Below are positions 1-64,000 of a DNA stretch of 64,000 bases, piece after piece; the first letter of the stretch is position 1; every line of letters begins with the position of its first letter. The DNA lies in the NCBI GenBank assembly GCA_030386875.1, contig CM059563.1, forward strand, positions 10,000,001 through 10,064,000, in the 5' to 3' direction. Origin of the DNA: Morinoia aosen (taxonomy: Eukaryota > Arthropoda > Malacostraca > Amphipoda > Talitridae). The translations under genes and the position numbers were made by a program. The notes below the pieces were generated by a model that saw only the letters and a list, made by a program, of their open reading frames with translations, was not told the origin of the DNA and made no database searches.

Positions 1-327
1 ATGAAACTTACCACTGGGAAGCTTGAGATTTTTCCTTTCTCGCTATCTGTCCTTAGTCTAGTAAAAGTTAGGAAGAATAGAAAAGAAATGAGTACAAAAT
101 GAAAGGTCAAATAAAAAATTGAAAACTAACAAGGAAAAAAGTGAAAAACAATTAAAAACTTTCCAGTCAGATTTATTCAAACTAGCTTCTATCGTGCATA
201 AGGAAAGAAAAATACCATAATTCCATCAGGTAAATAGTTTGATATTATTTAGTAATCTCCGAGCACATAGCTTGATAATGAATGGTACAAATACTCTAAT
301 TTAAGCCAAAATAAGCGCGTAAAATTT

Positions 328-921
328 TTAACTATACTGTAGCAATTTTCTTACCCTCACTAAAGGGTCAATGTTGTTCCACGGGTTAGATGAATCTGAA
401 TCTTGAGGATAATCCAGCATTCTTTTCAGAATTGCGTGCTGCTGTTTACCAGATGTCGCTGGTGTGTTCGGATTTTTCGGCTTCGAACGAGGTGGCAAGA
501 AACTGGAAAGAGGACCGAAGTGTTGACGCTTTACATCATGATGTTCGGGCTGAACTTGAGTGCATACCTTACCGAGGTCAGGTTTTTCCTCTTCCACAGT
601 GATTTGCTTCTGAAGCTCAATTGCATTTTGATCTCTAGATGTCTTACGTGGTCCTAAAATGAACTTCCTCATTTTTGATAACTTGTTTCCTTTCGGCACT
701 GGTACAGGACTTCCAGAACTGCATGGGAGTTCTGTAGGTGTTGCACTGTTTGAATTCTCGGTCACGTTGATTTCACGATTACTGACAAGAACCTTTCGAT
801 AAATTATGAATGTTGCTTTTCTTTCCAGCTTCATCACGTAGACGTTCTCCCAATTTCCTGGGGATAAACGTCCGTCCAGACGATCAGGTTGGCCATCTCT
901 CCTCGTCGATGGTTTACAGTA
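328..921 (-). CDS. Left-edge gene, C-terminal exon (unrecognised)
   Basis: The 197-codon open frame begins YCKPSTRRDGQPDRLDGRLS after an acceptor (GATGCTCTTCAG), continues through GNWENVYVMKLERKATFIIY (ordered, hydrophobic-basic) into a Ser/Pro/Lys-rich tail, and ends RVRKLLQYS at a TAA (328-330). An alternative acceptor 36 bp upstream gives ASGIAFGLDALQ but the wrong phase for the exon at 1028-1207. A possible donor (GAGG|GTAAGA near 355) leaves open that coding continues to the left beyond the window. The family is not recognised. Confidence 0.5.
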   Translation of the reverse strand, partial: YCKPSTRRDGQPDRLDGRLSPGNWENVYVMKLERKATFIIYRKVLVSNREINVTENSNSATPTELPCSSGSPVPVPKGNKLSKMRKFILGPRKTSRDQNAIELQKQITVEEEKPDLGKVCTQVQPEHHDVKRQHFGPLSSFLPPRSKPKNPNTPATSGKQQHAILKRMLDYPQDSDSSNPWNNIDPLVRVRKLLQYS

Positions 922-1027
922 CTGAAGAGCATCTAAGCCGAATGCAATGCCTGAAGAAACGCGTTCTAGGCAAGTCATGTCGTAGAATATTTTTACTAGT
1001 GTACATCAGACATCAGTCAAAAGTTAC

Positions 1028-1207
1028 TCGCTCCGTTTCGACAACTTTCTTCAATGCATTGATCTCTCCAAAAGTATGGGGTTGTATTCCAAGCAAGTGC
1101 GAGTCACTAGTCTGGAGAGACTTGCCGAGCACACCTTGCCACCATTCACCGAGTGCAGTTCTCCAACACTGACAAGTGACAACCCTGAAATGGTTGGCAG
1201 CGACAGG
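1028..1207 (-). CDS. Left-edge gene, internal exon (unrecognised)
   Basis: Predicted exon of 60 codons on the - strand, between an acceptor (GCTGCTTGCAG, before 1207) and a donor (GTAACT at 1027). It encodes PVAANHFRVVTCQCWRTALG, EWWQGVLGKSLQTSDSHLLG and IQPHTFGEINALKKVVETER. A short intron of ~106 bp (1027-922) with a pyrimidine-rich end (CTCTTCAG) connects it in phase 0 to the next exon. I do not recognise the protein. Support is phase agreement, splice consensus and balanced composition. Overlapping frames are also open here, so the model is tentative. Confidence 0.42.
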
Positions 1208-3169
1208 CTGCAAGCAGCATAGAGGGAGCTCCATCTCACAGAAACGCAGTCAACAGCGCTGGTTGCCGCGTGCAACACAAACGTTTCTCTCAGACGTCGA
1301 TGTCGCGCAGCTACGTGAACGCGAGAGTTCGTTCGACCTAGCATTCTTGATGCATTAGAACATCGCTAATCGTAAAATAGCATTAGCAAAAGAATATAAG
1401 TAGTGACGTTGTGTTCTGTTTCGTAAGTTTAGATTAAAAAATTTTATGGTTGTTCAATATCAACTAAACGACATTTCGCTTCGTCTATCTAAATATTCAT
1501 CAATGCCAGATTGATAGAGGGTGTTTCAAAATTGCACATACAGACTAAACAATGGTAAAATAGATATTTTATAACGTTTATTTCATTTTCAAAATTTATT
1601 AAAATTTACAAACATATTTTTTTCTTTTGTCTCCAGTTCTCAATCTGACGTCCGTTTTGGTCCAGGCACAGCTGGCAACTCGGAGCAATGGAACGGATTT
1701 TTCTTGGTCTATACGCGAAACATGTCCAGGCCTCTATTTCCTTCGTGCGTTTAGTTGATTTCGGTGGTCTTCTAAAATTTTCTCGCCAGTCTCAAACTCA
1801 TCTCAAATTTGAGTGTCGTGAGCTTGCGATGGAGTTTTTAACTCCCTCCAACAATTCTGCGCACTTTAATAGCATTTCAATTCAATCGGTAGCCTTCAAG
1901 AATAAATTCCTTGTCTTCAAAGTTTAGTCAGGCTGCGATCATCATTCCAGTGCGCATCATCTAGAAAACGATAAAGCAATTTAATTATTTAAACAATTCA
2001 AATTCATACAGTAATGCAATATAGTTGTCAGTAGCAAAAGTGTGCGAACATTTTTATTGTTATAAGCATCAATTCATTGATATATTTGTTCATTTGTTTA
2101 CTGATACACTCATTTATTCAAGTAATTTTTTATTTATGCATTAATACTCTGCTAACTACCTACTTACGTACATACCTACCCACTGACTTACAGTGCGTGT
2201 GTGTAATGCCTTGCCTAAATGAAAAATAACAAGCACACTAAAATTAAAAAAACCATATCTTAAATTTGAGGAGGAGAAGCCATGTTGGACTGAGAAGGAT
2301 GAATGGCGGACTGAGAAGAAGAAGCCATTAGTCATTAGAAGAAACCATTAGAAACCATTGCAATAGTTCTAATCATCCTTTCAAAAGGTCTAATTTTTCT
2401 ATTCTATGCAAAGCATTTAATGAACAAGACCTCCGTATTCTAGAATCCCTTTATATATTTACAAATAAACCTGCACTTAATAACGATTTCAGCGCGACAA
2501 AATTATTTCTAGCCCTTACTTCCTAACTTGCGGTATGCTGAGGTATGCTTGGTGTGTGCGTGTGCATATCGTGCGTGCGTGTATATGTGTGTGTGTGTGT
2601 GTGTATATATATATTTCAATGTGTAGGTGTACGAGAACGTTGGGTGTGTATAGTTATGTATGCCTGTATGTACTGTGTATATTGCCTAAACGCTTAAGTT
2701 TGGTATTCTAGTCATTAGAAAAATGATTTACTTTTATTTTTTGCGTTTTTGCTTGGTATTTTTATTCAAACCTTATCCGTCTTATGCATGAGTGAAATTA
2801 CTTTTTATTTCTTCCAGCACTGTGATGGAATAACTTGTATTCCGAAACGTTTGCCTCATTAAATGTTCTCTGTTACGTTGGTTCTTCTTTATATTTTGTA
2901 CATATATATATATATATACTGTATATGTATGTATATTTATATACATACACATAACACGCATACATTCGCATATACAAACATATGCGTATGTGCAAATATT
3001 AGCATTCAAGCAATCATAATTCATACGCGTATACTGCAAAATGTTGCATTGTGTTCTGAAATATTAGATAATGAGCAAAGGAGATTCGCAACTGCTTATT
3101 CAGTATGTTCTGGAGCTTACAATTATTGCTGAGACGCAAGAAAGAAAGAAAAGATATAAAAACAGTTGA
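1208..3169. other. No secure gene; AT-rich, microsatellites
   Basis: The first ~140 bp may hold an upstream exon of the left-edge gene (several open frames on the - strand), but no splice-consistent model was found. The rest is AT-rich intergenic sequence with TG/TA microsatellites. Confidence 0.4.
2570..2620 (+). repeat. TG/TA microsatellite
   Basis: Alternating GTGTGT and TATATA sequence (GTGCGTGCGTGTATATGTGT and onward) within a purine-pyrimidine-alternating stretch. A second AT/CA-rich stretch lies at 2898-2985. Confidence 0.85.
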
Positions 3170-4110
3170 TTTCCAATAAAGTTCAAACAAGAAATATTGG
3201 ACATTGGTTTTTAAAATATCTTAACATTAAATCCTTAATTGATAATTACACATTGGTATCGTAATACCCATGTAAAATGTCGAAACAAAAAAAAAGATTG
3301 ACAGAAAAGCACAGCAAAAATGAGTTCCCTTAAGGGGCGTAATCTGATTTTAACAGTGCACCCAGATATAAGTAACTAAGAAAATACAATCCTCGTAACG
3401 CTTAGTTGAAAATACTTTCGTTGGTGCGCACTTATATTGAAAAATAAAAGCGAAAATCGCATTCAAATACCTTAACTTAGAGATCCTTAATTACTATTCA
3501 TACATGGTTATCGTAGTACTCATGTTAATTGTCGAAACAAATGATTCGGAGAAAAGCACAAAAAATGCGTACCCTTCGTTGCGGTAGTCGCATTTTGGGC
3601 ATGGATTTAAATACAAGTGACTAAGAAAACATAACCCATGTGACGCATGTATAGCTAAAAACCCTCTCATTAGTGCGTACTTGCTGTATGTTGAAATATG
3701 AGCATACGAACATAGGAACTAGTGATACGAACATGAGGGATTGATGTTAAAATTAAAATGGGCAGATTTGATTCATTGTGCGTATAGAACTATATATGAG
3801 GTCGACAGTCGGGATTTGGGACAATTTTTCACCCTAACGCAATAACTAGTAAGCTAAAGGATGAGCTCGGAGAGAATATAATATTCACCACAACAAAAAT
3901 TTATATTTCCTACTTACGTTAATAGTACTGACACAAAAGAATTCATCGGAGTCAAAGAGATGAAAAGGATTGTCGTACAATGCTAACCGTAACATTTTCA
4001 ACATAGCTGGAACCGTACAAAAAGTTAACTACCTAAAATAGTGTTGTCATAATGTACTCACGAGCGTAAGAAAGTAAAAATTGTCACACACAACTAGCAA
4101 GAACAATTTC
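3170..4110. repeat. Dispersed/tandem repeat, LINE-tail-related (copy 1)
   Basis: Two tandem ~270-bp units (3205-3440 and 3467-3700) share ATCGTA-T-CTCATG, GAGAAAAGCACA and AAGTAACTAAGAAAA. They are followed by a second module (GAGCATACGAACATAGGAAC to ACTCACGAGCGTAAGAAAG). The modules recur at 6170-6597, 8604-9035 and 60520-60790. The first module abuts a reverse transcriptase end at 9009, suggesting it derives from a LINE 3' UTR. Confidence 0.75.
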
Positions 4111-6169
4111 TCGAAAATTGTACGACATTTTTTAACAATTAAATAAATTAAAAAACCTAAATAAACAAAAACATTTTGAATTTAACTAAAAAATCCTAAA
4201 ATCATCGTTGAGACGCGTTGCCTTAAATTTTTCTTGTTCCAAATTAAATTTGAACCTTTGTCCCTGTAAGTGAGGTAACCTCGGGTTGGGCAGCGCCTCG
4301 ACCTGCGGATTCTTTCCATTCCCAGTAGAGCTTGTTCCGCAAGGACTGGCCACCTAGCTCGTGGTTGTGCTCGGAACCAACTTCGGCGACGTTAGGTGAC
4401 GTAACTTTCAGCATGGTGGGGTCTAACCAATGTGTTACCTCCATTCTACAATTGTTCAGCTGACTGCTGTCTACGTCTTGATCAAAGTTTCAGTGTTACG
4501 TGGCGCAGTTTCCTCTGGTAATCTCTTAAACTTCCTGTGTTTCATTTTTTCTATTTTTTGATTTACAGTAATTAGTGTTTCTTTATATTTTTGTTGTGTT
4601 GTATTCTATGCACCAATTTTCATCTTGGCGTACTCCATGATTATATTTTACCAAATCAAACCGAATGAAATCGAATGAAATCAAATTGTATAAGTGCCTA
4701 GCTCTACTAAAAGTGGAGGTCGTATATGATCTCATCTATGCGTAGCGCTGGTTAAATTTGTATCTAATTTCCATCGAATAAACCTCAAACTTTTCTTTTC
4801 GTATGGAGTGCACTTCCTCTCGTTATATTTCCCTTAAAAATACCTTTTTCTCGCGCCTGAACGTATTCTACTGAAGACTACCATTCTTTAAGTGAGTTAG
4901 TCGCCTAATTGTCAAAATTAAAGCGCCAAGCTGTTCGCATATCGCATGTTGAATTTTCTCGCCCCTTTTCGCTCTCTGAACTGTCCTTTTAATCACGGGC
5001 AGTATCAACGTCCTGAGACTACTTTTCAGTTTTCTCACTTCGGGTCTGCTTCGAAAAGCCTGTAACTTCCTGTAGGTCGGTTAGAGTTGTAATTTTCACT
5101 GCACTATTGCTATAGTTTGGTCGTACCTTCAAATTCTTTTCATTTCCCGTAACTGTATCTTTACTCGTTCAGTCGTAAGGTTGCGGCGGTTCTGTTCCGA
5201 TTCTATCTTACTTCGTTTTGGGTCCTCTACTTTAGAAATCCACGTACCCGCTTCCCGTCGGTGTGTTAACGTTTGTAACATCCTGTATTTATTTGTTGAA
5301 ATTTTAGTTCCTTGTCTGTGTTTGTTTGAAAGTTTCACCGGTTGTTTTTTGTTCCGCGGCATTGGTAGCCAACTGTCATGGTCCTGTATTCTGACCCCTT
5401 CTACCGCGTTTGGTTCCTGCCGAGACGTTCGTTGCAGCGCCAGCAGCTTCGAAGCGTGCGCTGCACTCGTTGATCTCACTGGCAGCAGGAGCAGGGCATG
5501 GCACATATGGAGCAGGGCTTGATGTGTCGTCTTGCACTCTGGAATAACTCGGGAGCGGTAGATCTCTTGTCACCCTCCACATTAATTTTCGTTGAACACT
5601 GTCATAAATGTACACTGTTTTCTGGGTTCCTTGCAGACTGCAGTCTGTTTTAAATGTAACGTTCTTTTTAGTTCAAGGAATCAAGTACTTTTTCTTTGTG
5701 GAGAGAGACGGTAAATTTTGTTGCAGGAAACTTTTTTAATTCTAAACTTAGCTCAGGCTGTGATGCCGCTCGAAATAAACTATTTAACTTCTAAGCTTAA
5801 CTCCGGCTTAGTTGCCTTACGAAAGATACTCTTTAATTTCTAAACTCAAATCGTAGCACGGGAAAATTCTCGCTATTGAATCCTAATATAACTGTAGCTT
5901 TATTGGGCTTTGCCCTATTTGTATTCGCCGACCGTAAGTCGGATCTGACCGGGTGCGTACTTTGCGCGGTTGCTGTCGATTGTCACATTAAAACTTTTGA
6001 AATTATGGTTAATTAAAAATTAAAATTTGTATTTCTCTTTTTTTTCCTGAAAAGGTTGGAGATTCAATTCAGGCATTGAAAATCTCGATAAATATAAGAC
6101 TAGAATAAGAAAATGAAATAATGATATTCTATAATGTGGTGACATTCGTCGAATCCGTGGCCTTTTAAA
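4111..6169. other. No secure gene; possible old retroelement remains
   Basis: Locally GC-richer blocks (4250-4450, 5130-5620) have short open frames on the - strand without recognisable domains. 5720-5860 holds three diverged ~60-bp units (TTCTAAACTTAGCTC and TTCTAAGCTTAACTCC), and 5900-5990 looks LTR-like (TCGATTGTCACA). Nothing can be assigned. Confidence 0.35.
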
Positions 6170-6597
6170 ATGTTTTAATATGAACGAAAAAAAGAAAAAA
6201 ATATGCTAAAATACCTTCACATTAACATCTTTTCTTTTTTGTGGTAATTGAGTTAGTTTTGAAAATGCAAATAAATATAAGTAACTAAGAAAACATAATC
6301 CCTGTGACACATAGTTGAAAACACTCTCGTTAGGGCGCACGCGTATTGGTATATGAGCAAACGAACATAGGAACTAGGGATTGGAAGGATTAATGTTGAG
6401 AGTACAATAGGCAGATTTTAAATTATTTTGCGTCTAAGCCTATGAGATCGACATTCAGGACAATTTTTTATTCGTTCTTATGTATCGAGACTAGCATGCT
6501 TAAATAATGACCCCGAAAGGAATCGAGTGTTTTACCATAAGACAAATTTATAGTATTTACTAACTACGCTGATAATACTGGCACAAAAGAGTTTGTA
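6170..6597. repeat. Dispersed repeat, LINE-tail-related (copy 2, interrupted)
   Basis: Shares ATATAAGTAACTAAGAAAAC, TGAAAACACTCTCGTTAG, CGAACATAGGAACTAG and ATACTGGCACAAAAGA with the copy at 3170-4110. It stops abruptly after CACAAAAGAGTTTG, and the missing remainder resumes at 8604 (CACGAGAGTAAGAGACATGA), so a ~2-kb insertion splits it. Confidence 0.75.
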
Positions 6598-8603
6598 GTG
6601 ATCACCCTCAGCCGCACTTCAGTCTAAATTTCATAAATTATTAAAACCATCTTCTAAAAATTAAATAAAGTTAACGTAATCATTCTTAAAATTTTAGATC
6701 ACTATTTTCATTCAACATTACCCTTAAATCTATTAAAATTTGACCAAAGAAATACTTCGACAAGAAAGAACGGCGTTTTTACCTAGAACCATATCGCAAG
6801 TTCATCCGCTTCCGGAAAATTCCGGAAACGCTCGTCCGCTCAAAGCGCATATAAGGCCGGCTTCCCAGGCAGAGTCGTCATTCTCGTTTAGATCCTCCTG
6901 ACTAGCGCTTGGGCCCCAGAACGGGCAATTGTAAGTATCAAGTGTTAATGATAAGTGTGTATTATGTCTTAACTTTCCTGTTTTGTGTCTTAACTTGTTC
7001 CGTGTTAGGGAGCGCTCGTTATTGTGTCGTAGAAATATTCACTATGTTGTCTCTGTGCCAGTGTTAGTTAGGCACCAGCCTCAAGCTCACTGCCCCATCT
7101 TTGTCATTGTTATCGTGTTTACTATTCTCCAATGATGCCGTATTGTGCTGTCAGTGTTAACCGATGTTGGCATTGGCTCCTTAGATATTTTTTAGTGCTG
7201 AGCATAGTGTTAAGACACTTTGCTGTCCACAGAGATCATCTTTGGTTTGCTCATCTTTTGTGTGTTCCAGCTTCTAATTAATTGTGTTCTCAACTTTTGT
7301 ATTTTGATTAAGTCAGGTTTAAATAATTTTGGAATTCCTCTGCAATTTTTAGTCAATGTTTAAATTCATATCTTGAGAAATGAAGCTATGATAGGTTATT
7401 TAAACCAATAGAGATTGTATCTTCTGTAGTCACTCACTCAAGTCAAGTCACATAAATAATCATTCTTTCTTGCTCATCTGAATAATAGAGTATAGAGACT
7501 TCACCTTTTCTCATACTTATATCTTAGTACATTAATTATCTAATTACCTCAGTGCTTTAGCTATTATTTTGGCTGTAGTTCATTTAAACTCAGTTGTGCT
7601 GCTGCTTGTAATGTCAGGATAGAGCTTGTGACCAGTTGGTCTGGAACACTGATTCTGGTGTTAAGATGATTCAGGCTGCGACTCGGGCGCTAGAGTTGCG
7701 GACTGATTCTTATCACCGGACTCCTGCCATTGTTTATCCTGTTAATGTTGCAGTTTGCGCAGTCTTGCACATGTGTTATGAATAGACTCGTTTTTTTTTG
7801 TTCAAATAATCCAGCACGATGTCCCCTGACAGGATCGACTAGACCACACATCCATGCACTCACAAACACGTATGAAACCAAACCCTAACTTCTTAATTTA
7901 AGAAGCTTACCTCCTCCAAGTTTTCGCCTTCAAGTCTCCTCCGGGTTCATCCTCCGGGTTTTGCCTCTGAGTTGATTCTCCGAGTTTCCCCTCTTATTTA
8001 ACTTGTGAAACTGGAAGGCCTGCATCCCTGCAGCTAAGCCGCTTGAACCTTTAGTTGTGACTACCTTTGGGCCGAGAGTCCCTTCCTACCGAGTTTTCCC
8101 AACCGGTAGCTATCCCCATACTCATCACTAAATTCACCACTCACTTAGTGTCGGAACCTCCCACACTTACACCATCATCGACTTCACACTCCAGCACGCG
8201 CTTCACAAGCCTGAGCTGAACGAATCGTCTGAAGTCCCGCAACCTCCTCGGACTCTCCCCAAGATCGTCTTTCGAACAAGAATCAAGCCTCGCTCTTCGG
8301 AGTGCAACCTTCTCCTCAATAAATCCCCATACCGGCGAGTGAAACTATTCTCTCATTTTCCCCCGGTGTTGGCTTGTGGTAATTTTTGTTGTTGATTATA
8401 GACGCTTGAAATATTGCGTCCGAATACCGCCTAACTCCTTCTGAGTCAGAGGCCGTAATTCATTCATTTAGCTATTAAGTGTGCTCTACCAGGAGCACTG
8501 GTGACCCGCCTTTGTAAAAGAACATCTTCCTTGTCACTTGATAAATTCCTCAATATTCAATCTCTAAAAGTCAAATTCAATTAGTTCCCCATTAGGGAGA
8601 ACT
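6597..8603 (+). mobile_element. ~2-kb insertion, probably LTR-derived
   Basis: The block splits a dispersed repeat whose two halves lie at 6170-6597 and 8604 onward. It begins TGTAGTGATCACCCTCAG and has a promoter-like segment (CATATAAGGCCGGCTTCCC at ~6848), a run of CCTCCGGGTT-like motifs at 7910-8000, a CAATAAA signal at ~8318 and GGAGCACTGGTGACCCG near the right end, a combination typical of gypsy-type LTRs. No protease, polymerase or integrase frame is present. Exact ends and target duplication are not clear; solo LTR is my best reading. Confidence 0.45.
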
Positions 8604-9035
8604 TCATAAGTTCACGAGAGTAAGAGACATGAGGATTGTTGTACAATGGTAACTATAACATTTGCAGCATAGCTGGACCAGTACGAAAAGTTAACTACCG
8701 AAATTAGTTTTGTCATAATGCACTCACGAGCGTAAGAAAGTTAAAAGTGTCATTGAATTACGTCGCATTTTCAGATGTTTAATATGAGCAGAAAATGCTT
8801 TCAAATATCTTAAAATTTAGACCTTGACTTGATATTCACACATGGGGATCGTAATACTCATGCATGTTAATTTTTGAAACAAATGGTTGGGAGAAAAGCA
8901 CGAAAAAATGTGCTTCCTTCGTTGCGTTGGTCTGATTTTGACAATGCATGTCATCACAAGTGATCAAGAAAACATTATCTATGTGATGCATTGTTGAAAA
9001 CACTCTCGTTAGTGCACTTCCACATTGAAATGCGA
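8604..9035. repeat. Dispersed repeat, LINE-tail-related (copy 2 continued, joined to RT fragment)
   Basis: Resumes the second module after the LTR-like insertion (GTACAATGGTAACTATAACA, ACTCACGAGCGTAAGAAAG), then carries the first module (ATCGTAATACTCATG, GAGAAAAGCACGAAAAAATG, TTGAAAACACTCTCGTTAG). It runs into the stop codon of the reverse transcriptase fragment at 9009. Confidence 0.72.
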
Positions 9036-9239
9036 CGCAAGATGACGAGCTATTTTGGCTTTAAATTCTCGCAATGTTTGAGGGATTTTGATACCCTGGG
9101 GAAGTTTGTCCCACAGTAAGGCGCCTGATATTGACGGAGCCTTCTGCCTAATGTCAGAAGAACGATATTCGCATTCGACTAAGACATTATTGTTTCTGTT
9201 CGACTTTAGGTTGTTTACAGTGGGGGGATAGATACGCAC
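9009..9239 (-). pseudogene. C-terminal fragment of a non-LTR retrotransposon reverse transcriptase
   Basis: A 76-codon frame on the - strand contains SSDIRQKAPSISGALLWDKL, PQGIKIPQTLREFKAKIARH and ends NVEVH. The pattern (R...S...LW..LP..I....TL..FK..L) is the usual C-terminal end of LINE reverse transcriptases (CR1/Jockey/RTE-like). No catalytic FADD block is seen, so the element is 5' truncated. The sequence beyond the stop (toward lower coordinates) belongs to a dispersed repeat that is probably its 3' UTR. Confidence 0.7.
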
Positions 9240-10718
9240 TATCTCAGCATTACTCTGAGAAAGAAAGAACGAGGAGAGAACGTATTAGTTGCTATTGATG
9301 AATTAATTATCAAACGAATCAATGACGCTGTGACTGAGAAGCTGTTTTTGATATATTGAACGCTGATACCATAGTGTCCAACTGCCTTTGTATTTTTCAA
9401 TGGGTGTAAGATATTTCATAACTTTGGTAAATCAACAGGATGTGGTCTCCACCTGACAACAGTCCTTGAAGATGCAGTAGGGCAGGAATTTTCAACTGAC
9501 TGTTGATTTGGATTGGCTATGTGGTGCCGAATTCGGCACCACAGTTATACTTACCTCATTGAAAACTTGAGCACCTACTTTTGAAAAAAATGTGTTGATC
9601 TCCGTGGCCGTCGTCAAGGGATTTGGATAAATTATTTTTTTCAGCTAGAAATTATTCTGTGCGTTTATATGTGTTACGTAGTGACTTTTTTGAACTGTCT
9701 ACTTACCGCATTTCAATCAAAATAGCATGGTAAGGAGTTACATTGAATTTTTTTAATTCTAGATTTTTCAAACATTTTAATGGGACAGAGCTATGGGTCT
9801 TTCAGGCATTCTCCTGTAATTATGAATTTGATGGAAAAAGATACATGTCTCAAAGTAAAAGTTTTCCTTAAAATGACAATCCGGACTTAGGGTTTTTAAA
9901 GACTGGCCGCAAGACAACATATAAGTGAAATACGATTTCTTAAAAATAGAGCACATATAGTGAGATATATTCTATATATAGGTAGAAATAGTTACTTTAG
10001 GGTATTTTTGGGCACATTTACGTTACACACTTCTAGGGGGTTGTATCGTGATTTTTCCGAAGTGGCGGGAAATTTGTTAATTGCATCACGTTGAAATGTA
10101 TTTCAGATATTAGATTTAGCACGCGGCTATTTTTTTTGGTTTTGTTTCATACTCACGGCCGAGATTTTAGACTTCTTTTGCAGTTCTAAATAGTGTTAAG
10201 GATTAAAATTGAAGAATTCAACGACTAAATATTTCCTTCCTGGCTGAGTGGGGTAAGCGCTTTCTTTTCATGTTAAATCACAGCAATTTCATCACAATAC
10301 TGGTATAAAGTTCGCCATAGTATTCCAAACCACGGTGTATACCACGTGGTGTTTACCGTGTATTAAGCTCGGTATGAGATGGGTATGGGCATGCATTTGA
10401 CACTCCGACAATAGATGTGTGATAAGGCATAGATAAACGTAGCCTAGAGGTAACATTTTTGAGCTTTGAAAATAAAGCAAGAGTGGCTTAACTTGCAATT
10501 TTATGTACAGATTATTTTAAGTTTTTCTAGTTGGAACAGCGCTCAATAATTGAATATACCTAGTGGTAGAATTCCTATATCATTAGTTACCATCCCCATT
10601 AATTAGATAGTTGACATTGAGCTATTTCTTACAAATTGCAGTACATTATCAATCAAAACATAACCAAATTATTTTGTAAGGATTGCATCATGATAAATGA
10701 TATGCAAATGACATGTAA
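9240..10718. other. No gene seen
   Basis: AT-rich intergenic sequence. Only the 24-bp palindrome at 9520 stands out. Confidence 0.6.
9520..9543. repeat. Perfect 24-bp palindrome
   Basis: The 12-base half TGTGGTGCCGAA is followed directly by its exact reverse complement, centred on GAATTC. There is no spacer and no extension of symmetry. It lies in otherwise unremarkable AT-rich sequence. Confidence 0.9.
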
Positions 10719-10726
10719 AATTTCCC

Positions 10727-11825
10727 GGTAAATCTGAAGGAGATGACAGTTGTCGATTTTCCACTTTTTGGTGCCTAAACCTAATTAATTGAATCAAAAT
10801 AAACAAGTTTTCTTCTATTCTTTTTTCGTCTCAAATGAGTATTTTACGAATTATAGCGGTAAGTTTAGTTTTGTCATTGATGACGAATGCGCTCCAATAA
10901 ACAGCGGTAAATCTGAAGGAGATGACAGTTGTCGATTTTGTAAATTTCGATACCTTAGCATAGTTAATTAGATCGAAATAAACAAGTTTTCTTCTATGCA
11001 CTTTTTGTCTCAAATGAGTATATTATTAGTTATAGCGGTAAATGACTTACCGCAACTCCAGTCTTTGAAGCGGAAAGAAATTCTTGGATCCAGCTGTATG
11101 GCAATACTGCAATGGCGTCTCGCTTCCAGCGCTCTGTCTTGAAAGACGAAACCAAACCTACCGCTATACCTCGTTAAATACTCATTTGACGAAAAAAGTG
11201 TATGGAAGAAAAGTTGTTTATTTCGATGTTATTACCATGTTTCAAGCAACAAAAATTCGAAAATCGATGAGTAGCTGTTTATTCGAGCGCATTCGTCATC
11301 AATGACGAAACTAAACTTACCGCTATAAATCGTAAAATACTCATTTGAGACGAAAAAAGAATAGAAGAAAACTTGTTTATTTTGATTCAATTGATTAGGT
11401 TCAGGCACCAAAAAGTGGAAAATCGACAACTGTCATCTTCAGATTTACCTAAACAGCTACTCATCGATTTTCGAATTTTTGTTGCTTGAAACATGGTAAT
11501 AACATCGAAATAAACAACTTTTATTCAATACACTTTTTTCGTCAAATGAGTATTTAACGAGGTGTAGCGGTAGGTTTGGTTTCGTCTTTCAAGACAGAGC
11601 GCTGGAAGCGAGACGCCATTGCAGTATTGACATACAACTCGATCAAAGAATTTCTTTCCGCTTCAAAGACTAGAGTTGCGGTAAGTCATTTACCGCTATA
11701 ACTAATAAAATACTCATTTGAGACAAAAAGTGCATAGAAGAAAACTTGTTTATTTCGATCTAATTAACTATGCTAAGGCATCAAAATTTACAAAATCGAC
11801 AACTGTCATCTCCTTCAGATTTACC
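10727..11825. mobile_element. Foldback DNA transposon, 8-bp target duplication
   Basis: The 1,099-bp element consists almost entirely of two ~550-bp inverted arms. It starts GGTAAATCTGAAGGAGATGA and ends with the reverse complement (TCATCTCCTTCAGATTTACC). Flanking AATTTCCC occurs exactly on both sides (10719-10726 and 11826-11833). The arms are themselves repetitive: AAACAAGTTTTCTTCTAT and CTCAAATGAGTAT recur about every 190 bp. No transposase frame is present. The 8-bp duplication suggests hAT- or P-type mobilisation. Confidence 0.88.
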
Positions 11826-11936
11826 AATTTCCCTAGTTAGATTTATTTTGTTTGTCAGTGGAGAGTGTGAACAAAAATACTAGTTGGAGATATAGGCTGA
11901 ATGAAATTTGTTTTGTGTTTACTTATGGGAATTTAT

Positions 11937-12612
11937 GGTCAATGTGAAGTTTAATGCAATCACGGAAATTAATAATTATATTTCAAAACAATCACTAAAG
12001 GAACCCATTTAAGAACGTTTTACAAGAATGACATTCTGCTCGCTGATGCTCTATTTTCAAATTATTGAACTTAGAAGTTGGCCTTCCCGCGCCAAAGGAA
12101 ACGAGCGTAATTTAATTAAAAACGGAAACTAACCCCCTATTACAAACGTAAAGAGGTTGGGTTGTGAGTGGGGAGGCACAGTTCTTTGAGTGAAAATTAT
12201 AAATAAAGCTTCTAACACACCCATTAAGGTGACAACCGCAATCTTGTTTACATCGGGTCTAAGATAGCGACCACCATGGGCGCCGCCATCTTGGACCCGA
12301 TGTCAACAAGATTGTGGTCGTCACCCTAATGGGTGGGTTAGAAGCTTTATTATCATTTCCACTAGAAGAACTGTGCCTCCCCCTCACGACCCAACCTCTT
12401 TACGTTTGTAATAGCTTCCGTTATTAATAAAATTCAGTTTCACGCGCTCTTTTCCTTTGGTGCAAAGGCCAACTTCAAAGTTCAATTATTCAAAAATAAC
12501 GCATCAGCGAGCAGAATGTCATTCATGTAAAATGTTCTAATATGGGTTCCTTTAGTGATTGTTTGGAATATAATTATTAATTTCCGTGATTGCATTAAAC
12601 TTCACATTGACC
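11937..12612. mobile_element. Palindromic element A (~676 bp)
   Basis: A near-complete inverted repeat runs from GGTCAATGTGAAGTTTAATG to its complement CATTAAACTTCACATTGACC, centred near 12275 (GACCACCATGGGCGCCG). The arms share CCTATTACAAACGTAAAGAG and TGGGTTGTGAG. Noncoding. It is related to the neighbouring palindrome at 12744-13977. Confidence 0.85.
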
Positions 12613-12743
12613 GAATTTATCTGCTCATGAACACTGTATAAGTTATTCTGTATGGTTCAGTTACTTTTTGATACCTTTCTTAGAGACAAAACTTGTTATA
12701 AAATTAAATTACAAACAAGTGGATTCTAATTTTTTCAAAATTT

Positions 12744-13977
12744 GGTCAAAATTTACTTTAATGTTGCCAACGATTTTCATAATTTTGTTGCTATAGATAG
12801 GTAATATAGTCAATTTTAAGACGTTTTACACGAATGGCAATGTTCTCGCTAATGCTTAGTTTTCTAGTTATTTAAGTTTGAAGTTATACAAACGGCGCTC
12901 CTGAATGGCCTTTTTCGCGCAAAAGCAGTAATTGTTTTTGCAATAGAAACAGAAGCTAACCCCCATTACAAATGTAAAGAGGTTGGGTTGTGAGGGGTAG
13001 CCACAGTTCTAGTAAAAATTATAAATTAAGGTTTCTAGTGATGTCCGTTTACATCGACTCCAAGATGGCTGCCGCCATCTTGGGTGCCGGGTGGCACCAT
13101 GGCGGCAGCCACCTTGGAGTCGATTTAAACGGACGTCACTAGAAACCTTTATAATTTTCACTAGAAGAACTGTGGCTACCCCTCACGACCCAACCTCTTT
13201 ACATTTGTAATAGGGGGTTAGCTTCCGTTATTAATTAAATTACGCTAGGCGCGCGCGCTTCCCTGGCGCACAAGCCAACTCCAAAGTTAAATAATTCAAA
13301 AATAATGCATCAGTGAGCAGAATGTCATTCCTGTAAAACATTCTTAAATGGGAACAAGTCTCACTGAGCGGTGAAGGTTATAACTGGATTAGTTATAACT
13401 GGAAGGTTATAACTCGATTATAACTGGAATTTGATGCTGATTCCAAATCTGCAATTTGTTTTGACCGCTCTTGATTTTTTCTATTTTTTGTGATTTTTTT
13501 TAATTTTAAATTTTTATACATTTTTAATGTTTTTTTGGCCTGCACCACCTCATGATCCGAACTCTGTCATTCTCGACCCAACCTGGTCGGACTTGGCATA
13601 CTTTGGCCTGCACCACCTCATGATCCGAACTCTGCCATTCTCGACCCAACATGGTCAGACCGTGCCTTGAAGACCTGAGTACCGGATAGGGCCGAGTTCC
13701 ACCCAACCTGTACGGACATGGCATTCTTTGGGCACCACCTCAGTTGTTGCTAGCCGCCTTTCCAAAAGAAAAATAAAAAAAAATCAAAAAAATCGAGAGC
13801 GGTCAAAACAAATTGCATATTCGGAATCAGCATCAAATTCCAGTTATAATCGATATTTTCATTCTCGCTGAGCGGCTTTGCCGCTCAGCGAGACTTAAGC
13901 CCTTAAATGTGTTCCTTTATTGATTCTTTGCAACGAAATTATGAAAATCATTGGCAACATTAAAGTAAGTATTGACC
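12744..13977. mobile_element. Palindromic element B, interrupted by a smaller element
   Basis: It begins GGTCAAAATTTACTTTAATG and ends CATTAAAGTAAGTATTGACC. The centre lies near 13090 (GCCGGGTGGCACCATGGCGG). It shares TTACAAATGTAAAGAGGTTG and the 8-10-bp ends with palindrome A, so the two are one family. The right arm is split by an insertion at about 13353-13901. Confidence 0.83.
13353..13901. mobile_element. Short inverted-repeat element inserted in palindrome B
   Basis: Terminal repeats are GTCTCACTGAGCGG (13358) and CCGCTCAGCGAGAC (ending 13894), and the inner arms share GACCGCTC and CAGCATCAAATTCCAGTTAT. The target sequence CTTAAATGGG/CTTAAATGTG appears on each side, resembling a 9-10-bp duplication. 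The centre has two copies of a ~66-bp segment (GCCTGCACCACCTCATGATC). Noncoding. Confidence 0.75.
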
Positions 13978-14413
13978 TTAAATTTTACTACTTAATGTCA
14001 GTGGTAGCTGAGTTTAGATTGAATATAATTTCTGTGCTTTTTATTGCTACAGATACAGTTTTAGAGGTGCAGCTAAGTTGTTTTTGTAATATTGGTTGAA
14101 AGCAGAAAATAAATTATGAATAAATTGTAGTGATTCTAATGAAATTAATTTTCAGAAATTATCCTGCTTTTAAATCTTTGAGTGATCTGCACCTAAATTA
14201 TGGTCTGAATAATTTTTGAAACATAATTTAGGCCTATAGATGACAAGAAATAAAAGTATTTAGATGTTAAATTAATACTGTGTTTATGCATATCTCTTTT
14301 TTATCCTATATGTAGGTGCAATCTATTATTTTTCATGTTTGCCTTGAAATATTTCATTGGCTAAGTGTTGGTTCAGTGCCAGTAACCTAGCTCTAATCTT
14401 TTTTTTTTTACAG
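13978..14413 (+). other. Sequence upstream of FANCD2 coding exon 1, probably 5' intron
   Basis: AT-rich, ending in a poly-T tract and TACAG acceptor 10 nt before the ATG. The FANCD2 promoter and noncoding first exon are presumably further upstream, but no convincing site was recognised. Confidence 0.5.
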
Positions 14414-14423
14414 GAGTGTTGTC

Positions 14424-14700
14424 ATGCCATCCCTCAAGAGGCGTAGCAGTGGTACAGCTAGCCACGGACGTTCATTTGTATCCAACAGAACCAGGACTCC
14501 TTCTGCCTCTGACTCAGAAGACTTGTTTGCATGTTCTCCACCAGGAAGTTCTTCATTTTCATCACCACTCAAGCACACATCTACTGTAGCCAAGAAGACA
14601 AATCACATTACAGATGTGCTTGAAGATGATTCCACATTTTGTAAATATGTCATAGAAGCCGGAATGGTGCTGCGCACAAATGATTCTCCTAACATGTTAT
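14424..14700 (+). CDS. FANCD2: FANCD2 coding exon 1
   Basis: This exon encodes residues 1-92 plus the first base of codon 93. The ATG lies 10 nt after a strong acceptor (poly-T then TTTACAG ending at 14413), so at least one noncoding 5' exon should exist upstream; I could not place it. The donor GTGAGC starts at 14701. The N-terminus begins MPSLKRRSSG and is basic and Ser/Thr-rich, as expected of the disordered, nuclear-localising FANCD2 N-terminus. It then enters the first helix at DDSTFCKYVIEAGMVLRT, which corresponds to human ENDSIFVKLLKISGIILKT. It is about 30 residues longer than the human N-terminus. Confidence 0.9.
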
Positions 14701-14879
14701 GTGAGCAAAAATTTTATTTTTATATATATATATACAATCACATATAAGCTATTTATAAAAATATTGGGAGTGATTTTACTTGAATTTTGCATTATTTGTA
14801 TGTTAATTGAATGTCTGTCATGTTGTGTGAATTATGTGAGGACTGCAATATCTTATTTTAATTTTGTTTTTGCTTTCAG

Positions 14880-15210
14880 CATGTGACCGTATGAAGTTCC
14901 AGCAGTGCATCAGCAAAAAATTCTGTGGGTCTTCATTTTTCACAAATTTCAAGAATGGTAGTTCACAATGTACTGGAAATGTAGAAGAGTTTTTGTGTGG
15001 ACTAGAAGAATACCTGAAAAAGCCTCACCGTCTCAAGTGGTCACTCCTGTACACTGAGGCAGTACCAGACTCAGAAGTTGGGGCCCGTGGCAACCAGGAC
15101 TCCCTTGTTCGTCTGCTGCTCAATGTCGATGTCCTGCAGCCCAAGCTTGTCACACTCCTCACAGACACTCTTCTTGCCCTTGCATATGAACAGTTAGTTT
15201 CCCAATATTG
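14880..15210 (+). CDS. FANCD2: FANCD2 coding exon 2
   Basis: The acceptor is TTTTGCTTTCAG ending at 14879. The exon supplies two bases that complete Ser93, then CDRMKFQQCISKKF and on to ALAYEQLVSQYW (residues 93-203). GLEEYLK and VRLLLNVDVLQPKLVTLL match human GLESYIE and IKLLLGIDILQPAIIKTL in the N-terminal helical solenoid. The donor chosen is GTGACA at 15211 because it leaves phase 2, which exon 3 requires; a GT at 15197 would give the wrong phase. The sequence reads into a stop (TGA at 15212) if the intron is retained. Confidence 0.88.
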
Positions 15211-15449
15211 GTGACAGCAAGTGTGTGCATGCATTTTAACCCTATTTACTGTTCAAACAAAATGGCATAACTTGCATGACATGTTTTTGGGAAAGCTTTA
15301 CAGGGTTAAATAAATTTTAGGGATATGTTATGTTGTACTTAAGTGACAGTTATTACTGTCTAAGCTCTGGTTAGATTTTTTTGTTGGGAGAGAAGTGCAG
15401 TGAGAATTGACATGTGATGCATGAAAGAGAACTGGAGATGATCCTCTAA

Positions 15450-16402
15450 AGGCCCCCACACACTACACGCTCCATGTGCCGAGCCGCGAGCAGGGCCTCA
15501 GGCTCGCGCAAGCTTGCTTGTCTGGGTTCGGCCTTTCTGCCTCCCCACACATTACACAAGCCGAGCATTAGTTTGCAAGTGTTTTCTCTAGAGATAATGT
15601 GGACTTCTCCGATTCAGATGACCTATTAGAGATTGCAATTTGCTCAAGTGCTAAACAACCTCAAAAAAGGTCTAAATGGTGAAAGTCTTGGCTATTGAAG
15701 AGGGGAGAACTGTCTCATGGCCAGTTAATTCAGGAATTGAGACTAGAGCCTGAGACTATGCTAATTAATTGAGAATTGATGAATCATCGTACTTGGAATT
15801 GCTATCAATGGTGACCCCATTTATAAAAAGGGAAGATTCACTGTTGAGAAATGCCATTTCTCCGCACGAACGGATTACTACTGCGATGTTGAGATTTTTA
15901 GCTACTGGAAGATCTTATGAAGACTCGTTGCTGTATCATCGACCTGTCTACATTTACAAACGAAGACACCATATGCTTCTTTTTTTTTACTTTGTTTGAA
16001 TAATCTTGACTTTTCACTTTCCACAGACAAGGATAACTTTGATAAAGTTCAATAAATTCTACAAGAAAATCTTTATCCATATTCACTTCTATTCAATTTA
16101 CTTTTATCACACTTGAAATTCTATAGTGTGTCGTACATCAAACACTTTCTGAAAAAGAAAAATTCGTTAACATTATGCACTAAGCCGACCGCAGGCTTGG
16201 CTTGTGCTATTTTACCACCACACACTACCCGAGCCGAGCCGCAAGCCAGGCCAAATATCTGGAAGTGACAGATCAGCACGAGCCAAGCCACAAGCCTGAT
16301 TGCGCGGCTCGTAGCTCGGCTCGACATGCCCACACACTACACGAACTGGCTCGGGGCTTGGCTTGTTTGCTAAGGCTTGGCACGTGTAGTGTGTGGGGGC
16401 CT
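15450..16402 (+). mobile_element. PIF/Harbinger element, TAA target duplication
   Basis: The 953-bp element has near-perfect terminal inverted repeats: AGGCCCCCACACACTACACG at the left, and CGTGTAGTGTGTGGGGGCCT at the right. It is flanked on both sides by TAA (15447-15449 and 16403-16405), the 3-bp target typical of PIF/Harbinger. Internal copies of the terminal motif (15545, 16215, 16327) suggest rearrangement. It lies in FANCD2 intron 2 and carries a broken transposase fragment. Confidence 0.88.
15597..15960 (+). pseudogene. Harbinger transposase (HARBI1-like) N-terminal fragment, broken
   Basis: Translation shows the characteristic N-terminal pattern of HARBI1-like DDE transposases: KSWLLKRGELSHGQLIQELR, then LRIDESSYLELLSMV and ISPHERITTAMLRFLATGRS followed by YEDSL. 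It is interrupted by stops (TGA in KW*KSW, TAA before RIDESS) and ends before any DDE catalytic segment, so it is inactive. The matching DNA-binding (MADF/Myb-like) partner is not seen. Confidence 0.82.
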
Positions 16403-17298
16403 TAATGTCCCTCACCTATTGTGTATCTACTAACCAATTATGAAACTTTCTCTAATTTCAACCTACTCAGTCATGTTTACTCAATTTCTGTTGTAGAATA
16501 GAAACTCGAAAGGTTCTTTGGCTGACATTAAGATGGTGGTGACAAAGGCACACTTGTACAGACGGACCTATGTTACTCGCGCATCTTGAAAGTTGATGTC
16601 AAGAAAATCAATAACCATATAGAGTTTGGAGTAATTTTGAGTCGTGATGAAATATGAAATTTATTCTATGTATATGGAGAAATCCAGGTTTTGACAAGGA
16701 TGGCAATGGTTTTGCTAAAACCAATATTACGCCCCTATTAATTGCATGTTTTGGTGACAGGTTGTAGAATCATGATTTATAGATTTAAAGGCTTCCTCTG
16801 TTGGAAATTCTCAAATTATTCCTTTAGGGAAAGTTAAAAGCAAGAGTTTACATCAGAAAATCTGATGCTTTACAGGTAATAAAATGAAACATCTTTCAAA
16901 AAGTTACTGGTGTAACTCCTGAGATCTTGGATAAAGTAATGAACAATACCAGTAAAAGAGCAGGTATTTGCTGGAACAATAATGTTAGCCTTCTAAAAGA
17001 TAGTATTTTGTACTTGACAAACACAAATAAAGTTTGAAGTTCTCTTGCAATATTTTATGTCATAACACTCTCTTATTTAGTTTTTGTTATTGATTTAAAA
17101 AAAGTGAGTTAGTTATGGTCAACCATATGAATCTAGCTGATTGGTAGCACATTCTGCATTTACACAGCTACGATGGTGTTCTTGATTACGTTTGAGTAAA
17201 ATGGCAATCAATAGTTTTTGGATGTATGTTTTTATATAATGTGATGCCACTTTCATGGAAAATTGTATATGCTGTTGTCCTTTTTACACAATGCACAG
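16403..17298 (+). other. FANCD2 intron 2, right part
   Basis: No coding exon or intact mobile element seen between the Harbinger element and exon 3. Confidence 0.55.
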
Positions 17299-17425
17299 GA
17301 GCAGTGAAGGAGATGCCAGCCTCCCAGCGCTTGTGTTGGGCAACCTGCGGTGGCTGGACGTCATCGTGGAGCCTGAGGGCCTGGCTGATGCTGTCATCAT
17401 GGTGCTGCTGGCTGCCACTGAGCAG
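17299..17425 (+). CDS. FANCD2: FANCD2 coding exon 3, with tandemly repeated 3' end
   Basis: The acceptor is ATGCACAG ending at 17298. The exon completes Trp203 and encodes SSEGDASLPALVLGNLRW followed by LDVIVEPEGLADAVIMVLLAATEQ (to residue 245). It aligns with human IPRLIVSQLKWLDRVVDG. The donor GTGTGG starts at 17426. The last 24 exonic bases (codons VLLAATEQ) and the next 14 intronic bases are repeated about ten times downstream, each copy keeping CAG|GTGTGG. Exon length is judged from phase and protein alignment: the first donor gives an uninterrupted fit to exon 4 in phase 0. Confidence 0.88.
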
Positions 17426-17786
17426 GTGTGGTGTGTGGTGCTGCTGGCTGCCACTGAGCAGATGTGGTATGTGTGGTGCTGCTGGCTGCCACTGAGCAGG
17501 TTTGGTGTGTGTGGTGCTGCTGGCTGCCACTGAGCAGGTGTGGTGTGTGTGGTGCTGCTGGCTGCCACTGAGCAGGTGTGGTGTGTGTGGTGCTGCTGGC
17601 CGCCACTGAGCAGGTGTGGTGTGTGTGGTGCTGCTGGCTGCCACTGAGCAGGTGTGGTGTGTGTGGTGCTGCTGGCTGCCACTGAGCAGGTGTGGTGTGT
17701 GTGGTGCTGCTGGCTGCCACTGAGCAGGTGTGGTGTGTGTGGTGCTGCTGGCTGCCACTGAGCAGGTGTGGTGTGTGTGGTGCTGC
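17402..17786 (+). repeat. 38-bp minisatellite spanning the exon 3 5' splice site
   Basis: About ten tandem copies of a 38-bp unit start inside exon 3. Each unit contains 24 exonic bases (GTGCTGCTGGCTGCCACTGA then GCAG) and 14 intronic bases (GTGTGGTGTGTGTG). Copies are nearly identical, with single changes (GATGTGGTAT, GTTTGGTGT, a CCGCC). Each keeps a CAG|GTGTGG-type donor. The array ends at GTGCTGCAGTGTGTACTGG. It produces long open frames on both strands that are repeat artefacts. Confidence 0.95.
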
Positions 17787-18481
17787 AGTGTGTACTGGTT
17801 TTAAGTTGCAGCATAACCAAAATTATCTGATGGTTCGTGATAACATGAATCCATTTCTTGTCAATGTTGACTCTTAATTTTTCTTATATATTTCCTCACT
17901 TGAACACTCGCCTTGTCTGCGACCTTCTTCATTTTTGTTAACGCATCTCTTATTAGAATCAATGGGTATTACAGATTCTATCAAATTCAAATTATTAATT
18001 TTTTGGAAGAATAATTGAATTTTTTATACCTCTGGATTGAAATTCGTGTGTATCTACAGTACTCAACATTGCTGAGGTGTTAGCTGTTACCGAAAGAGCG
18101 CTCATATTTTCCTTTTTTCTATGGTAAAAATTTCTTGTTTACACATGAAATTTAAAATTATAAACCTCTCAGTGTATGGCAATCGTCCATGGTTGCCAGA
18201 CTTTGGACTCTGAACTCTCAAACCAGGTCAAATTCTATACAAAGAAACGAAAATAAAAATTTTGGCTGAACTATATGTTAATAAAACCCATGCTACAGAT
18301 GCCTTATAGGCCTTTTGTATAAGAAGAAAGGAAAACAAGAATTTTGGCTGAAAAAATGTTTATATGATTACCCTGGAGGTACTAAAAAATGAGGAAAATT
18401 CCAAGGAAATTTATCATATATAATAGGAAAACGTTTCGGAGTTTGCCTCGTTGCAAAGTTCCTCATTAATTTGCAATTTAA

Positions 18482-18733
18482 CACGTTGACGACCTATTGG
18501 GACGCACATATGTGTACCAATAGGTAAACTTCTCATTTGCTTACCGGAGTAAATGATCAGCATTTCAATTATTTCACTACCTTTTATTTAGAATAGATTT
18601 TAGCGTACGAGGTAAAATATCATCTTCTGCTATTACATTTTTCGCACTTCTTAGGAAGATAAAAATGTAATAGAGCAATGGAGTCTGTTTTTCAATTCAG
18701 TTAACTACAAACTAACTCAACCGAAGTAACGTG
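18482..18733. mobile_element. Small element with TTAA target duplication, upstream of exon 4
   Basis: The 252-bp element is bounded by TTAA on both sides (18478-18481, 18734-18737) with inverted ends CACGTT and AACGTG. Internal sequence (TTTCAATTATTTCAC, GCGTACGAGGTAAAATA) is shared with 38645-38900 and partly with 40065-40150. TTAA targets are typical of piggyBac-type mobilisation. Confidence 0.68.
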
Positions 18734-18832
18734 TTAACAAACAACTTACCCGTTCAGATGTATGAGAACCCTTATTACAGCTGCCTTGTAAGCCTCTCAG
18801 TACTTCTGACGCATGACCGTGCCCCGCCACAG

Positions 18833-18909
18833 GTGCAGCGGGAGATAATACACTTCATTCCCAACATCCTCACCGACGAATTCCACGAGCGTGTTGCGGA
18901 CGCCTTCAC
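18833..18909 (+). CDS. FANCD2: FANCD2 coding exon 4
   Basis: The acceptor is CCCGCCACAG ending at 18832 and the donor is GTGAGT at 18910. The exon encodes VQREIIHFIPNILTDEFH then ERVADAFT (residues 246-271, phase 0 to phase 2), matching human NLQHDIITSLPEILGDSQ. An in-frame alternative acceptor at 18757 would add 25 residues; the shorter form aligns without an insertion and is preferred. A TTAA-flanked mobile element ends about 100 bp upstream and an 8-bp-duplicating palindromic element starts about 50 bp downstream, so this 77-bp exon is closely bracketed by insertions. Confidence 0.86.
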
Positions 18910-18961
18910 GTGAGTACTGTCGTGCTCCTCGCTTCCAACACTGCTAAATGGTGTTCAAAAG

Positions 18962-19184
18962 GGATCTTTTCCATATAAGCCCTGCCACTAATGCAACACA
19001 TAATTTCACCCACTTGTAAATTTCGAAATAATGCACCTATCGACTTCAAATTACTCTCAAACGAAAGAATGTTTTAATCTGTTGTTTGAGAGTCGTTTGA
19101 AGTTGATAGGTGCATTATTTGGAAAGTTACAAGTGGGTGAACTTATGTGTTGCATTAGTGGCGGGGCTTATCGAAAAAAGATCC
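18962..19184. mobile_element. Palindromic MITE with 8-bp duplication just after exon 4
   Basis: The 223-bp hairpin element starts GGATCTTTTCC and ends with GAAAAAAGATCC, with arms sharing CACTAATGCAACACATAA and its complement. TTCAAAAG flanks it on both sides (18954-18961, 19185-19192). It sits about 50 bp after the exon 4 donor. Confidence 0.82.
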
Positions 19185-19892
19185 TTCAAAAGCTCTTCTT
19201 TAGCTTGCTTATATGTCTTCTCTAAACCTGCAAATCGTCATGCGTTTGTTATCCCAACTTTCTTTGAAGTTTGAAGACTATATTTTGGCTGTTTGGTTTT
19301 TCAAATTTTTACAAAAGCTTATCTTTTCTGGTGTTTTGTCGTGAATCAAAATTTTTGGAAGAATAATTGAATTGTCAGGATAAGAAAGAATTGTCAGGAT
19401 AAGAAACTTTTTTGTTTCTACAAAATAGCCCATACTTTTAACTTTTTTCGAAAATGATCAGTGAATTGGTATTTGTGAATGTTGCACAACATGGAAGATG
19501 TAGTGAGTCAAAAATTTGGCATTGACGTCTTTTTTCGTACAGCAAATTGTATCCTAATCGCTTATTTCAAAATAACCCGCGTTTTAAATAGCTGCGTTTC
19601 AATTCAAGCCTGGTAAATTATCATCTCGATACGTAAAGGCAGGAAAATTTTTCTGTCGCTTTATATGCTCTGGAGACGCTGGTCCTGTGTGGTTGTACCT
19701 ACGGCTCTCAACCTGGTAATACTGTTGGGTGCGCTGCTGTGTGAGAGCTGAGAAGATTCTTCCAGTGACCCCGGGTGTTCACGGTGGAGTTGTGCGCCGT
19801 TATACAGGCTTTGCAATTGATCGAGCTCTAAACCATACTATTGCTTGTGAAACACAAGAATAATGAATTTTGGAAGTTACAGTGGTCTAGAT

Positions 19893-20095
19893 CAGGGGTC
19901 TCCAAACTTTTCAACGTAAGGGCTATATTATATATTTCTCCACATTCATGCGGGCCGAAGAAATGAAAAAAAATTAATTCAGTGATGCCAGTCGCACGAT
20001 AATTATTTTTTCAAGGCCACCACACAGGGATTTGTTTGGCGGGCCGGATGAAATTATGTGGGGGCCGGATGGGGCCCGCGGGCCATGATCTAGAT
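19893..20095 (+). mobile_element. hAT-like MITE fragment
   Basis: It begins CAGGGGTCTCCAAACTTTTC and ends in a GGCCGGATGGGGCCCGCGGG stretch, the familiar composition of hAT-type elements with CAGGGGT ends. The expected inverted right end is not intact. Confidence 0.5.
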
Positions 20096-22302
20096 GAATT
20101 CGGGGAGTAGGTTTATTGAACGGAGCGAATAAAATATATTTTATTCCTTGTAACAAGTGAAAAAAATTAACGTATCACGTATCCCACACTGCATTCTATA
20201 TTGACCACCCAGAGGTAATTCTTGTGACATGTTTATAACTTGATTAACATTTGATTAAATTGATTAAAATTAACGAATATCACTTTATACTTTCTTTCTA
20301 AAGTGAATTCAAACACACGTATACGAGCTGTATTCGTGAATGCTGCTACTGATGTTCTCTCCTGTGGATTACCCGTGAATCATATTTGCTGTTACTTCTG
20401 TCTTATTTTTGTACCAACAACTTTACACGCAGACGCACGTTTCAGTAGACCAGAGACGAGTCGACTGATGTTATTCTAGGAGCAGCCATTCTTTGTACTT
20501 ATCAAGGTATGAACCATAATGCATAACTAGCGGCACTTACACAGCGACTGTACTGAAAAATGTCTCTTAATTAACTTACCGCTGCGCAATTCGGTTTCGA
20601 ACTTGAAATCACGTTTATCCCAAATTAAAATTATTACAATGTGCCATTAATTGAGATCAGGCAAAGAAGACCTACTAAACTCTTTAAATAGCAGCACTCA
20701 TGGTAACAGTAGTTGTTACACTCTGCAGTGATTGTAGCATTGGATCCTATTTTAATTTTTAATGTTAGTTTTGTAGCTTTCAGGAGAAACCAAGACTTGC
20801 ATTACACTTTGTTAGCGGTTTTCAAGGTTATCAAATGAGTCAAATCGGATAAAAATCACCTAAGTTCAATCAACTTTCGCATAGACAATCAGAAAAACTT
20901 CCGCTTTTTTGTGTCCTGTGGATCTTGTGGAGTCGGTGAAGACAGAAGGTTTTACTGTAGACGTGTTATGTATAAATCCTAATTATCAGCCTAACAAATC
21001 GGAATTATAAAAGAGCGAAATTATCTTTCTAGCCAATTCGCTGCTCCCTTTTACCCAGAAAATTTTTACTCATCGTTCCTGGAGAAGCCGTTGGTTGCCT
21101 CGCGGACATCCGTGAACTTCTCTCAGATGCTTCTCTTTATATTTAGTTGGAGGGCATTCCATCCCTCGCCTCGAGTCTCATTTTCTTCCCTGAGAATAAA
21201 CTCTCGCAGTGCTTCATTAGGTATTAACTATTTTTCTCAGCGACACGCAATTAGTTCGTCTTGTATAATTTATACTTGGAATTAAAAAAATCTTGTACTT
21301 CATTTGAAGTAGATGTGAGGTCCTGATGTAAAGGTGAACCTTTCTTTGTTGAAATAGAATAGGTTTTTGTTTTGTGACTTTTTTTCGGTTCATTGCTATA
21401 GTTCTTGTCCTTCACCTATCACTTTCTTCTGTAACTTTTATTTTGTCTCATAAACTTCTTCCAGTCTTGCTGTTTCAATGCTGAGGATGCGGGGGTATTC
21501 CTTGTGCTTAGCTTTCTCGATTCCATTACCATTCCAAAATGGTGCCTTTCTTCTTCCTCTCTTGAGAACACCTTCGTTGTGGGTAGAGTTGTTTGAACCA
21601 ACTTCTAATCTTATCCAATTTCCATTTGAAGCGATGAGGCGTGTGAGGTTTGATGCTGAAGTCGTAAAGTTAGAGCAGCTCTCACTGGCTATGGCTCCAA
21701 GCTCGGGCGCGTGTCAGTTCGCTGGTCCTGGAAACGACCATTTCGAATGTCCTTGCTTTGCAGATGGTGAGTGTATATGTCTGGGCAGTGCTTGATGGTT
21801 AGTGAGGCCAGGTTTTTGTCACGCTTGCTCCACGTAATTTGTGCACTGCTTATTCATAGTGAGTCACAGCTGCTTGATCCCGTGTTCTCTTGAATATTTA
21901 CTGTGTACTAACTCGTGGTACAGCTCGTGACCTGCATGGTGAATAGTTGAACTTCATCTGTGCTTTCTGAGAAGGTGAGCGTTTCTTTTCAGTGTAGTTT
22001 TATCTTCTTTTTTCCGTGTGTTGTCTCGGTGGTGAACCTGTTGCGGAAAACACGATTAGGTTAGATTATACGAATATGTATCATGCCAACTTGATGAGCA
22101 TGGTAATTCTCATAGTTCTGTTTGAAGCACACCAAAAAACAATTAAAACACAATCTCTAACATCTTGTTTACCGACGACAATTGCTTGAATGGGTAAAAA
22201 ATGAAAACTACGTGTTTAAAACGCTGAGTAGGCAATTAGATACGCGAGTATTAGCAGAATCAACTTTTTATGTTTCGAATGTTATTTCCAAGTGGGTGCA
22301 TC
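20096..22302. other. FANCD2 intron 4, left part; possible terminal exons of nested gene
   Basis: Unique-looking AT-rich sequence plus one retroposon copy (21311-21620). If the nested gene's long exon is spliced at 22354, its last exon(s) should lie here on the - strand; none could be placed. Confidence 0.4.
21311..21620 (+). repeat. ~350-bp retroposon family, copy 1
   Basis: A diverged copy with GAATAGGTTTTTGTTTTGTG, TTTTTTTCGGTTCA, AATGGTGCCTTTCTTCTTCC and a tail resembling TAATCTTATCC. The consensus of the family is described for 35379-35790. Confidence 0.6.
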
Positions 22303-24357
22303 TCATTTGATGATGTATAAACTGGAGTTTATTTCAAGTATTGCAATTTTTACCTTTAGAATTGCTTTTTTGAACTGCCACGCCTGATGAGGTGCGCTCG
22401 GCTGTAGCCGGAACACGACGAGGGCAGACTCCGGGACTGATTCGTCTACTGCTCCCGACGCCCTCTCGGCTGCTCTTGATCTCTGTCCGCGTAACTCACT
22501 GTGCTTCTCTCCAGGCTCAGTCCAAGGCTTAGGGGACGGTACTGCCGCCTCATTTTCGCGTTCCAGGTTTTTGGAACCTTCGCTCATGAATCTAAAGTCT
22601 GGGTCATCTCCTCTGTGTTGAAGCTTGTACAATTTTGCGCCGGACGTTGGAGCTATTTCAGAACAGGAGATGCTATCGAGTCCGTGAGCACCATTGTCGG
22701 TGTTCTCTGACTCCACTGAAGTGCCCGGAATTAGTTCGGATTCACTCCTCATTTTGAAGGAATTTTGTTGATAACCAGGAAGTGTTCGGAGTTCTCTGCT
22801 TTTAGATAATTGTTTCTTTAGTACAAAAATAGATTGCTTCAATTTTGGACTACGCCTGCTTGATCCGTCTAAGCGCTCGAAATTTTCTTCTAAAGATGTA
22901 CTAGATTTAGAATTGTGTTGCCGAAAACGCGTTTCTTTGCGGTCAGGTTCTAATAAAGAACTCATTGATTGGGACTGCCGAGAAGGCATTACAGAAACTG
23001 AACGTTGCGGCAAGCCGTGTTTAGTTGAGAAAATTTGAAATAAGGATTCAGATCTTGGTTTCATAGTGATGTCATCAGGCGTCTCTCTAGTGGATTTAAT
23101 GGATGAATTGGTTGCAACGTTATTTGCTATAAATCGACTTGAAGATAAACTCTTCTCTATGGGAAATGTAATGGTCTGTTCATCTTTTGAGTTGAAAATT
23201 TGCTCGGCCATGATTTTAGACTTAGCCTCATTCTTGTTGAGCTGTAATGAATCGTTGCTCAATAAAATAAAATTAGTGCAGTTCCGTTGTTCAGTCTCAT
23301 GCATTTCATCGTGCTCCTCGTTAGACTTCATTTCTACAGCTGAGGGATGCCTATCCGATCTGAAGCTGGTGGTTGTTATTGGTGCTCGTCCCGACGACGA
23401 AGATCTCAACTTTGAAACTGGTGAAGACTTTTCATGGTGTCTCTCATTCTCGATGTTGTTCGAATTTGTGCTTGGGGAGAACTGCGTCAAACTAACACCA
23501 AAGATTTTGTGTTTATTTATAGATCGGTGTGATGCGTAAAGTGAGGGAGGTTTTGTGGTCTTCATTTCAACATTTGTGACGCTTCTCTCGAGCTGCACGG
23601 TTCCTTCCTGCCGAGTTTCTGTCATTACAACTCCCTTCCTTTGATTAGACAGGCTTCCACAAGGTGATGTGCCCAGAATTTTCTTACTATTTCGGGGGGT
23701 ACAGCTTAGAGCCTCGAATTGGTTGACCCTTTTTCTTAAATTGACGTTATTTTCGTTTGCTTGATGCACAGATAACATTGAATTCTCTTTGTTTTCTTCT
23801 GCTTCAGTATGCTGTGTTTTTGATTGGACAAACGTGTCATTATGGGATGGAACTTCGGGATGTCCTCCATTATTCTTCGAATTTCGGTTTGGGCATGCCA
23901 AGACTATCTCGTTCTTTTCACTGTTACTTACGTTTTGGGTGTGTCTCTGCAGTACATCTTTTGCCATGGTTGACCAGCTCTTTGACTCGAAATTATGCGA
24001 CAGTCGTTCTTTACCTCGGTCTTTGCTTAGCTCGTGTCCATTCACTGTATCATGCATTCTTTTATCTAAGGTATGAACTGTCTTCGGTTGGACCTCTCGT
24101 AAAATTTCACCTTGAAAATGACCGCACTGCTCAACTGCAGGATTTTGCTCTGCATCGGTCAATCCCACCCACTTTTCGCTGACAACCTGTGTCATGGAGG
24201 GCGCCTGCAACTCATCTAGGGACGCTCTGTTGCTGGCTGTTTTTGGTGCTGACGTCTTGTTTGGAACTGATGAATTTGGAGTGTGCCCTCTTTGATCAGC
24301 TTGAGCCAACTCGTGCATCAGCTCAGTCACGTCAACTCGGAAGTATGCCTCTTCTTT
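22303..24357 (-). CDS. Nested antisense gene, last exon seen (large, disordered)
   Basis: The acceptor GGTTTGCGCAG precedes 24357. KEEAYFRVDVTELMHELAQA continues in phase 0 from the acidic end of the previous exon. The open frame runs 684 residues to a TAA at 22303, rich in Ser, Asn, Glu and Lys (for example SRRSPKLKQSIFVLKKQ), with no recognisable domain. The final ~17 residues may be intronic read-through, because AAAG|GTAAAA at 22354/22353 is a good donor; in that case one or more terminal exons lie further left, between 18.9 and 22.3 kb. With the four upstream exons the product is at least ~1,267 residues. Confidence 0.7.
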   Translation of the reverse strand, partial: KEEAYFRVDVTELMHELAQADQRGHTPNSSVPNKTSAPKTASNRASLDELQAPSMTQVVSEKWVGLTDAEQNPAVEQCGHFQGEILREVQPKTVHTLDKRMHDTVNGHELSKDRGKERLSHNFESKSWSTMAKDVLQRHTQNVSNSEKNEIVLACPNRNSKNNGGHPEVPSHNDTFVQSKTQHTEAEENKENSMLSVHQANENNVNLRKRVNQFEALSCTPRNSKKILGTSPCGSLSNQRKGVVMTETRQEGTVQLERSVTNVEMKTTKPPSLYASHRSINKHKIFGVSLTQFSPSTNSNNIENERHHEKSSPVSKLRSSSSGRAPITTTSFRSDRHPSAVEMKSNEEHDEMHETEQRNCTNFILLSNDSLQLNKNEAKSKIMAEQIFNSKDEQTITFPIEKSLSSSRFIANNVATNSSIKSTRETPDDITMKPRSESLFQIFSTKHGLPQRSVSVMPSRQSQSMSSLLEPDRKETRFRQHNSKSSTSLEENFERLDGSSRRSPKLKQSIFVLKKQLSKSRELRTLPGYQQNSFKMRSESELIPGTSVESENTDNGAHGLDSISCSEIAPTSGAKLYKLQHRGDDPDFRFMSEGSKNLERENEAAVPSPKPWTEPGEKHSELRGQRSRAAERASGAVDESVPESALVVFRLQPSAPHQAWQFKKAILKVKIAILEINSSLYIIK

Positions 24358-24697
24358 CTGCGCAAACCCAAGTTCATGTCAACGAAAACAATGAAGGGTT
24401 TTTAACCATGCAAGAAAACGGAATCTGAAAAATGCAATATAACGAAAAAACAAAAACTTTTTCGTCTTCAGAATGTATACTTGAGGCATAAGGGTAACGC
24501 ATCGTAGTATGTTGACATCAGTAATTCATGAAGAAATCAGTGTATTGAATTAAGGTTTATTCATTGATCAGCTATAGCATAGACTAAACTTTTTCTGCGG
24601 CGTGAGTATTTTTGCAAGTTTTTCAATTGTATACGTATTGTCTTGGGCTTATTGAGTTATTGTCCGAACTTGTTTTCCAATGTTCGCGAAAACCCAC

Positions 24698-25923
24698 CTT
24701 GTAGATGCCTTCATCATCATCGTAGTCGTCATCGTCTTCTTCATCGCTGCTGTAGAGCCAGGTTCCGACGACTTCATGCTTACTCAAATCTACCAACATG
24801 CGCTTGTGATGCTCCTCAACCGCCGTGAATTTTGGCTCTGTTATACGCTGAGTTCTTGAAGTTTTTGTGACTTTATCTTCACCTTCTATTTCATTTAACG
24901 TTTCTGGAGGTGGACTCGGGTTCGAATGAATTAGGTTGGGTGTAATCGGGGACTGACTTGAGGTTTGGGGCTGTTGACTGTTAACAAAGCTCTCATGTAC
25001 TTTTCTTATGGAATCAGCAATACCACGTACAGCACTGACGCTTTTGTAGCTACTTCTATCACTTGGTGTCTGCTGTAATTGAGTTGAATCTTTCTGTGGA
25101 AATGCTTGTGGCACTGGCGAATTAGTAGAAACACGTTCTAGCCTTTGTTTTGAATTACCATCTATGCTGTCTTTTTTACTTGTTGAATGATGGATTGTTT
25201 TACCGTTAACTCCTTCGAGCTGTTGGTTCACACTCCCTCGATTAATATTAACTACTTTGACGTTACAATTTTTGTCCTTGGAAATCAAAGTGTAATTTTC
25301 TATGTCTTCTTTAATTAATCCGTTAATTTCATTCGTTTTGTCAGCGAGCTGTAATTCCTGAACACTGATATCTTCCTCGTGGTTTCGAAATCCATTTTCA
25401 ACTGTGCCGTTACAGTTTTCATTCTGAATTTCGCTCTGACTATCACCGCTAAATTCGCTCCAGTTTCCATCGTTGCTGTTATTTTCGTAGTCGTCACTTT
25501 TGTCTTCATGTGTTGCCCAATTTGTTCTTCCCATCTTGCTCCAATTTCCATGGTCTTCATTGCCCCAGCTTTCTTCGCCTTCTGTTCGAGGACCTCTGCA
25601 ATTGAAATTAGAATCAACTGCATTTTGTCGCTGGTGGTGGGTTGAAGAGTACACCTCCTGGCTGTCTCTGATGTCAACAGGCTCTGTACCGTGCAGATTA
25701 TGTTGGCACTGAGTGTAAGCTTCTTGTATTATTCTGTTTGCGGTAACTGGTGTTAGTGATCGCTTGTACGACCGCCTTCTGACCGAGTTGATCTTGTAGC
25801 TCGGAGGCTTCTTGTGTTGCCCCGACCTGCTTCTGCTTTTCGTTGGGCTCAAGCGCTGCGTCTTGGAGCCTCGCCTCGTTGTGAAGAAGTCTGGTGCCAG
25901 TAAGCTGAGGTCATTGAAAACAT
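24698..25923 (-). CDS. Nested antisense gene, fourth exon seen (large, disordered)
   Basis: The acceptor CCTCCTCTTGCAG precedes 25923; two bases complete Asp, then VFNDLSLLAPDFFTTRRGSK follows. The 408 codons are mostly low-complexity. A basic SR-like stretch (SPTKSRSRSGQHKKPPS) is followed by Asn/Glu/Ser-rich sequence with several short Trp motifs (ESWGNEDHGNWSKM, DGNWSEFSGD) and a very acidic tract (DEEDDDDYDDDEGIYK) just before the donor GTGGGT at 24697. The composition suggests an intrinsically disordered regulatory or scaffold protein. An open frame of this length through low-GC sequence supports coding status; the role is unknown. Confidence 0.72.
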
Positions 25924-26934
25924 CTGCAAGAGGAGGATTTGTTCTCAATAGAATTTGGGGTTTGGTTGCTTGAGGGAGTGTCAAAACTCGAAGTCAAAAA
26001 CAATTTATGACGAGGCAGCGTGTTGTGTTACGCTCTATTTGAAGTCACGCGTGAATGTATGATATCATTGATGAAAGCCACAGTTAAATCTAAGAATAAG
26101 ATCGCGAGTTATTGTGATCAATTATGCGGGCTCCATTTTTGCTCAAATTCGTGTTAAAATTGAGTGAACAAAACTCGCTGCCTATTACCATCAGTAATTC
26201 AAGGTTTATATTTTCTGCATTAGAAATAAGTGCACACTCGTTTGTTATCTGTCAGCAATTCTCAATTAAATTTCCTTAGTTTTTGTGTTCATTAGGTTGA
26301 ATGAATGGGGTACTTTGGCCTCTATTTAAACCGTCAACTGTGCGTAAAACCTATGAAATTAAATTTAAATTATTGGCAGACATTAAACAAGTAGTAAAAA
26401 ATATTTTTCAGCTATTAAAAAAAAACACCGCGCACATTACGGGAAAATTTCTACTACCAACTCGCAGTAAGAATCGGCAAATTCTTGATATTCTTGCAAA
26501 AACGAAAATACTTGTAGGTCAGTGGTGCAGTGAAATCTAGATTAAGCCAAGTTGATAAATTTTTACCTATCTTTTAGGATGACATCTGCCTTAAGCATCA
26601 AGCTAAAACCGTCATTAATTGGGTTGACGGTAATTCAGGATATTTCAAGCATTTAGATTTGCCAGCTAAGTCCTCAGGTACGAATCTCATGGGAAATTTG
26701 TAGGACCAGTTACTCGTCGAGAAAATCACACAAGTAGTGCGACGACAATTCGATATTAGTTGATCCGAGAGTGGTCTAAAATCGATCAGATGTACATTGT
26801 ACGTGACGACGGTAGAAGCCTCGCCTCGCAGAATTGCCACCATTATTCATGCTGTTGGAGATCTTGCTCTACATTAATAGCATATGTTAAATTTATTATC
26901 TGGGGAGCTTATTCAACGTAAAATTTCTACCAAC

Positions 26935-27124
26935 CTTGAGCTTTTGGCTGGTGAAATTCGAGATCATGCGTAGCTGACGTGTCCACTCTAACCACCCATA
27001 TTTTGTTCTTGTGATCGGAGTCATCTTCATTCTCTTTGTGGACTCTCCAGAGCCCCTCCAACTCCAGGACGCATTGGTCAATGGTGTTGAAGTTCTCCAG
27101 GTAGAATGTGAGATAAGTGCCAGT
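26935..27124 (-). CDS. Nested antisense gene, third exon seen
   Basis: The acceptor GATGTCTACGCAG precedes 27124. The 190-nt exon encodes TGTYLTFYLENFNTIDQCVL, ELEGLWRVHKENEDDSDHKN and KIWVVRVDTSATHDLEFHQP, ending KAQ plus one base. The donor used is GTTGGT at 26934; the GT at 26930 would leave the wrong phase. Alternating hydrophobic strands and an acidic loop suggest a beta-sandwich-like domain. No family is recognised. Confidence 0.66.
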
Positions 27125-28397
27125 CTGCGTAGACATCAAAATATTGTTAGCGAATTAATCCGTTGTTTTTTATAGCGCGTTGTTAGGTCATAAAAAAGGC
27201 GAGTTAGCTGCTGTTCTGACAAAGTATCAGTCAGTATGTGCTCAAAATAAATACCCTATGTAAGACACCGACATATCTCAGTGAAAAACTAGAATTTTCT
27301 TAGTCTCTGTGGAGGTGTCTTTTCATGTTTTCGTACAATAGTTGTGTAATCGCAAGGGACTTCTTCAAGGGTAAATATTTTGCTGTTTTTGATCCTAGCT
27401 GGAAGTCGCCTAGTACTGCTTCTATGCGTCGAATAGTGAGATCGAGGTGTGTATGGTGCCATATTGACTTTACTCATCTTCTCTTGAGGCAACTGGTATG
27501 AATGAAAGAGCTGATGCAACAAACAGCTGATTGAAACGAGCTGGAGTATATCAAGCCTTTTCATCAAAGCCGACCTACAGCAGTAAATCAAGCGATGAAA
27601 AATGTCTCATGTATCATCGAATATAAAGTATTTAAATCGCTAATTAACATGTGAGTTTGACTATTTTATTTCATTTGTTAGGTCCTCCAACCAGTGAAGG
27701 CACATAATCACTCCAAGCTAGTATGTAATTAGTTTCTTTTGATGAAATACACAGTGCTCTTTCCATCGAGGTTAGCACATGGGTGCAACACTTGTCTCTC
27801 ATAACCCTCACGACAACGCTCTTTTAAGTCAATAAAATAATGAATGATTAGCTACACCTGTTTATGTGTTTCAATATAACCTATTACACAGCAAATAACG
27901 TGCTAACATTTCGATCAAGTATTGGCTACGTACCTCCGTCTTCGCACAAAAGAAACAATAGTGGAATTGGGATACCCTTGTTCGCTGATTGTATGTTATA
28001 AAATATAAATTTGCATAGTCTAAACGGACAAGCTGCCGTGACAATGTCTCCGTAGTACACTTTGTGTAGCCCTACATGTGGATCAATTCTGTCTGCTTTG
28101 GATTACAAAAAAGTCTTGTACATTTTTGAAATGTCTTCTTTTTCTTCCAACCAAATTCTTTATTTTAGTGTATAGTTGGTAAACTGCAAGAGTGTTGAAA
28201 AATGAGGGTACATTGCTAATACTTGATAGAAATGTTAATACATTATTTGCTAAAGTAATAGATTATGTTGAATTACAACCATCAACAGGCGTAGCTTAGC
28301 ATTGTTTTTTTTTCGTACGTTTATCTTATAACAGAAGCAAGCTCGAGTTTAATATATTTTGGGGACCCAAACTGCGGACTTGTAGAGATTATTGTAC

Positions 28398-28517
28398 CTG
28401 AATAGCAGTTGTCACCGCCGCCGGACACGACACCGGGTGTATGTGGCTCGTGTGGCCCTTGATGCGGTTCACCTTAGGACGGTCCAGCTTCACGCTGCAG
28501 CCTGGCTGCCACACCAC
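28398..28517 (-). CDS. Nested antisense gene, second exon seen
   Basis: The acceptor TTGCTTGCCCAG precedes 28517 and the donor GTACAA follows 28398. Exactly 40 codons, phase 0 to 0, encode VVWQPGCSVKLDRPKVNRIK and GHTSHIHPVSCPAAVTTAIQ. It joins in frame to the preceding exon (ending YDSRQPQ) and the next (starting TGTYLTFY). The function is unknown. The perfect phase match, both splice consensuses and local GC richness support it as a genuine exon. Confidence 0.68.
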
Positions 28518-29155
28518 CTGGGCAAGCAAAGGTTGTCAAATTTCATCGTACGTCGGTTGCATGCATTTTAAACTTCGTTTTTCCTTCAACATGTCCCCAG
28601 TCGTTTGGAAGTTGATTGTCTTTAAAACCTACCATAGCTGAGACCCTGAACCTCACTGTTAACCGTTCAACCACCTGAAGTATAAATTGAAACACATTTG
28701 GGCAGATATATGCAATGGCTAACCACGTGGTTTGACCACGATTAGTCGGCTATTTTTAAGTTAGTAACGCATTATTTTCACGTACTAACCTCAGCGATAT
28801 AGCCAAAATTTTGGAAATTACAGAAAAATCTGTACAGGTACCTGGGAGGGTTATACGAGTATATGATAAAATTTGAGACAAGGTAGCGGCGAAGCGTAAA
28901 TGAAGCGTTGTTATACTTTTAAAGCTCGCTATTGTACGGTGTGATTTCTTAATATTAAAGTTTAAAAGAATATTTAAAAAAGGAAGCTTTGAAAAAAGAT
29001 ATAACTTTTATTTGTTGAGTAGGTCTTGAAAAACAAAGTATTTACAAAATCCGGAAAAATACGAGTTTTGTTTACGTTTGTAACCAAAAACCAAATGGGG
29101 CATAAAAACTACTTTCAAATGAAAAATGCATTCCATTTTAGCGTTTCCCCAAAAA

Positions 29156-30175
29156 TGACAAGCTGGACAAAAGAACAACTCATCTTCGTAGCAACTATCT
29201 ACTCCAACCAAGGAAGGAGCATAATAAAGGCCCAGCGAAGATTCAAGACGAAATATGAAGTTTTTACCTTTCCATCGAAAAAAATTATGTACAGATGCGT
29301 TGAGCATTTTTCTAATTCCGGCAGTTCAACTCAGAAAAAGCCTCCGGGAAGGCATCGCAGTGCAATTCTAAATGAAACTAGCAAATGCCCTGCAAATTCT
29401 GGAATTAAACCCAAATATCAGTGTGAGACATTTGTCTCAGCTATTCTTCAACTCAGAAGATATTGAAGAAATAATCATCAATGTGTCCGTATACAATTTA
29501 GATTTGCCAGAAATTGCAGGAACTATATTTTGAGCATCGCGTTTCGTTTTGTGAGTGGATCTTTCAAAAGAATGATGATTCAATTTTTTTAAGGTTCATT
29601 GTGTCATGAAGTCCACTTAAAGCTTAAACGAATGTGTCACTAAGCGGAACACTAGGTATTGGGGCAATGAAAATCCAATGGAGATCACGGAACTTCCACT
29701 TCATTCTGATAAAGTCACGGTGTGGTGCGGTTTTATGGAGAACAGGATCATTGGTACCCGTTTCTTCGAGAATAGCAACGGTCATCAACGAAGAGCTGTA
29801 CAAGGAGATGAAAAATACCTTTCTATTCCCGGAGGTTACATGAATAACACGGATCTCTATTTTCAGCAAGATGGGGGCAACGTACCGTACAACTACTGTG
29901 AAGGGGAAAATACTCACTTCTGCGTGAGTATTTTACGGGAAAATTGATCTCAAGATTTGCGATGTTGAATGGCCAGCAGGTCCCCTGACCTATCCTCGGA
30001 TTTTTTCCTTTGAAGAGACCTCGAAGGAAGAGTTTATGATGAAAAACATCAGATCTACACCAGCTAAAGGCATCCATCGAGGAAGAAATTCAGCGAGTTG
30101 GATCTAATCTCACCAGCGTCGTAATAAACTGCCTGCGTAATCGCGCCGATTTTTCTGCTCTCAGGGGCCAGTACA
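29156..30175 (+). pseudogene. Tc1/mariner-superfamily transposase pseudogene (DUF4817 type)
   Basis: The N-terminal helix-turn-helix part reads MTSWTKEQLIFVATIYSNQG, SIIKAQRRFKTKYEV, PSKKIMYRCVEHFSNSGSST, QKKPPGRHRSAI, the usual order of the arthropod DUF4817-containing transposases. Downstream, in shifted frames, are RYWGNENPMEITELPLHSDK, VTVWCGFMENRIIGTRFFEN, DLYFQQDG, a WPAG/RSPDLSSDFFLW relic and NLTSVVINCLRNRADF. Several frameshifts and stops separate these blocks, so it is dead. The catalytic Asp region around FQQDG is partly preserved. It lies in FANCD2 intron 4, between two exons of the nested gene. Confidence 0.85.
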
Positions 30176-31284
30176 TGAAAAAAAATTATATTCATAAAGT
30201 AATTGGAATTAAACTAGGATTTTTCGAGATTTCATAAATGCTTTTTTTTAATTCGTTCATTTGTTTAGGAATTGATAAATATTCGTGAAGCCTCTACATA
30301 TAAAAATCACACTGCTCTGAAGCCCGATCCAAGACGCTTTCACCCCGCTATGTGATTCTGAGCTGTTCGTTATATGATTTAAAGCGGTTTGGATTTATTT
30401 TCATGCTAACATGAATATCTGTTCCTCGGTACTCATGGCTAGTGTTACCTGTAGATGTTGTAAAGCAAGTACAAGTGCGACTAGAGTTTGATTGCTCGCA
30501 TTTCGTGAGGAGACACGGGCGTTTTTTGTTCGTATGCATGTGTGCTCCTGTTAAAGAATTATTCACGCTACAGCATATAGTGTGAGGTTATCGGCACAAG
30601 TCGATTTATGGACTGTGCTCGGAGGATTGTCGTCTAATTCACCAAGGTAACTTGGTGCTTCATGGTTGTGACGTTTAAATGGTATTCTTGGGCTTCACCG
30701 CTCCAGTTATTAAGATGTGTTCGCGCATAATGTTTGTCCTTAGCTTAAAACGTGCGAATCTGTGTAACTTATGAATGTCCAGCAGTCCTTGCCGCACAAC
30801 CAGTAGTGTATGTATGTATGTATGAGTCCGAAAAGTATGTTACGCTTATAACGGGATGTAAATAATTGTCAAATCTAATTTTAAGCATCCGTTAAAAAAG
30901 TGGACATTACCTTGACCATCAATTCCTGATATTTCTTAAGGCCTCATCGAGTTAATGTTGAATAATTTCCATAACTAACGTTAACATTTAACACGTTGAC
31001 TGCAATTGGTTCAACGGAAGTTTAATATTCAACTCAAATTTTAAGTCAATTATAGTAAGTAATTGGGGAAAAAGCATACATTAACTTGATCAAGCTTTAT
31101 TTGGCTTCAAATAAGTATTTATGAAAATTGACTCAGCGACTACTGGTCGGTCAGCTGCATTATGAAAATTTCCTCCATCGCCACCGGTGGCGCACGTTGC
31201 GGTCTAAGTGTTACTGGGGCACCAAGCAAGCGTTGAGTGATTTGATTTTGATAAAAGCTATGATGGAGTTGCCTTAGCGGTTAC
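30176..31284. other. Intron of the nested gene / FANCD2 intron 4
   Basis: AT-rich, no recognised exon. It contains a short (GTAT)n run near 30808 and TTAACACGTTGACTGC near 30990, resembling the ends of the TTAA element family. Confidence 0.5.
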
Positions 31285-31497
31285 CTGCGGTTGTCTGCTG
31301 TCGTAGAGGTAGCCGAAGGCGCAACTGAGGGCCGTGAGGCCTGCTGTCATCTTCATGTGCTGCCCGTTGAGCCAAGTGATGCGCTGGCTCACAGGCGACA
31401 CCTCGTAGTACTCCATGGTCGCTTCTGCCTTCTTCTCTCCGCCTGCCAGCATCAATGTGCTCTGTGTCGGGCGTCCAGCGTTGGTGCTGTACGTCCT
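31285..31497 (-). CDS. Nested antisense gene, first exon seen (unrecognised protein)
   Basis: On the - strand an acceptor (GCGATACAG) precedes 31497 and a donor (GTAACC) follows 31285. The 71 codons, phase 0 to 0, encode RTYSTNAGRPTQSTLMLAGG and then TMEYYEVSPVSQRITWLNGQ, HMKMTAGLTALSCAFGYLYD. GC content and codon use are coding-like against AT-rich surroundings. I do not recognise the family. The beta-rich, Gly-turn pattern could be part of a propeller or other beta domain, but that is a guess. No start codon is secure: two in-frame ATGs exist inside the exon, but the acceptor suggests upstream exons to the right that I could not identify. Confidence 0.62.
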
Positions 31498-34400
31498 CTG
31501 TATCGCTAATTTGTTTTGTTATCTAGGCTGATTCTTTCTGTCAGCTTAGAATTCTATCTGTTCTTTAAACATATCTAGTGAAGGCCAGGGAAATTAAAAA
31601 AATAATCGGTGTCACAGGAAAATTATCTTTTACATCATTTCTGTTCGAAGCCGTTAAATTATATTGCGTGGCGACTGCGGCTTTTTCAGTTGTACCATTT
31701 TTGATTACTTATTTTACTAAAGCATTGTAATATAAGGCTCAAACGAAACGATAGTTATTGGAGGGTGATTCAGCTCCGCGTTTTTTTTTAAATGAAGGGT
31801 GGTAGTCGGGGTATTAACTCTACCAGACCTGAAGCTTTGAGCCTTGCTGTTGAAAGTTGAATAACACTGTCAATCCAACCACAAGGGACTGGCATTTACA
31901 CTGGCTTACTGTGGAGTTTGACCACGATTGGTTAGTTGTTTTCAGTTTGTGTCTTTTTCCACGTAGTTGACAAAGTACCGAAAAATAGTTATAGCGGCTG
32001 ATTCGTGAATTACCGAAAAATAGGTACAGCGATCAGGTAGGCCTGAAACTAGATTCTTTAGGCTACCTCACATGGGTGATACCAAATGTTTATAGATTAA
32101 ACGGTAACACTTAAAACCCTTAGTGCCCATTGTGTCCAGAAAGCTCACTTATAAATTTCTTCTTCATATTTGATGTAAAAATTTCGATTATGGCGTTTTT
32201 CTTTCTTGTGTTTAGCTTTCGCTTACGTTACGCATTGAGAACAATAATAGAGACATTTGAGCTTCAAGCGGAGTAATAGTTACGGTTGACTGTCGTAACT
32301 GGGTCAACTGTCGTTTGAAGAAATGGAAATTTTGCACTTAGGTTGTGATATGTTATATTTTTAGGAGAGGGTAGGTTTAGGTAAAATAGGTCAAGAAGAA
32401 GTTAAAATGGGACATGTTGAGGTAGAATAGGTTATGTTAAGACAGGAACGGTTAGATGGTTAGAACAGGGTAATATTGGATCGCTTATTAAAGTAAACAA
32501 AATAAAAAATATTTTTAGCAACTGAGCTAGAACAACTTTAATAATGAATGTTACCGATTTCCATGCGCGTCTCTCTGATTGGAATACTAGTACTTAAACT
32601 TTTATAGTGGTTCTAATAACGAAAAAACTTTCACTACAGTTAGCTTAAGAGCGATGTCAAACATGGTAAATAAATTGGCTTTAGGTTTTCATTCTAATTC
32701 CTTTATGTCATGAGTTTTGTTGTAGAATTAACCTTGATAACTGTCACTAATGGTGACCATGTTTAGAACGGCGTTGAGACTAAAAAATGTTGCTCAAGTA
32801 TTGCCGCATACACGGATTGTGAAGTGCAATGCAGCTATGCCACAGGTCTCCACGACACGGAATACGCTGCATTGTTGTGAACGCTTAATATTTTAAATTC
32901 GCTGTAATGTATTTTTGTTTTATACAAATTTGATTAACGCAAATAGGCCCCAGAAAATTATTTTCAGCTTTAATCTCGGCGTTGAATAGTCACAAATGTT
33001 TCGTAGGACAACAGGTTATAATTGAACGCTTTGCCTATAGCGGTTACCTCCCTGTCACTGAAAAGCCGAGCGTCGCACCTTGCACACTTGTGCTCAGTGC
33101 TGCCGCTTCACATTACGGCACTGCATCACTCCTATTTAGTGGCGTTCGCAGCTGAAGCTATAATGACACTGCCGAGCAACTCGTCCCTTTGATCTTCTGT
33201 TAGGTGGATAATATTTTCCTTATCTTATCACAAGTGTGTGTGTGCTCATGTTATTTTCGTTGTAGATTATGGCAGTATTTCAATCGCCTTTTACAATTTT
33301 CCTTGGTGCGTTGGTAATAATTTAAGTTTTAGGTACTCCTTTGATGGTATTTATTTACTGTTAACGTGCGCAGTTGCGCTAATAATAAGCTTCACCGATA
33401 TAATTGCGCTTCCACCTGAACGCTGGTTCTATGTGTGCTCACTGGAACAGCCGGGAGACACACCTGTCACTCGCTAAAGTTCGGTAGTCACTGAGCGTAG
33501 CTGCGAGTTCTCTACTGGCCGGAGACATAATATTGGCCGAGAGAGGCGGAGTCGTTGTATTGTGTCATGTACATTAGCGTTGGAGGCCACCCGAGCGTGG
33601 TGCAGCGTTGTCGTTTCAAATTAAACTGCACCTATTTTTCAACCGAAAATGGCAGGAGTCACCCTTTACTACGGACCATGGTATTTATATTGGTGTATTT
33701 TCGCTACCTGTCGATACGAGTCGTGTGGTGTGTGACTTGTTGAGCGAGTGCGTGTTTAAAATAATATCGAAGCTGCTGCCGTATTATCCTCTCTCCAACT
33801 TCTGCTATTTGCACGTTGAATTTTCTTGTAAAAAGATTATTCATGCTTCAATTTTAAATAACATTTTGCGTCTTTTAATTGGTTAGAATGATGAATTGCT
33901 AATTTTAGGAAATGACGCAATTTTACGTTTTTTTGAAGATTTACAGTGCTTCACATCGTGTATTGCGAAGTAATTATCTCATAATGAAGTCTGTATTTGC
34001 ACTGTCACTTGTCTTGCCGCCAGCACACTTCGCTGCTGTGAGAACTGAAGCTGCGCCTGCCCGCCCGTGCAGTGGCGGTCGGGCGCGTTATCGCCACCTG
34101 TGCGATGGTGTCACAGCTCCTCCACTTGTGCCAAATTGGTATTTTTCTGGCCATAATGATCCAGTTTGGCCGAACCATGCATAATATTTGTCTCTGATGA
34201 GCAGTCAGCATTTATCAACCCTTCATATGAATGCATTTGAATTTGAGTTGTGGAAAGAACCGATCGTGTTGGCCACAGAAGCAACCTGGCTAGCTTGCCC
34301 CACGGCCGCTGCGCCTGTCTCAGCGACCTTGATCATCCTCTGCTGCGTGCGTGCGTGTGTGTGTTCAGCACAGCCTGCCCAATTGACTTATTTTCACTGC

Positions 34401-34979
34401 TATGCTGGCTGAACAAATTGACGTTTGTCTGGCTTGTGTAGCATGCGTGTAGAAGTGTACAGACCACTTGCTCATTGCTCTCATCACCGCTAAGCACTTC
34501 GGCTTGAAGGGGGGGGGGATCATTTATTAGAGGGATAAAATTTGAGGAATTAAATTTAAATGTTAAAAACCTGTGAGATTGTAAAATTGATGTCAGATTC
34601 CTTTGATACCTCGCCAGTTAATAACAAAAATGGCTTCACATTTAGATGATGAACTCATGAAATTTTTGTCGCCTAAACGATTGGTCTAAAATTAATTACG
34701 TATTAATTAAATTTTGCCAATGTGTGATACGCTTTAAAAAAGTTAATTCTTTTTTTAACTTCAGCTCTACCGTATTTTATTTTCATCGTAGAAGTTGCCA
34801 CCCATTATGAAAGCAGAATTCAGGTGTCTATGAACGCTCCCAGGAGGTAGATATAAAAGACTTCGAGTGATGGGTTGTGTTGGTCTTTCTCTTATTGAAA
34901 TATCGATTTATTTTTATTTTTTCAGAGCATCACATCTGCCGGTTAATGCTTTTTTCATTACTTGTTATTTTTTTTAAAT
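31498..34979. other. FANCD2 intron 4; candidate 5' region of the nested gene
   Basis: No secure exon. Stretches at 33040-33180, 33480-33610 and 34010-34130 are clearly richer in CpG than their surroundings and could be promoter or 5' exon sequence of the antisense gene, which needs exons to the right of 31497. A G-run lies at ~34508. Confidence 0.35.
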
Positions 34980-35170
34980 TTTGTTTCTTAACTTCTTTCA
35001 TTGCTGCTGTTTCTAGGCGTAGGTGTAAGGGGACAACTTCTGTATAGTTTCGCTGTCCTCTTAATTCTATGCAAAATGGTGCTTTCCTACTTTCTCTCTT
35101 GGGAATATTTCCCTTGTGATGGTCAAGAAAGCTTTCACTAACTACATTTAGTCTAGAGGTTGAATGTATC
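34980..35170 (+). repeat. ~350-bp retroposon family, partial copy
   Basis: Only the right half is recognisable: TCTATGCAAAATGGTGCTTT, CTACTTTCTCTCTTGGGA, then a tail with CTAACTACATTTAG. Confidence 0.4.
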
Positions 35171-35208
35171 TGAATGGGTCAGTTGTTTACTTGAATCGCA
35201 AATTAATA

Positions 35209-35366
35209 AGGAACTTAAAAACGAGGAAAATTCCAAGGAAATTAATTACATAATTTCCGACAAAATGATTTGTACTTTTTGGAACCGATGATTTAGCTGG
35301 ACTCAGAAACGTTTTCTCATTAAATACGATTAATTTTCTGAGAATTTTCCTCGTTTTCAAGTTCCT
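35209..35366. mobile_element. Small palindromic MITE
   Basis: AGGAACTTAAAAACGAGGAA at the left and TTCCTCGTTTTCAAGTTCCT at the right form inverted arms of a ~158-bp element. A related truncated copy (AATGAGGAAAATTCCAAGGA) lies near 18388-18480. Confidence 0.7.
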
Positions 35367-35378
35367 CGGCCCCCCATA

Positions 35379-35790
35379 GATACAACTGTTGTATCTATGG
35401 GAATTAGCGCTCCCAGGGAGACTATGTGGGGGCCCGAGCTAAAGGTTAGGTAGGCTTCCTTTTTGTTGAAATGAATAGGTTTTTGTTTTGTTACGGACCA
35501 TCTTTTTTCGGGTCACTGCTGTCCTGTTTTTCAGCACCTACTTCTTTCTTCTTCAACTTTGATTTTGTTTCATGAACTTCTTTCTCATCTCACTGTTTCT
35601 ATGCCCTTTCTGCATGGATTCCGCGTTCCCTTGACTTTTGACTAGTTTTTTTTAACACGTTTTCAGGTTGATAATGACCCTGGAGGTCCATACTAAATGG
35701 TGCCTTCTTCCTTCCTCTCTTTGGATCTCATTCGTTGAGGATAGGGAGGCTTAAACTAACTAATAAACTAAACTAATAGTTCCTCGTCTA
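35379..35790 (+). repeat. ~350-bp retroposon family, full-length copy
   Basis: Full-length members start with the palindrome GATACAACTGTTGTATC and GGAATTAGCGCTCCCAG, continue with GGGCCCGAGCTAAAGGTTAG, AATAGGTTTTTGTTTTGTTA, ACCATCTTTTTTCGG, CACTGCTGTCCTGTTTTTCA and CTAAATGGTGCCTTCTTCCT, and end in a (TAATC)n-like tail (CTAACTAATAAACTAAACTA). Target duplications of 11-13 bp at other copies indicate retroposition. No RT frame; a SINE-like or 5'-truncated element. A tRNA-derived head is not evident. Confidence 0.75.
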
Positions 35791-37074
35791 GAGGTTGTGA
35801 TCATTGATTGTCTCTCCAGTTTAAGAACGTCATTTACTACTCAATTGCTGCTATTTTACACCCCGCGTCCATTGCGTGTGTGATGGCTACGTTCTGCTCG
35901 ACATTCAGTCATGATGGAATTTGCTCTGTTGTTTTGCTTTGTTGAGAGTGTGAGCTGTACAGTCGTCCCGCGCACCTGTCTAGAGCTACCAGCCATCAGA
36001 TGTTTCGTGATTCAATGTGAAACGTAGGAAAATGGACAAAATTATTTACTTAAGTCTGGGATACGTCATATTTCTGCCATTCCACCATAGTTCTCGGTTG
36101 TTGGGTCTTGTTGTTGTCTTGCGGGTGTCTTTGTTTGTTGGGTCTTAGTGATGCGTGTCTCTTATTGGGTCTCCTCCTTTCGCCACGCAGTCGTTGTTGA
36201 AATTAGAAGTATTAAGTTGAGTGATATTTTGCCGCATGCCTCGCTGGGTTGCTGTACCTCGGTGAACTTAATGAAAGTAGGACTACTGCGCCTCTGGCTC
36301 TCTCGCTTAATCATGCGTGGAGAGGTTGTGCGTCATTGCGCATGCACGAGACATCTTGTGTTGCTGCATCGCTTCGGCAATTTTTTGTGTTACGAGCAAA
36401 GCGTGCGCTGTAGATTGTGTGCCAAGTGTTGTAGAACTCGGTTCAACGAGGCAAATTTTTAGCCTGTTATTGTCACTGTGTATGTCATAATCCACTTCTT
36501 TAAACAGCTTTAAAATACTTTATCTCTCGTCAAATTTGTGCTCAGTGTTCTCTGAAGTTCTCTGTCGAGCGTCACTGCCGTCTTGCGTCATTCTGATGTC
36601 ATTGACAGCCTGATGCCCGCTCCAGTCAGAAAGCGGTTGTTGTAATAACGGTATAGTGAGCGAAGAAATCTAGAAAGGGATGATTATCATCTAACAGAGA
36701 ACTGTTACTTTTCGCATCAAAATGACGGAGATGTATTTTTCCTGCGTTCAAGGTGGATGGAAGGAAAAGTGTGGCTCGTTCCTGATAACGTGCGCTCGAG
36801 TTGTTCAGGACTGTCAGTGGTTGGCACGCGACTGCTGCCTGCAGCTGACGGGTGTTGTGGTCGTATGACACGGGCAGGGTTGCCACATTGGCCATTTTTG
36901 TGACCAAAGTCCTGCATTTTTTTTTTTTTGCAAATAAGATTAAACTATAAGCGCCCCTCAGCATTTGGCAGCAACTAAAGTTTTCAAGGTCAGGATGTTT
37001 CCAAATGAAATCTGCCAAAAACCAAATGATATACGCCGCTTAAGACCGAGCCAGAAGATGTTTATGGTGTAAAA
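35791..37074. other. FANCD2 intron 4, no gene seen
   Basis: Mixed unique sequence. Short open frames lack splice or protein support. A segment near 36085-36165 (GTGTCTCTTATTGGGTCT) recurs at 39920-39970. Confidence 0.45.
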
Positions 37075-37498
37075 TGAAAAGGAGAACCAAGGCGTACATA
37101 AACATTTTTACTTGTAAACGTTTCGGAAAATCTGGTTTCCATCATCAGTACTGAAAATGAAGTAACAGATAAAAAATGAAATTAGATGTCTACTACAATA
37201 AGAGAACTACTAGTAACCTCAATAAACATTAAAAATAAAATGCGAGTATAAACAAAAAAAGGGACTGCTAAAAACTATAATCGCACACCTACACACACAC
37301 ACACTCACACACCCACACGGACACTAAAAATTATAGGCATACCTAAGCTGTTGGGGCAATGTGTAAGTTCTCTTATGGTAGTAGACATCTAATTTCATTC
37401 ATATCTGTTACTTCATTTTCAGTACTGATGATGGAAACCAGATTTTCCGAAACGTTTACAAGTAAAAATGTTTATATCCGCCTTGGTTCTCCTTTTCA
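37075..37498. mobile_element. Inverted-repeat element (~424 bp)
   Basis: Arms of ~136 bp (37075-37210 and 37364-37498) are inverted copies. They include AAACGTTTCGGAAAATCTGG, ATCATCAGTACTGAAAATGA and TTAGATGTCTACTAC. The loop holds a short (CA)n run (37290-37315). Confidence 0.78.
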
Positions 37499-37991
37499 CT
37501 CAGAAATTTTGTCAAAAAAGAGCAGCCGTCCACCTAGTGCTTTGCGGCCTGGCCCAGCCAGCCAAGCTCTGGCGTCTGAGGCAACGCTCTCGCAGGAATT
37601 TCCTGTTCTAATGCCGCTCAACTTGGCTCATTTGGCTGTATTTTTACCTGCGCTCGTAGCTTTATCTTAGAAGGTTTTATCACTATTGTTTACTTTGTAT
37701 TGTTTCTTGGCTTTTAGAATTAGGTTTGTGGCTTTGCGGAGGGTTCATTTTATCTTACTTTTTTTAAAACTCGAAATAATGCGACAGGAAAAATGATGGT
37801 TATAAATTGTTTACTTTTGAAAATCTATTGATCGCACGTTTTTATCAATTTATTTGTGCATTATGTCTTGCTACTGATTTCTTGGTTGGGTCTCCGTCGA
37901 CTTCAACAGCAGCAGCTTCACAGCTAGTTGCGTTAGGGTACTTCAAACAGGAATTTTGTCGTATGTTTTCTTATAAAAGGCTCCCTCAGTG

Positions 37992-38375
37992 ATATACAAC
38001 TATCATATCTTTTGGAATCATCGCTCCCATTGGGGAGAAATGAAATTTTGCACTGAAAGTTAGATAGGCCTTCCTTTTATTGGGATAGAAATTTTTGTTT
38101 TGTTACGATTTTACGGACTATCTTTTTCGGTTCACTGCTCTCCTTTTTTTTCTATACTTTTACTCATCGATTTTAGTCCTGTTTCACAATTTTCTTTCAA
38201 TCGTGTTGCTTCCATACGCAGTATTTGGGAAACGCATATTATGCAGTGATTACTTGTCCCTTTAATTTTACACTAAATGGTACTTACCTCTTCATCTTAA
38301 AAACGCCTTTGATGTAGTTAGGGAGGCTTAACGTACTTATCTTATCTAATCTTCTATATCTTCGACTAGCAATTA
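37992..38375 (+). repeat. ~350-bp retroposon family copy
   Basis: Diverged full-length copy: TACAACTATCATATC, ATCGCTCCCATTGGGGAG, TTTTTGTTTTGTTACG, CTAAATGGTACTTACCTC and tail TTATCTTATCTAATCTTC. Confidence 0.65.
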
Positions 38376-38644
38376 CTCACTCCTACGGTATGAATTCCAC
38401 AGGTCAGTTTATATAGTTCTCATAACAGCTGAAGGTTTTAGTTACACTCAGGTTATCGAATATATAGCAATTGACTATCCTTTCTCGATGATTGATGGAA
38501 CAAGCCTGCTAGCACTTGATATTAGGGCTGATGTTACACTCTGGTCTGTAGTGGCCGCACGCGTGCCTCGTTCCGTCACCGAGGTCGCCAGTTTGGCCTT
38601 TTTCTGACCTCAATGACCAGTTTAATTTATTTTGTTTCGTTACT

Positions 38645-38900
38645 CGTCGACTACCCATTGGGACATACGTGTACCGCTAGGTAAATTACTCATTTGCACA
38701 CCGGCATAAATGAACAGCATTTCAATTATTTCACCACCATGTTCAAATTGATTTTTAGCATACGAGGTAAAATACTATCGTGTAACTATATTTTTCACAC
38801 TTTTAGAAAGGATAAAAGCGGACTCGAGTAGTACAGTCGGTTTTTCAATTCTGCTACTCACAACCTAACCGAGCCAACTGTAGCAACCACACAAACGTAG
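38645..38900. repeat. Dispersed repeat related to the TTAA element at 18482
   Basis: Shares ACCCATTGGGACATACGTGTACC-like sequence, CATTTCAATTATTTCAC, CATACGAGGTAAAATA and GGATAAAAGCG with 18482-18733. A further partial copy lies at 40065-40150 (AAAGCGGATTCGAGTAGTAC). No intact ends were found. Confidence 0.6.
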
Positions 38901-39157
38901 AACTTGAATTACTTGCAAATGAATTTCGATGAATCACTTGCGATTCTTGGTTGCAGTTTTTTTAATAATCTGGAAATTTTGAGAATGGGAAGGAATGATA
39001 GTAATATTCGTACCTGAATGTAGGCATTCTTTTCCACGGTTGTTCGATAAAATATGACAGCGCATACTTGGAATGGAAGCAGATCATGAAAATGAAAATT
39101 GAATTTCGAATTATGAGGCAACTTTCTTTGGACGCGGTTTATTTTCTTTGTTGTAAG

Positions 39158-39258
39158 TTTGATTTATTTATTTATGTATTTTATTTCATTTATTTATGTA
39201 TTTTATTTCATTTATTTATGTATTTTATTTTATTTATTTATTTATTTTTTTTTTTTTT
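39158..39258 (+). repeat. ATTT-rich short tandem repeat
   Basis: About four copies of a 24-bp unit (TTTATTTATGTATTTTATTT plus CATT) ending in a poly-T run. Confidence 0.85.
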
Positions 39259-39480
39259 GAGAGAAAACTTGGACTCCGAAATCTTACAAGTTTGAAGTGA
39301 TTCTCGACGCCGGGCCTAAATAGGTACGGCATTTGACTCGGAATTTAATGTCATGAAATATGTAAATTGAGACTCGGTTGTTGCGGACTCGTAACTTTTA
39401 GTAGTTTTGTTCAAGTAATGGAGTATTTCAACTCGTTGCGCTCATCTCAAAGGGATGTTTCGCACCTGTTGTTGGGTGCA

Positions 39481-39696
39481 CCTACTGTTGTCCTGTTTTT
39501 CAGCACTTACTACTTTCTTCTTCAACTTTGATCTTGTTTCATGAACTTTTTTCTCATCTTACTGTTTCTATGCCCTTTCTGCATAGATTCCGCGTTTCTT
39601 TAACTTGATACTAAATAGTGCCTTCTTCCTTCCTCTCTTTGGATCGCCTTTGTTGCGGAGAGGGAGGCTTGAACTAACTAATAATCTAATCTAATC
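39481..39696 (+). repeat. ~350-bp retroposon family copy with 11-bp target duplication
   Basis: A 5'-truncated copy starting CCTACTGTTGTCCTG and ending CTAATAATCTAATCTAATC. TGTTGGGTGCA is repeated on both sides (39470-39480, 39697-39707), a duplication typical of target-primed retroposition. Confidence 0.8.
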
Positions 39697-41689
39697 TGTT
39701 GGGTGCAGCTTCTTGACCTCACACTTCTCTGCGACTCTACGATCCATCAACAGTTATAAAAACCTGTGCGCAAATTATGCAGTGCCTCTTGCTTATTTAT
39801 TTGCGTCGTAAAAACACTGGGACCGCATGCTCAGTGAAGCACTTGCTCCAGCTGCGACTGGTAGCTGGAGGGTGCCTTCTTTATTGATGGATGGTTCTCC
39901 TACGCGAATGTAACACGTGTCTCCTGTTGGGTGTGTGTGTGTGACGCGTGTCTCTTATTGAGTCTTTGTGGCGTTTGTGACGTTGATGATGTATCTCTGA
40001 CGCTTTGATTTTAGTTATCTGGATGATTGCAATTGTTCACTTTTGTACACTTTTTTTTGTACACTTTTAGAAAGGATAAAAGCGGATTCGAGTAGTACAG
40101 TCGGTTTTTCAGTTCTGCTACTCACAACGTAACCGAGCCAACTGTAGTTATCTGGATGATTGCAATTGTTCAAGTAATTTAATTCGGAATAGGAATGATT
40201 GTATGTTAGTGATACTCGCATTGCCATTACACCTGTTTTTTTTTACGTTTCGTAGCACAAGGAACTAGATAGATGTTAGGAACATGCATTGATGTGTTTT
40301 GCATTTGTTCAAAAATTTCCAATGTATCAATTTACCGCACTGTGTAGCGTGCAGTGAGCGCTGACCCTGTTAGTGCGCTTTCACGCCTTCGTGGCTTGGG
40401 CTTCTTTTTGTGTTTTATGGATTAGCTCGCTTAGATTTCTGCACAGACTGGCTGATACCTCGTCATCTGATCTGGGGCGGATTTTTAAATATTTCACCCG
40501 GCTGTTGCAAAAACCGAAACAATTGGCAATTTAACAGGAATGCCAAACGTGTGCACAAATTTTATTGGGAAACGGCAAAATTATGAGGGTCTTGGCCTAA
40601 AAAAACACTCAAGGTCATGTGAACTTTTACTGCTGGCTGTACTACTACGGCAACGTGAAATGTTGAAAATCTGACCCCAGATTATCAAGATGTACTTCAC
40701 GGAAATTTGAAAGTTCTAATTCCAGTGAGAATTGCACAATTTTGTTCATTACGCGTCGTGTTGCCGGTTCATGAGAAGTGCCATGGCTGCCTGTTGCGTC
40801 TGAGGTTGCTCAGAGTTTTTTTCTGCTAATTTCTGAGCGGTAAAGGTGATCGGTGATCGCTACTGAAGTGATCGGTGATCGCTACTTGCTCTCTCTCTTC
40901 CTTCTTTTTGCAGCTGTCGCTTCGATGATGTTTCTCTCGCTAGCTGAATCGTGGTTATTGTGTTCCTCAGCGAGGGGATGGTGTTTGACAAAAGTGTTCT
41001 TGTAATGAATAAGTTCACGCATCAATACTAATTTTTACAGTTGTAACGCGGAATTCGACGAGGGAGTGAAGGGAAGGGCTTATTATTATTTGATGCCTTC
41101 AACTTTACACTCGTGTAACCATAATGATGTATCTTCGTCAGAGGCCGCTTTCTTTGTAGCTCAGTTATCAGATTGGCTCTTTTCAAGATAAAATTCTTTT
41201 TTTTTGCTTAGCGGTTTGTATGGCATAATTTTATCTGCAAACGACCTAATTAGAGAAAATTGGCCAGAAAGAATATACAATATGGCCACCCGGCTATAGG
41301 GCGTGATCTGCCTCTGTTCGTAGTAAAGGCAGCTTGCACCGCTTTCAGTACAGACAAGTGCTATCTCCAGGCGCGCTGCAGATACAAACCTTATCTCTAA
41401 AGCTTTTTGTGCACTACGGTGCCTTGGTTGCTCTAAAGCGGGTTGTGGCCAGGTTGCCCCGTCGAGACAAGGCTTTAGTTTATTTTTTGGCAAGCTTCAG
41501 TTTTACGGTTGGTGTTTTTTTGCCAGGTTTAGGGTTTTTAACAGACTTTTGGTTCTTTTCCGGCTTCAGTTTCTTATCCGGCTCTGGTTTCTTGATGGAA
41601 TTAAATTTTTATCAGGCTGCAAATTTTAAGCCTGAGTTTTTTGGCAAGCTTTAGTTTTTTAGCTGGCTTAGTGTTCTGAATAGTCCGTT
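39697..41689. other. FANCD2 intron 4, no gene seen
   Basis: Contains a partial dispersed repeat (40065-40150) and, from ~41480, increasingly clear degenerate relatives of the 19-bp minisatellite. No exon supported. Confidence 0.5.
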
Positions 41690-42335
41690 GTTTTAGCAGG
41701 TCATAGTTTATTTAGCAGGTCATAGTATTTTTAGCAGGTCTTAGTATTTTTAGCAGGTCATAGTATTTTTAGCAGGTCATAGTATTTTTAGCAGGTCATA
41801 GTATTTTTTGCAGGTCATAGTATTTTTAGCAGGTCATAGTATTTTTAGCAGGTCATGGTATTTTTAGCAGGTCATAGTATTTTTAGCAGGTCATAGTATT
41901 TTTAGCAGGTCATAGTATTCTTAGCAGGTCATAGTATTTTTAGCAGGTCATAGTATTTTTAGCAGGTCATAGTATTTTTAGCAGGTCATAGTATTTTTAG
42001 CAGGTCATAGTATTTTTAGTGGGTCATAGTATTTTTAGTGGGTCATAGTATTTTTAGTGGGTCATAGTTTTTTTAGTGAGTCATAGTTTTTTAGTGGGTC
42101 ATAGTTTTTTTAGTGAGTCATAGTTTTTTTTAGCAGGTCATTGTTTTTTTAGCAGGTCATTGTTTTTTTAGCAGGTCATTGTTTTTTTAGCAGGTCATTG
42201 TTTTTTTAGCAGGTCATTGTTTTTTTTAGCAGGTCATTGTTTTTTTAGCAGGTCATTGTTTTTTTTAGCAGGTCATTGTTTTTTTTTAGCAGGTCATTGT
42301 TTTTTTTTAGCAGGTCATAGTTTGTTTTAGCTGGC
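41690..42335 (+). repeat. 19-bp minisatellite in FANCD2 intron 4
   Basis: About 32 copies of TTTTTAGCAGGTCATAGTA occur in three consecutive variant blocks: AGCAGGTCATAGTATTTTT to ~42010, AGTGGGTCATAGT to ~42125, then TTTTTTTAGCAGGTCATTG to ~42310. Degenerate relatives (CAGGCTTTAG, GGCTTCAGTTT) flank it from ~41480 and to ~42410. Each unit contains CAG|GTCATAG, which resembles a donor. Confidence 0.95.
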
Positions 42336-43309
42336 TAAGTTTTTGACAAATCAGTTTTTGAGTAGGTAAGGTTTTAGCAGGCTTAGTTTTTTGGCAGGCT
42401 TTAGCCTCTGGCGAATTGAGTGCCTGGTTTATCTGTGTAATAGTGGTGATCAGAACTCACCGTCGCTCGCGATACTGAAGAGCCCCTCCTCCTGAGGCGG
42501 AGATGCCTAATCTGATCTCTGACGAGCACAAGCCTAGAGCTCGAAGTGATGACATCCTCCCATTTCTTGCTGCTGTCATGCGTGTGACGCAGGCCTCAAG
42601 TGGACAGTGGGCTCGTGTTCTGTGCTCAAATGAGCAATTCAGCTGCGCCACAAAGTGATAATCTTTGGTTTCGAGTGAGCTCGAGGTTAACATGTCTCGC
42701 TACATGCAGCCTGCGTTGGTCTCTCATCAGCTGATTAGCCACTTGGTTATTGTCCGAATTATCTTCCTTGAGCTCTTTTCTGCCCTAGTGGCTTGCTCAA
42801 TCTGAATGTGTTAACAGCTTTAGTCATTAGTCGTAAAATTTGTACGGCCTTGTTTTTCTGATTTTTTTATTAGATATAATTTTTCGTTCCGCATTCAAAT
42901 ATTGGTCGTAGCCCATATAATGCCGACAGTGTTGGTCAAATAACTGGTTGTTTTCTCAGAAAGTGTCCGGATATTTTAAAAAGTTTTCTTTTTCTTTATA
43001 ATTTACTATTAGATGAGGGATTCTAGGATCAGATGTATAATGCAATCATATACATGTATGTGATTTCCTAAGAACACATGTGGAACGAAAGTTATTACAA
43101 AACCTCCAAAACAACAGAACCAAATATTAAGCGGATGGTTGTAAATCTGTGTTAAAACAGCAAAACTAGTTCTCAAACTAACCAGTGATGACAAAAATCG
43201 TAAATGCGACTCGGTAAACATTTTTTCTCGATTTAATATCATGTACCATTGGACAAAATATATGCTACATCAGTTGTTTTCGAAAACCGGATGTTTCGCC
43301 TGTCATCAT
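42336..43309. other. FANCD2 intron 4, no gene seen
   Basis: The degenerate right edge of the 19-bp array is followed by AT-rich sequence. A GC-richer block at 42460-42690 has short frames with no recognisable product. Confidence 0.5.
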
Positions 43310-43676
43310 GGCGAACAGAGAGCAGGTGTCTAGAGATCCGAAATCGAAAATAAGTGGAAAATATAATTGTAATGACTCAAACTGAAACGTCTGTCAACTA
43401 CTAAATGCGTTACGGTCCAAAGTTCGTGATACTGTATCTAAATTCAGAAATTGTGATAGCAAAATCAACCGTTCTCGAACTGGCCGACCGACGTTAGTTC
43501 GTAAGAACAAGCTGAAAAGTTTCCAGACAAGTCATTCCAAACTTGATTTATTCGTAAAAATATTGAAGGTCCGTTGCATGAGCCAGGTGTGAATGTCAAT
43601 CTTTTTAGTGTCCGACGTCTTGCACAGGGCTAACTTCAATGGACGCCGTACCCATTATGGATGCCACTGTTGAACC
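43310..43676 (+). pseudogene. Tc1-like transposase N-terminal fragment
   Basis: Fragments in two or three frames match the paired HTH part of Tc1 transposases: SKFRNCDSKINRSRTGRPTL, LVRKNKLKSFQTSHSKLDL and RRLAQG or LHRANFNGRRTHYG. Stops and frameshifts are present. A copy of the + strand retroposon abuts it at 43678, and C-terminal Tc1-like sequence occurs 1.5 kb further on. Confidence 0.62.
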
Positions 43677-43677
43677 C

Positions 43678-44015
43678 CTGAGGGGGATACAACTATTGTA
43701 TCTACGGGAATTAGCGCTCCCAGGAGGACAATGTGAGGGCCCGAGCTAAGGGTTAGGTAGGCTTCCTTTTTGTTGAATTAGAATAGGTTTTTGTTTTGTT
43801 AAGGACCATCTTTTTTCGGTTCACTGCTGTCTTGTTTTTCTGCACCTACTATTTTCTTCTTCAACTTTTTCTTGTTTCATGAACTGTTTTCTTAGCTTAC
43901 TGTTTCTGTGCATAGATTCCGCGTTCCCTCGACTCCATACTAAATGGTGCCTTCCTCCTTCCTCTCTTACAACATCTTTGTCGGGGTTAAAGGAGGCTAA
44001 AACTTTCTTATATAA
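43678..44015 (+). repeat. ~350-bp retroposon family copy
   Basis: Starts AGGGGGATACAACTATTGTA directly after a Tc1 fragment and has GGGCCCGAGCTAAGGGTTAG and CTAAATGGTGCCTTCCTCCT. The tail is AACTTTCTTATATAATAATA. Confidence 0.75.
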
Positions 44016-44099
44016 TAATAATGCCAATATCGAAACCTTGCTCTTAAAAGCCGGCTGAAGTTCGTTGTAAAAACTTAGAGGAACCTCATTAGGATAGTA

Positions 44100-44255
44100 T
44101 ATGTATCATTTACGCGGCGGGTCTTGTGTGGGAGCTCACGTGCTTAGATTCCTCGTCCTCTTAAATCCATACTAAATGTGGTGCATTCATTCTTCGTTTC
44201 TTTAGAACATTTGTTTTGGTTAGGGAGGCTCGAACTGGCTTATATAATTTAACAG
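44100..44255 (+). repeat. ~350-bp retroposon family, right-half fragment
   Basis: TTAGATTCCTCGTCCTCTTA, CATACTAAATGTGGTGCATT and GGTTAGGGAGGCTCGAACTG correspond to the right half of the family. Confidence 0.55.
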
Positions 44256-45179
44256 GTCTTACGAATCATGGTTTCTTCTCGAGGCATAATGAGGTGCGTA
44301 GGCTAGACACATTCCACTCGTAGCAGTGATTTTTTATTCCTATAGACACGTACTCGTGGAATAGACTTGAGGAATGTGCCAAGGTTATTCTTCTATATCG
44401 CTTCAACTTAGTTAAGAAAAATAACAAAAGATTAAAGCAGGTTATCAGTCTGAGAGGCCGCACCACTGGACTGAAGTGAGAAGTTGAAAAATATGTAATT
44501 TTAGTCTTTCTGGTTTTAGGTATTTGATGCTAAATTTTGGTTGTGTTTCACACGTGTTCTTGAAATTTTAAATACATGCGCGTGTTTACATAATGTATTT
44601 TGTTCTCGAATTTCAATATCTTATCTCTAATTATTTCTAAATTATGTTCCAAAATAGTTTTTCGAGGCGTCTTGGCAGCTTTGATTTCAGTTGTGGAAAG
44701 ACTCGAGGAACTAACCATCACTTTCATTTCCACTTTCATTTTTCAGTTTTGTTCCCTTTTTACTTCCCGTTGACATTATCAGATTATCAGCAATCATATT
44801 ATTCTTTTACTTGAAACGGACACTGAGACAGGCACCCCCAACTCAACATTTCGGGGGGGGGGGAGGCCGTGCCGCCGTTGTACCTTTGTTTTTGACATAG
44901 TCTTTGAGTAGATTTGAATAGTTCTTTATCTTTTTTCTTTGCTGTTGCAAAGTATGATGAACATTGGGGGGGTTAGAAACCGAAGCAGAAAGTGGGTTTC
45001 TATTTGGTAAAAACATATAATACGTAGTTAAATTAAACTATAAAGATTTTTTAATATAACAATTTTCAACATCATGGCGTTCGATGTTTTTTTTGTAAAT
45101 TAATAGGACTGGTGGCTTCTTGGTCACCCTGTGTTCGCCCAACTTTATTTCTGATGTAATTTAAAAATTTTGAGCTCAA

Positions 45180-45530
45180 GCATCAAGTACAGTACAGAAG
45201 CATCCCGAACGTCAAGCACAGTGGAGGCAGCATTATGGCGTGGGACTCTTTTATTGTGTATGGGAACTTCACATCAATGATAGAAAAATGGATTGCTGCA
45301 TGTGCACGCAATACTTCAGCAGAAGCTGTTTCCGAGCACAAGAAAATAATACGGCCTGTTCAAGGAGACCTTTAGCAAGACTATAGTCTCTTAACATACG
45401 GGGCCAATGCCAAAAGGATAGTTCGCAAATAAGAAAACAAGTGGCCTGTGGCTTGGCCAGCCTTACCTCAATCCTAATAAAAATTTGTTGCGATTATTCA
45501 AAACTGTTGTACTAAAAAAAGTTCGAAGAA
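45180..45530 (+). pseudogene. Tc1-like transposase C-terminal fragment
   Basis: NVKHSGGSIMAWDSF matches the very conserved VKHGGGSIMVWGCF block of Tc1 transposases. Degraded sequence follows, with LNPNKNLLRLFKTV resembling the LNPIENLW motif around the third catalytic residue. Stops are present. It may be the other half of the element represented at 43310-43676, split by later insertions. Confidence 0.65.
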
Positions 45531-46274
45531 CCTGGCTGATTTCACGATTTACTACATGTAAGAATGAAATAAAGTACAAATGAAGTGTGAATAGTTAGTG
45601 TCCAGTTACAATAAACGTCTCCATGCTTTTGCTGCAAATAAATGTCACGTCCCTGATGCTGAAGATTTATTTTTAGTTTCGGCCAAATGTTTTTGTACCA
45701 TCCATTTTGGTCAGTTGATTTTCTAATGGTCAGGAAATTTATTTGTTCTATGGTAATATTCTGGTTATGTTCTCTGTTGTTCTCTTTGTTTTTATTCGAT
45801 GTTACTAATATGTTCACTGAAATACCTGTATTCATCAGTCCAAAGCAGAACATTGAATTTTCAAATAACATTTAATGAGTTGTGTTAATACTTACACATG
45901 TTCGGGCACTCTAGTTGAGTAAAAATTCCTTCTTGGTTGCGTACTGTGGATGACGTTTCTTCTCCATTATTTATTTTTTAGTTTCATGTGCTCATCGATG
46001 ATGAAGATTTCTTATCACAAGATGGCGTATTGAACCCATAACCGACTGTCTTGAGATATCCCTTATAGGCTATTTAAACATTCTGGACCGGCCATGGGGT
46101 TCCTTGTGTTCCTTTTTAATTTTGTACACACCTATTTTAGTTATTTAATAGTAACTAAAATTGGAAAATTTACTTCGTATTGAAAAAGTACAAAAGCGGT
46201 TAAAGGTGAAAAAATAAACCTAGCGTAACCTTGAATTGATGAAAAAACACCCATGAAGAGTTAAGTAGATTTAA

Positions 46275-47413
46275 GGGGATCATCCGGGGCCCTTGCCAGA
46301 TCCTGTCGATGTCATGGTCATTTTGCATGTTTCTGTTGTAGAAGGACCCTTAGTTGGTGGACTATTCGGTCCCAAAATTTTACGGCGCTACGAACAATAA
46401 TCCCCCCGGGGTGGTGAGGGGACCAAAATATTCATTTTCGGCCGATTTTGACCCCATATAAAAAGTGAACAAATGAGAAATGGAAAAAAAGCCCTACTGA
46501 GTTTGTTAGAAATATTCTAAGGATTCTAAAACTGTCTTTTTTTTGTTCTAGCATCAAAACTGGAGGAGGAGATACGTCTTGAAATTTCAATATCAGTGAA
46601 ATATCAATACATAAAAACCAATATGTCAAATTTTTGCAAAAACTAAGGCCCAAATCAAAAAAACGAATGGAATAAATTGTGTTTCTTTTCTACAGTTACA
46701 TATCATAGTCAAATTTCATAAGAATCAGACTGAAAAAAATACTTCATTTAAAAAAAATTAATTTTTTGTTTTTATTGTATTTTGGAAATCACAATTTACA
46801 GTGTGAATATGAAGTTATGTATGGAAATTATCAAATTGAAAATTAAAACTGCACTCAATTACATAAATTGATCATTTTATTACACTTCAACAAAAAATTT
46901 TGTTATGGCTTATACCAAAAAAAAAAAAATTTCAGCATTCAAAATGTATCTCCTCATTGAGTTTTGATGCTAGAACAAAACCAAAGACAGTTTTAGAATC
47001 CTTGAAACATTTCTAACAAACTCAGTAGGGATTTTTTTGAAATTCGAAGTTTTCGAAAAACTATATAGCTCTAAACCCAAAAAATTGTTGTTCATTTCAG
47101 AAATTTTCAAAAATTTTGAAAAAATCGAAAAAATACGAATTTGAAAAAAAGCCCTACTGAGTTTGTTAGAAATGTTTCAAGGATTCTAAAACTGTCTTCG
47201 TTTTTGTTCTAGCATCAAAACTCAATGAGGAGATACATTTTGAAATATACATAAAATTTACCAAAAAACTCATTTTTCGTCAAAAAAAAAGAAAAGTAAG
47301 GCCTAAATCGAAAAAATGACAGGAGCAAAAACGGTTTACTTTCACAAAAGACATATACTGGCCAATTTTCAAACGAATCGGACGAAAAAAGGTCTCAAAC
47401 CTGGATGATCCCC
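46275..47413. mobile_element. TTAA-flanked element immediately upstream of exon 5
   Basis: TTAA occurs at 46271-46274 and 47414-47417, and the ends are inverted (GGGGATCATCC and GGATGATCCCC). Internally a ~90-bp segment (CCTACTGAGTTTGTTAGAAA to GTTCTAGCATCAAAACT) occurs three times, at ~46491 and ~47150 direct and ~46945 inverted. There is no transposase frame. The element ends 60 bp before FANCD2 exon 5. Confidence 0.78.
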
Positions 47414-47473
47414 TTAAGCGCGTTTCATTGTGGTCCAATAACGGATACCGTGGGACATCATGTGTGCCAACAG

Positions 47474-47666
47474 AGAGCTGTACACGAGCCGGCCTGGCCT
47501 GGTGCCGGCAATACTGGACTCCTTGCTGGACCTGAGCCTGAGCGACTCGAACATCGCAGAGGTGCACTACAGTGTGCTCAAGAACCTGCACGCCTCCGAG
47601 CCCCAGCACCTGCCCTGCATCATCAAGTTCCTCCTGCGCTACACGCAGCCGGGCGCCGCCTACAAG
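47474..47666 (+). CDS. FANCD2: FANCD2 coding exon 5
   Basis: The acceptor is GTGCCAACAG ending at 47473, after a 28.6-kb intron, and the donor is GTTCAT at 47667. One base completes Thr271; then ELYTSRPGLVPAILDSLLDL, LSLSDSNIAEVHYSVLKNLH and PCIIKFLLRYTQPGAAYK follow (to residue 335). It aligns directly with human [20 protein letters not shown] and PVIIKFILHS with no gap relative to exon 4, so no coding exon is missing in the giant intron. A TTAA-flanked element ends only 60 bp upstream of this exon, so the polypyrimidine tract and branch region must lie in or beside it. Confidence 0.93.
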
Positions 47667-48431
47667 GTTCATTTCCCACTCCTGTTCGCGTAATGTCTTC
47701 AGAGTTTAGGCGCTTATCAGCTTGTGAAAACTAATCTTGTGGAAATTGTTTTATTAAACTTTGCGCACTGGTTAATATTTTGGCGAAATTTTAGTGGATA
47801 GAAACTGAGATATTTAGTGGGATTTCCTTCTTCAAAAAAATAGTGATGTTTCAGTAATCAGTTCCTCTTAGAGGCTTATAACTTGTAGGGCTTTTTAAAT
47901 GTCAATAGGAATTACTCTATTGTGAAGTATTTGGCGGCATTAAAAGAAACGTGGTTTCAAGATAACGATAGTTTAAACTCAAGTTAGAGCAATCTGTTGA
48001 AGTTACCATAGTATTCAGAAGATAGAACGATGAAGCTGAGCACCAGAGAAATCGAATTCCTCTGTATGTGCGAAGATTACTACACGCTCCCAATTTTTTT
48101 TAGCGGTCTAGCTTTATTTTGCGCAAGTTGGAAAATGATTGTGTTTATTTCTGTTAATTTTCCTGAAAGTAAAAAACTCAAGCAAATACCTGAGAGCGCC
48201 GAAAAAGTGCTACCTAACGTTCGATAACTGTTCAGATCACGACGATCTCGAGCGGCCCAAGTTTTGAGTGTAGCCACGAGCACTGCCACCTAAGAGCAGG
48301 TCTGCTGGAGAGTCGAGCATCGGAGATTAGAGCCAGTGAGAGCGGGCAGATACGAGGCTTCAGATGACTTTTGAGCACGTACTTCTGTTAGGGTCCGAGT
48401 GGAGCTAAATGAATTAATGCAACCTACGTGC

Positions 48432-48737
48432 CCAGGGGGACAATGTCAGGGCCCGAACTGAGAGTTGGGTAGGCCTTATTTTTTGTTGAAATAAAATGTT
48501 TCTGTTATGTTAAGGACCACCTTTTTTCAGTTCACTGCTGTCCTGTTCTTCAGCACCTAATACTTTCCTCTTCAACTTAGGTCTTGTTTCATGACCTTCT
48601 TTCACAACTTACTGTTTCTATGCCTTTCTGCGTAGATTCCGCGTTCCCTTAACTCCATACTAAATGGTGCCTTCCTCCTTCCTTTCTTTGGATCGCATTT
48701 GTTGCTGGGTAGGGAGGCTAAAACTAACGACTAATCT
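48432..48737 (+). repeat. ~350-bp retroposon family copy with 13-bp target duplication
   Basis: A 5'-truncated copy in FANCD2 intron 5, ending AACTAACGACTAATCT. GCAACCTACGTGC flanks it exactly on both sides (48419-48431 and 48738-48750), establishing retroposition and the 3' end of the family. Confidence 0.85.
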
Positions 48738-49133
48738 GCAACCTACGTGCTAATTAATTTCTTCTGATGCGCACTGCATTCAAGTGCCTTTATGAAGTTC
48801 TGTAATTGTATTGTGTGCGTGAAAATGTTCGAGGGTAAGGAGTTTTAATGTACAATTTCAAAATTACAAATGCTTTTCAAACATAGGTTTGTAACATGAA
48901 GTCCAATTTATGCGCACCACCTGTGTAAATTGGTAGTACTTAGGTACCGTCAAAAATAGTTGAGAGAATTTTAACATTGGTAGTGAAAAGTACCAGAGCT
49001 TATATGATCAATCTGCTTTACGCATTGACTAACTTGTTTCTTTCGATCTGTGAAATGTTAATGATCATGTGCGACACTAATTCAGTTTAGGCAACGGAAA
49101 GGCCTTTACATTGGTGTTCCTCATCCCTGGCAG

Positions 49134-49307
49134 GTGGTGTGCGACATACGCGAGAAGTTGCACCTGCCCAGAGAGGAGGGTTGCGGAGAGGGAACCAGCA
49201 GAGCCCCTGCACCCAACGCAGAGCACGCCGACATCGCCGTCCTCATCTGCTCTACCATCAGGATGGCTCTCTTGCTCAAGAAGTACCTCGTTAATGCCTG
49301 GCTGAAG
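49134..49307 (+). CDS. FANCD2: FANCD2 coding exon 6
   Basis: The acceptor is TCCCTGGCAG ending at 49133 and the donor is GTATGG at 49308. The exon is 174 nt, phase 0 to phase 0, residues 336-393. It encodes VVCDIREKLHLPREEG, a Gly/Ser/Ala linker, then ADIAVLICSTIRMALLLKKY and LVNAWLK. These match human VISELREKLDL, the variable low-complexity loop, and [24 protein letters not shown] in the helical solenoid that contacts FANCI. The loop is shorter than in human. Confidence 0.94.
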
Positions 49308-50344
49308 GTATGGTCTGCAATACACCTTGTTGCCGAAGTCGTTTGTCTGAAGTTTTTCATGCCTTCGGTTTCTAGTCCTTGCTGCGGACGCCGTCGGTCT
49401 ATTCTTGTTGTTGATGTTGACCTCTTCGGTCTGTAGTTCGGGTTACCAACGTCTTCGGTTTGTTATTATAGCAGAAGCTTCACAGGAGAAATTTTCTCGA
49501 ATGGTGGCTCTAATTCTAACACTTTCACAATTCTTGCTTCGATTGACTCAAGATGGCGACCTTTTCAAATGGGGACGCTCGACGTTTATGCTTCAATTTT
49601 TGCAGAATTCTGTACTCAGACTTTCATTCGTACAACTACTTTGGCGTAGAATAAATCAAGTAAATTATAGGCATTCCGATATTATCAGTAGATGAATATC
49701 CTATCAATAAAGATATGGCTGTAAATTGAAGTCCAAACTTGTTTGTACATTGTAGTATTATAGTGATGTGTGCAACTAGATTACCTAGACTAGACTGACT
49801 ACCTAGACTAGACTGATGTATTACATTGCCGATATTTGAATGCGTCAACCCTGTTACTGGTGCCGCATGAGCTTTATGGCCTATCAAGGCACAGCAATAA
49901 CTGTAGCAGGCTAACAAGCCAACGAGCGCTTCAGTTTCATCCTATATTTACCGTTAAGGTTAATAGCAGTAGATCTGTTTGTTTCTGTTTAACGTTACCG
50001 GCACGGTAACGCGTCCGTGCCGAACGTCTGATCGTCCTGAATTGTCAAAATATGTAATCTATTTAGAAATTACACTGCAGTTACTACTCTACCGCATCAT
50101 GGGTTGAGAATAAGAGCAACTGGAGTGGTATGAAATTGTACAGAGATTAAAACCTGTTAGAGTATGGCGAGAGGAACGAGCCTAGTAGCCTATCATCGGG
50201 TGCTACGGAAGCCTCGTGCCATAAGACATCAACCACGCTCAGGTATCAGAGTCAAAGGAGGAGAAGATGTAACTCACACAGTCGTCTATCTTTGCGCTTA
50301 AGCACAACACGTTCGTTTTAGCAGCAAAAAGTGTCTGTTTCAGT
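49308..50344 (+). other. FANCD2 intron 6, left part
   Basis: No coding sequence. Immediately after the exon 6 donor, CTTCGGT occurs several times in ~150 bp (49363, 49426, 49455), a possible very degenerate tandem repeat. A CTAGACTAGACTGA duplication lies at 49790-49815. Confidence 0.5.
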
Positions 50345-50466
50345 GGAGTGTGCTGTGCTGCTGTGGGGCGCTATCTCTTGTTGCCTGCTGTGGGGCGCTA
50401 TCTCTTGTTGCCTGCTGTAGGGCGCTATCTCTTGTTGCCTGCTGTGGGGCGCTATCTCTATCTCTT
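50345..50466 (+). repeat. Outlying island of the exon 7 27-bp unit in intron 6
   Basis: Four to five copies of the same unit found after exon 7 (TGTGGGGCGCTATCTCTTGT with TGCCTGC) lie about 1.0 kb upstream of exon 7, on the same strand. One copy carries TGTAGGGCG. The flanks are unrelated intronic sequence. Confidence 0.93.
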
Positions 50467-51479
50467 GCTTACAGGTTTTCGCTCTTTGAGTATCTTTTAA
50501 CACGTTCTTTCCCTTTATGTGGCTTTGACTCAGCCAACTTTCGGATGAGGGACTACCAAGAATATCGTAAATATATGATCAAATAGTGATTCTATTAATG
50601 CTCGATAAATTGTGTGTCTAAGTATATTTTCCTTCTGCAGCTCGTTAGAATATCGGTCAGCCTTAAGCACTTGAAAATACTGAAGTTTTGCCAACTGTTA
50701 AATATTTCGTATGGCAGTCCCTTAGTTCGGGCGCCAAATTGTTAAATAGTTGGTGAGGCGTATCCACATTGGACGCCAAAAGTTAGATAGTTGTTTCGGC
50801 GAATCCGCGTTGGGCGCCAGTTATAGGTTATTTGATTTTTTTGGGGCTGGTCCTTCTTGGGAGCCAGCGATAATAGTTTCCCTATTTTAGGGTTCTGAGG
50901 GTCGTAAGTTCCGACGCTTTCATTCCGGAGAATCTTCCTGATTTTTCAGGGATATGAGAGAAGTCAGTTGCTGAGTGATTATTTTATTAAGGCGAGGGCT
51001 TTTCAACAGTTTCCAAGTTGCGAATGTTATTTGGTAATTTTCGGAGTCCGATCTGGTTACAAGGTTTGAAGATTTGAGCTGGTTTTTCAAGCTTTCGAAA
51101 TTTGAGTCGAGACGAAATCAAGCTAAGATTTTCGCGCTGGTAATACAGGCTTCGAAAGTTTAGAGCCGAATTGAGATTCAAGCTGCGAGCTAATCAAGCT
51201 TTGAAGTTTTAGAGCTGACGAATTCTGGCTGTTGAAAGTTTGAAATCTGAGACGGATATATTCTTCTCGAGTATCTGTGATACGAGAGTTCAGTTATGCG
51301 AGGAGAATTATTTTCCCTCCTGTTAAGTTACAAAGCACTAGTCGGCATCTTCGACAATAGCCTGACACCAACCAAGTAATATTCTAAACAATTTTTGAAC
51401 TTATTCACTGTGCTAGCTAGCATATTACCCGCTGCTGGTTTCCGATTCTGACATTCCTAATTGTGTTGCGTCGTGCCAG

Positions 51480-51656
51480 GCCATAGACGACCTGGAGAGC
51501 AGCAAGATGAGGGCGGAGGACCTGCTGGTGCTGGTGGTGGTGCACGACGCCGTGGCCGCACGACGTCGTGCTGTGCACTCCGTCCTCAGGAACAAGATCC
51601 GAACTGGGCTGCTGCACGATCCCCTCCTGCTGTCCGCCCTGGCCTACAACCCTGCG
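51480..51656 (+). CDS. FANCD2: FANCD2 coding exon 7, followed by minisatellite
   Basis: The acceptor is GTCGTGCCAG ending at 51479 and the preferred donor is GTGGGT at 51657 (59 codons, phase 0 to 0, residues 394-452). A second GT at 51661 (GTAGCT) would give phase 1, which exon 8 does not accept. The exon encodes AIDDLESSKMRAEDLLVLVV, RRRAVHSVLRNKIRTGLL and LLLSALAYNPA. SVLRNKIRTG is nearly identical to human RVLRNKIRSG. Its junction sequence is the apparent progenitor of a ~2.1-kb, 27-bp tandem array that begins immediately downstream. Confidence 0.94.
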
Positions 51657-53822
51657 GTGGGTAGCTTACCTCTTGTTGTGCTCATCTCTTGTTGTCCGCT
51701 GTGGGGCGCTATCTATTGTTGCCTACCGTGGGGTGTTATCTCTTGTTACCTGCTGTGGGGCGCTATATCTTGTTGTCCACTGTGGGGTGTTATCTCTTGT
51801 TGCCCGCTGTGGGGCGCTACCTCTTGATGCCTGCAGTGGAGCGCTATCTCTTGTTGTCCACTGTGGGGTGTTATCTCTTGTTGCCTGCTGTGGGGCGCTA
51901 TCTCTTGTTGCCTGCTGTGGGGCGCTATCTCTTGTTGCCTGCTGTGGGGCGCTATCTCTTGTTGCCTGCTGTGGGGCGCTATCTCTTGTTGCCTACTGTG
52001 GGGCGCTATCTCTTGTTGCCTACTGTGGGGCGCTATCTCTTGTTGCCTGCTGTGGGGCGCTATTTCTTGTTGTCCGCTGTGGGGTGTTATCTCTTGTTGC
52101 CCGCTGTGGGGCGCTATCTCGTGTTGCCCGCTGTGGGGCGCTATCTCTTGTTGCCTGCTGTGGGGCGCTATCTCTTGTTACCTGCTGTGGGGCGCTATAT
52201 CTTGTTGTCCACTGTGGGGTGTTATCTCTTGTTGCCCGCTGTGGGGCGCTACCTCTTGTTTGCTGTGAAGCGCTATTTCTTGTTGCCTGCTGTGGGGCGC
52301 TATCTCTTGTTGCCTGCTGTGGGGCGCTATCTCTTGTTGCCTGCTGTGGGGCGCTATATCTTGTTGTCCACTGTGGGGTGTTATCTCTTGTTGCCCGCTG
52401 TGGGGCGCTATCTTTTTTTGCATGCTGTTGGGCGCTATCTCTTGTTGCCTGCTGTGGGGCGCTATCTCTTGTTGCCTGCTGTGGGGCGCTATCTCTTGTT
52501 GCCTGTTGTGGGGCGCTATCTCTTGTTGCCTGCTGTGGGGCGCTATCTCTTGTTGCCTGCTGTGGGGCGCTGTCTCTTGTTGCCTGCTGTGGGGCGCTAT
52601 CTCTTGTTGCCTGCTGTGGGGCGCTATCTCTTGTTGCCTGCTGTGGGGCGCTATCTCTTGTTGCCTGCTGTGGGGCGCTATCTCTCGTTGCCTGCTGTGG
52701 GGCGCCATCTCTTGTTGCCCGCTGTGTGGCGCTCATCTCTTGTTGCCTGCTGTTTGGCGCTCATCTCTTGTTGCCTGCTGTTTGGCGCTCATCTCTTGTT
52801 GCCTGCTGTTTGGCGCTATCTCTTGTTGCCTGCTGTTTGGCGCTATCTCTTGTTGCCTGCTGTAAGGCGCTATCTCTTGTTGCCTGCTGTTTGGCGCTAT
52901 CTCTTGTTGCCTGCTGTGGGGCGCTATCTCTTGTTGCCTGCTGTGGGGCGCTATCTCTTGTTGCCTGCTGTGGGGCGCTATCTCTTGTTGCCTGCTGTGG
53001 GGCGCTATCTCTTCTTGCCTGCTGTGGGGCGCTATCTCTTGTTGCCTGCTGTGGGGCGCTATCTCTTGTTGCCTGCTGTTTGGCGCTCATCTCTTGTTGC
53101 CTGCTGTTTGGCGCTCATCTCTTGTTGCCTGCTGTTTGGCGCTATCTCTTGTTGCCTGCTGTTTGGCGCTATCTCTTGTTGCCTGCTGTAAGGCGCTATC
53201 TCTTGTTGCCTGCTGTTTGGCGCTATCTCTTGTTGCCTGCTGTGGGGCGCTATCTCTTGTTGCCTGCTGTGGGGCGCTATCTCTTGTTGCCTGCTGTGGG
53301 GCGCTATCTCTTGTTGCCTGCTGTGGGGCGCTATCTCTTCTTGCCTGCTGTGGGGCGCTATCTCTTGTTGCCTGCTGTGGGGCGCTATCTCTTCTTGCCT
53401 GCTGTGGGGCGCTATCTCTTCTTGCCTGCTGTGGGGCGCTATCTCTTGTTGCCTGCTGTTTGGCGCTCATCTCGTGTTGCCTGCTGTGGGGCGCTATCTC
53501 TTGTTGCTTGCCGTGGGGCGTTATCTCTTGTTGCCTGCTGTTTGGCGCTCATCTCTTGTTGCCTGCTGTTGGGCGCTATCTCTTGTTGCTGGCCGTGGGG
53601 CGTTATCTCTTGTTGCCTGCTGTTTGGCGCTCATCTCTTGTTGCCTGCTGTTTGGCGCTCATCTCTTGTTGCCTGCTGTGGGGCGCTATCGCTTGTTGCC
53701 TGCTGTGGGGCGCTATCGCTTGTTGCCTGCTGTGGGGTGCTATCGCTTGTTGCCTGCTGTGGGGCGCTATCGCTTGTTGCCTGCTGTGGGGCGCTATCGC
53801 TTGTTACCTACCGTGAGGCAAC
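51657..53822 (+). repeat. 27-bp minisatellite seeded at the exon 7 5' splice site
   Basis: Roughly 80 copies of a 27-bp unit (CTGTGGGGCGCTATCTCTTG plus TTGCCTG) run from the exon 7 donor to about 53.8 kb. The exon/intron junction (CCTGCG|GTGGGTAGCTTACC then TCTTGTTG) resembles the unit apart from a few substitutions and a one-base gap, so the junction is the likely founder. Variant classes are clustered: GTTTGGCGCTCATCTC (28 bp), GTAAGGCGC, TATCGCTTG near the right end. A higher-order block containing TTTGG/TAAGG units occurs twice (about 52735-53045 and 53075-53460). Long open frames across it are repeat artefacts. Confidence 0.95.
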
Positions 53823-54762
53823 ATCTCGTACTCACCCAAACTTCCAAGTATGATCTGCAAGTTCTCAGATTGCTGCCATCAAGATCCTCTAGTGGGAATC
53901 ATACAAAAGTTGTCACGCGTTAATGGCAGGAATCTGACAAGCTCTAGATCGGTGCTTCTTAATCAGGCACTACTAGCTTTAATAGGTGACTTTTCACTCT
54001 GGTGTGCACTTCTCTTCGTAGCTTTTCTTCTGGTATCTTAAGTTTTAATCTCGACTTCATGCTTTCCTGCATATTTTACAATGAGGTGCAAAACCAAAGT
54101 TTTTTGTAGTAATTTAGTATATGTAACCTACCTGAAAGTTTGTTCTCCTGCATGCTGATATAAGTCATTCTGCGATGAGTTACCTTATGTCAAATTTTGT
54201 CAGGGTACCGTGAAACCGAATTTCTGCACGCGTCGTCTTCTTCTGAATTCTTATATGACTTCGTCTTGTGAAAATTATTGCTCATTCTTTAGAAAGAGTC
54301 GCGTACCAACCGAGACTTCCAAATTTAGCGCCCTCGGTGGGCTGAATTTCTTCTTGACAGTTGCTTTAATGAGCGTAAACGGAAGTTCAGCTTCCCGTAG
54401 ACGAATAGTTGAAGGAATAAGTGACAAGGCAAATAAGCGGCTCTATTGAGTGTGACTTACGTGTATTACTGGTGTGGTGTGAGCAAGTGAACAGCTGCTG
54501 GATTTCACATGAGCTCCTCAAGAGTGCTCGCTGTGTTCAGTTACATCACGTAGCAAGGTGCTCCAAAATATTGATAAATTCTTCGATGATCTTTTGTTTA
54601 ACTACTCATCGTAAATTTTTGTTCATTTGTAGCCGTCATGCATGATGTATTTGAATTTTCCATCATTACATTATTCAGTGCCTTAGATTGCCTAACGTAG
54701 AGACTTGAAATGCTGCCGTAGTGGGATAGCGTTGCAGAGGCTAACTACGCTCCTCATTGCAG
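53823..54762 (+). other. FANCD2 intron 7, right part
   Basis: Unique AT-rich sequence between the minisatellite and exon 8. No gene or intact element seen. Confidence 0.6.
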
Positions 54763-54860
54763 GTAAAGCGCGAGTATTTCGAGAGCTTGAAGAAACTGGC
54801 GGGCGTGATGGTGAGGTCGCCTGAACCTGCCGTGGCCCAGTTTGGCGTCGCCCTCTACAG
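54763..54860 (+). CDS. FANCD2: FANCD2 coding exon 8
   Basis: The acceptor is CCTCATTGCAG ending at 54762 and the donor is GTGCGT at 54861. The 98-nt exon (phase 0 to phase 2, residues 453-485) encodes VKREYFESLKKLAGVMVR then SPEPAVAQFGVALYR. It matches human [20 protein letters not shown] and FGSLLYKYAF. Unlike exons 3, 7, 9 and 10 it carries no tandem array at its donor. Confidence 0.92.
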
Positions 54861-55911
54861 GTGCGTAGCGGGTCTGGTCTTTGCTTCATTTGTGTCTGTC
54901 TTGGACTCGCGCACGTGCCTCTATCTCAATGCTTGAGCTCGCGCTCATGCCTTCTTAGTAATGTTAAGACGCGCGTAGCTGCGTCTGGAGCAAAGCTTTC
55001 TTAAAGAGTTCCTGGAATTTTTGGGTTTTTCTTGCTTTTTAGTAAATTAGAAAGTGCTTCAAATAGAAACGAAAGGTTATGAGTACTTGAAGAGATTTGA
55101 AGATGTCATGAATAACAGTTGATAGATTTTTCGAAGGCTCGGTGGAGAGGCGAATGCAGATCAAACCCGTTAGGGACGTAGTTTTCTAGATGAAGCTTCT
55201 AGATTATTCGAAGTCTGAGCGTAGATGAAGTCAAATAAAACATGTAACGATTATATCTTTTAGTGATGCTTTTGGGGTTCATCTTGGAGAGTCGAAGTGA
55301 TTACGCAGTCTTGTTGTAACACTTGTGCCATGGCGCAGAAGTGTTCGTAACTAGAAGCGGGTTATGATGAATTGTAACACTGAAGTCGTAAATTACTTAT
55401 GTGGTTTTAAGACGAATTTGAAGTGTGACATTTGCAGAGCCTAAACTACAGTCTCAGCCCATTAAATGTTTCAGTATTTTTCTAATATTTTATTCAAGAA
55501 GAAACTCTGACATAAAAAATATCGAGTTAGTGTGAGATATTCCTTCGTCCGCTTGTGGTTATCCAGTATTTTTGTATACATGCAGAATCAAACACGTCAT
55601 TTTTTATTAAGTTAAAACGAGTAACATGGCTCATTTTGTATAAAAAGAGTAGGGGATTTTTTCCATCCAAACTGCTTTCATTCATGTATATTTTAAATTA
55701 ATCGGATAATCTTCATGTTTCCGATCTTTCTCTTTAGCCTATGCGTAACTGGTATCTAACGAGAAACAAGAGAAAGGGCCTTGCGTTTCGACTGTTACAT
55801 TCCACCCTATTCAAATATAAATCACTGAAAAATGTACATTCTTCAGCTTGAGTAGCATTCCGAGATGGGGGTAGTCTTTCCTGTGACAGTTCCCATATTT
55901 GCCGCTTTTCA
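54861..55911 (+). other. FANCD2 intron 8, left part
   Basis: Unique sequence, no gene or element recognised before the retroposon cluster. Confidence 0.6.
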
Positions 55912-56170
55912 GGAGATACAACTATTGTATCTAGGGGATTTAGCACTCCCAGGGGAAAAATGTGCCCGAGTTGAGAGTTAGGTTGGCCTTTTTGTTGTTG
56001 AAGTGAAATGGTTTTTGTTTTGTTAAGGACCACCTTTCTTCGGTTCACTGCTGTCCTGTTTTTCAGCACCTACTACTTTCTTCTTCAACATTTATTTAGT
56101 TTCATAAACTTCTTTGTAGACTTGATATTTCAATGCCCCTTCTGCATAGATTCCGCTTTCCCATCTCCAT
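55912..56170 (+). repeat. ~350-bp retroposon family copy
   Basis: GATACAACTATTGTATCTAG, TTAGCACTCCCAGGGG and TTTTTGTTTTGTTAAGGACC; it is cut short before the tail by the next copy. It is the first of three consecutive copies in intron 8. Confidence 0.72.
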
Positions 56171-56186
56171 AATAATCCGCTCAGGG

Positions 56187-56540
56187 GGAGACAACTATTG
56201 TATCTATGACAATTAGCGCTCCCAGGAGGACTATGTAAGGGCCTGAGCTAAAGATTAGGTAGGCTTTATTTTTGTTAAAATAACATAGATTACGTTTTGT
56301 TACGGACCATCTTTTTTTGGTTCACTGCTGTCCTGTTTTTCAGCACCTACTACCTTCTTTTTCACCTTTGATCTTGTTTCATGAACTTTTTTCTCATCTC
56401 ACTGTTTCTGTGCCCTTTCTGCTTAGATACCACGTTCCCTTAACTCCGTACTAAATGGTGCCTTCTTTCCTCTCTTTGGATCGCTTTTGTTGCGGATAGC
56501 AAAGCTTAAACTAACTAATAATCTAATCTAATCTCCATAC
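56187..56540 (+). repeat. ~350-bp retroposon family copy
   Basis: GGGGGAGACAACTATTGTAT at the start, CTAAATGGTGCCTTCTTTCC near the right end, and tail CTAATAATCTAATCTAATCT. Confidence 0.78.
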
Positions 56541-56632
56541 TAAACAGTGTCTTCCTCTTTCCTCTCTTTGGAACGCTTTTTTTTTTATCGGTTAGGGAGG
56601 CTTAAACTAACATCTAATCTAATCTCCCAAAT
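56541..56632 (+). repeat. ~350-bp retroposon family, 3' fragment
   Basis: Begins CCATACTAAACAGTGTCTTC and ends AACATCTAATCTAATCTCC. It may be an extended tail duplication of the preceding copy. The partial copy of the exon 9 acceptor begins ~35 bp later. Confidence 0.65.
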
Positions 56633-56667
56633 TCGACCCAACCTAAACACAATTCATTCGTAGATAT

Positions 56668-56744
56668 ATTCATTCAATAAGGTATGGCATGCATGACGGT
56701 TCCCCAAATGTGAGCAGGACGCTGTTCGAGACGAGCGAGAGGAC
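56668..56744 (+). repeat. Partial duplication of the exon 9 acceptor and exon start
   Basis: About 75 bp ending in TGAGCAGGACGCTGTTCGAG ACGAGCGAGAGGA is repeated ~107 bp downstream at the true exon 9 start (56775-56851). The first copy keeps an identical AG acceptor and ~27 exon bases but then diverges and hits an in-frame stop soon after, so it is a decoy or pseudo-exon fragment. Confidence 0.9.
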
Positions 56745-56824
56745 ACAAATCATTGCTAGACAAGTTCAGTCCATAATTCAATGAGAAGGTATCGCATGCA
56801 TGACAGTGCCCCGTATGTGAGCAG

Positions 56825-56996
56825 GACGCTGTTCGAGACGAGCGAGAGGAGCGCGTCACTGCAGCAGGAGGTGGTCGTGGCGCTGCTGGCGCACATGGGT
56901 GACGACCGCCATGTGCGCCTCGCCAGTCTCGCACTGCTCGCCGCCCTCGCGCACTCGCACACCGCGCACATGGCGCGTTTTGCCATCTATCTGAAG
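56825..56996 (+). CDS. FANCD2: FANCD2 coding exon 9, with tandemly repeated 3' end
   Basis: The acceptor is TATGTGAGCAG ending at 56824 and the donor is GTAGTC at 56997. The first base completes Arg485; then TLFETSERSASLQQEVVVAL, LAHMGDDRHVRLASLALLAA and HMARFAIYLK follow (to residue 542, phase 0). It matches human FFDTYCQQEVVGALVTHI and the following helices. The acceptor and first ~27 exonic bases are duplicated 107 bp upstream, and the last 30 exonic bases (codons HMARFAIYLK) plus the donor are the unit of a ~2.2-kb minisatellite. The exon is therefore embedded in its own duplicated edges on both sides. Confidence 0.92.
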
Positions 56997-59215
56997 GTAG
57001 TCCCACATGGCGCGTTTTGCCATCTATCTGAAGGCACTCCCACATGGCGCGTTTTGCCATCTATTTGAAGGTTCTCCCACATGGCCGTTATGCCATCTAT
57101 TTGAAGGTACTCCAACAAGGCCGTTATGCCATCTATTTGAAGGTACTCCCACATGGCCGTTATGCCATCTATTTGAAGGTAGTCCCACATGGCCGTTATG
57201 CCATCTATTTGAAGGTACTCCCGCATGGCCGTTATGCCATCTATTTGAAGGTACTCCCGCATGGCCGTTATGCCATCTATTTGAAGGTACTCCCACATGG
57301 CGCGTTTTGCCATCTATTTGAAGGTAGTCCCACATGGCCGTTATGCCATCTATTTGAAGGTATTCCCACATGGCGCGTTTTGCCATCTATTTGAAGGTAC
57401 TCCCACATGGCCGTTATGCCATCTATTTGAAGGTACTCCCACATGGCCGTTATGCCATCTATTTGAAGGTACTCCCACATGGCCGTTATGCCATCTATTT
57501 GAAGGTACTCCCACATGGCCGTTATGCCATCTATTTGAAGGTACTCCCACATGGCCGTTTTGCCATCTATTTGAAGGTAGTCCCACATGGCCGTTATGCT
57601 ATCTATTTAAAGGTACTCCCACATGGCCGTTATGCCATCTATTTGAAGGTACTCCCACATGGCCGTTATGCCATCTATTTAAAGGTACTCCCACATGGCC
57701 GTTATGCCATCTATTTGAAGGTACTCCTACATGGCTGTTATGCCATCTATTTGAAGGTACTCCCACATGGCCGTTATGCCATCTATTTGAAGGGACTCCC
57801 ACATGGCCGTTATGCCATCTATTTGAAGGTACTCCTACATGGCTGTTATGCATCTATTTGAAGGTACTCCCGCATGGCCGTTATGCCATCTATTTGAAGG
57901 TACTCCCGCATGGCCGTTATGCCATCTATTTGAAGGTACTCCCACATGGCCGTTATGCCATCTATTTGAAGGTACTCCCACATGGCGCGTTTTGCCATCT
58001 ATTTGAAGGTACTCCCACATGGCGCGTTTTGCCATCTATTTGAAGGTACTCCCACATGGCCGTTATGCCATCTATTTGAAGGTACTCCCACATGGCCGTT
58101 ATGCCATCTATTTGAAGGTACTCCCACATGGCCGTTTTGCCATCTATTTGAAGGTACTCCCACATGGCCGTTATGCCATCTATTTGAAGGTACTCCCACA
58201 TGGCGCGTTTCGCCATCTATTTGAAGGTACTCCCACATGGCCGTTATGCCGTCTATTTTAAGGTACTCCTACATGGCCGTTATGCCGTCTATTTGAAGGT
58301 ACTCCTACATGGCTGTTATGCCATCTATTTGAAGGTACTCCTACATGGCTGTTATGCCATCTATTTGAAGGTACTCCCACAAGGCCGTTATGCCATCTAT
58401 TTGAAGGTACTCCTACATGGCCGTTATGCCATCTATTTGAAGGTACTCCTACATGGCCGTTATGCATCTATTTGAAGGTACTCCTACATGGCCGTTGTGC
58501 ATCTATTTGAAGGTACTCCCACATGGCCGTTATGCCATCTATTTGAAGGTACTCCCACATGACGCGTTTTGCCATCTATTTGAAGGTACTCCCTCATGGC
58601 CGTTATGCCATCTATTTGAAGGTACTCCCACATGGCCGTTGTGCATCTATTTGAAGGTACTTCCACATGGCCGTTGTGCATCTATTTGAAGGTACTCCCA
58701 CATGGCCGTTGTGCATCTATTTGAAGGTACTCCCACATGGCCGTTATGCCATCTATTTGAAGGTACTCCCACATGACGCGTTTTGCCATCTATTTGAAGG
58801 TACTCCCTCATGGCCGTTATGCCATCTATTTGAAGGTACTCCCTCATGGCCGTTATGCCATCTATTTGAAGGTACTTCCACATGGCCGTTGTGCATCTAT
58901 TTGAAGGTACTCCCACATGGCCGTTATGCCATCTATTTGAAGGTACTCCCACATGACGCGTTTTGCCATCTATTTGAAGGTACTCCCTCATGGCCGTTAT
59001 GCCATCTATTTGAAGGTACTCCCACATGGCTTTGTGCATCTATTTGAAGGTACTCCCACATGGCCGTTATGCCATCTATTTGAAGGTACTCCCACATGAC
59101 GCGTTTTGCCATCTATTTGAAGGTACTCCCTCATGGCCGTTATGCCATCTATTTGAAGGTACTTCCACATGGTGCGTTTTGCGATCTATTTGAAAGAACA
59201 CTCACTTCGTACGTT
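56967..59215 (+). repeat. 36/37-bp minisatellite spanning the exon 9 5' splice site
   Basis: About 60 copies begin inside exon 9 at the codons for HMARFAIYLK. Each unit is 30 exon-derived bases plus 6-7 intronic bases: CACATGGCGCGTTTTGCCAT CTATTTGAAG|GTACTCC (37 bp), or a 36-bp variant with CATGGCCGTTATGCC. The donor core GAAG|GTACTC is kept in nearly all copies. Further variants (ACATGACGCG, CCTCATGGCC, GTTGTGCATC) are clustered toward the right, with block duplications around 58550-59160. Degenerate units continue to about 59258. Confidence 0.96.
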
Positions 59216-59618
59216 TCAACATCTATTCAAAGAAAGAGCACATGGCGCGTTCTGCTCTCTTTTTTTCGAATTTGAACCCGCGCTTCCTAAATTCGTATGC
59301 CATTTAAGATACATTAGTTGATGCTTTACCCACCAACGACCGAAATACAAGCTAATCTATTGGGCGTATCTACCAAAGGGTAAAAAATGAACACAAGATC
59401 TGAATTATAATAGTTATAAACAACATTAAAAGTTAACAATGCTGGACCTTATACGTTGTCATCTAACACGAGTAGTTTCACTTCGAGAGGCTTTTTTTAT
59501 CGACATTTTCTGTTATAAGTTGAAGATTAAACCTAACAAGGTGTGAGTATCGTTGATTGTCAGTTGTGTCATATGTAGACAGGTGTCTTTTCAACCGACA
59601 CTTGTTACCTCGCCTCAG

Positions 59619-59770
59619 AGTTCACTGGAGCAGCTGGAGCGGCTAAGCTTGCAGGAGAGCAGGTGCCTGCTGGACGCGGTGTGTGCGGTGGCTGCAAGCG
59701 ACGACACCACCGCCCTCCACGCCGAGCTCGCCATACACACGCGCAAGATGCTCAATCACACTGACGTCAG
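59619..59770 (+). CDS. FANCD2: FANCD2 coding exon 10
   Basis: The acceptor is TCGCCTCAG ending at 59618 and the donor is GTGAGC at 59771. The 152-nt exon (phase 0 to phase 2, residues 543-593) encodes SSLEQLERLSLQESRCLLDA, VCAVAASDDTTALHAELAIH and TRKMLNHTDVR. It matches human [20 protein letters not shown] and HLVIRKQLSST. Four imperfect copies of the donor region follow within 100 bp, giving several alternative consensus donors (CAG|GTGAGC three times, CGG|GTAAGC once). Confidence 0.92.
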
Positions 59771-59869
59771 GTGAGCTCCGTCTGCCGTGTTCGAGGCAGG
59801 TGAGCTGCGTCTGTCTGGCTGACGTCAGGTGAGCTGCGTCTGTCGGGCTGATGTCGGGTAAGCTGCGTC
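59757..59869 (+). repeat. Short tandem array spanning the exon 10 5' splice site
   Basis: Four imperfect ~28-bp units carry the end of exon 10 and its donor: CTGACGTCAG|GTGAGCTCCG, then GAGGCAG|GTGAGCTGCGTC, CTGACGTCAG|GTGAGCTGCG and CTGATGTCGG|GTAAGCTGCG. It is the smallest and most diverged of the four junction-centred arrays. Confidence 0.9.
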
Positions 59870-60519
59870 AACCAAAGTCTTTTTAATATTTTTAGTACAA
59901 GCTGTTTTACTCTAGCCTAATAATGCATAGGTATCAATATCTCTACGCACATGACGTCATTCACCTTCACCAATACACTCATTTTACTCCACTCAACATG
60001 GGCATCCCGCTGCTGAGATGGATGACAGGGTGTCTACTAGGTAGTAAAGTAGTAAAAAGTAGTATAATTTGGAAAGTAGTAAAAAAAAGTAGTAAAAAGT
60101 AGTAAAATTTGCCTCAGGGTAGTAAAAAATATTGTTGAGTGGAATAATTTTCTGAAAATTTAAAGTAATGTTACATATTTATATAGAGTATGAAGATTTT
60201 TTTGACTTTATTTTTCCCATAATCAGAAATTTTCCTTGATTTATGGGAAATATTCCTGTAGAGTGGGGTGTGATATTAGGTTTGGAGCACACAAAATAGA
60301 AAAAAGTTTCAAAATTTTTGCGAACAGTAAAAATAGTTCACTTTTTCTTCTCATTCCGTTCAATCTGAAAGTTAACAAGTTGTTTTGTGATGGAAGGTTC
60401 ATTTGAGCCATTCTATTATTAACAAATTATTGAGAGGAAACAATAAAATGGCTTTCGCTTTGATGCGGTAATCGAGGCTTCATAAATAGTATAAATATAA
60501 ATTTAAAAAATGTAATACC

Positions 60520-60790
60520 AGTGGCGATGCATTGTTGAAAACACTTCTATTAGTGCGCATTTACATTGAGATACAAACTTAGGAGCTTGTGATATCAGGG
60601 ATTAGTATTGAAAATAATATAAGGATTTAAAAATTTTGCATTTATGATTATGAGGTCGACATTTAACATATTTTATTCTTACGTTTCATATATGCATTAT
60701 ACGATCTCAAGGAAAAATGAAATAGCATAGCTACATATTTTTTTTGTGGAAGCATATCAAGTGGCTTTGATTGAAATATGTTTGTCAAAT
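60520..60790. repeat. Dispersed repeat, LINE-tail-related (copy 3, diverged)
   Basis: GCATTGTTGAAAACACTTCT, TTAGTGCGCATTTACATTGA and TGAGGTCGACATTTAACAT match the copies at 3.2-4.1, 6.2-6.6 and 8.6-9.0 kb. It lies in FANCD2 intron 10. Confidence 0.6.
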
Positions 60791-60805
60791 AAAATATTTG
60801 ACCCT

Positions 60806-61165
60806 CAGGGGGATACAACTGTTGTATCTATGGGAATTAGCGCTCCCAGAGGGACAATGTGAGGGCCCAAGTTAAAGGTTAGGTGGGCTTTCTTTTTGTT
60901 AAAATAGAATAGGTTTTTGTTTTGTTACGGACCATCTTTTTTCGGTTCACTACTGTCATGTTTTTCAGCACCTACTACTTTCTTCTTCAACTTTTTCTTG
61001 TTTCATGATCATCTTTCTTAGCTTTCTGTTTCTGTGCCCTTTCTGCATAGATTCCGCGTTTCCTTCAACTCCATACTAAATGGTGCCTTCTTCCTTCCTC
61101 TCTTTGGATAGCTTTTGTTGCGGATAGGGAGGCTTAACCTAACTAATAATCAAATCTAATCAAGT
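60806..61165 (+). repeat. ~350-bp retroposon family copy
   Basis: Full-length copy in intron 10: CAGGGGGATACAACTGTTGT, GGAATTAGCGCTCCCAGA, GTTACGGACCATCTTTTTTC and tail CTAATAATCAAATCTAATC. Confidence 0.78.
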
Positions 61166-63079
61166 AAAATAATTTATATTTTACTTAGAATTACAATTCT
61201 TTTAAATGTAAAACATCTTGTGAACTTTTTCTTTTAAATTTTATGAATAAACATTAACTAGCTAAAATTTTCAAATAGGTAGTTGTACTTATCACTAAAT
61301 AACAATTAAATTTTATTGGATTTCATCTTTAGTGAATGCAGTTGCCCGTAAGATATAGAGCATAGTTGACATAATTGTTCTTTTTGTACACTTTATACTC
61401 AAAAATTAAAGTATTTTATTTGCAAATGTAAGCACAGAAATAAAACTATTCTCAATTAGCTTTTAGAGACTCATGCTGCAATTTCAGACGAGTAAGTTGT
61501 GAATCAAACTTATTACATTTCAATTCCTCCTATTGAATAATGTTTAATTCAAAGTCATATATTTGGCTGGTAAGGTCTTGTTTATCATAAACTTGATGTA
61601 GCCTTCCAATTCTTATTCCGAGACAAATATTCTCACTCAAAGTTGTTGCGGCAGGATAGAAACATTACAGTGACGTCAAAGGAACTTCTCCGCAGTTCAT
61701 TTATATCCAGAAAGTGTTTTTTTTTGGACCTGAGCTTTATTGTGAGCAGTATTATCTCCTTTGAAAAGACGAGTTTATTCTGTCCACTTCGGTTTGGGGA
61801 AACAACGATTTACTGAAACTATAATTTTTTTTTTGAAAAAAATTACCTCTTTGTAAAGCTGAAAGTTTTTTTTTCCAGTGACGTTAATTTATGTCTAAAT
61901 ACAGAAAGAATTATGCTATAAAATAATCTTTTAATACAATGCGTCATCATTTGAACGAGAGTTTAGTCCTTTGAAGTTCCTTTTGCCAGTCATGGCGATT
62001 CCGTTTCCTCCAGGATGTCGTCATAGCATGGAAATGCTCCTTGCAATCAAAGTTCATTCTTCTACTAAAAGTACATAGGAAAGCTACATGAAATTTGCAT
62101 TTTCGTGATTGGTTCTGTAATATAACATGTTCATAACGTATTTGTCATTATTGATCGCAATTAGGATGCCGATTTAGATTTTGAGGTACGATAGAAATAG
62201 TTTACAAACTCATATTTCCGAAGTGTCATAGTGTTTGGTCAGAATGAAATTCCTTGATATTCTACCTTGCTGTAGAGGGATCTTACAATCCCCTGGTGTC
62301 TACGAGTTTCCAGTCAGTTTATTTTTTCCATATGATGAACTGTTTTCATCATAGTTGAAAGACTTTAAGACAAGGTCTTCGCCAAACTTTTGTTGGAGTC
62401 CATTTAGGATGGGGTACCTTAGGAATTTAGGTAACTTTTTCGCCGTAAAGCTGCGGTGGCTCCATTTAGTATTAAGTATTTTAAGTATTGAGAAACTTGG
62501 AGCTTTTTTTGAACCTTTGGTATTGCGTATATTATTGACTCAAATTACTCATTATAGGCCGATTACTTACCTCTGGACATTTGGACAAACTTGATTGTGT
62601 AAAAAAAGGTAGTAATTTTTTGCCATTGAAGGTAGTAAAAAGTAGTAAAAAGTAGCAAAATTTGGAAATGAAATATCAGTAGTCACCATGTCAGGATGGT
62701 TGTCGATTTCAGCCTCGGTCGTGCATTACTGAAGCGATAATTCCTGTCGTTTTTTAAAAGCTGTGCACCTCCCTTGTCAGGATTCTGAGTAGGTCTTCAC
62801 GTGATTTGCGGTTCTTATAGTTAAAGACGTATAATGTTGTAGGGATCTATGCATTGTTACAAATTTTTTGTGAACTCTTCACAATTCTTAATGTCTCTAG
62901 TGCTAATTCTCCCGTACGCTATTTTTCACTAGCGGCTGGTGTGAAAGGAGTGGCTTGCTTGTCTATGGTGAGGATCTAGTTTCTGGGTTGTGAACCTTAC
63001 GCTGGAGACAAGACTTTCCCTCTTGCTATCTCTGATGCTCCCGTCCAATGATGGGCTCATTCTTCATCCGTCAACCCGT
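61166..63079 (+). other. FANCD2 intron 10, middle
   Basis: AT-rich, no exon supported. It includes the right end of the possible hAT-type element near 62600-62694. Confidence 0.5.
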
Positions 63080-63405
63080 TGGAGACACAACTGCTCCCAC
63101 GAGGAAGATGTGAGGTCCCGAGCTGAAAATTAACTTGGCTTGGCTTTCCTTCTATTGAAATGGAATTGGTTTTTGGTGTAGTTTTGGATTCCTTTTTCAC
63201 CTACTATTTTCTTCAAATTATATTTTACTTCATTAAGTCTCTCATAACTCACTGTTTTTATGCGCAGCGGGATCTTGTGTAGGAACACTCCTTGTGCGTA
63301 GATTCTCTCCATTCCCCCAACTCTATACTTGGAGGTACATTCCTCCGTCCACGTACTTGCAACACTTTTGTTGTGGTTAGGGAAGGGTTAAACTAACTTA
63401 TCCCA
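63080..63405 (+). repeat. ~350-bp retroposon family copy
   Basis: Diverged copy: GGAGACACAACTGCTCCCAC, GTCCCGAGCTGAAAATTAAC, ATGGAATTGGTTTTTGG and GGTTAGGGAAGGGTTAAACT. A weaker fragment follows at about 63420-63625. Confidence 0.6.
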
Positions 63406-63797
63406 TCTAATTCAAGTCTATACTAAATGATCCTTATAATAATGTATAATAATATGCACAATAATCCTCTTCCTTCCTTATTGTTTCTACGCGAAAGGTG
63501 TCCTGTGTGGCACCACACCATTGCTTAGATTTCACGTTTTCCACAATCCATACTTGCTGGTTTCTTCTCTTTCCGTTGTGAAAACACCTTTGCAATGAGG
63601 AGCAGAGCCTTAAACTATTTAAGATGCTACTACACAATTCTCCATAACTGCACTGCTGTTAACTGCAAGGTGATTGGGAAATGAAACTTTCACTGCAACT
63701 TGCATAAAAACATTTACTGATCTGTTCCCGTTGATACTCCAGGATGAGACATTGAGACGGAATGAGACTGTTTGATGCCGTGTATTCTGCTGAGCAG

Positions 63798-64000
63798 GTA
63801 CAAGCGCCTTGGAGTTTTGAGCGCCGTGCTCACGCTGAAGAACTCTAACGAATCTTCAGCCAGTGGAGAGCGTGATTCCGAGTCCGGTGGAGGGGGGGAG
63901 AACATGCTGGAGATGGTGCGGGTGTGCACCGCGTCGTGCCCGCCTGCCTCTGCCCTCTTCATGGACGAGCTCGCCTCCACCATCCTCAGGGACGGCATCA
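63798..64000 (+). CDS. FANCD2: FANCD2 coding exon 11 (cut by window edge) with predicted monoubiquitination site
   Basis: The acceptor is CTGCTGAGCAG ending at 63797. The exon completes Arg593, then YKRLGVLSAVLTLKNS, an acidic Ser/Gly loop, and MLEMVRVCTASCPPASALFM followed by DELASTILRDGI; the reading frame is open to the end of the window. YKRLGVLSAV corresponds to human YKLIGIIGAV, which holds the FANCL-dependent monoubiquitination lysine (Lys561 in human). The equivalent here is the AAG at 63802-63804, Lys595 in this model. The site lies two codons inside the exon, directly after the splice junction. Assignment of this lysine is inference from local alignment. Confidence 0.9.

Follow-up and report, generated by a model that had tools for sequence, protein, structure and literature searches.

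Tandem arrays across FANCD2 splice junctions in the amphipod Morinoia aosen are a mirage-type structure

Introduction

Tandem repeats that lie across exon-intron boundaries, called 'mirages', have been described in amphioxus, in the globin genes BflGb6 and BflGb9 (PMC3087553), in PGBD5 in a paper that also mentions troponin C (PMC3902484) and, by citation, in Adh3 (Canestro et al. 2002, NAR 30:2871). As far as the accessible text of these papers goes, mirages share with the arrays reported here tandem units that contain the exon edge and the splice signal, an occurrence at both 5′ and 3′ boundaries with units of 10-160 bp, the retention of AG/GT in many but not all copies, and a cluster that grows beside an unchanged coding exon. 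The two differ in the host, here an amphipod crustacean, and in copy number, which reaches about 80 here; moreover, the same text presents the amphioxus mirages as unstable, somatically or between alleles, and as normally spliced, whereas the amphipod arrays are known from one haploid assembly. The preliminary description of the locus knew of no general process of this kind; the amphioxus mirages are such structures (PMC3087553, PMC3902484), and in the accessible text retrieved by a literature search for earlier reports the structure was recognised only in lancelet papers.

Two other systems are close. Under the Rogers model, introns are gained when AG/GT sequence is duplicated in tandem, as in the potato RdRp gene (PMC4974935, accessible part); splice signals are duplicated there too, whereas here existing introns lengthen. 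Ordinary intronic minisatellites resemble the arrays in unit length, in copy number, in having private families and in that one unit has spread locally, to a site 1 kb off, but the edge of the FANCD2 arrays extends into coding sequence.

Results

FANCD2 gene model and donor arrays

The window analysed is a 64,000-nt stretch of the M. aosen genome (GCA_030386875.1, contig CM059563.1, positions 10,000,001 to 10,064,000). The gene was identified as FANCD2 by a search with the joined exon peptides (Pfam PF14631, E 6e-122) and by PDB matches to the FANCD2 chains of chicken and human. The nearest proteins are from amphipods, which rejects amphioxus as the host and places it near Trinorchestia, probably among the talitrids. 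Spliced alignment of two amphipod proteins gave a model of 29 exons in which 28/28 introns are GT-AG; with the exon-proximal splice sites it forms a single open frame that aligns to both proteins, and the earlier numbering of exons 3, 7, 9 and 10 was correct. For the gene at about 111-130 kb, which we take to be NRDE2, a Pfam search matched no family. The exons, repeats and duplications concerned are (slash, exon-intron junction):

17299..17425, + strand, FANCD2 exon 3; donor after 17425, CAG/GTGTGG (spliced alignment to amphipod FANCD2)
17400..17786, + strand, array at the exon 3 donor; 38-bp unit, 10.2 copies, initial 26 nt exonic (TRF, unit dissection)
50358..50459, + strand, 27-bp unit in intron 6, off-junction; 3.8 copies (TRF)
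51480..51656, + strand, FANCD2 exon 7; donor after 51656, GCG/GTGGGT (spliced alignment)
51651..53830 (TRF 51684-53809), + strand, array at the exon 7 donor; 27-bp unit, about 80 copies (TRF 78.5)
about 56647..56850, + strand, 107-bp two-copy duplication over the exon 9 acceptor, in the window
56825..56996, + strand, FANCD2 exon 9; donor after 56996, AAG/GTAGTC (spliced alignment)
56967..59194, + strand, array at the exon 9 donor; 36/37-bp unit, 61.8 copies, initial 30 nt exonic (TRF, dissection)
59619..59770, + strand, FANCD2 exon 10; donor after 59770, CAG/GTGAGC (spliced alignment)
59760..59877 (TRF 59763-59869), + strand, array at the exon 10 donor; 29-bp unit, about 4 copies (TRF 3.7), initial 8-11 nt exonic

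The four donor arrays are real, as TRF recovers units of 38, 27, 36 and 29 bp. That each unit holds the exon end and the donor, as first proposed, is clear at exons 3, 9 and 10 and weak at exon 7, where the exon contributes only about 6 nt within a degenerate first copy and where the overlap (local score 21) was equalled by 10/2000 shuffles and by 2/3172 other segments of the window. The 27-bp unit of this array is also present in the preceding intron, intron 6. Contrary to the earlier view, the arrays do not all start at the same landmark: the exonic stretch that they take in varies between 6 and 30 nt.

Junction duplications at donors and acceptors

Donors alone had been reported as affected. 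The exon 9 acceptor, within the window, is duplicated too, its upstream copy retaining the CAG and about 26 nt of the exon, and further tandem duplications lie outside the window, at acceptors 16 and 23 and at donor 24. The unit combines exon, splice site and intron, as in mirages, at donors 3, 9, 10 and 24 and at acceptors 9, 16 and 23, and weakly so at donor 7. Both boundary types are thus represented, by five donors and three acceptors in FANCD2 and by five donors and two acceptors, counted by eye, among the myosin genes of the survey below. Copy numbers in FANCD2 run from 2 up to about 80, with duplicated stretches of 27 to 114 bp, and within exon interiors such copies were found at 0/254 points. 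Three neighbouring repeats were left uncounted, the junction lying outside the unit: a 142-bp repeat at 77477, 8 nt past the exon 22 donor (included only in the edge permutation), a 24-bp array at 171643, about 20 nt past a dynactin-1 donor, and a 20-bp array at 75832.

Frequency of junction arrays

The survey covered FANCD2, dynactin-1 and 78 of 79 myosin-head hits, giving 114 donors and 121 acceptors; of the ends of the 78 myosin hits, 61 donors and 68 acceptors were counted automatically, those with low splice scores being excluded. The curated acceptor C11:27526911 and the curated donor C9:53918536 stem from such low-score ends, while myosin C1:35653708 was dropped as a false junction (stop near the edge of the hit) despite its automatic donor score. 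Six further repeats (C2:45548030, C2:45549537, C8:61577543, C1:35648682, C11:27516376 and C8:61644142) were judged on inspection to lie within introns or away from any real junction.

Junction-spanning tandem copies were detected automatically at 8/114 donors (7%) and 3/121 acceptors (about 3%; 4/121 under a looser rule). Intron points 40-120 nt in carried tandem copies at 12-14/114 on the donor side and 7-8/121 on the acceptor side, a control that is not independent, since these points lie partly within the tails of junction arrays. Repeat coverage in the sample declines toward the junction without a peak there. Deep introns outside junction arrays consist of 7.1% tandem repeat and other non-coding stretches of 5.3-9.6%; in the accessible text on the Trinorchestia genome, tandem repeats amount to 6.18% and are the largest repeat class (PMC7062882).

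A true mutational hotspot at splice junctions, and at donors especially, where R-loops or replication stalling in G-rich exon ends might for instance start tandem duplication more often than elsewhere, is an unlikely reading, although part of the evidence favours it. Within FANCD2, 4/18 TRF arrays straddle a junction against 0.56 expected (40/20000 permutations), 5 of 18 have an edge at a junction against 0.67 expected (4/20000 permutations), and 8/56 junctions are hit compared with 9/191 elsewhere (P 0.03) and with the 7.1% background (P 0.04); this excess, with P from 0.0002 to 0.04, was, however, obtained in a gene that was chosen for its arrays. One myosin gene on C9 carries three donor duplications, and near-exon windows contain 13.6% repeat, more than deep introns, because the junction arrays raise their load (5.3% when windows touching such arrays are omitted). 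On the other hand, dynactin-1 has no such excess, 1/10 arrays straddling a junction against 0.50 expected, and in this sample junction arrays were no commoner than the deep-intron background. The preliminary view that chance placement is improbable holds within FANCD2 by array count and is not supported in the wider sample. Seeding specific to donors fares no better: acceptors are hit too, and the lead of donors is not significant either automatically (8/114 against 4/121, P 0.24) or by eye (11 against 6, P 0.21), with intron points at 12-14/114.

It is a little more doubtful still that splice junctions, and donors by preference, are duplicated again and again in certain genes of the amphipod lineage, the bias being real but beyond the power of a small survey to resolve. 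If this were true, FANCD2, with its 8/56 junctions, and also the C9 myosin gene would span the range from two-copy births to 80-copy arrays, and the FANCD2 series would be a natural laboratory for intron lengthening and splice-site movement.

Decoy splice sites

That selection maintains the arrays because they supply redundant or regulatory splice sites is very improbable. It would agree with the exon 9 array, in which the majority of copies retain GAAG/GT and 57/133 GTs match or exceed the score of the real donor, itself weak, and with the 7/65 GTs at exon 3 and 2/14 at exon 10 that do likewise. Against it, decoys reach the score of the real donor in 0/182 cases at exon 7 and 0/15 at exon 24, upstream acceptor copies mostly lack the AG (4/4 matched copies at exon 23, 4/5 at exon 16), and splicing at a decoy would run into an in-frame stop before long in 5/5 donor arrays, 2 to 169 nt past the real donor. 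Decay of a decoy is seen in a myosin gene as well, where a 9-nt deletion has removed the donor from one copy.

Origin of the repeat units

The two longest families are private to FANCD2: all 25 genome matches listed for the 36-bp array fall in that array itself, and all 22 listed for the 27-bp array fall in FANCD2 introns 6 and 7, both counts being lower bounds. The four arrays are separate events, as described earlier, and look home-grown, and a dispersed family as the source of the two long arrays was rejected on these listed matches. Insertion of a dispersed minisatellite or mobile element at donors, with an incidental likeness to exon ends, would suit the presence of the 27-bp unit in two introns and its weak likeness to the end of exon 7, yet it is hardly credible given this confinement of the matches listed and the stretches of coding sequence, 26 and 30 nt long, within the exon 3 and exon 9 units. 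An assembly artefact with collapsed or invented copies is just as implausible: copy numbers are those of the assembly, but the copies diverge in a graded way, the two-copy duplications bear many differences and the structure recurs on several contigs.

Discussion

The FANCD2 arrays are a mirage-type structure, found here in a crustacean and with a first base rate. They are probably ordinary minisatellites of a repeat-rich amphipod genome that selection has filtered to the intron side of the exon edge. Short stretches would duplicate in tandem anywhere in such a genome, presumably by slippage or unequal exchange. Copies arising within an exon would spoil the protein and be lost, purifying selection acting as the likely filter. 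A unit overlapping the exon edge, in contrast, would be tolerated, because one authentic junction persists at the edge of the array, where the exon-proximal site would be the one spliced, and the surplus copies fall in the intron, free to grow or decay. If selection places the edge of an array at the splice junction in this way, seeding specific to donors is not needed.

A structure that the accessible literature otherwise describes only in lancelets is thus extended to a crustacean, with a base rate at junctions about equal to, or below, the general repeat load. Purifying selection alone can give repeats the appearance of seeding on functional landmarks. Such junction copies supply material for shifts of splice sites and the lengthening of introns, and also for the creation of introns, as is argued in the accessible part of the amphioxus globin paper (PMC3087553).

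FANCD2 gene model and neighbourhood

The window covers positions 10000001-10064000 of contig C8. Spliced alignment over the window and 200 kb downstream resolved FANCD2 into 29 exons from 14424 to ~85441 (window numbering continued past 64,000), with GT-AG in 28/28 introns and a single open frame of 1581 codons. The joined exon peptides matched the Pfam family FancD2 (E 6e-122) as well as FANCD2 chains in the PDB, and the two nearest proteins found were the FANCD2 of the amphipods Trinorchestia longiramus (79% identical across 59% of the query) and Hirondellea gigas (54%). Dynactin-1, with its nearest proteins in Trinorchestia (80%) and Hyalella (74%), lies ~50 kb beyond FANCD2. These nearest proteins place the host among amphipods close to Trinorchestia, probably in the Talitridae. 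The pair may be syntenic in Trinorchestia, because for each of the two proteins of that species (P0001 and P0014) the longest contig is 551031 bases.

Neighbourhood features (L numbers denote downstream stretches)
14424-85441 and 137407-181859, continued: FANCD2 and dynactin-1, close together on one common strand
L007:513-1051: 30-bp array, 18 copies, apparently coding, with many R, S, D and K residues in an arginine-serine-like repeat; we take the exons downstream of it to be NRDE2
L016:6115-7050, minus strand: long open stretch, presumably retroelement integrase-like
158978-161071 (L011) and 164716-165248 (L012), continued: 18-bp unit in two arrays ~3.6 kb apart in one dynactin-1 intron

Tandem copies at donors and acceptors

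Three of the arrays in the window include the donor together with exonic sequence: that of exon 3 (38-bp unit, 10 copies, 26 exon nt), that of exon 9 (36/37-bp unit, ~62 copies, 30 exon nt), where the three copies closest to the exon are the coding version, and that of exon 10 (29-bp unit, ~4 copies, ~8-11 exon nt). At exon 7, TRF placed the start of the 27-bp array 28 nt into the intron, and a degenerate copy likely, but not certainly, extends ~6 nt into the exon (score 21; 10/2000 shuffles). The preliminary description had every array starting at one landmark; the exonic share differs among these exons, so that starts fall between 6 and 30 nt on the exon side. Its unit lengths of 38, 27 and 36/37 bp stand, and for exon 10, given there as ~28 bp, the unit is 29 bp. 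In searches of the genome (1.99 Gb, 29 contigs), the 36-bp array gave at least 25 matches and the 27-bp array at least 22, with only FANCD2 among the matches listed. Donor-like decoys scoring at least as high as the real donor numbered 57/133 at exon 9, 0/182 at exon 7 and 0/15 at exon 24.

Every FANCD2 junction was screened for near copies up to 3 kb away; in all, 5/28 donors (one weak) and 3/28 acceptors carry one, exon 9 being duplicated at both ends. The acceptors of exons 9, 16 and 23 contradict the claim that donors alone are affected. The AG is gone from the upstream acceptor copies of exon 23 (4/4 matched copies) and exon 16 (4/5) and is retained in that of exon 9. Near copies scoring at least 30 occurred at 130/1000 random intronic points, at 31/890 outside known arrays, and at none of 254 exon-internal points.

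Further junction copies and related units
Window 50358-50459 and 51651-53830: 27-bp unit in two adjoining introns, ~1.2 kb apart with exon 7 between; 3.8 copies in the previous intron
Inside the window: exon 9 acceptor duplication, 107 bp, two copies
68694-69007, continued (L002:4694-5007): exon 16 acceptor array, 60 bp, 5.2 copies
79082-79466, continued (L003): exon 23 acceptor array, 69 bp, 5.4 copies (TRF) plus the authentic one
80291-80503, continued (L003:6291-6503): exon 24 donor duplication, 114 bp, two copies
L011:62-137: dynactin-1 exon 10 acceptor copies, 40 bp, 1.9 copies, weak
Around L011:283: dynactin-1 exon 10 donor copies, degenerate, near 56-bp and 113-bp spacing
C11:27529910 (another contig): clearest new case, in a myosin-head match; 42-bp unit, ~40 exon nt, some six copies

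Junction rate against the intronic background

Within FANCD2, 4 of 18 TRF arrays straddle a junction against 0.56 expected (40/20000 permutations) and five, where 0.67 would be expected, have an edge at one (4/20000), while in dynactin-1 (26 exons) 1 of 10 arrays straddles one against 0.50 expected (8067/20000). From these permutations, therefore, the junction arrays of FANCD2 exceed chance, but the gene was chosen because of this excess; 8/56 of its junctions are affected versus 9/191 in the rest of the sample (P 0.03; P 0.04 against the 7.1% background).

The sample was widened with Pfam myosin-head matches in the same genome (79 matches, 78 retrieved as 60 + 18), each with up to ~300 nt per side; junctions were inferred from splice signals close to match ends, and confident ones were kept. 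One myosin gene (contig C9, 53913532-53921167) has donor duplications at 3/5 surveyed exon matches (53913532, 53913877 and 53918536), and at 53918536 the donor itself is absent from the second copy. Self-repeat coverage was taken over the first 60 matches (48 donors, one later judged false, and 56 acceptors) plus FANCD2 and dynactin-1. At donors it was 0-0.7% on the exon side (31-60 nt away), 6-8% across the junction itself and 12-15% 60-199 nt into the intron; at acceptors, 0-3.6% on the exon side, 1-6% at the junction and 7-11% on the intron side. The repeat share of deep introns outside junction arrays was 7.1% (54 windows); the deep introns of FANCD2 had 7.7% (43) and those of dynactin-1 19.6% (13), and other stretches ranged over 5.3-9.6%. 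In 750-nt windows near exons it reached 13.6% (44 windows), a load raised by junction arrays, since it drops to 5.3% without the windows touching them.

In the point test (114 donors, 121 acceptors), 8 and 3 junctions were positive (4 acceptors under a slightly looser rule), compared with 12-14 and 7-8 points 40-120 nt into the intron and 0 and 2 points 40-60 nt into the exon. Deep introns are the fairer yardstick, because intron test points partly sit in junction-array tails. Chance placement, earlier judged unlikely, is disfavoured by the FANCD2 permutations, but across the sample donors (8/114, 7.0%) match deep introns (7.1%), with acceptors at 4/121 (3.3%). By eye we counted 11 donors and 6 acceptors (FANCD2 5/3, dynactin-1 1/1 with the acceptor weak, myosins 5/2), and donors and acceptors did not differ significantly, whether scored automatically (P 0.24) or curated (11/119 vs 6/128; P 0.21).

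Proposed origin and precedent

The simplest reading is random duplication with purifying selection. Tandem duplications would arise at random in a repeat-rich genome, and selection would remove those touching the coding body; a duplication straddling an exon edge would keep one proper junction, its extra copies falling in the intron. On this reading, donors and acceptors should both be hit, the exon-side edge should lie within one unit, exon interiors should lack such copies, and the units should be private and form a series of ages; each of these is observed. The mutational step and the use of the exon-proximal splice site are what we infer. A donor-specific trigger seeding the arrays is not needed, and a weak junction bias may exist. 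Tandem repeats are given as 6.18% of the T. longiramus genome, the largest repeat class there (PMC7062882).

The preliminary description knew of no general process of this kind. Amphioxus mirages, tandem repeats spanning exon-intron boundaries, are such a precedent; one account adds PGBD5 as a case and mentions troponin C (PMC3902484). In the features compared here, units that take in exon sequence, splice site and intron sequence, and the involvement of both 5' and 3' boundaries, the FANCD2 arrays fit the description of mirages.
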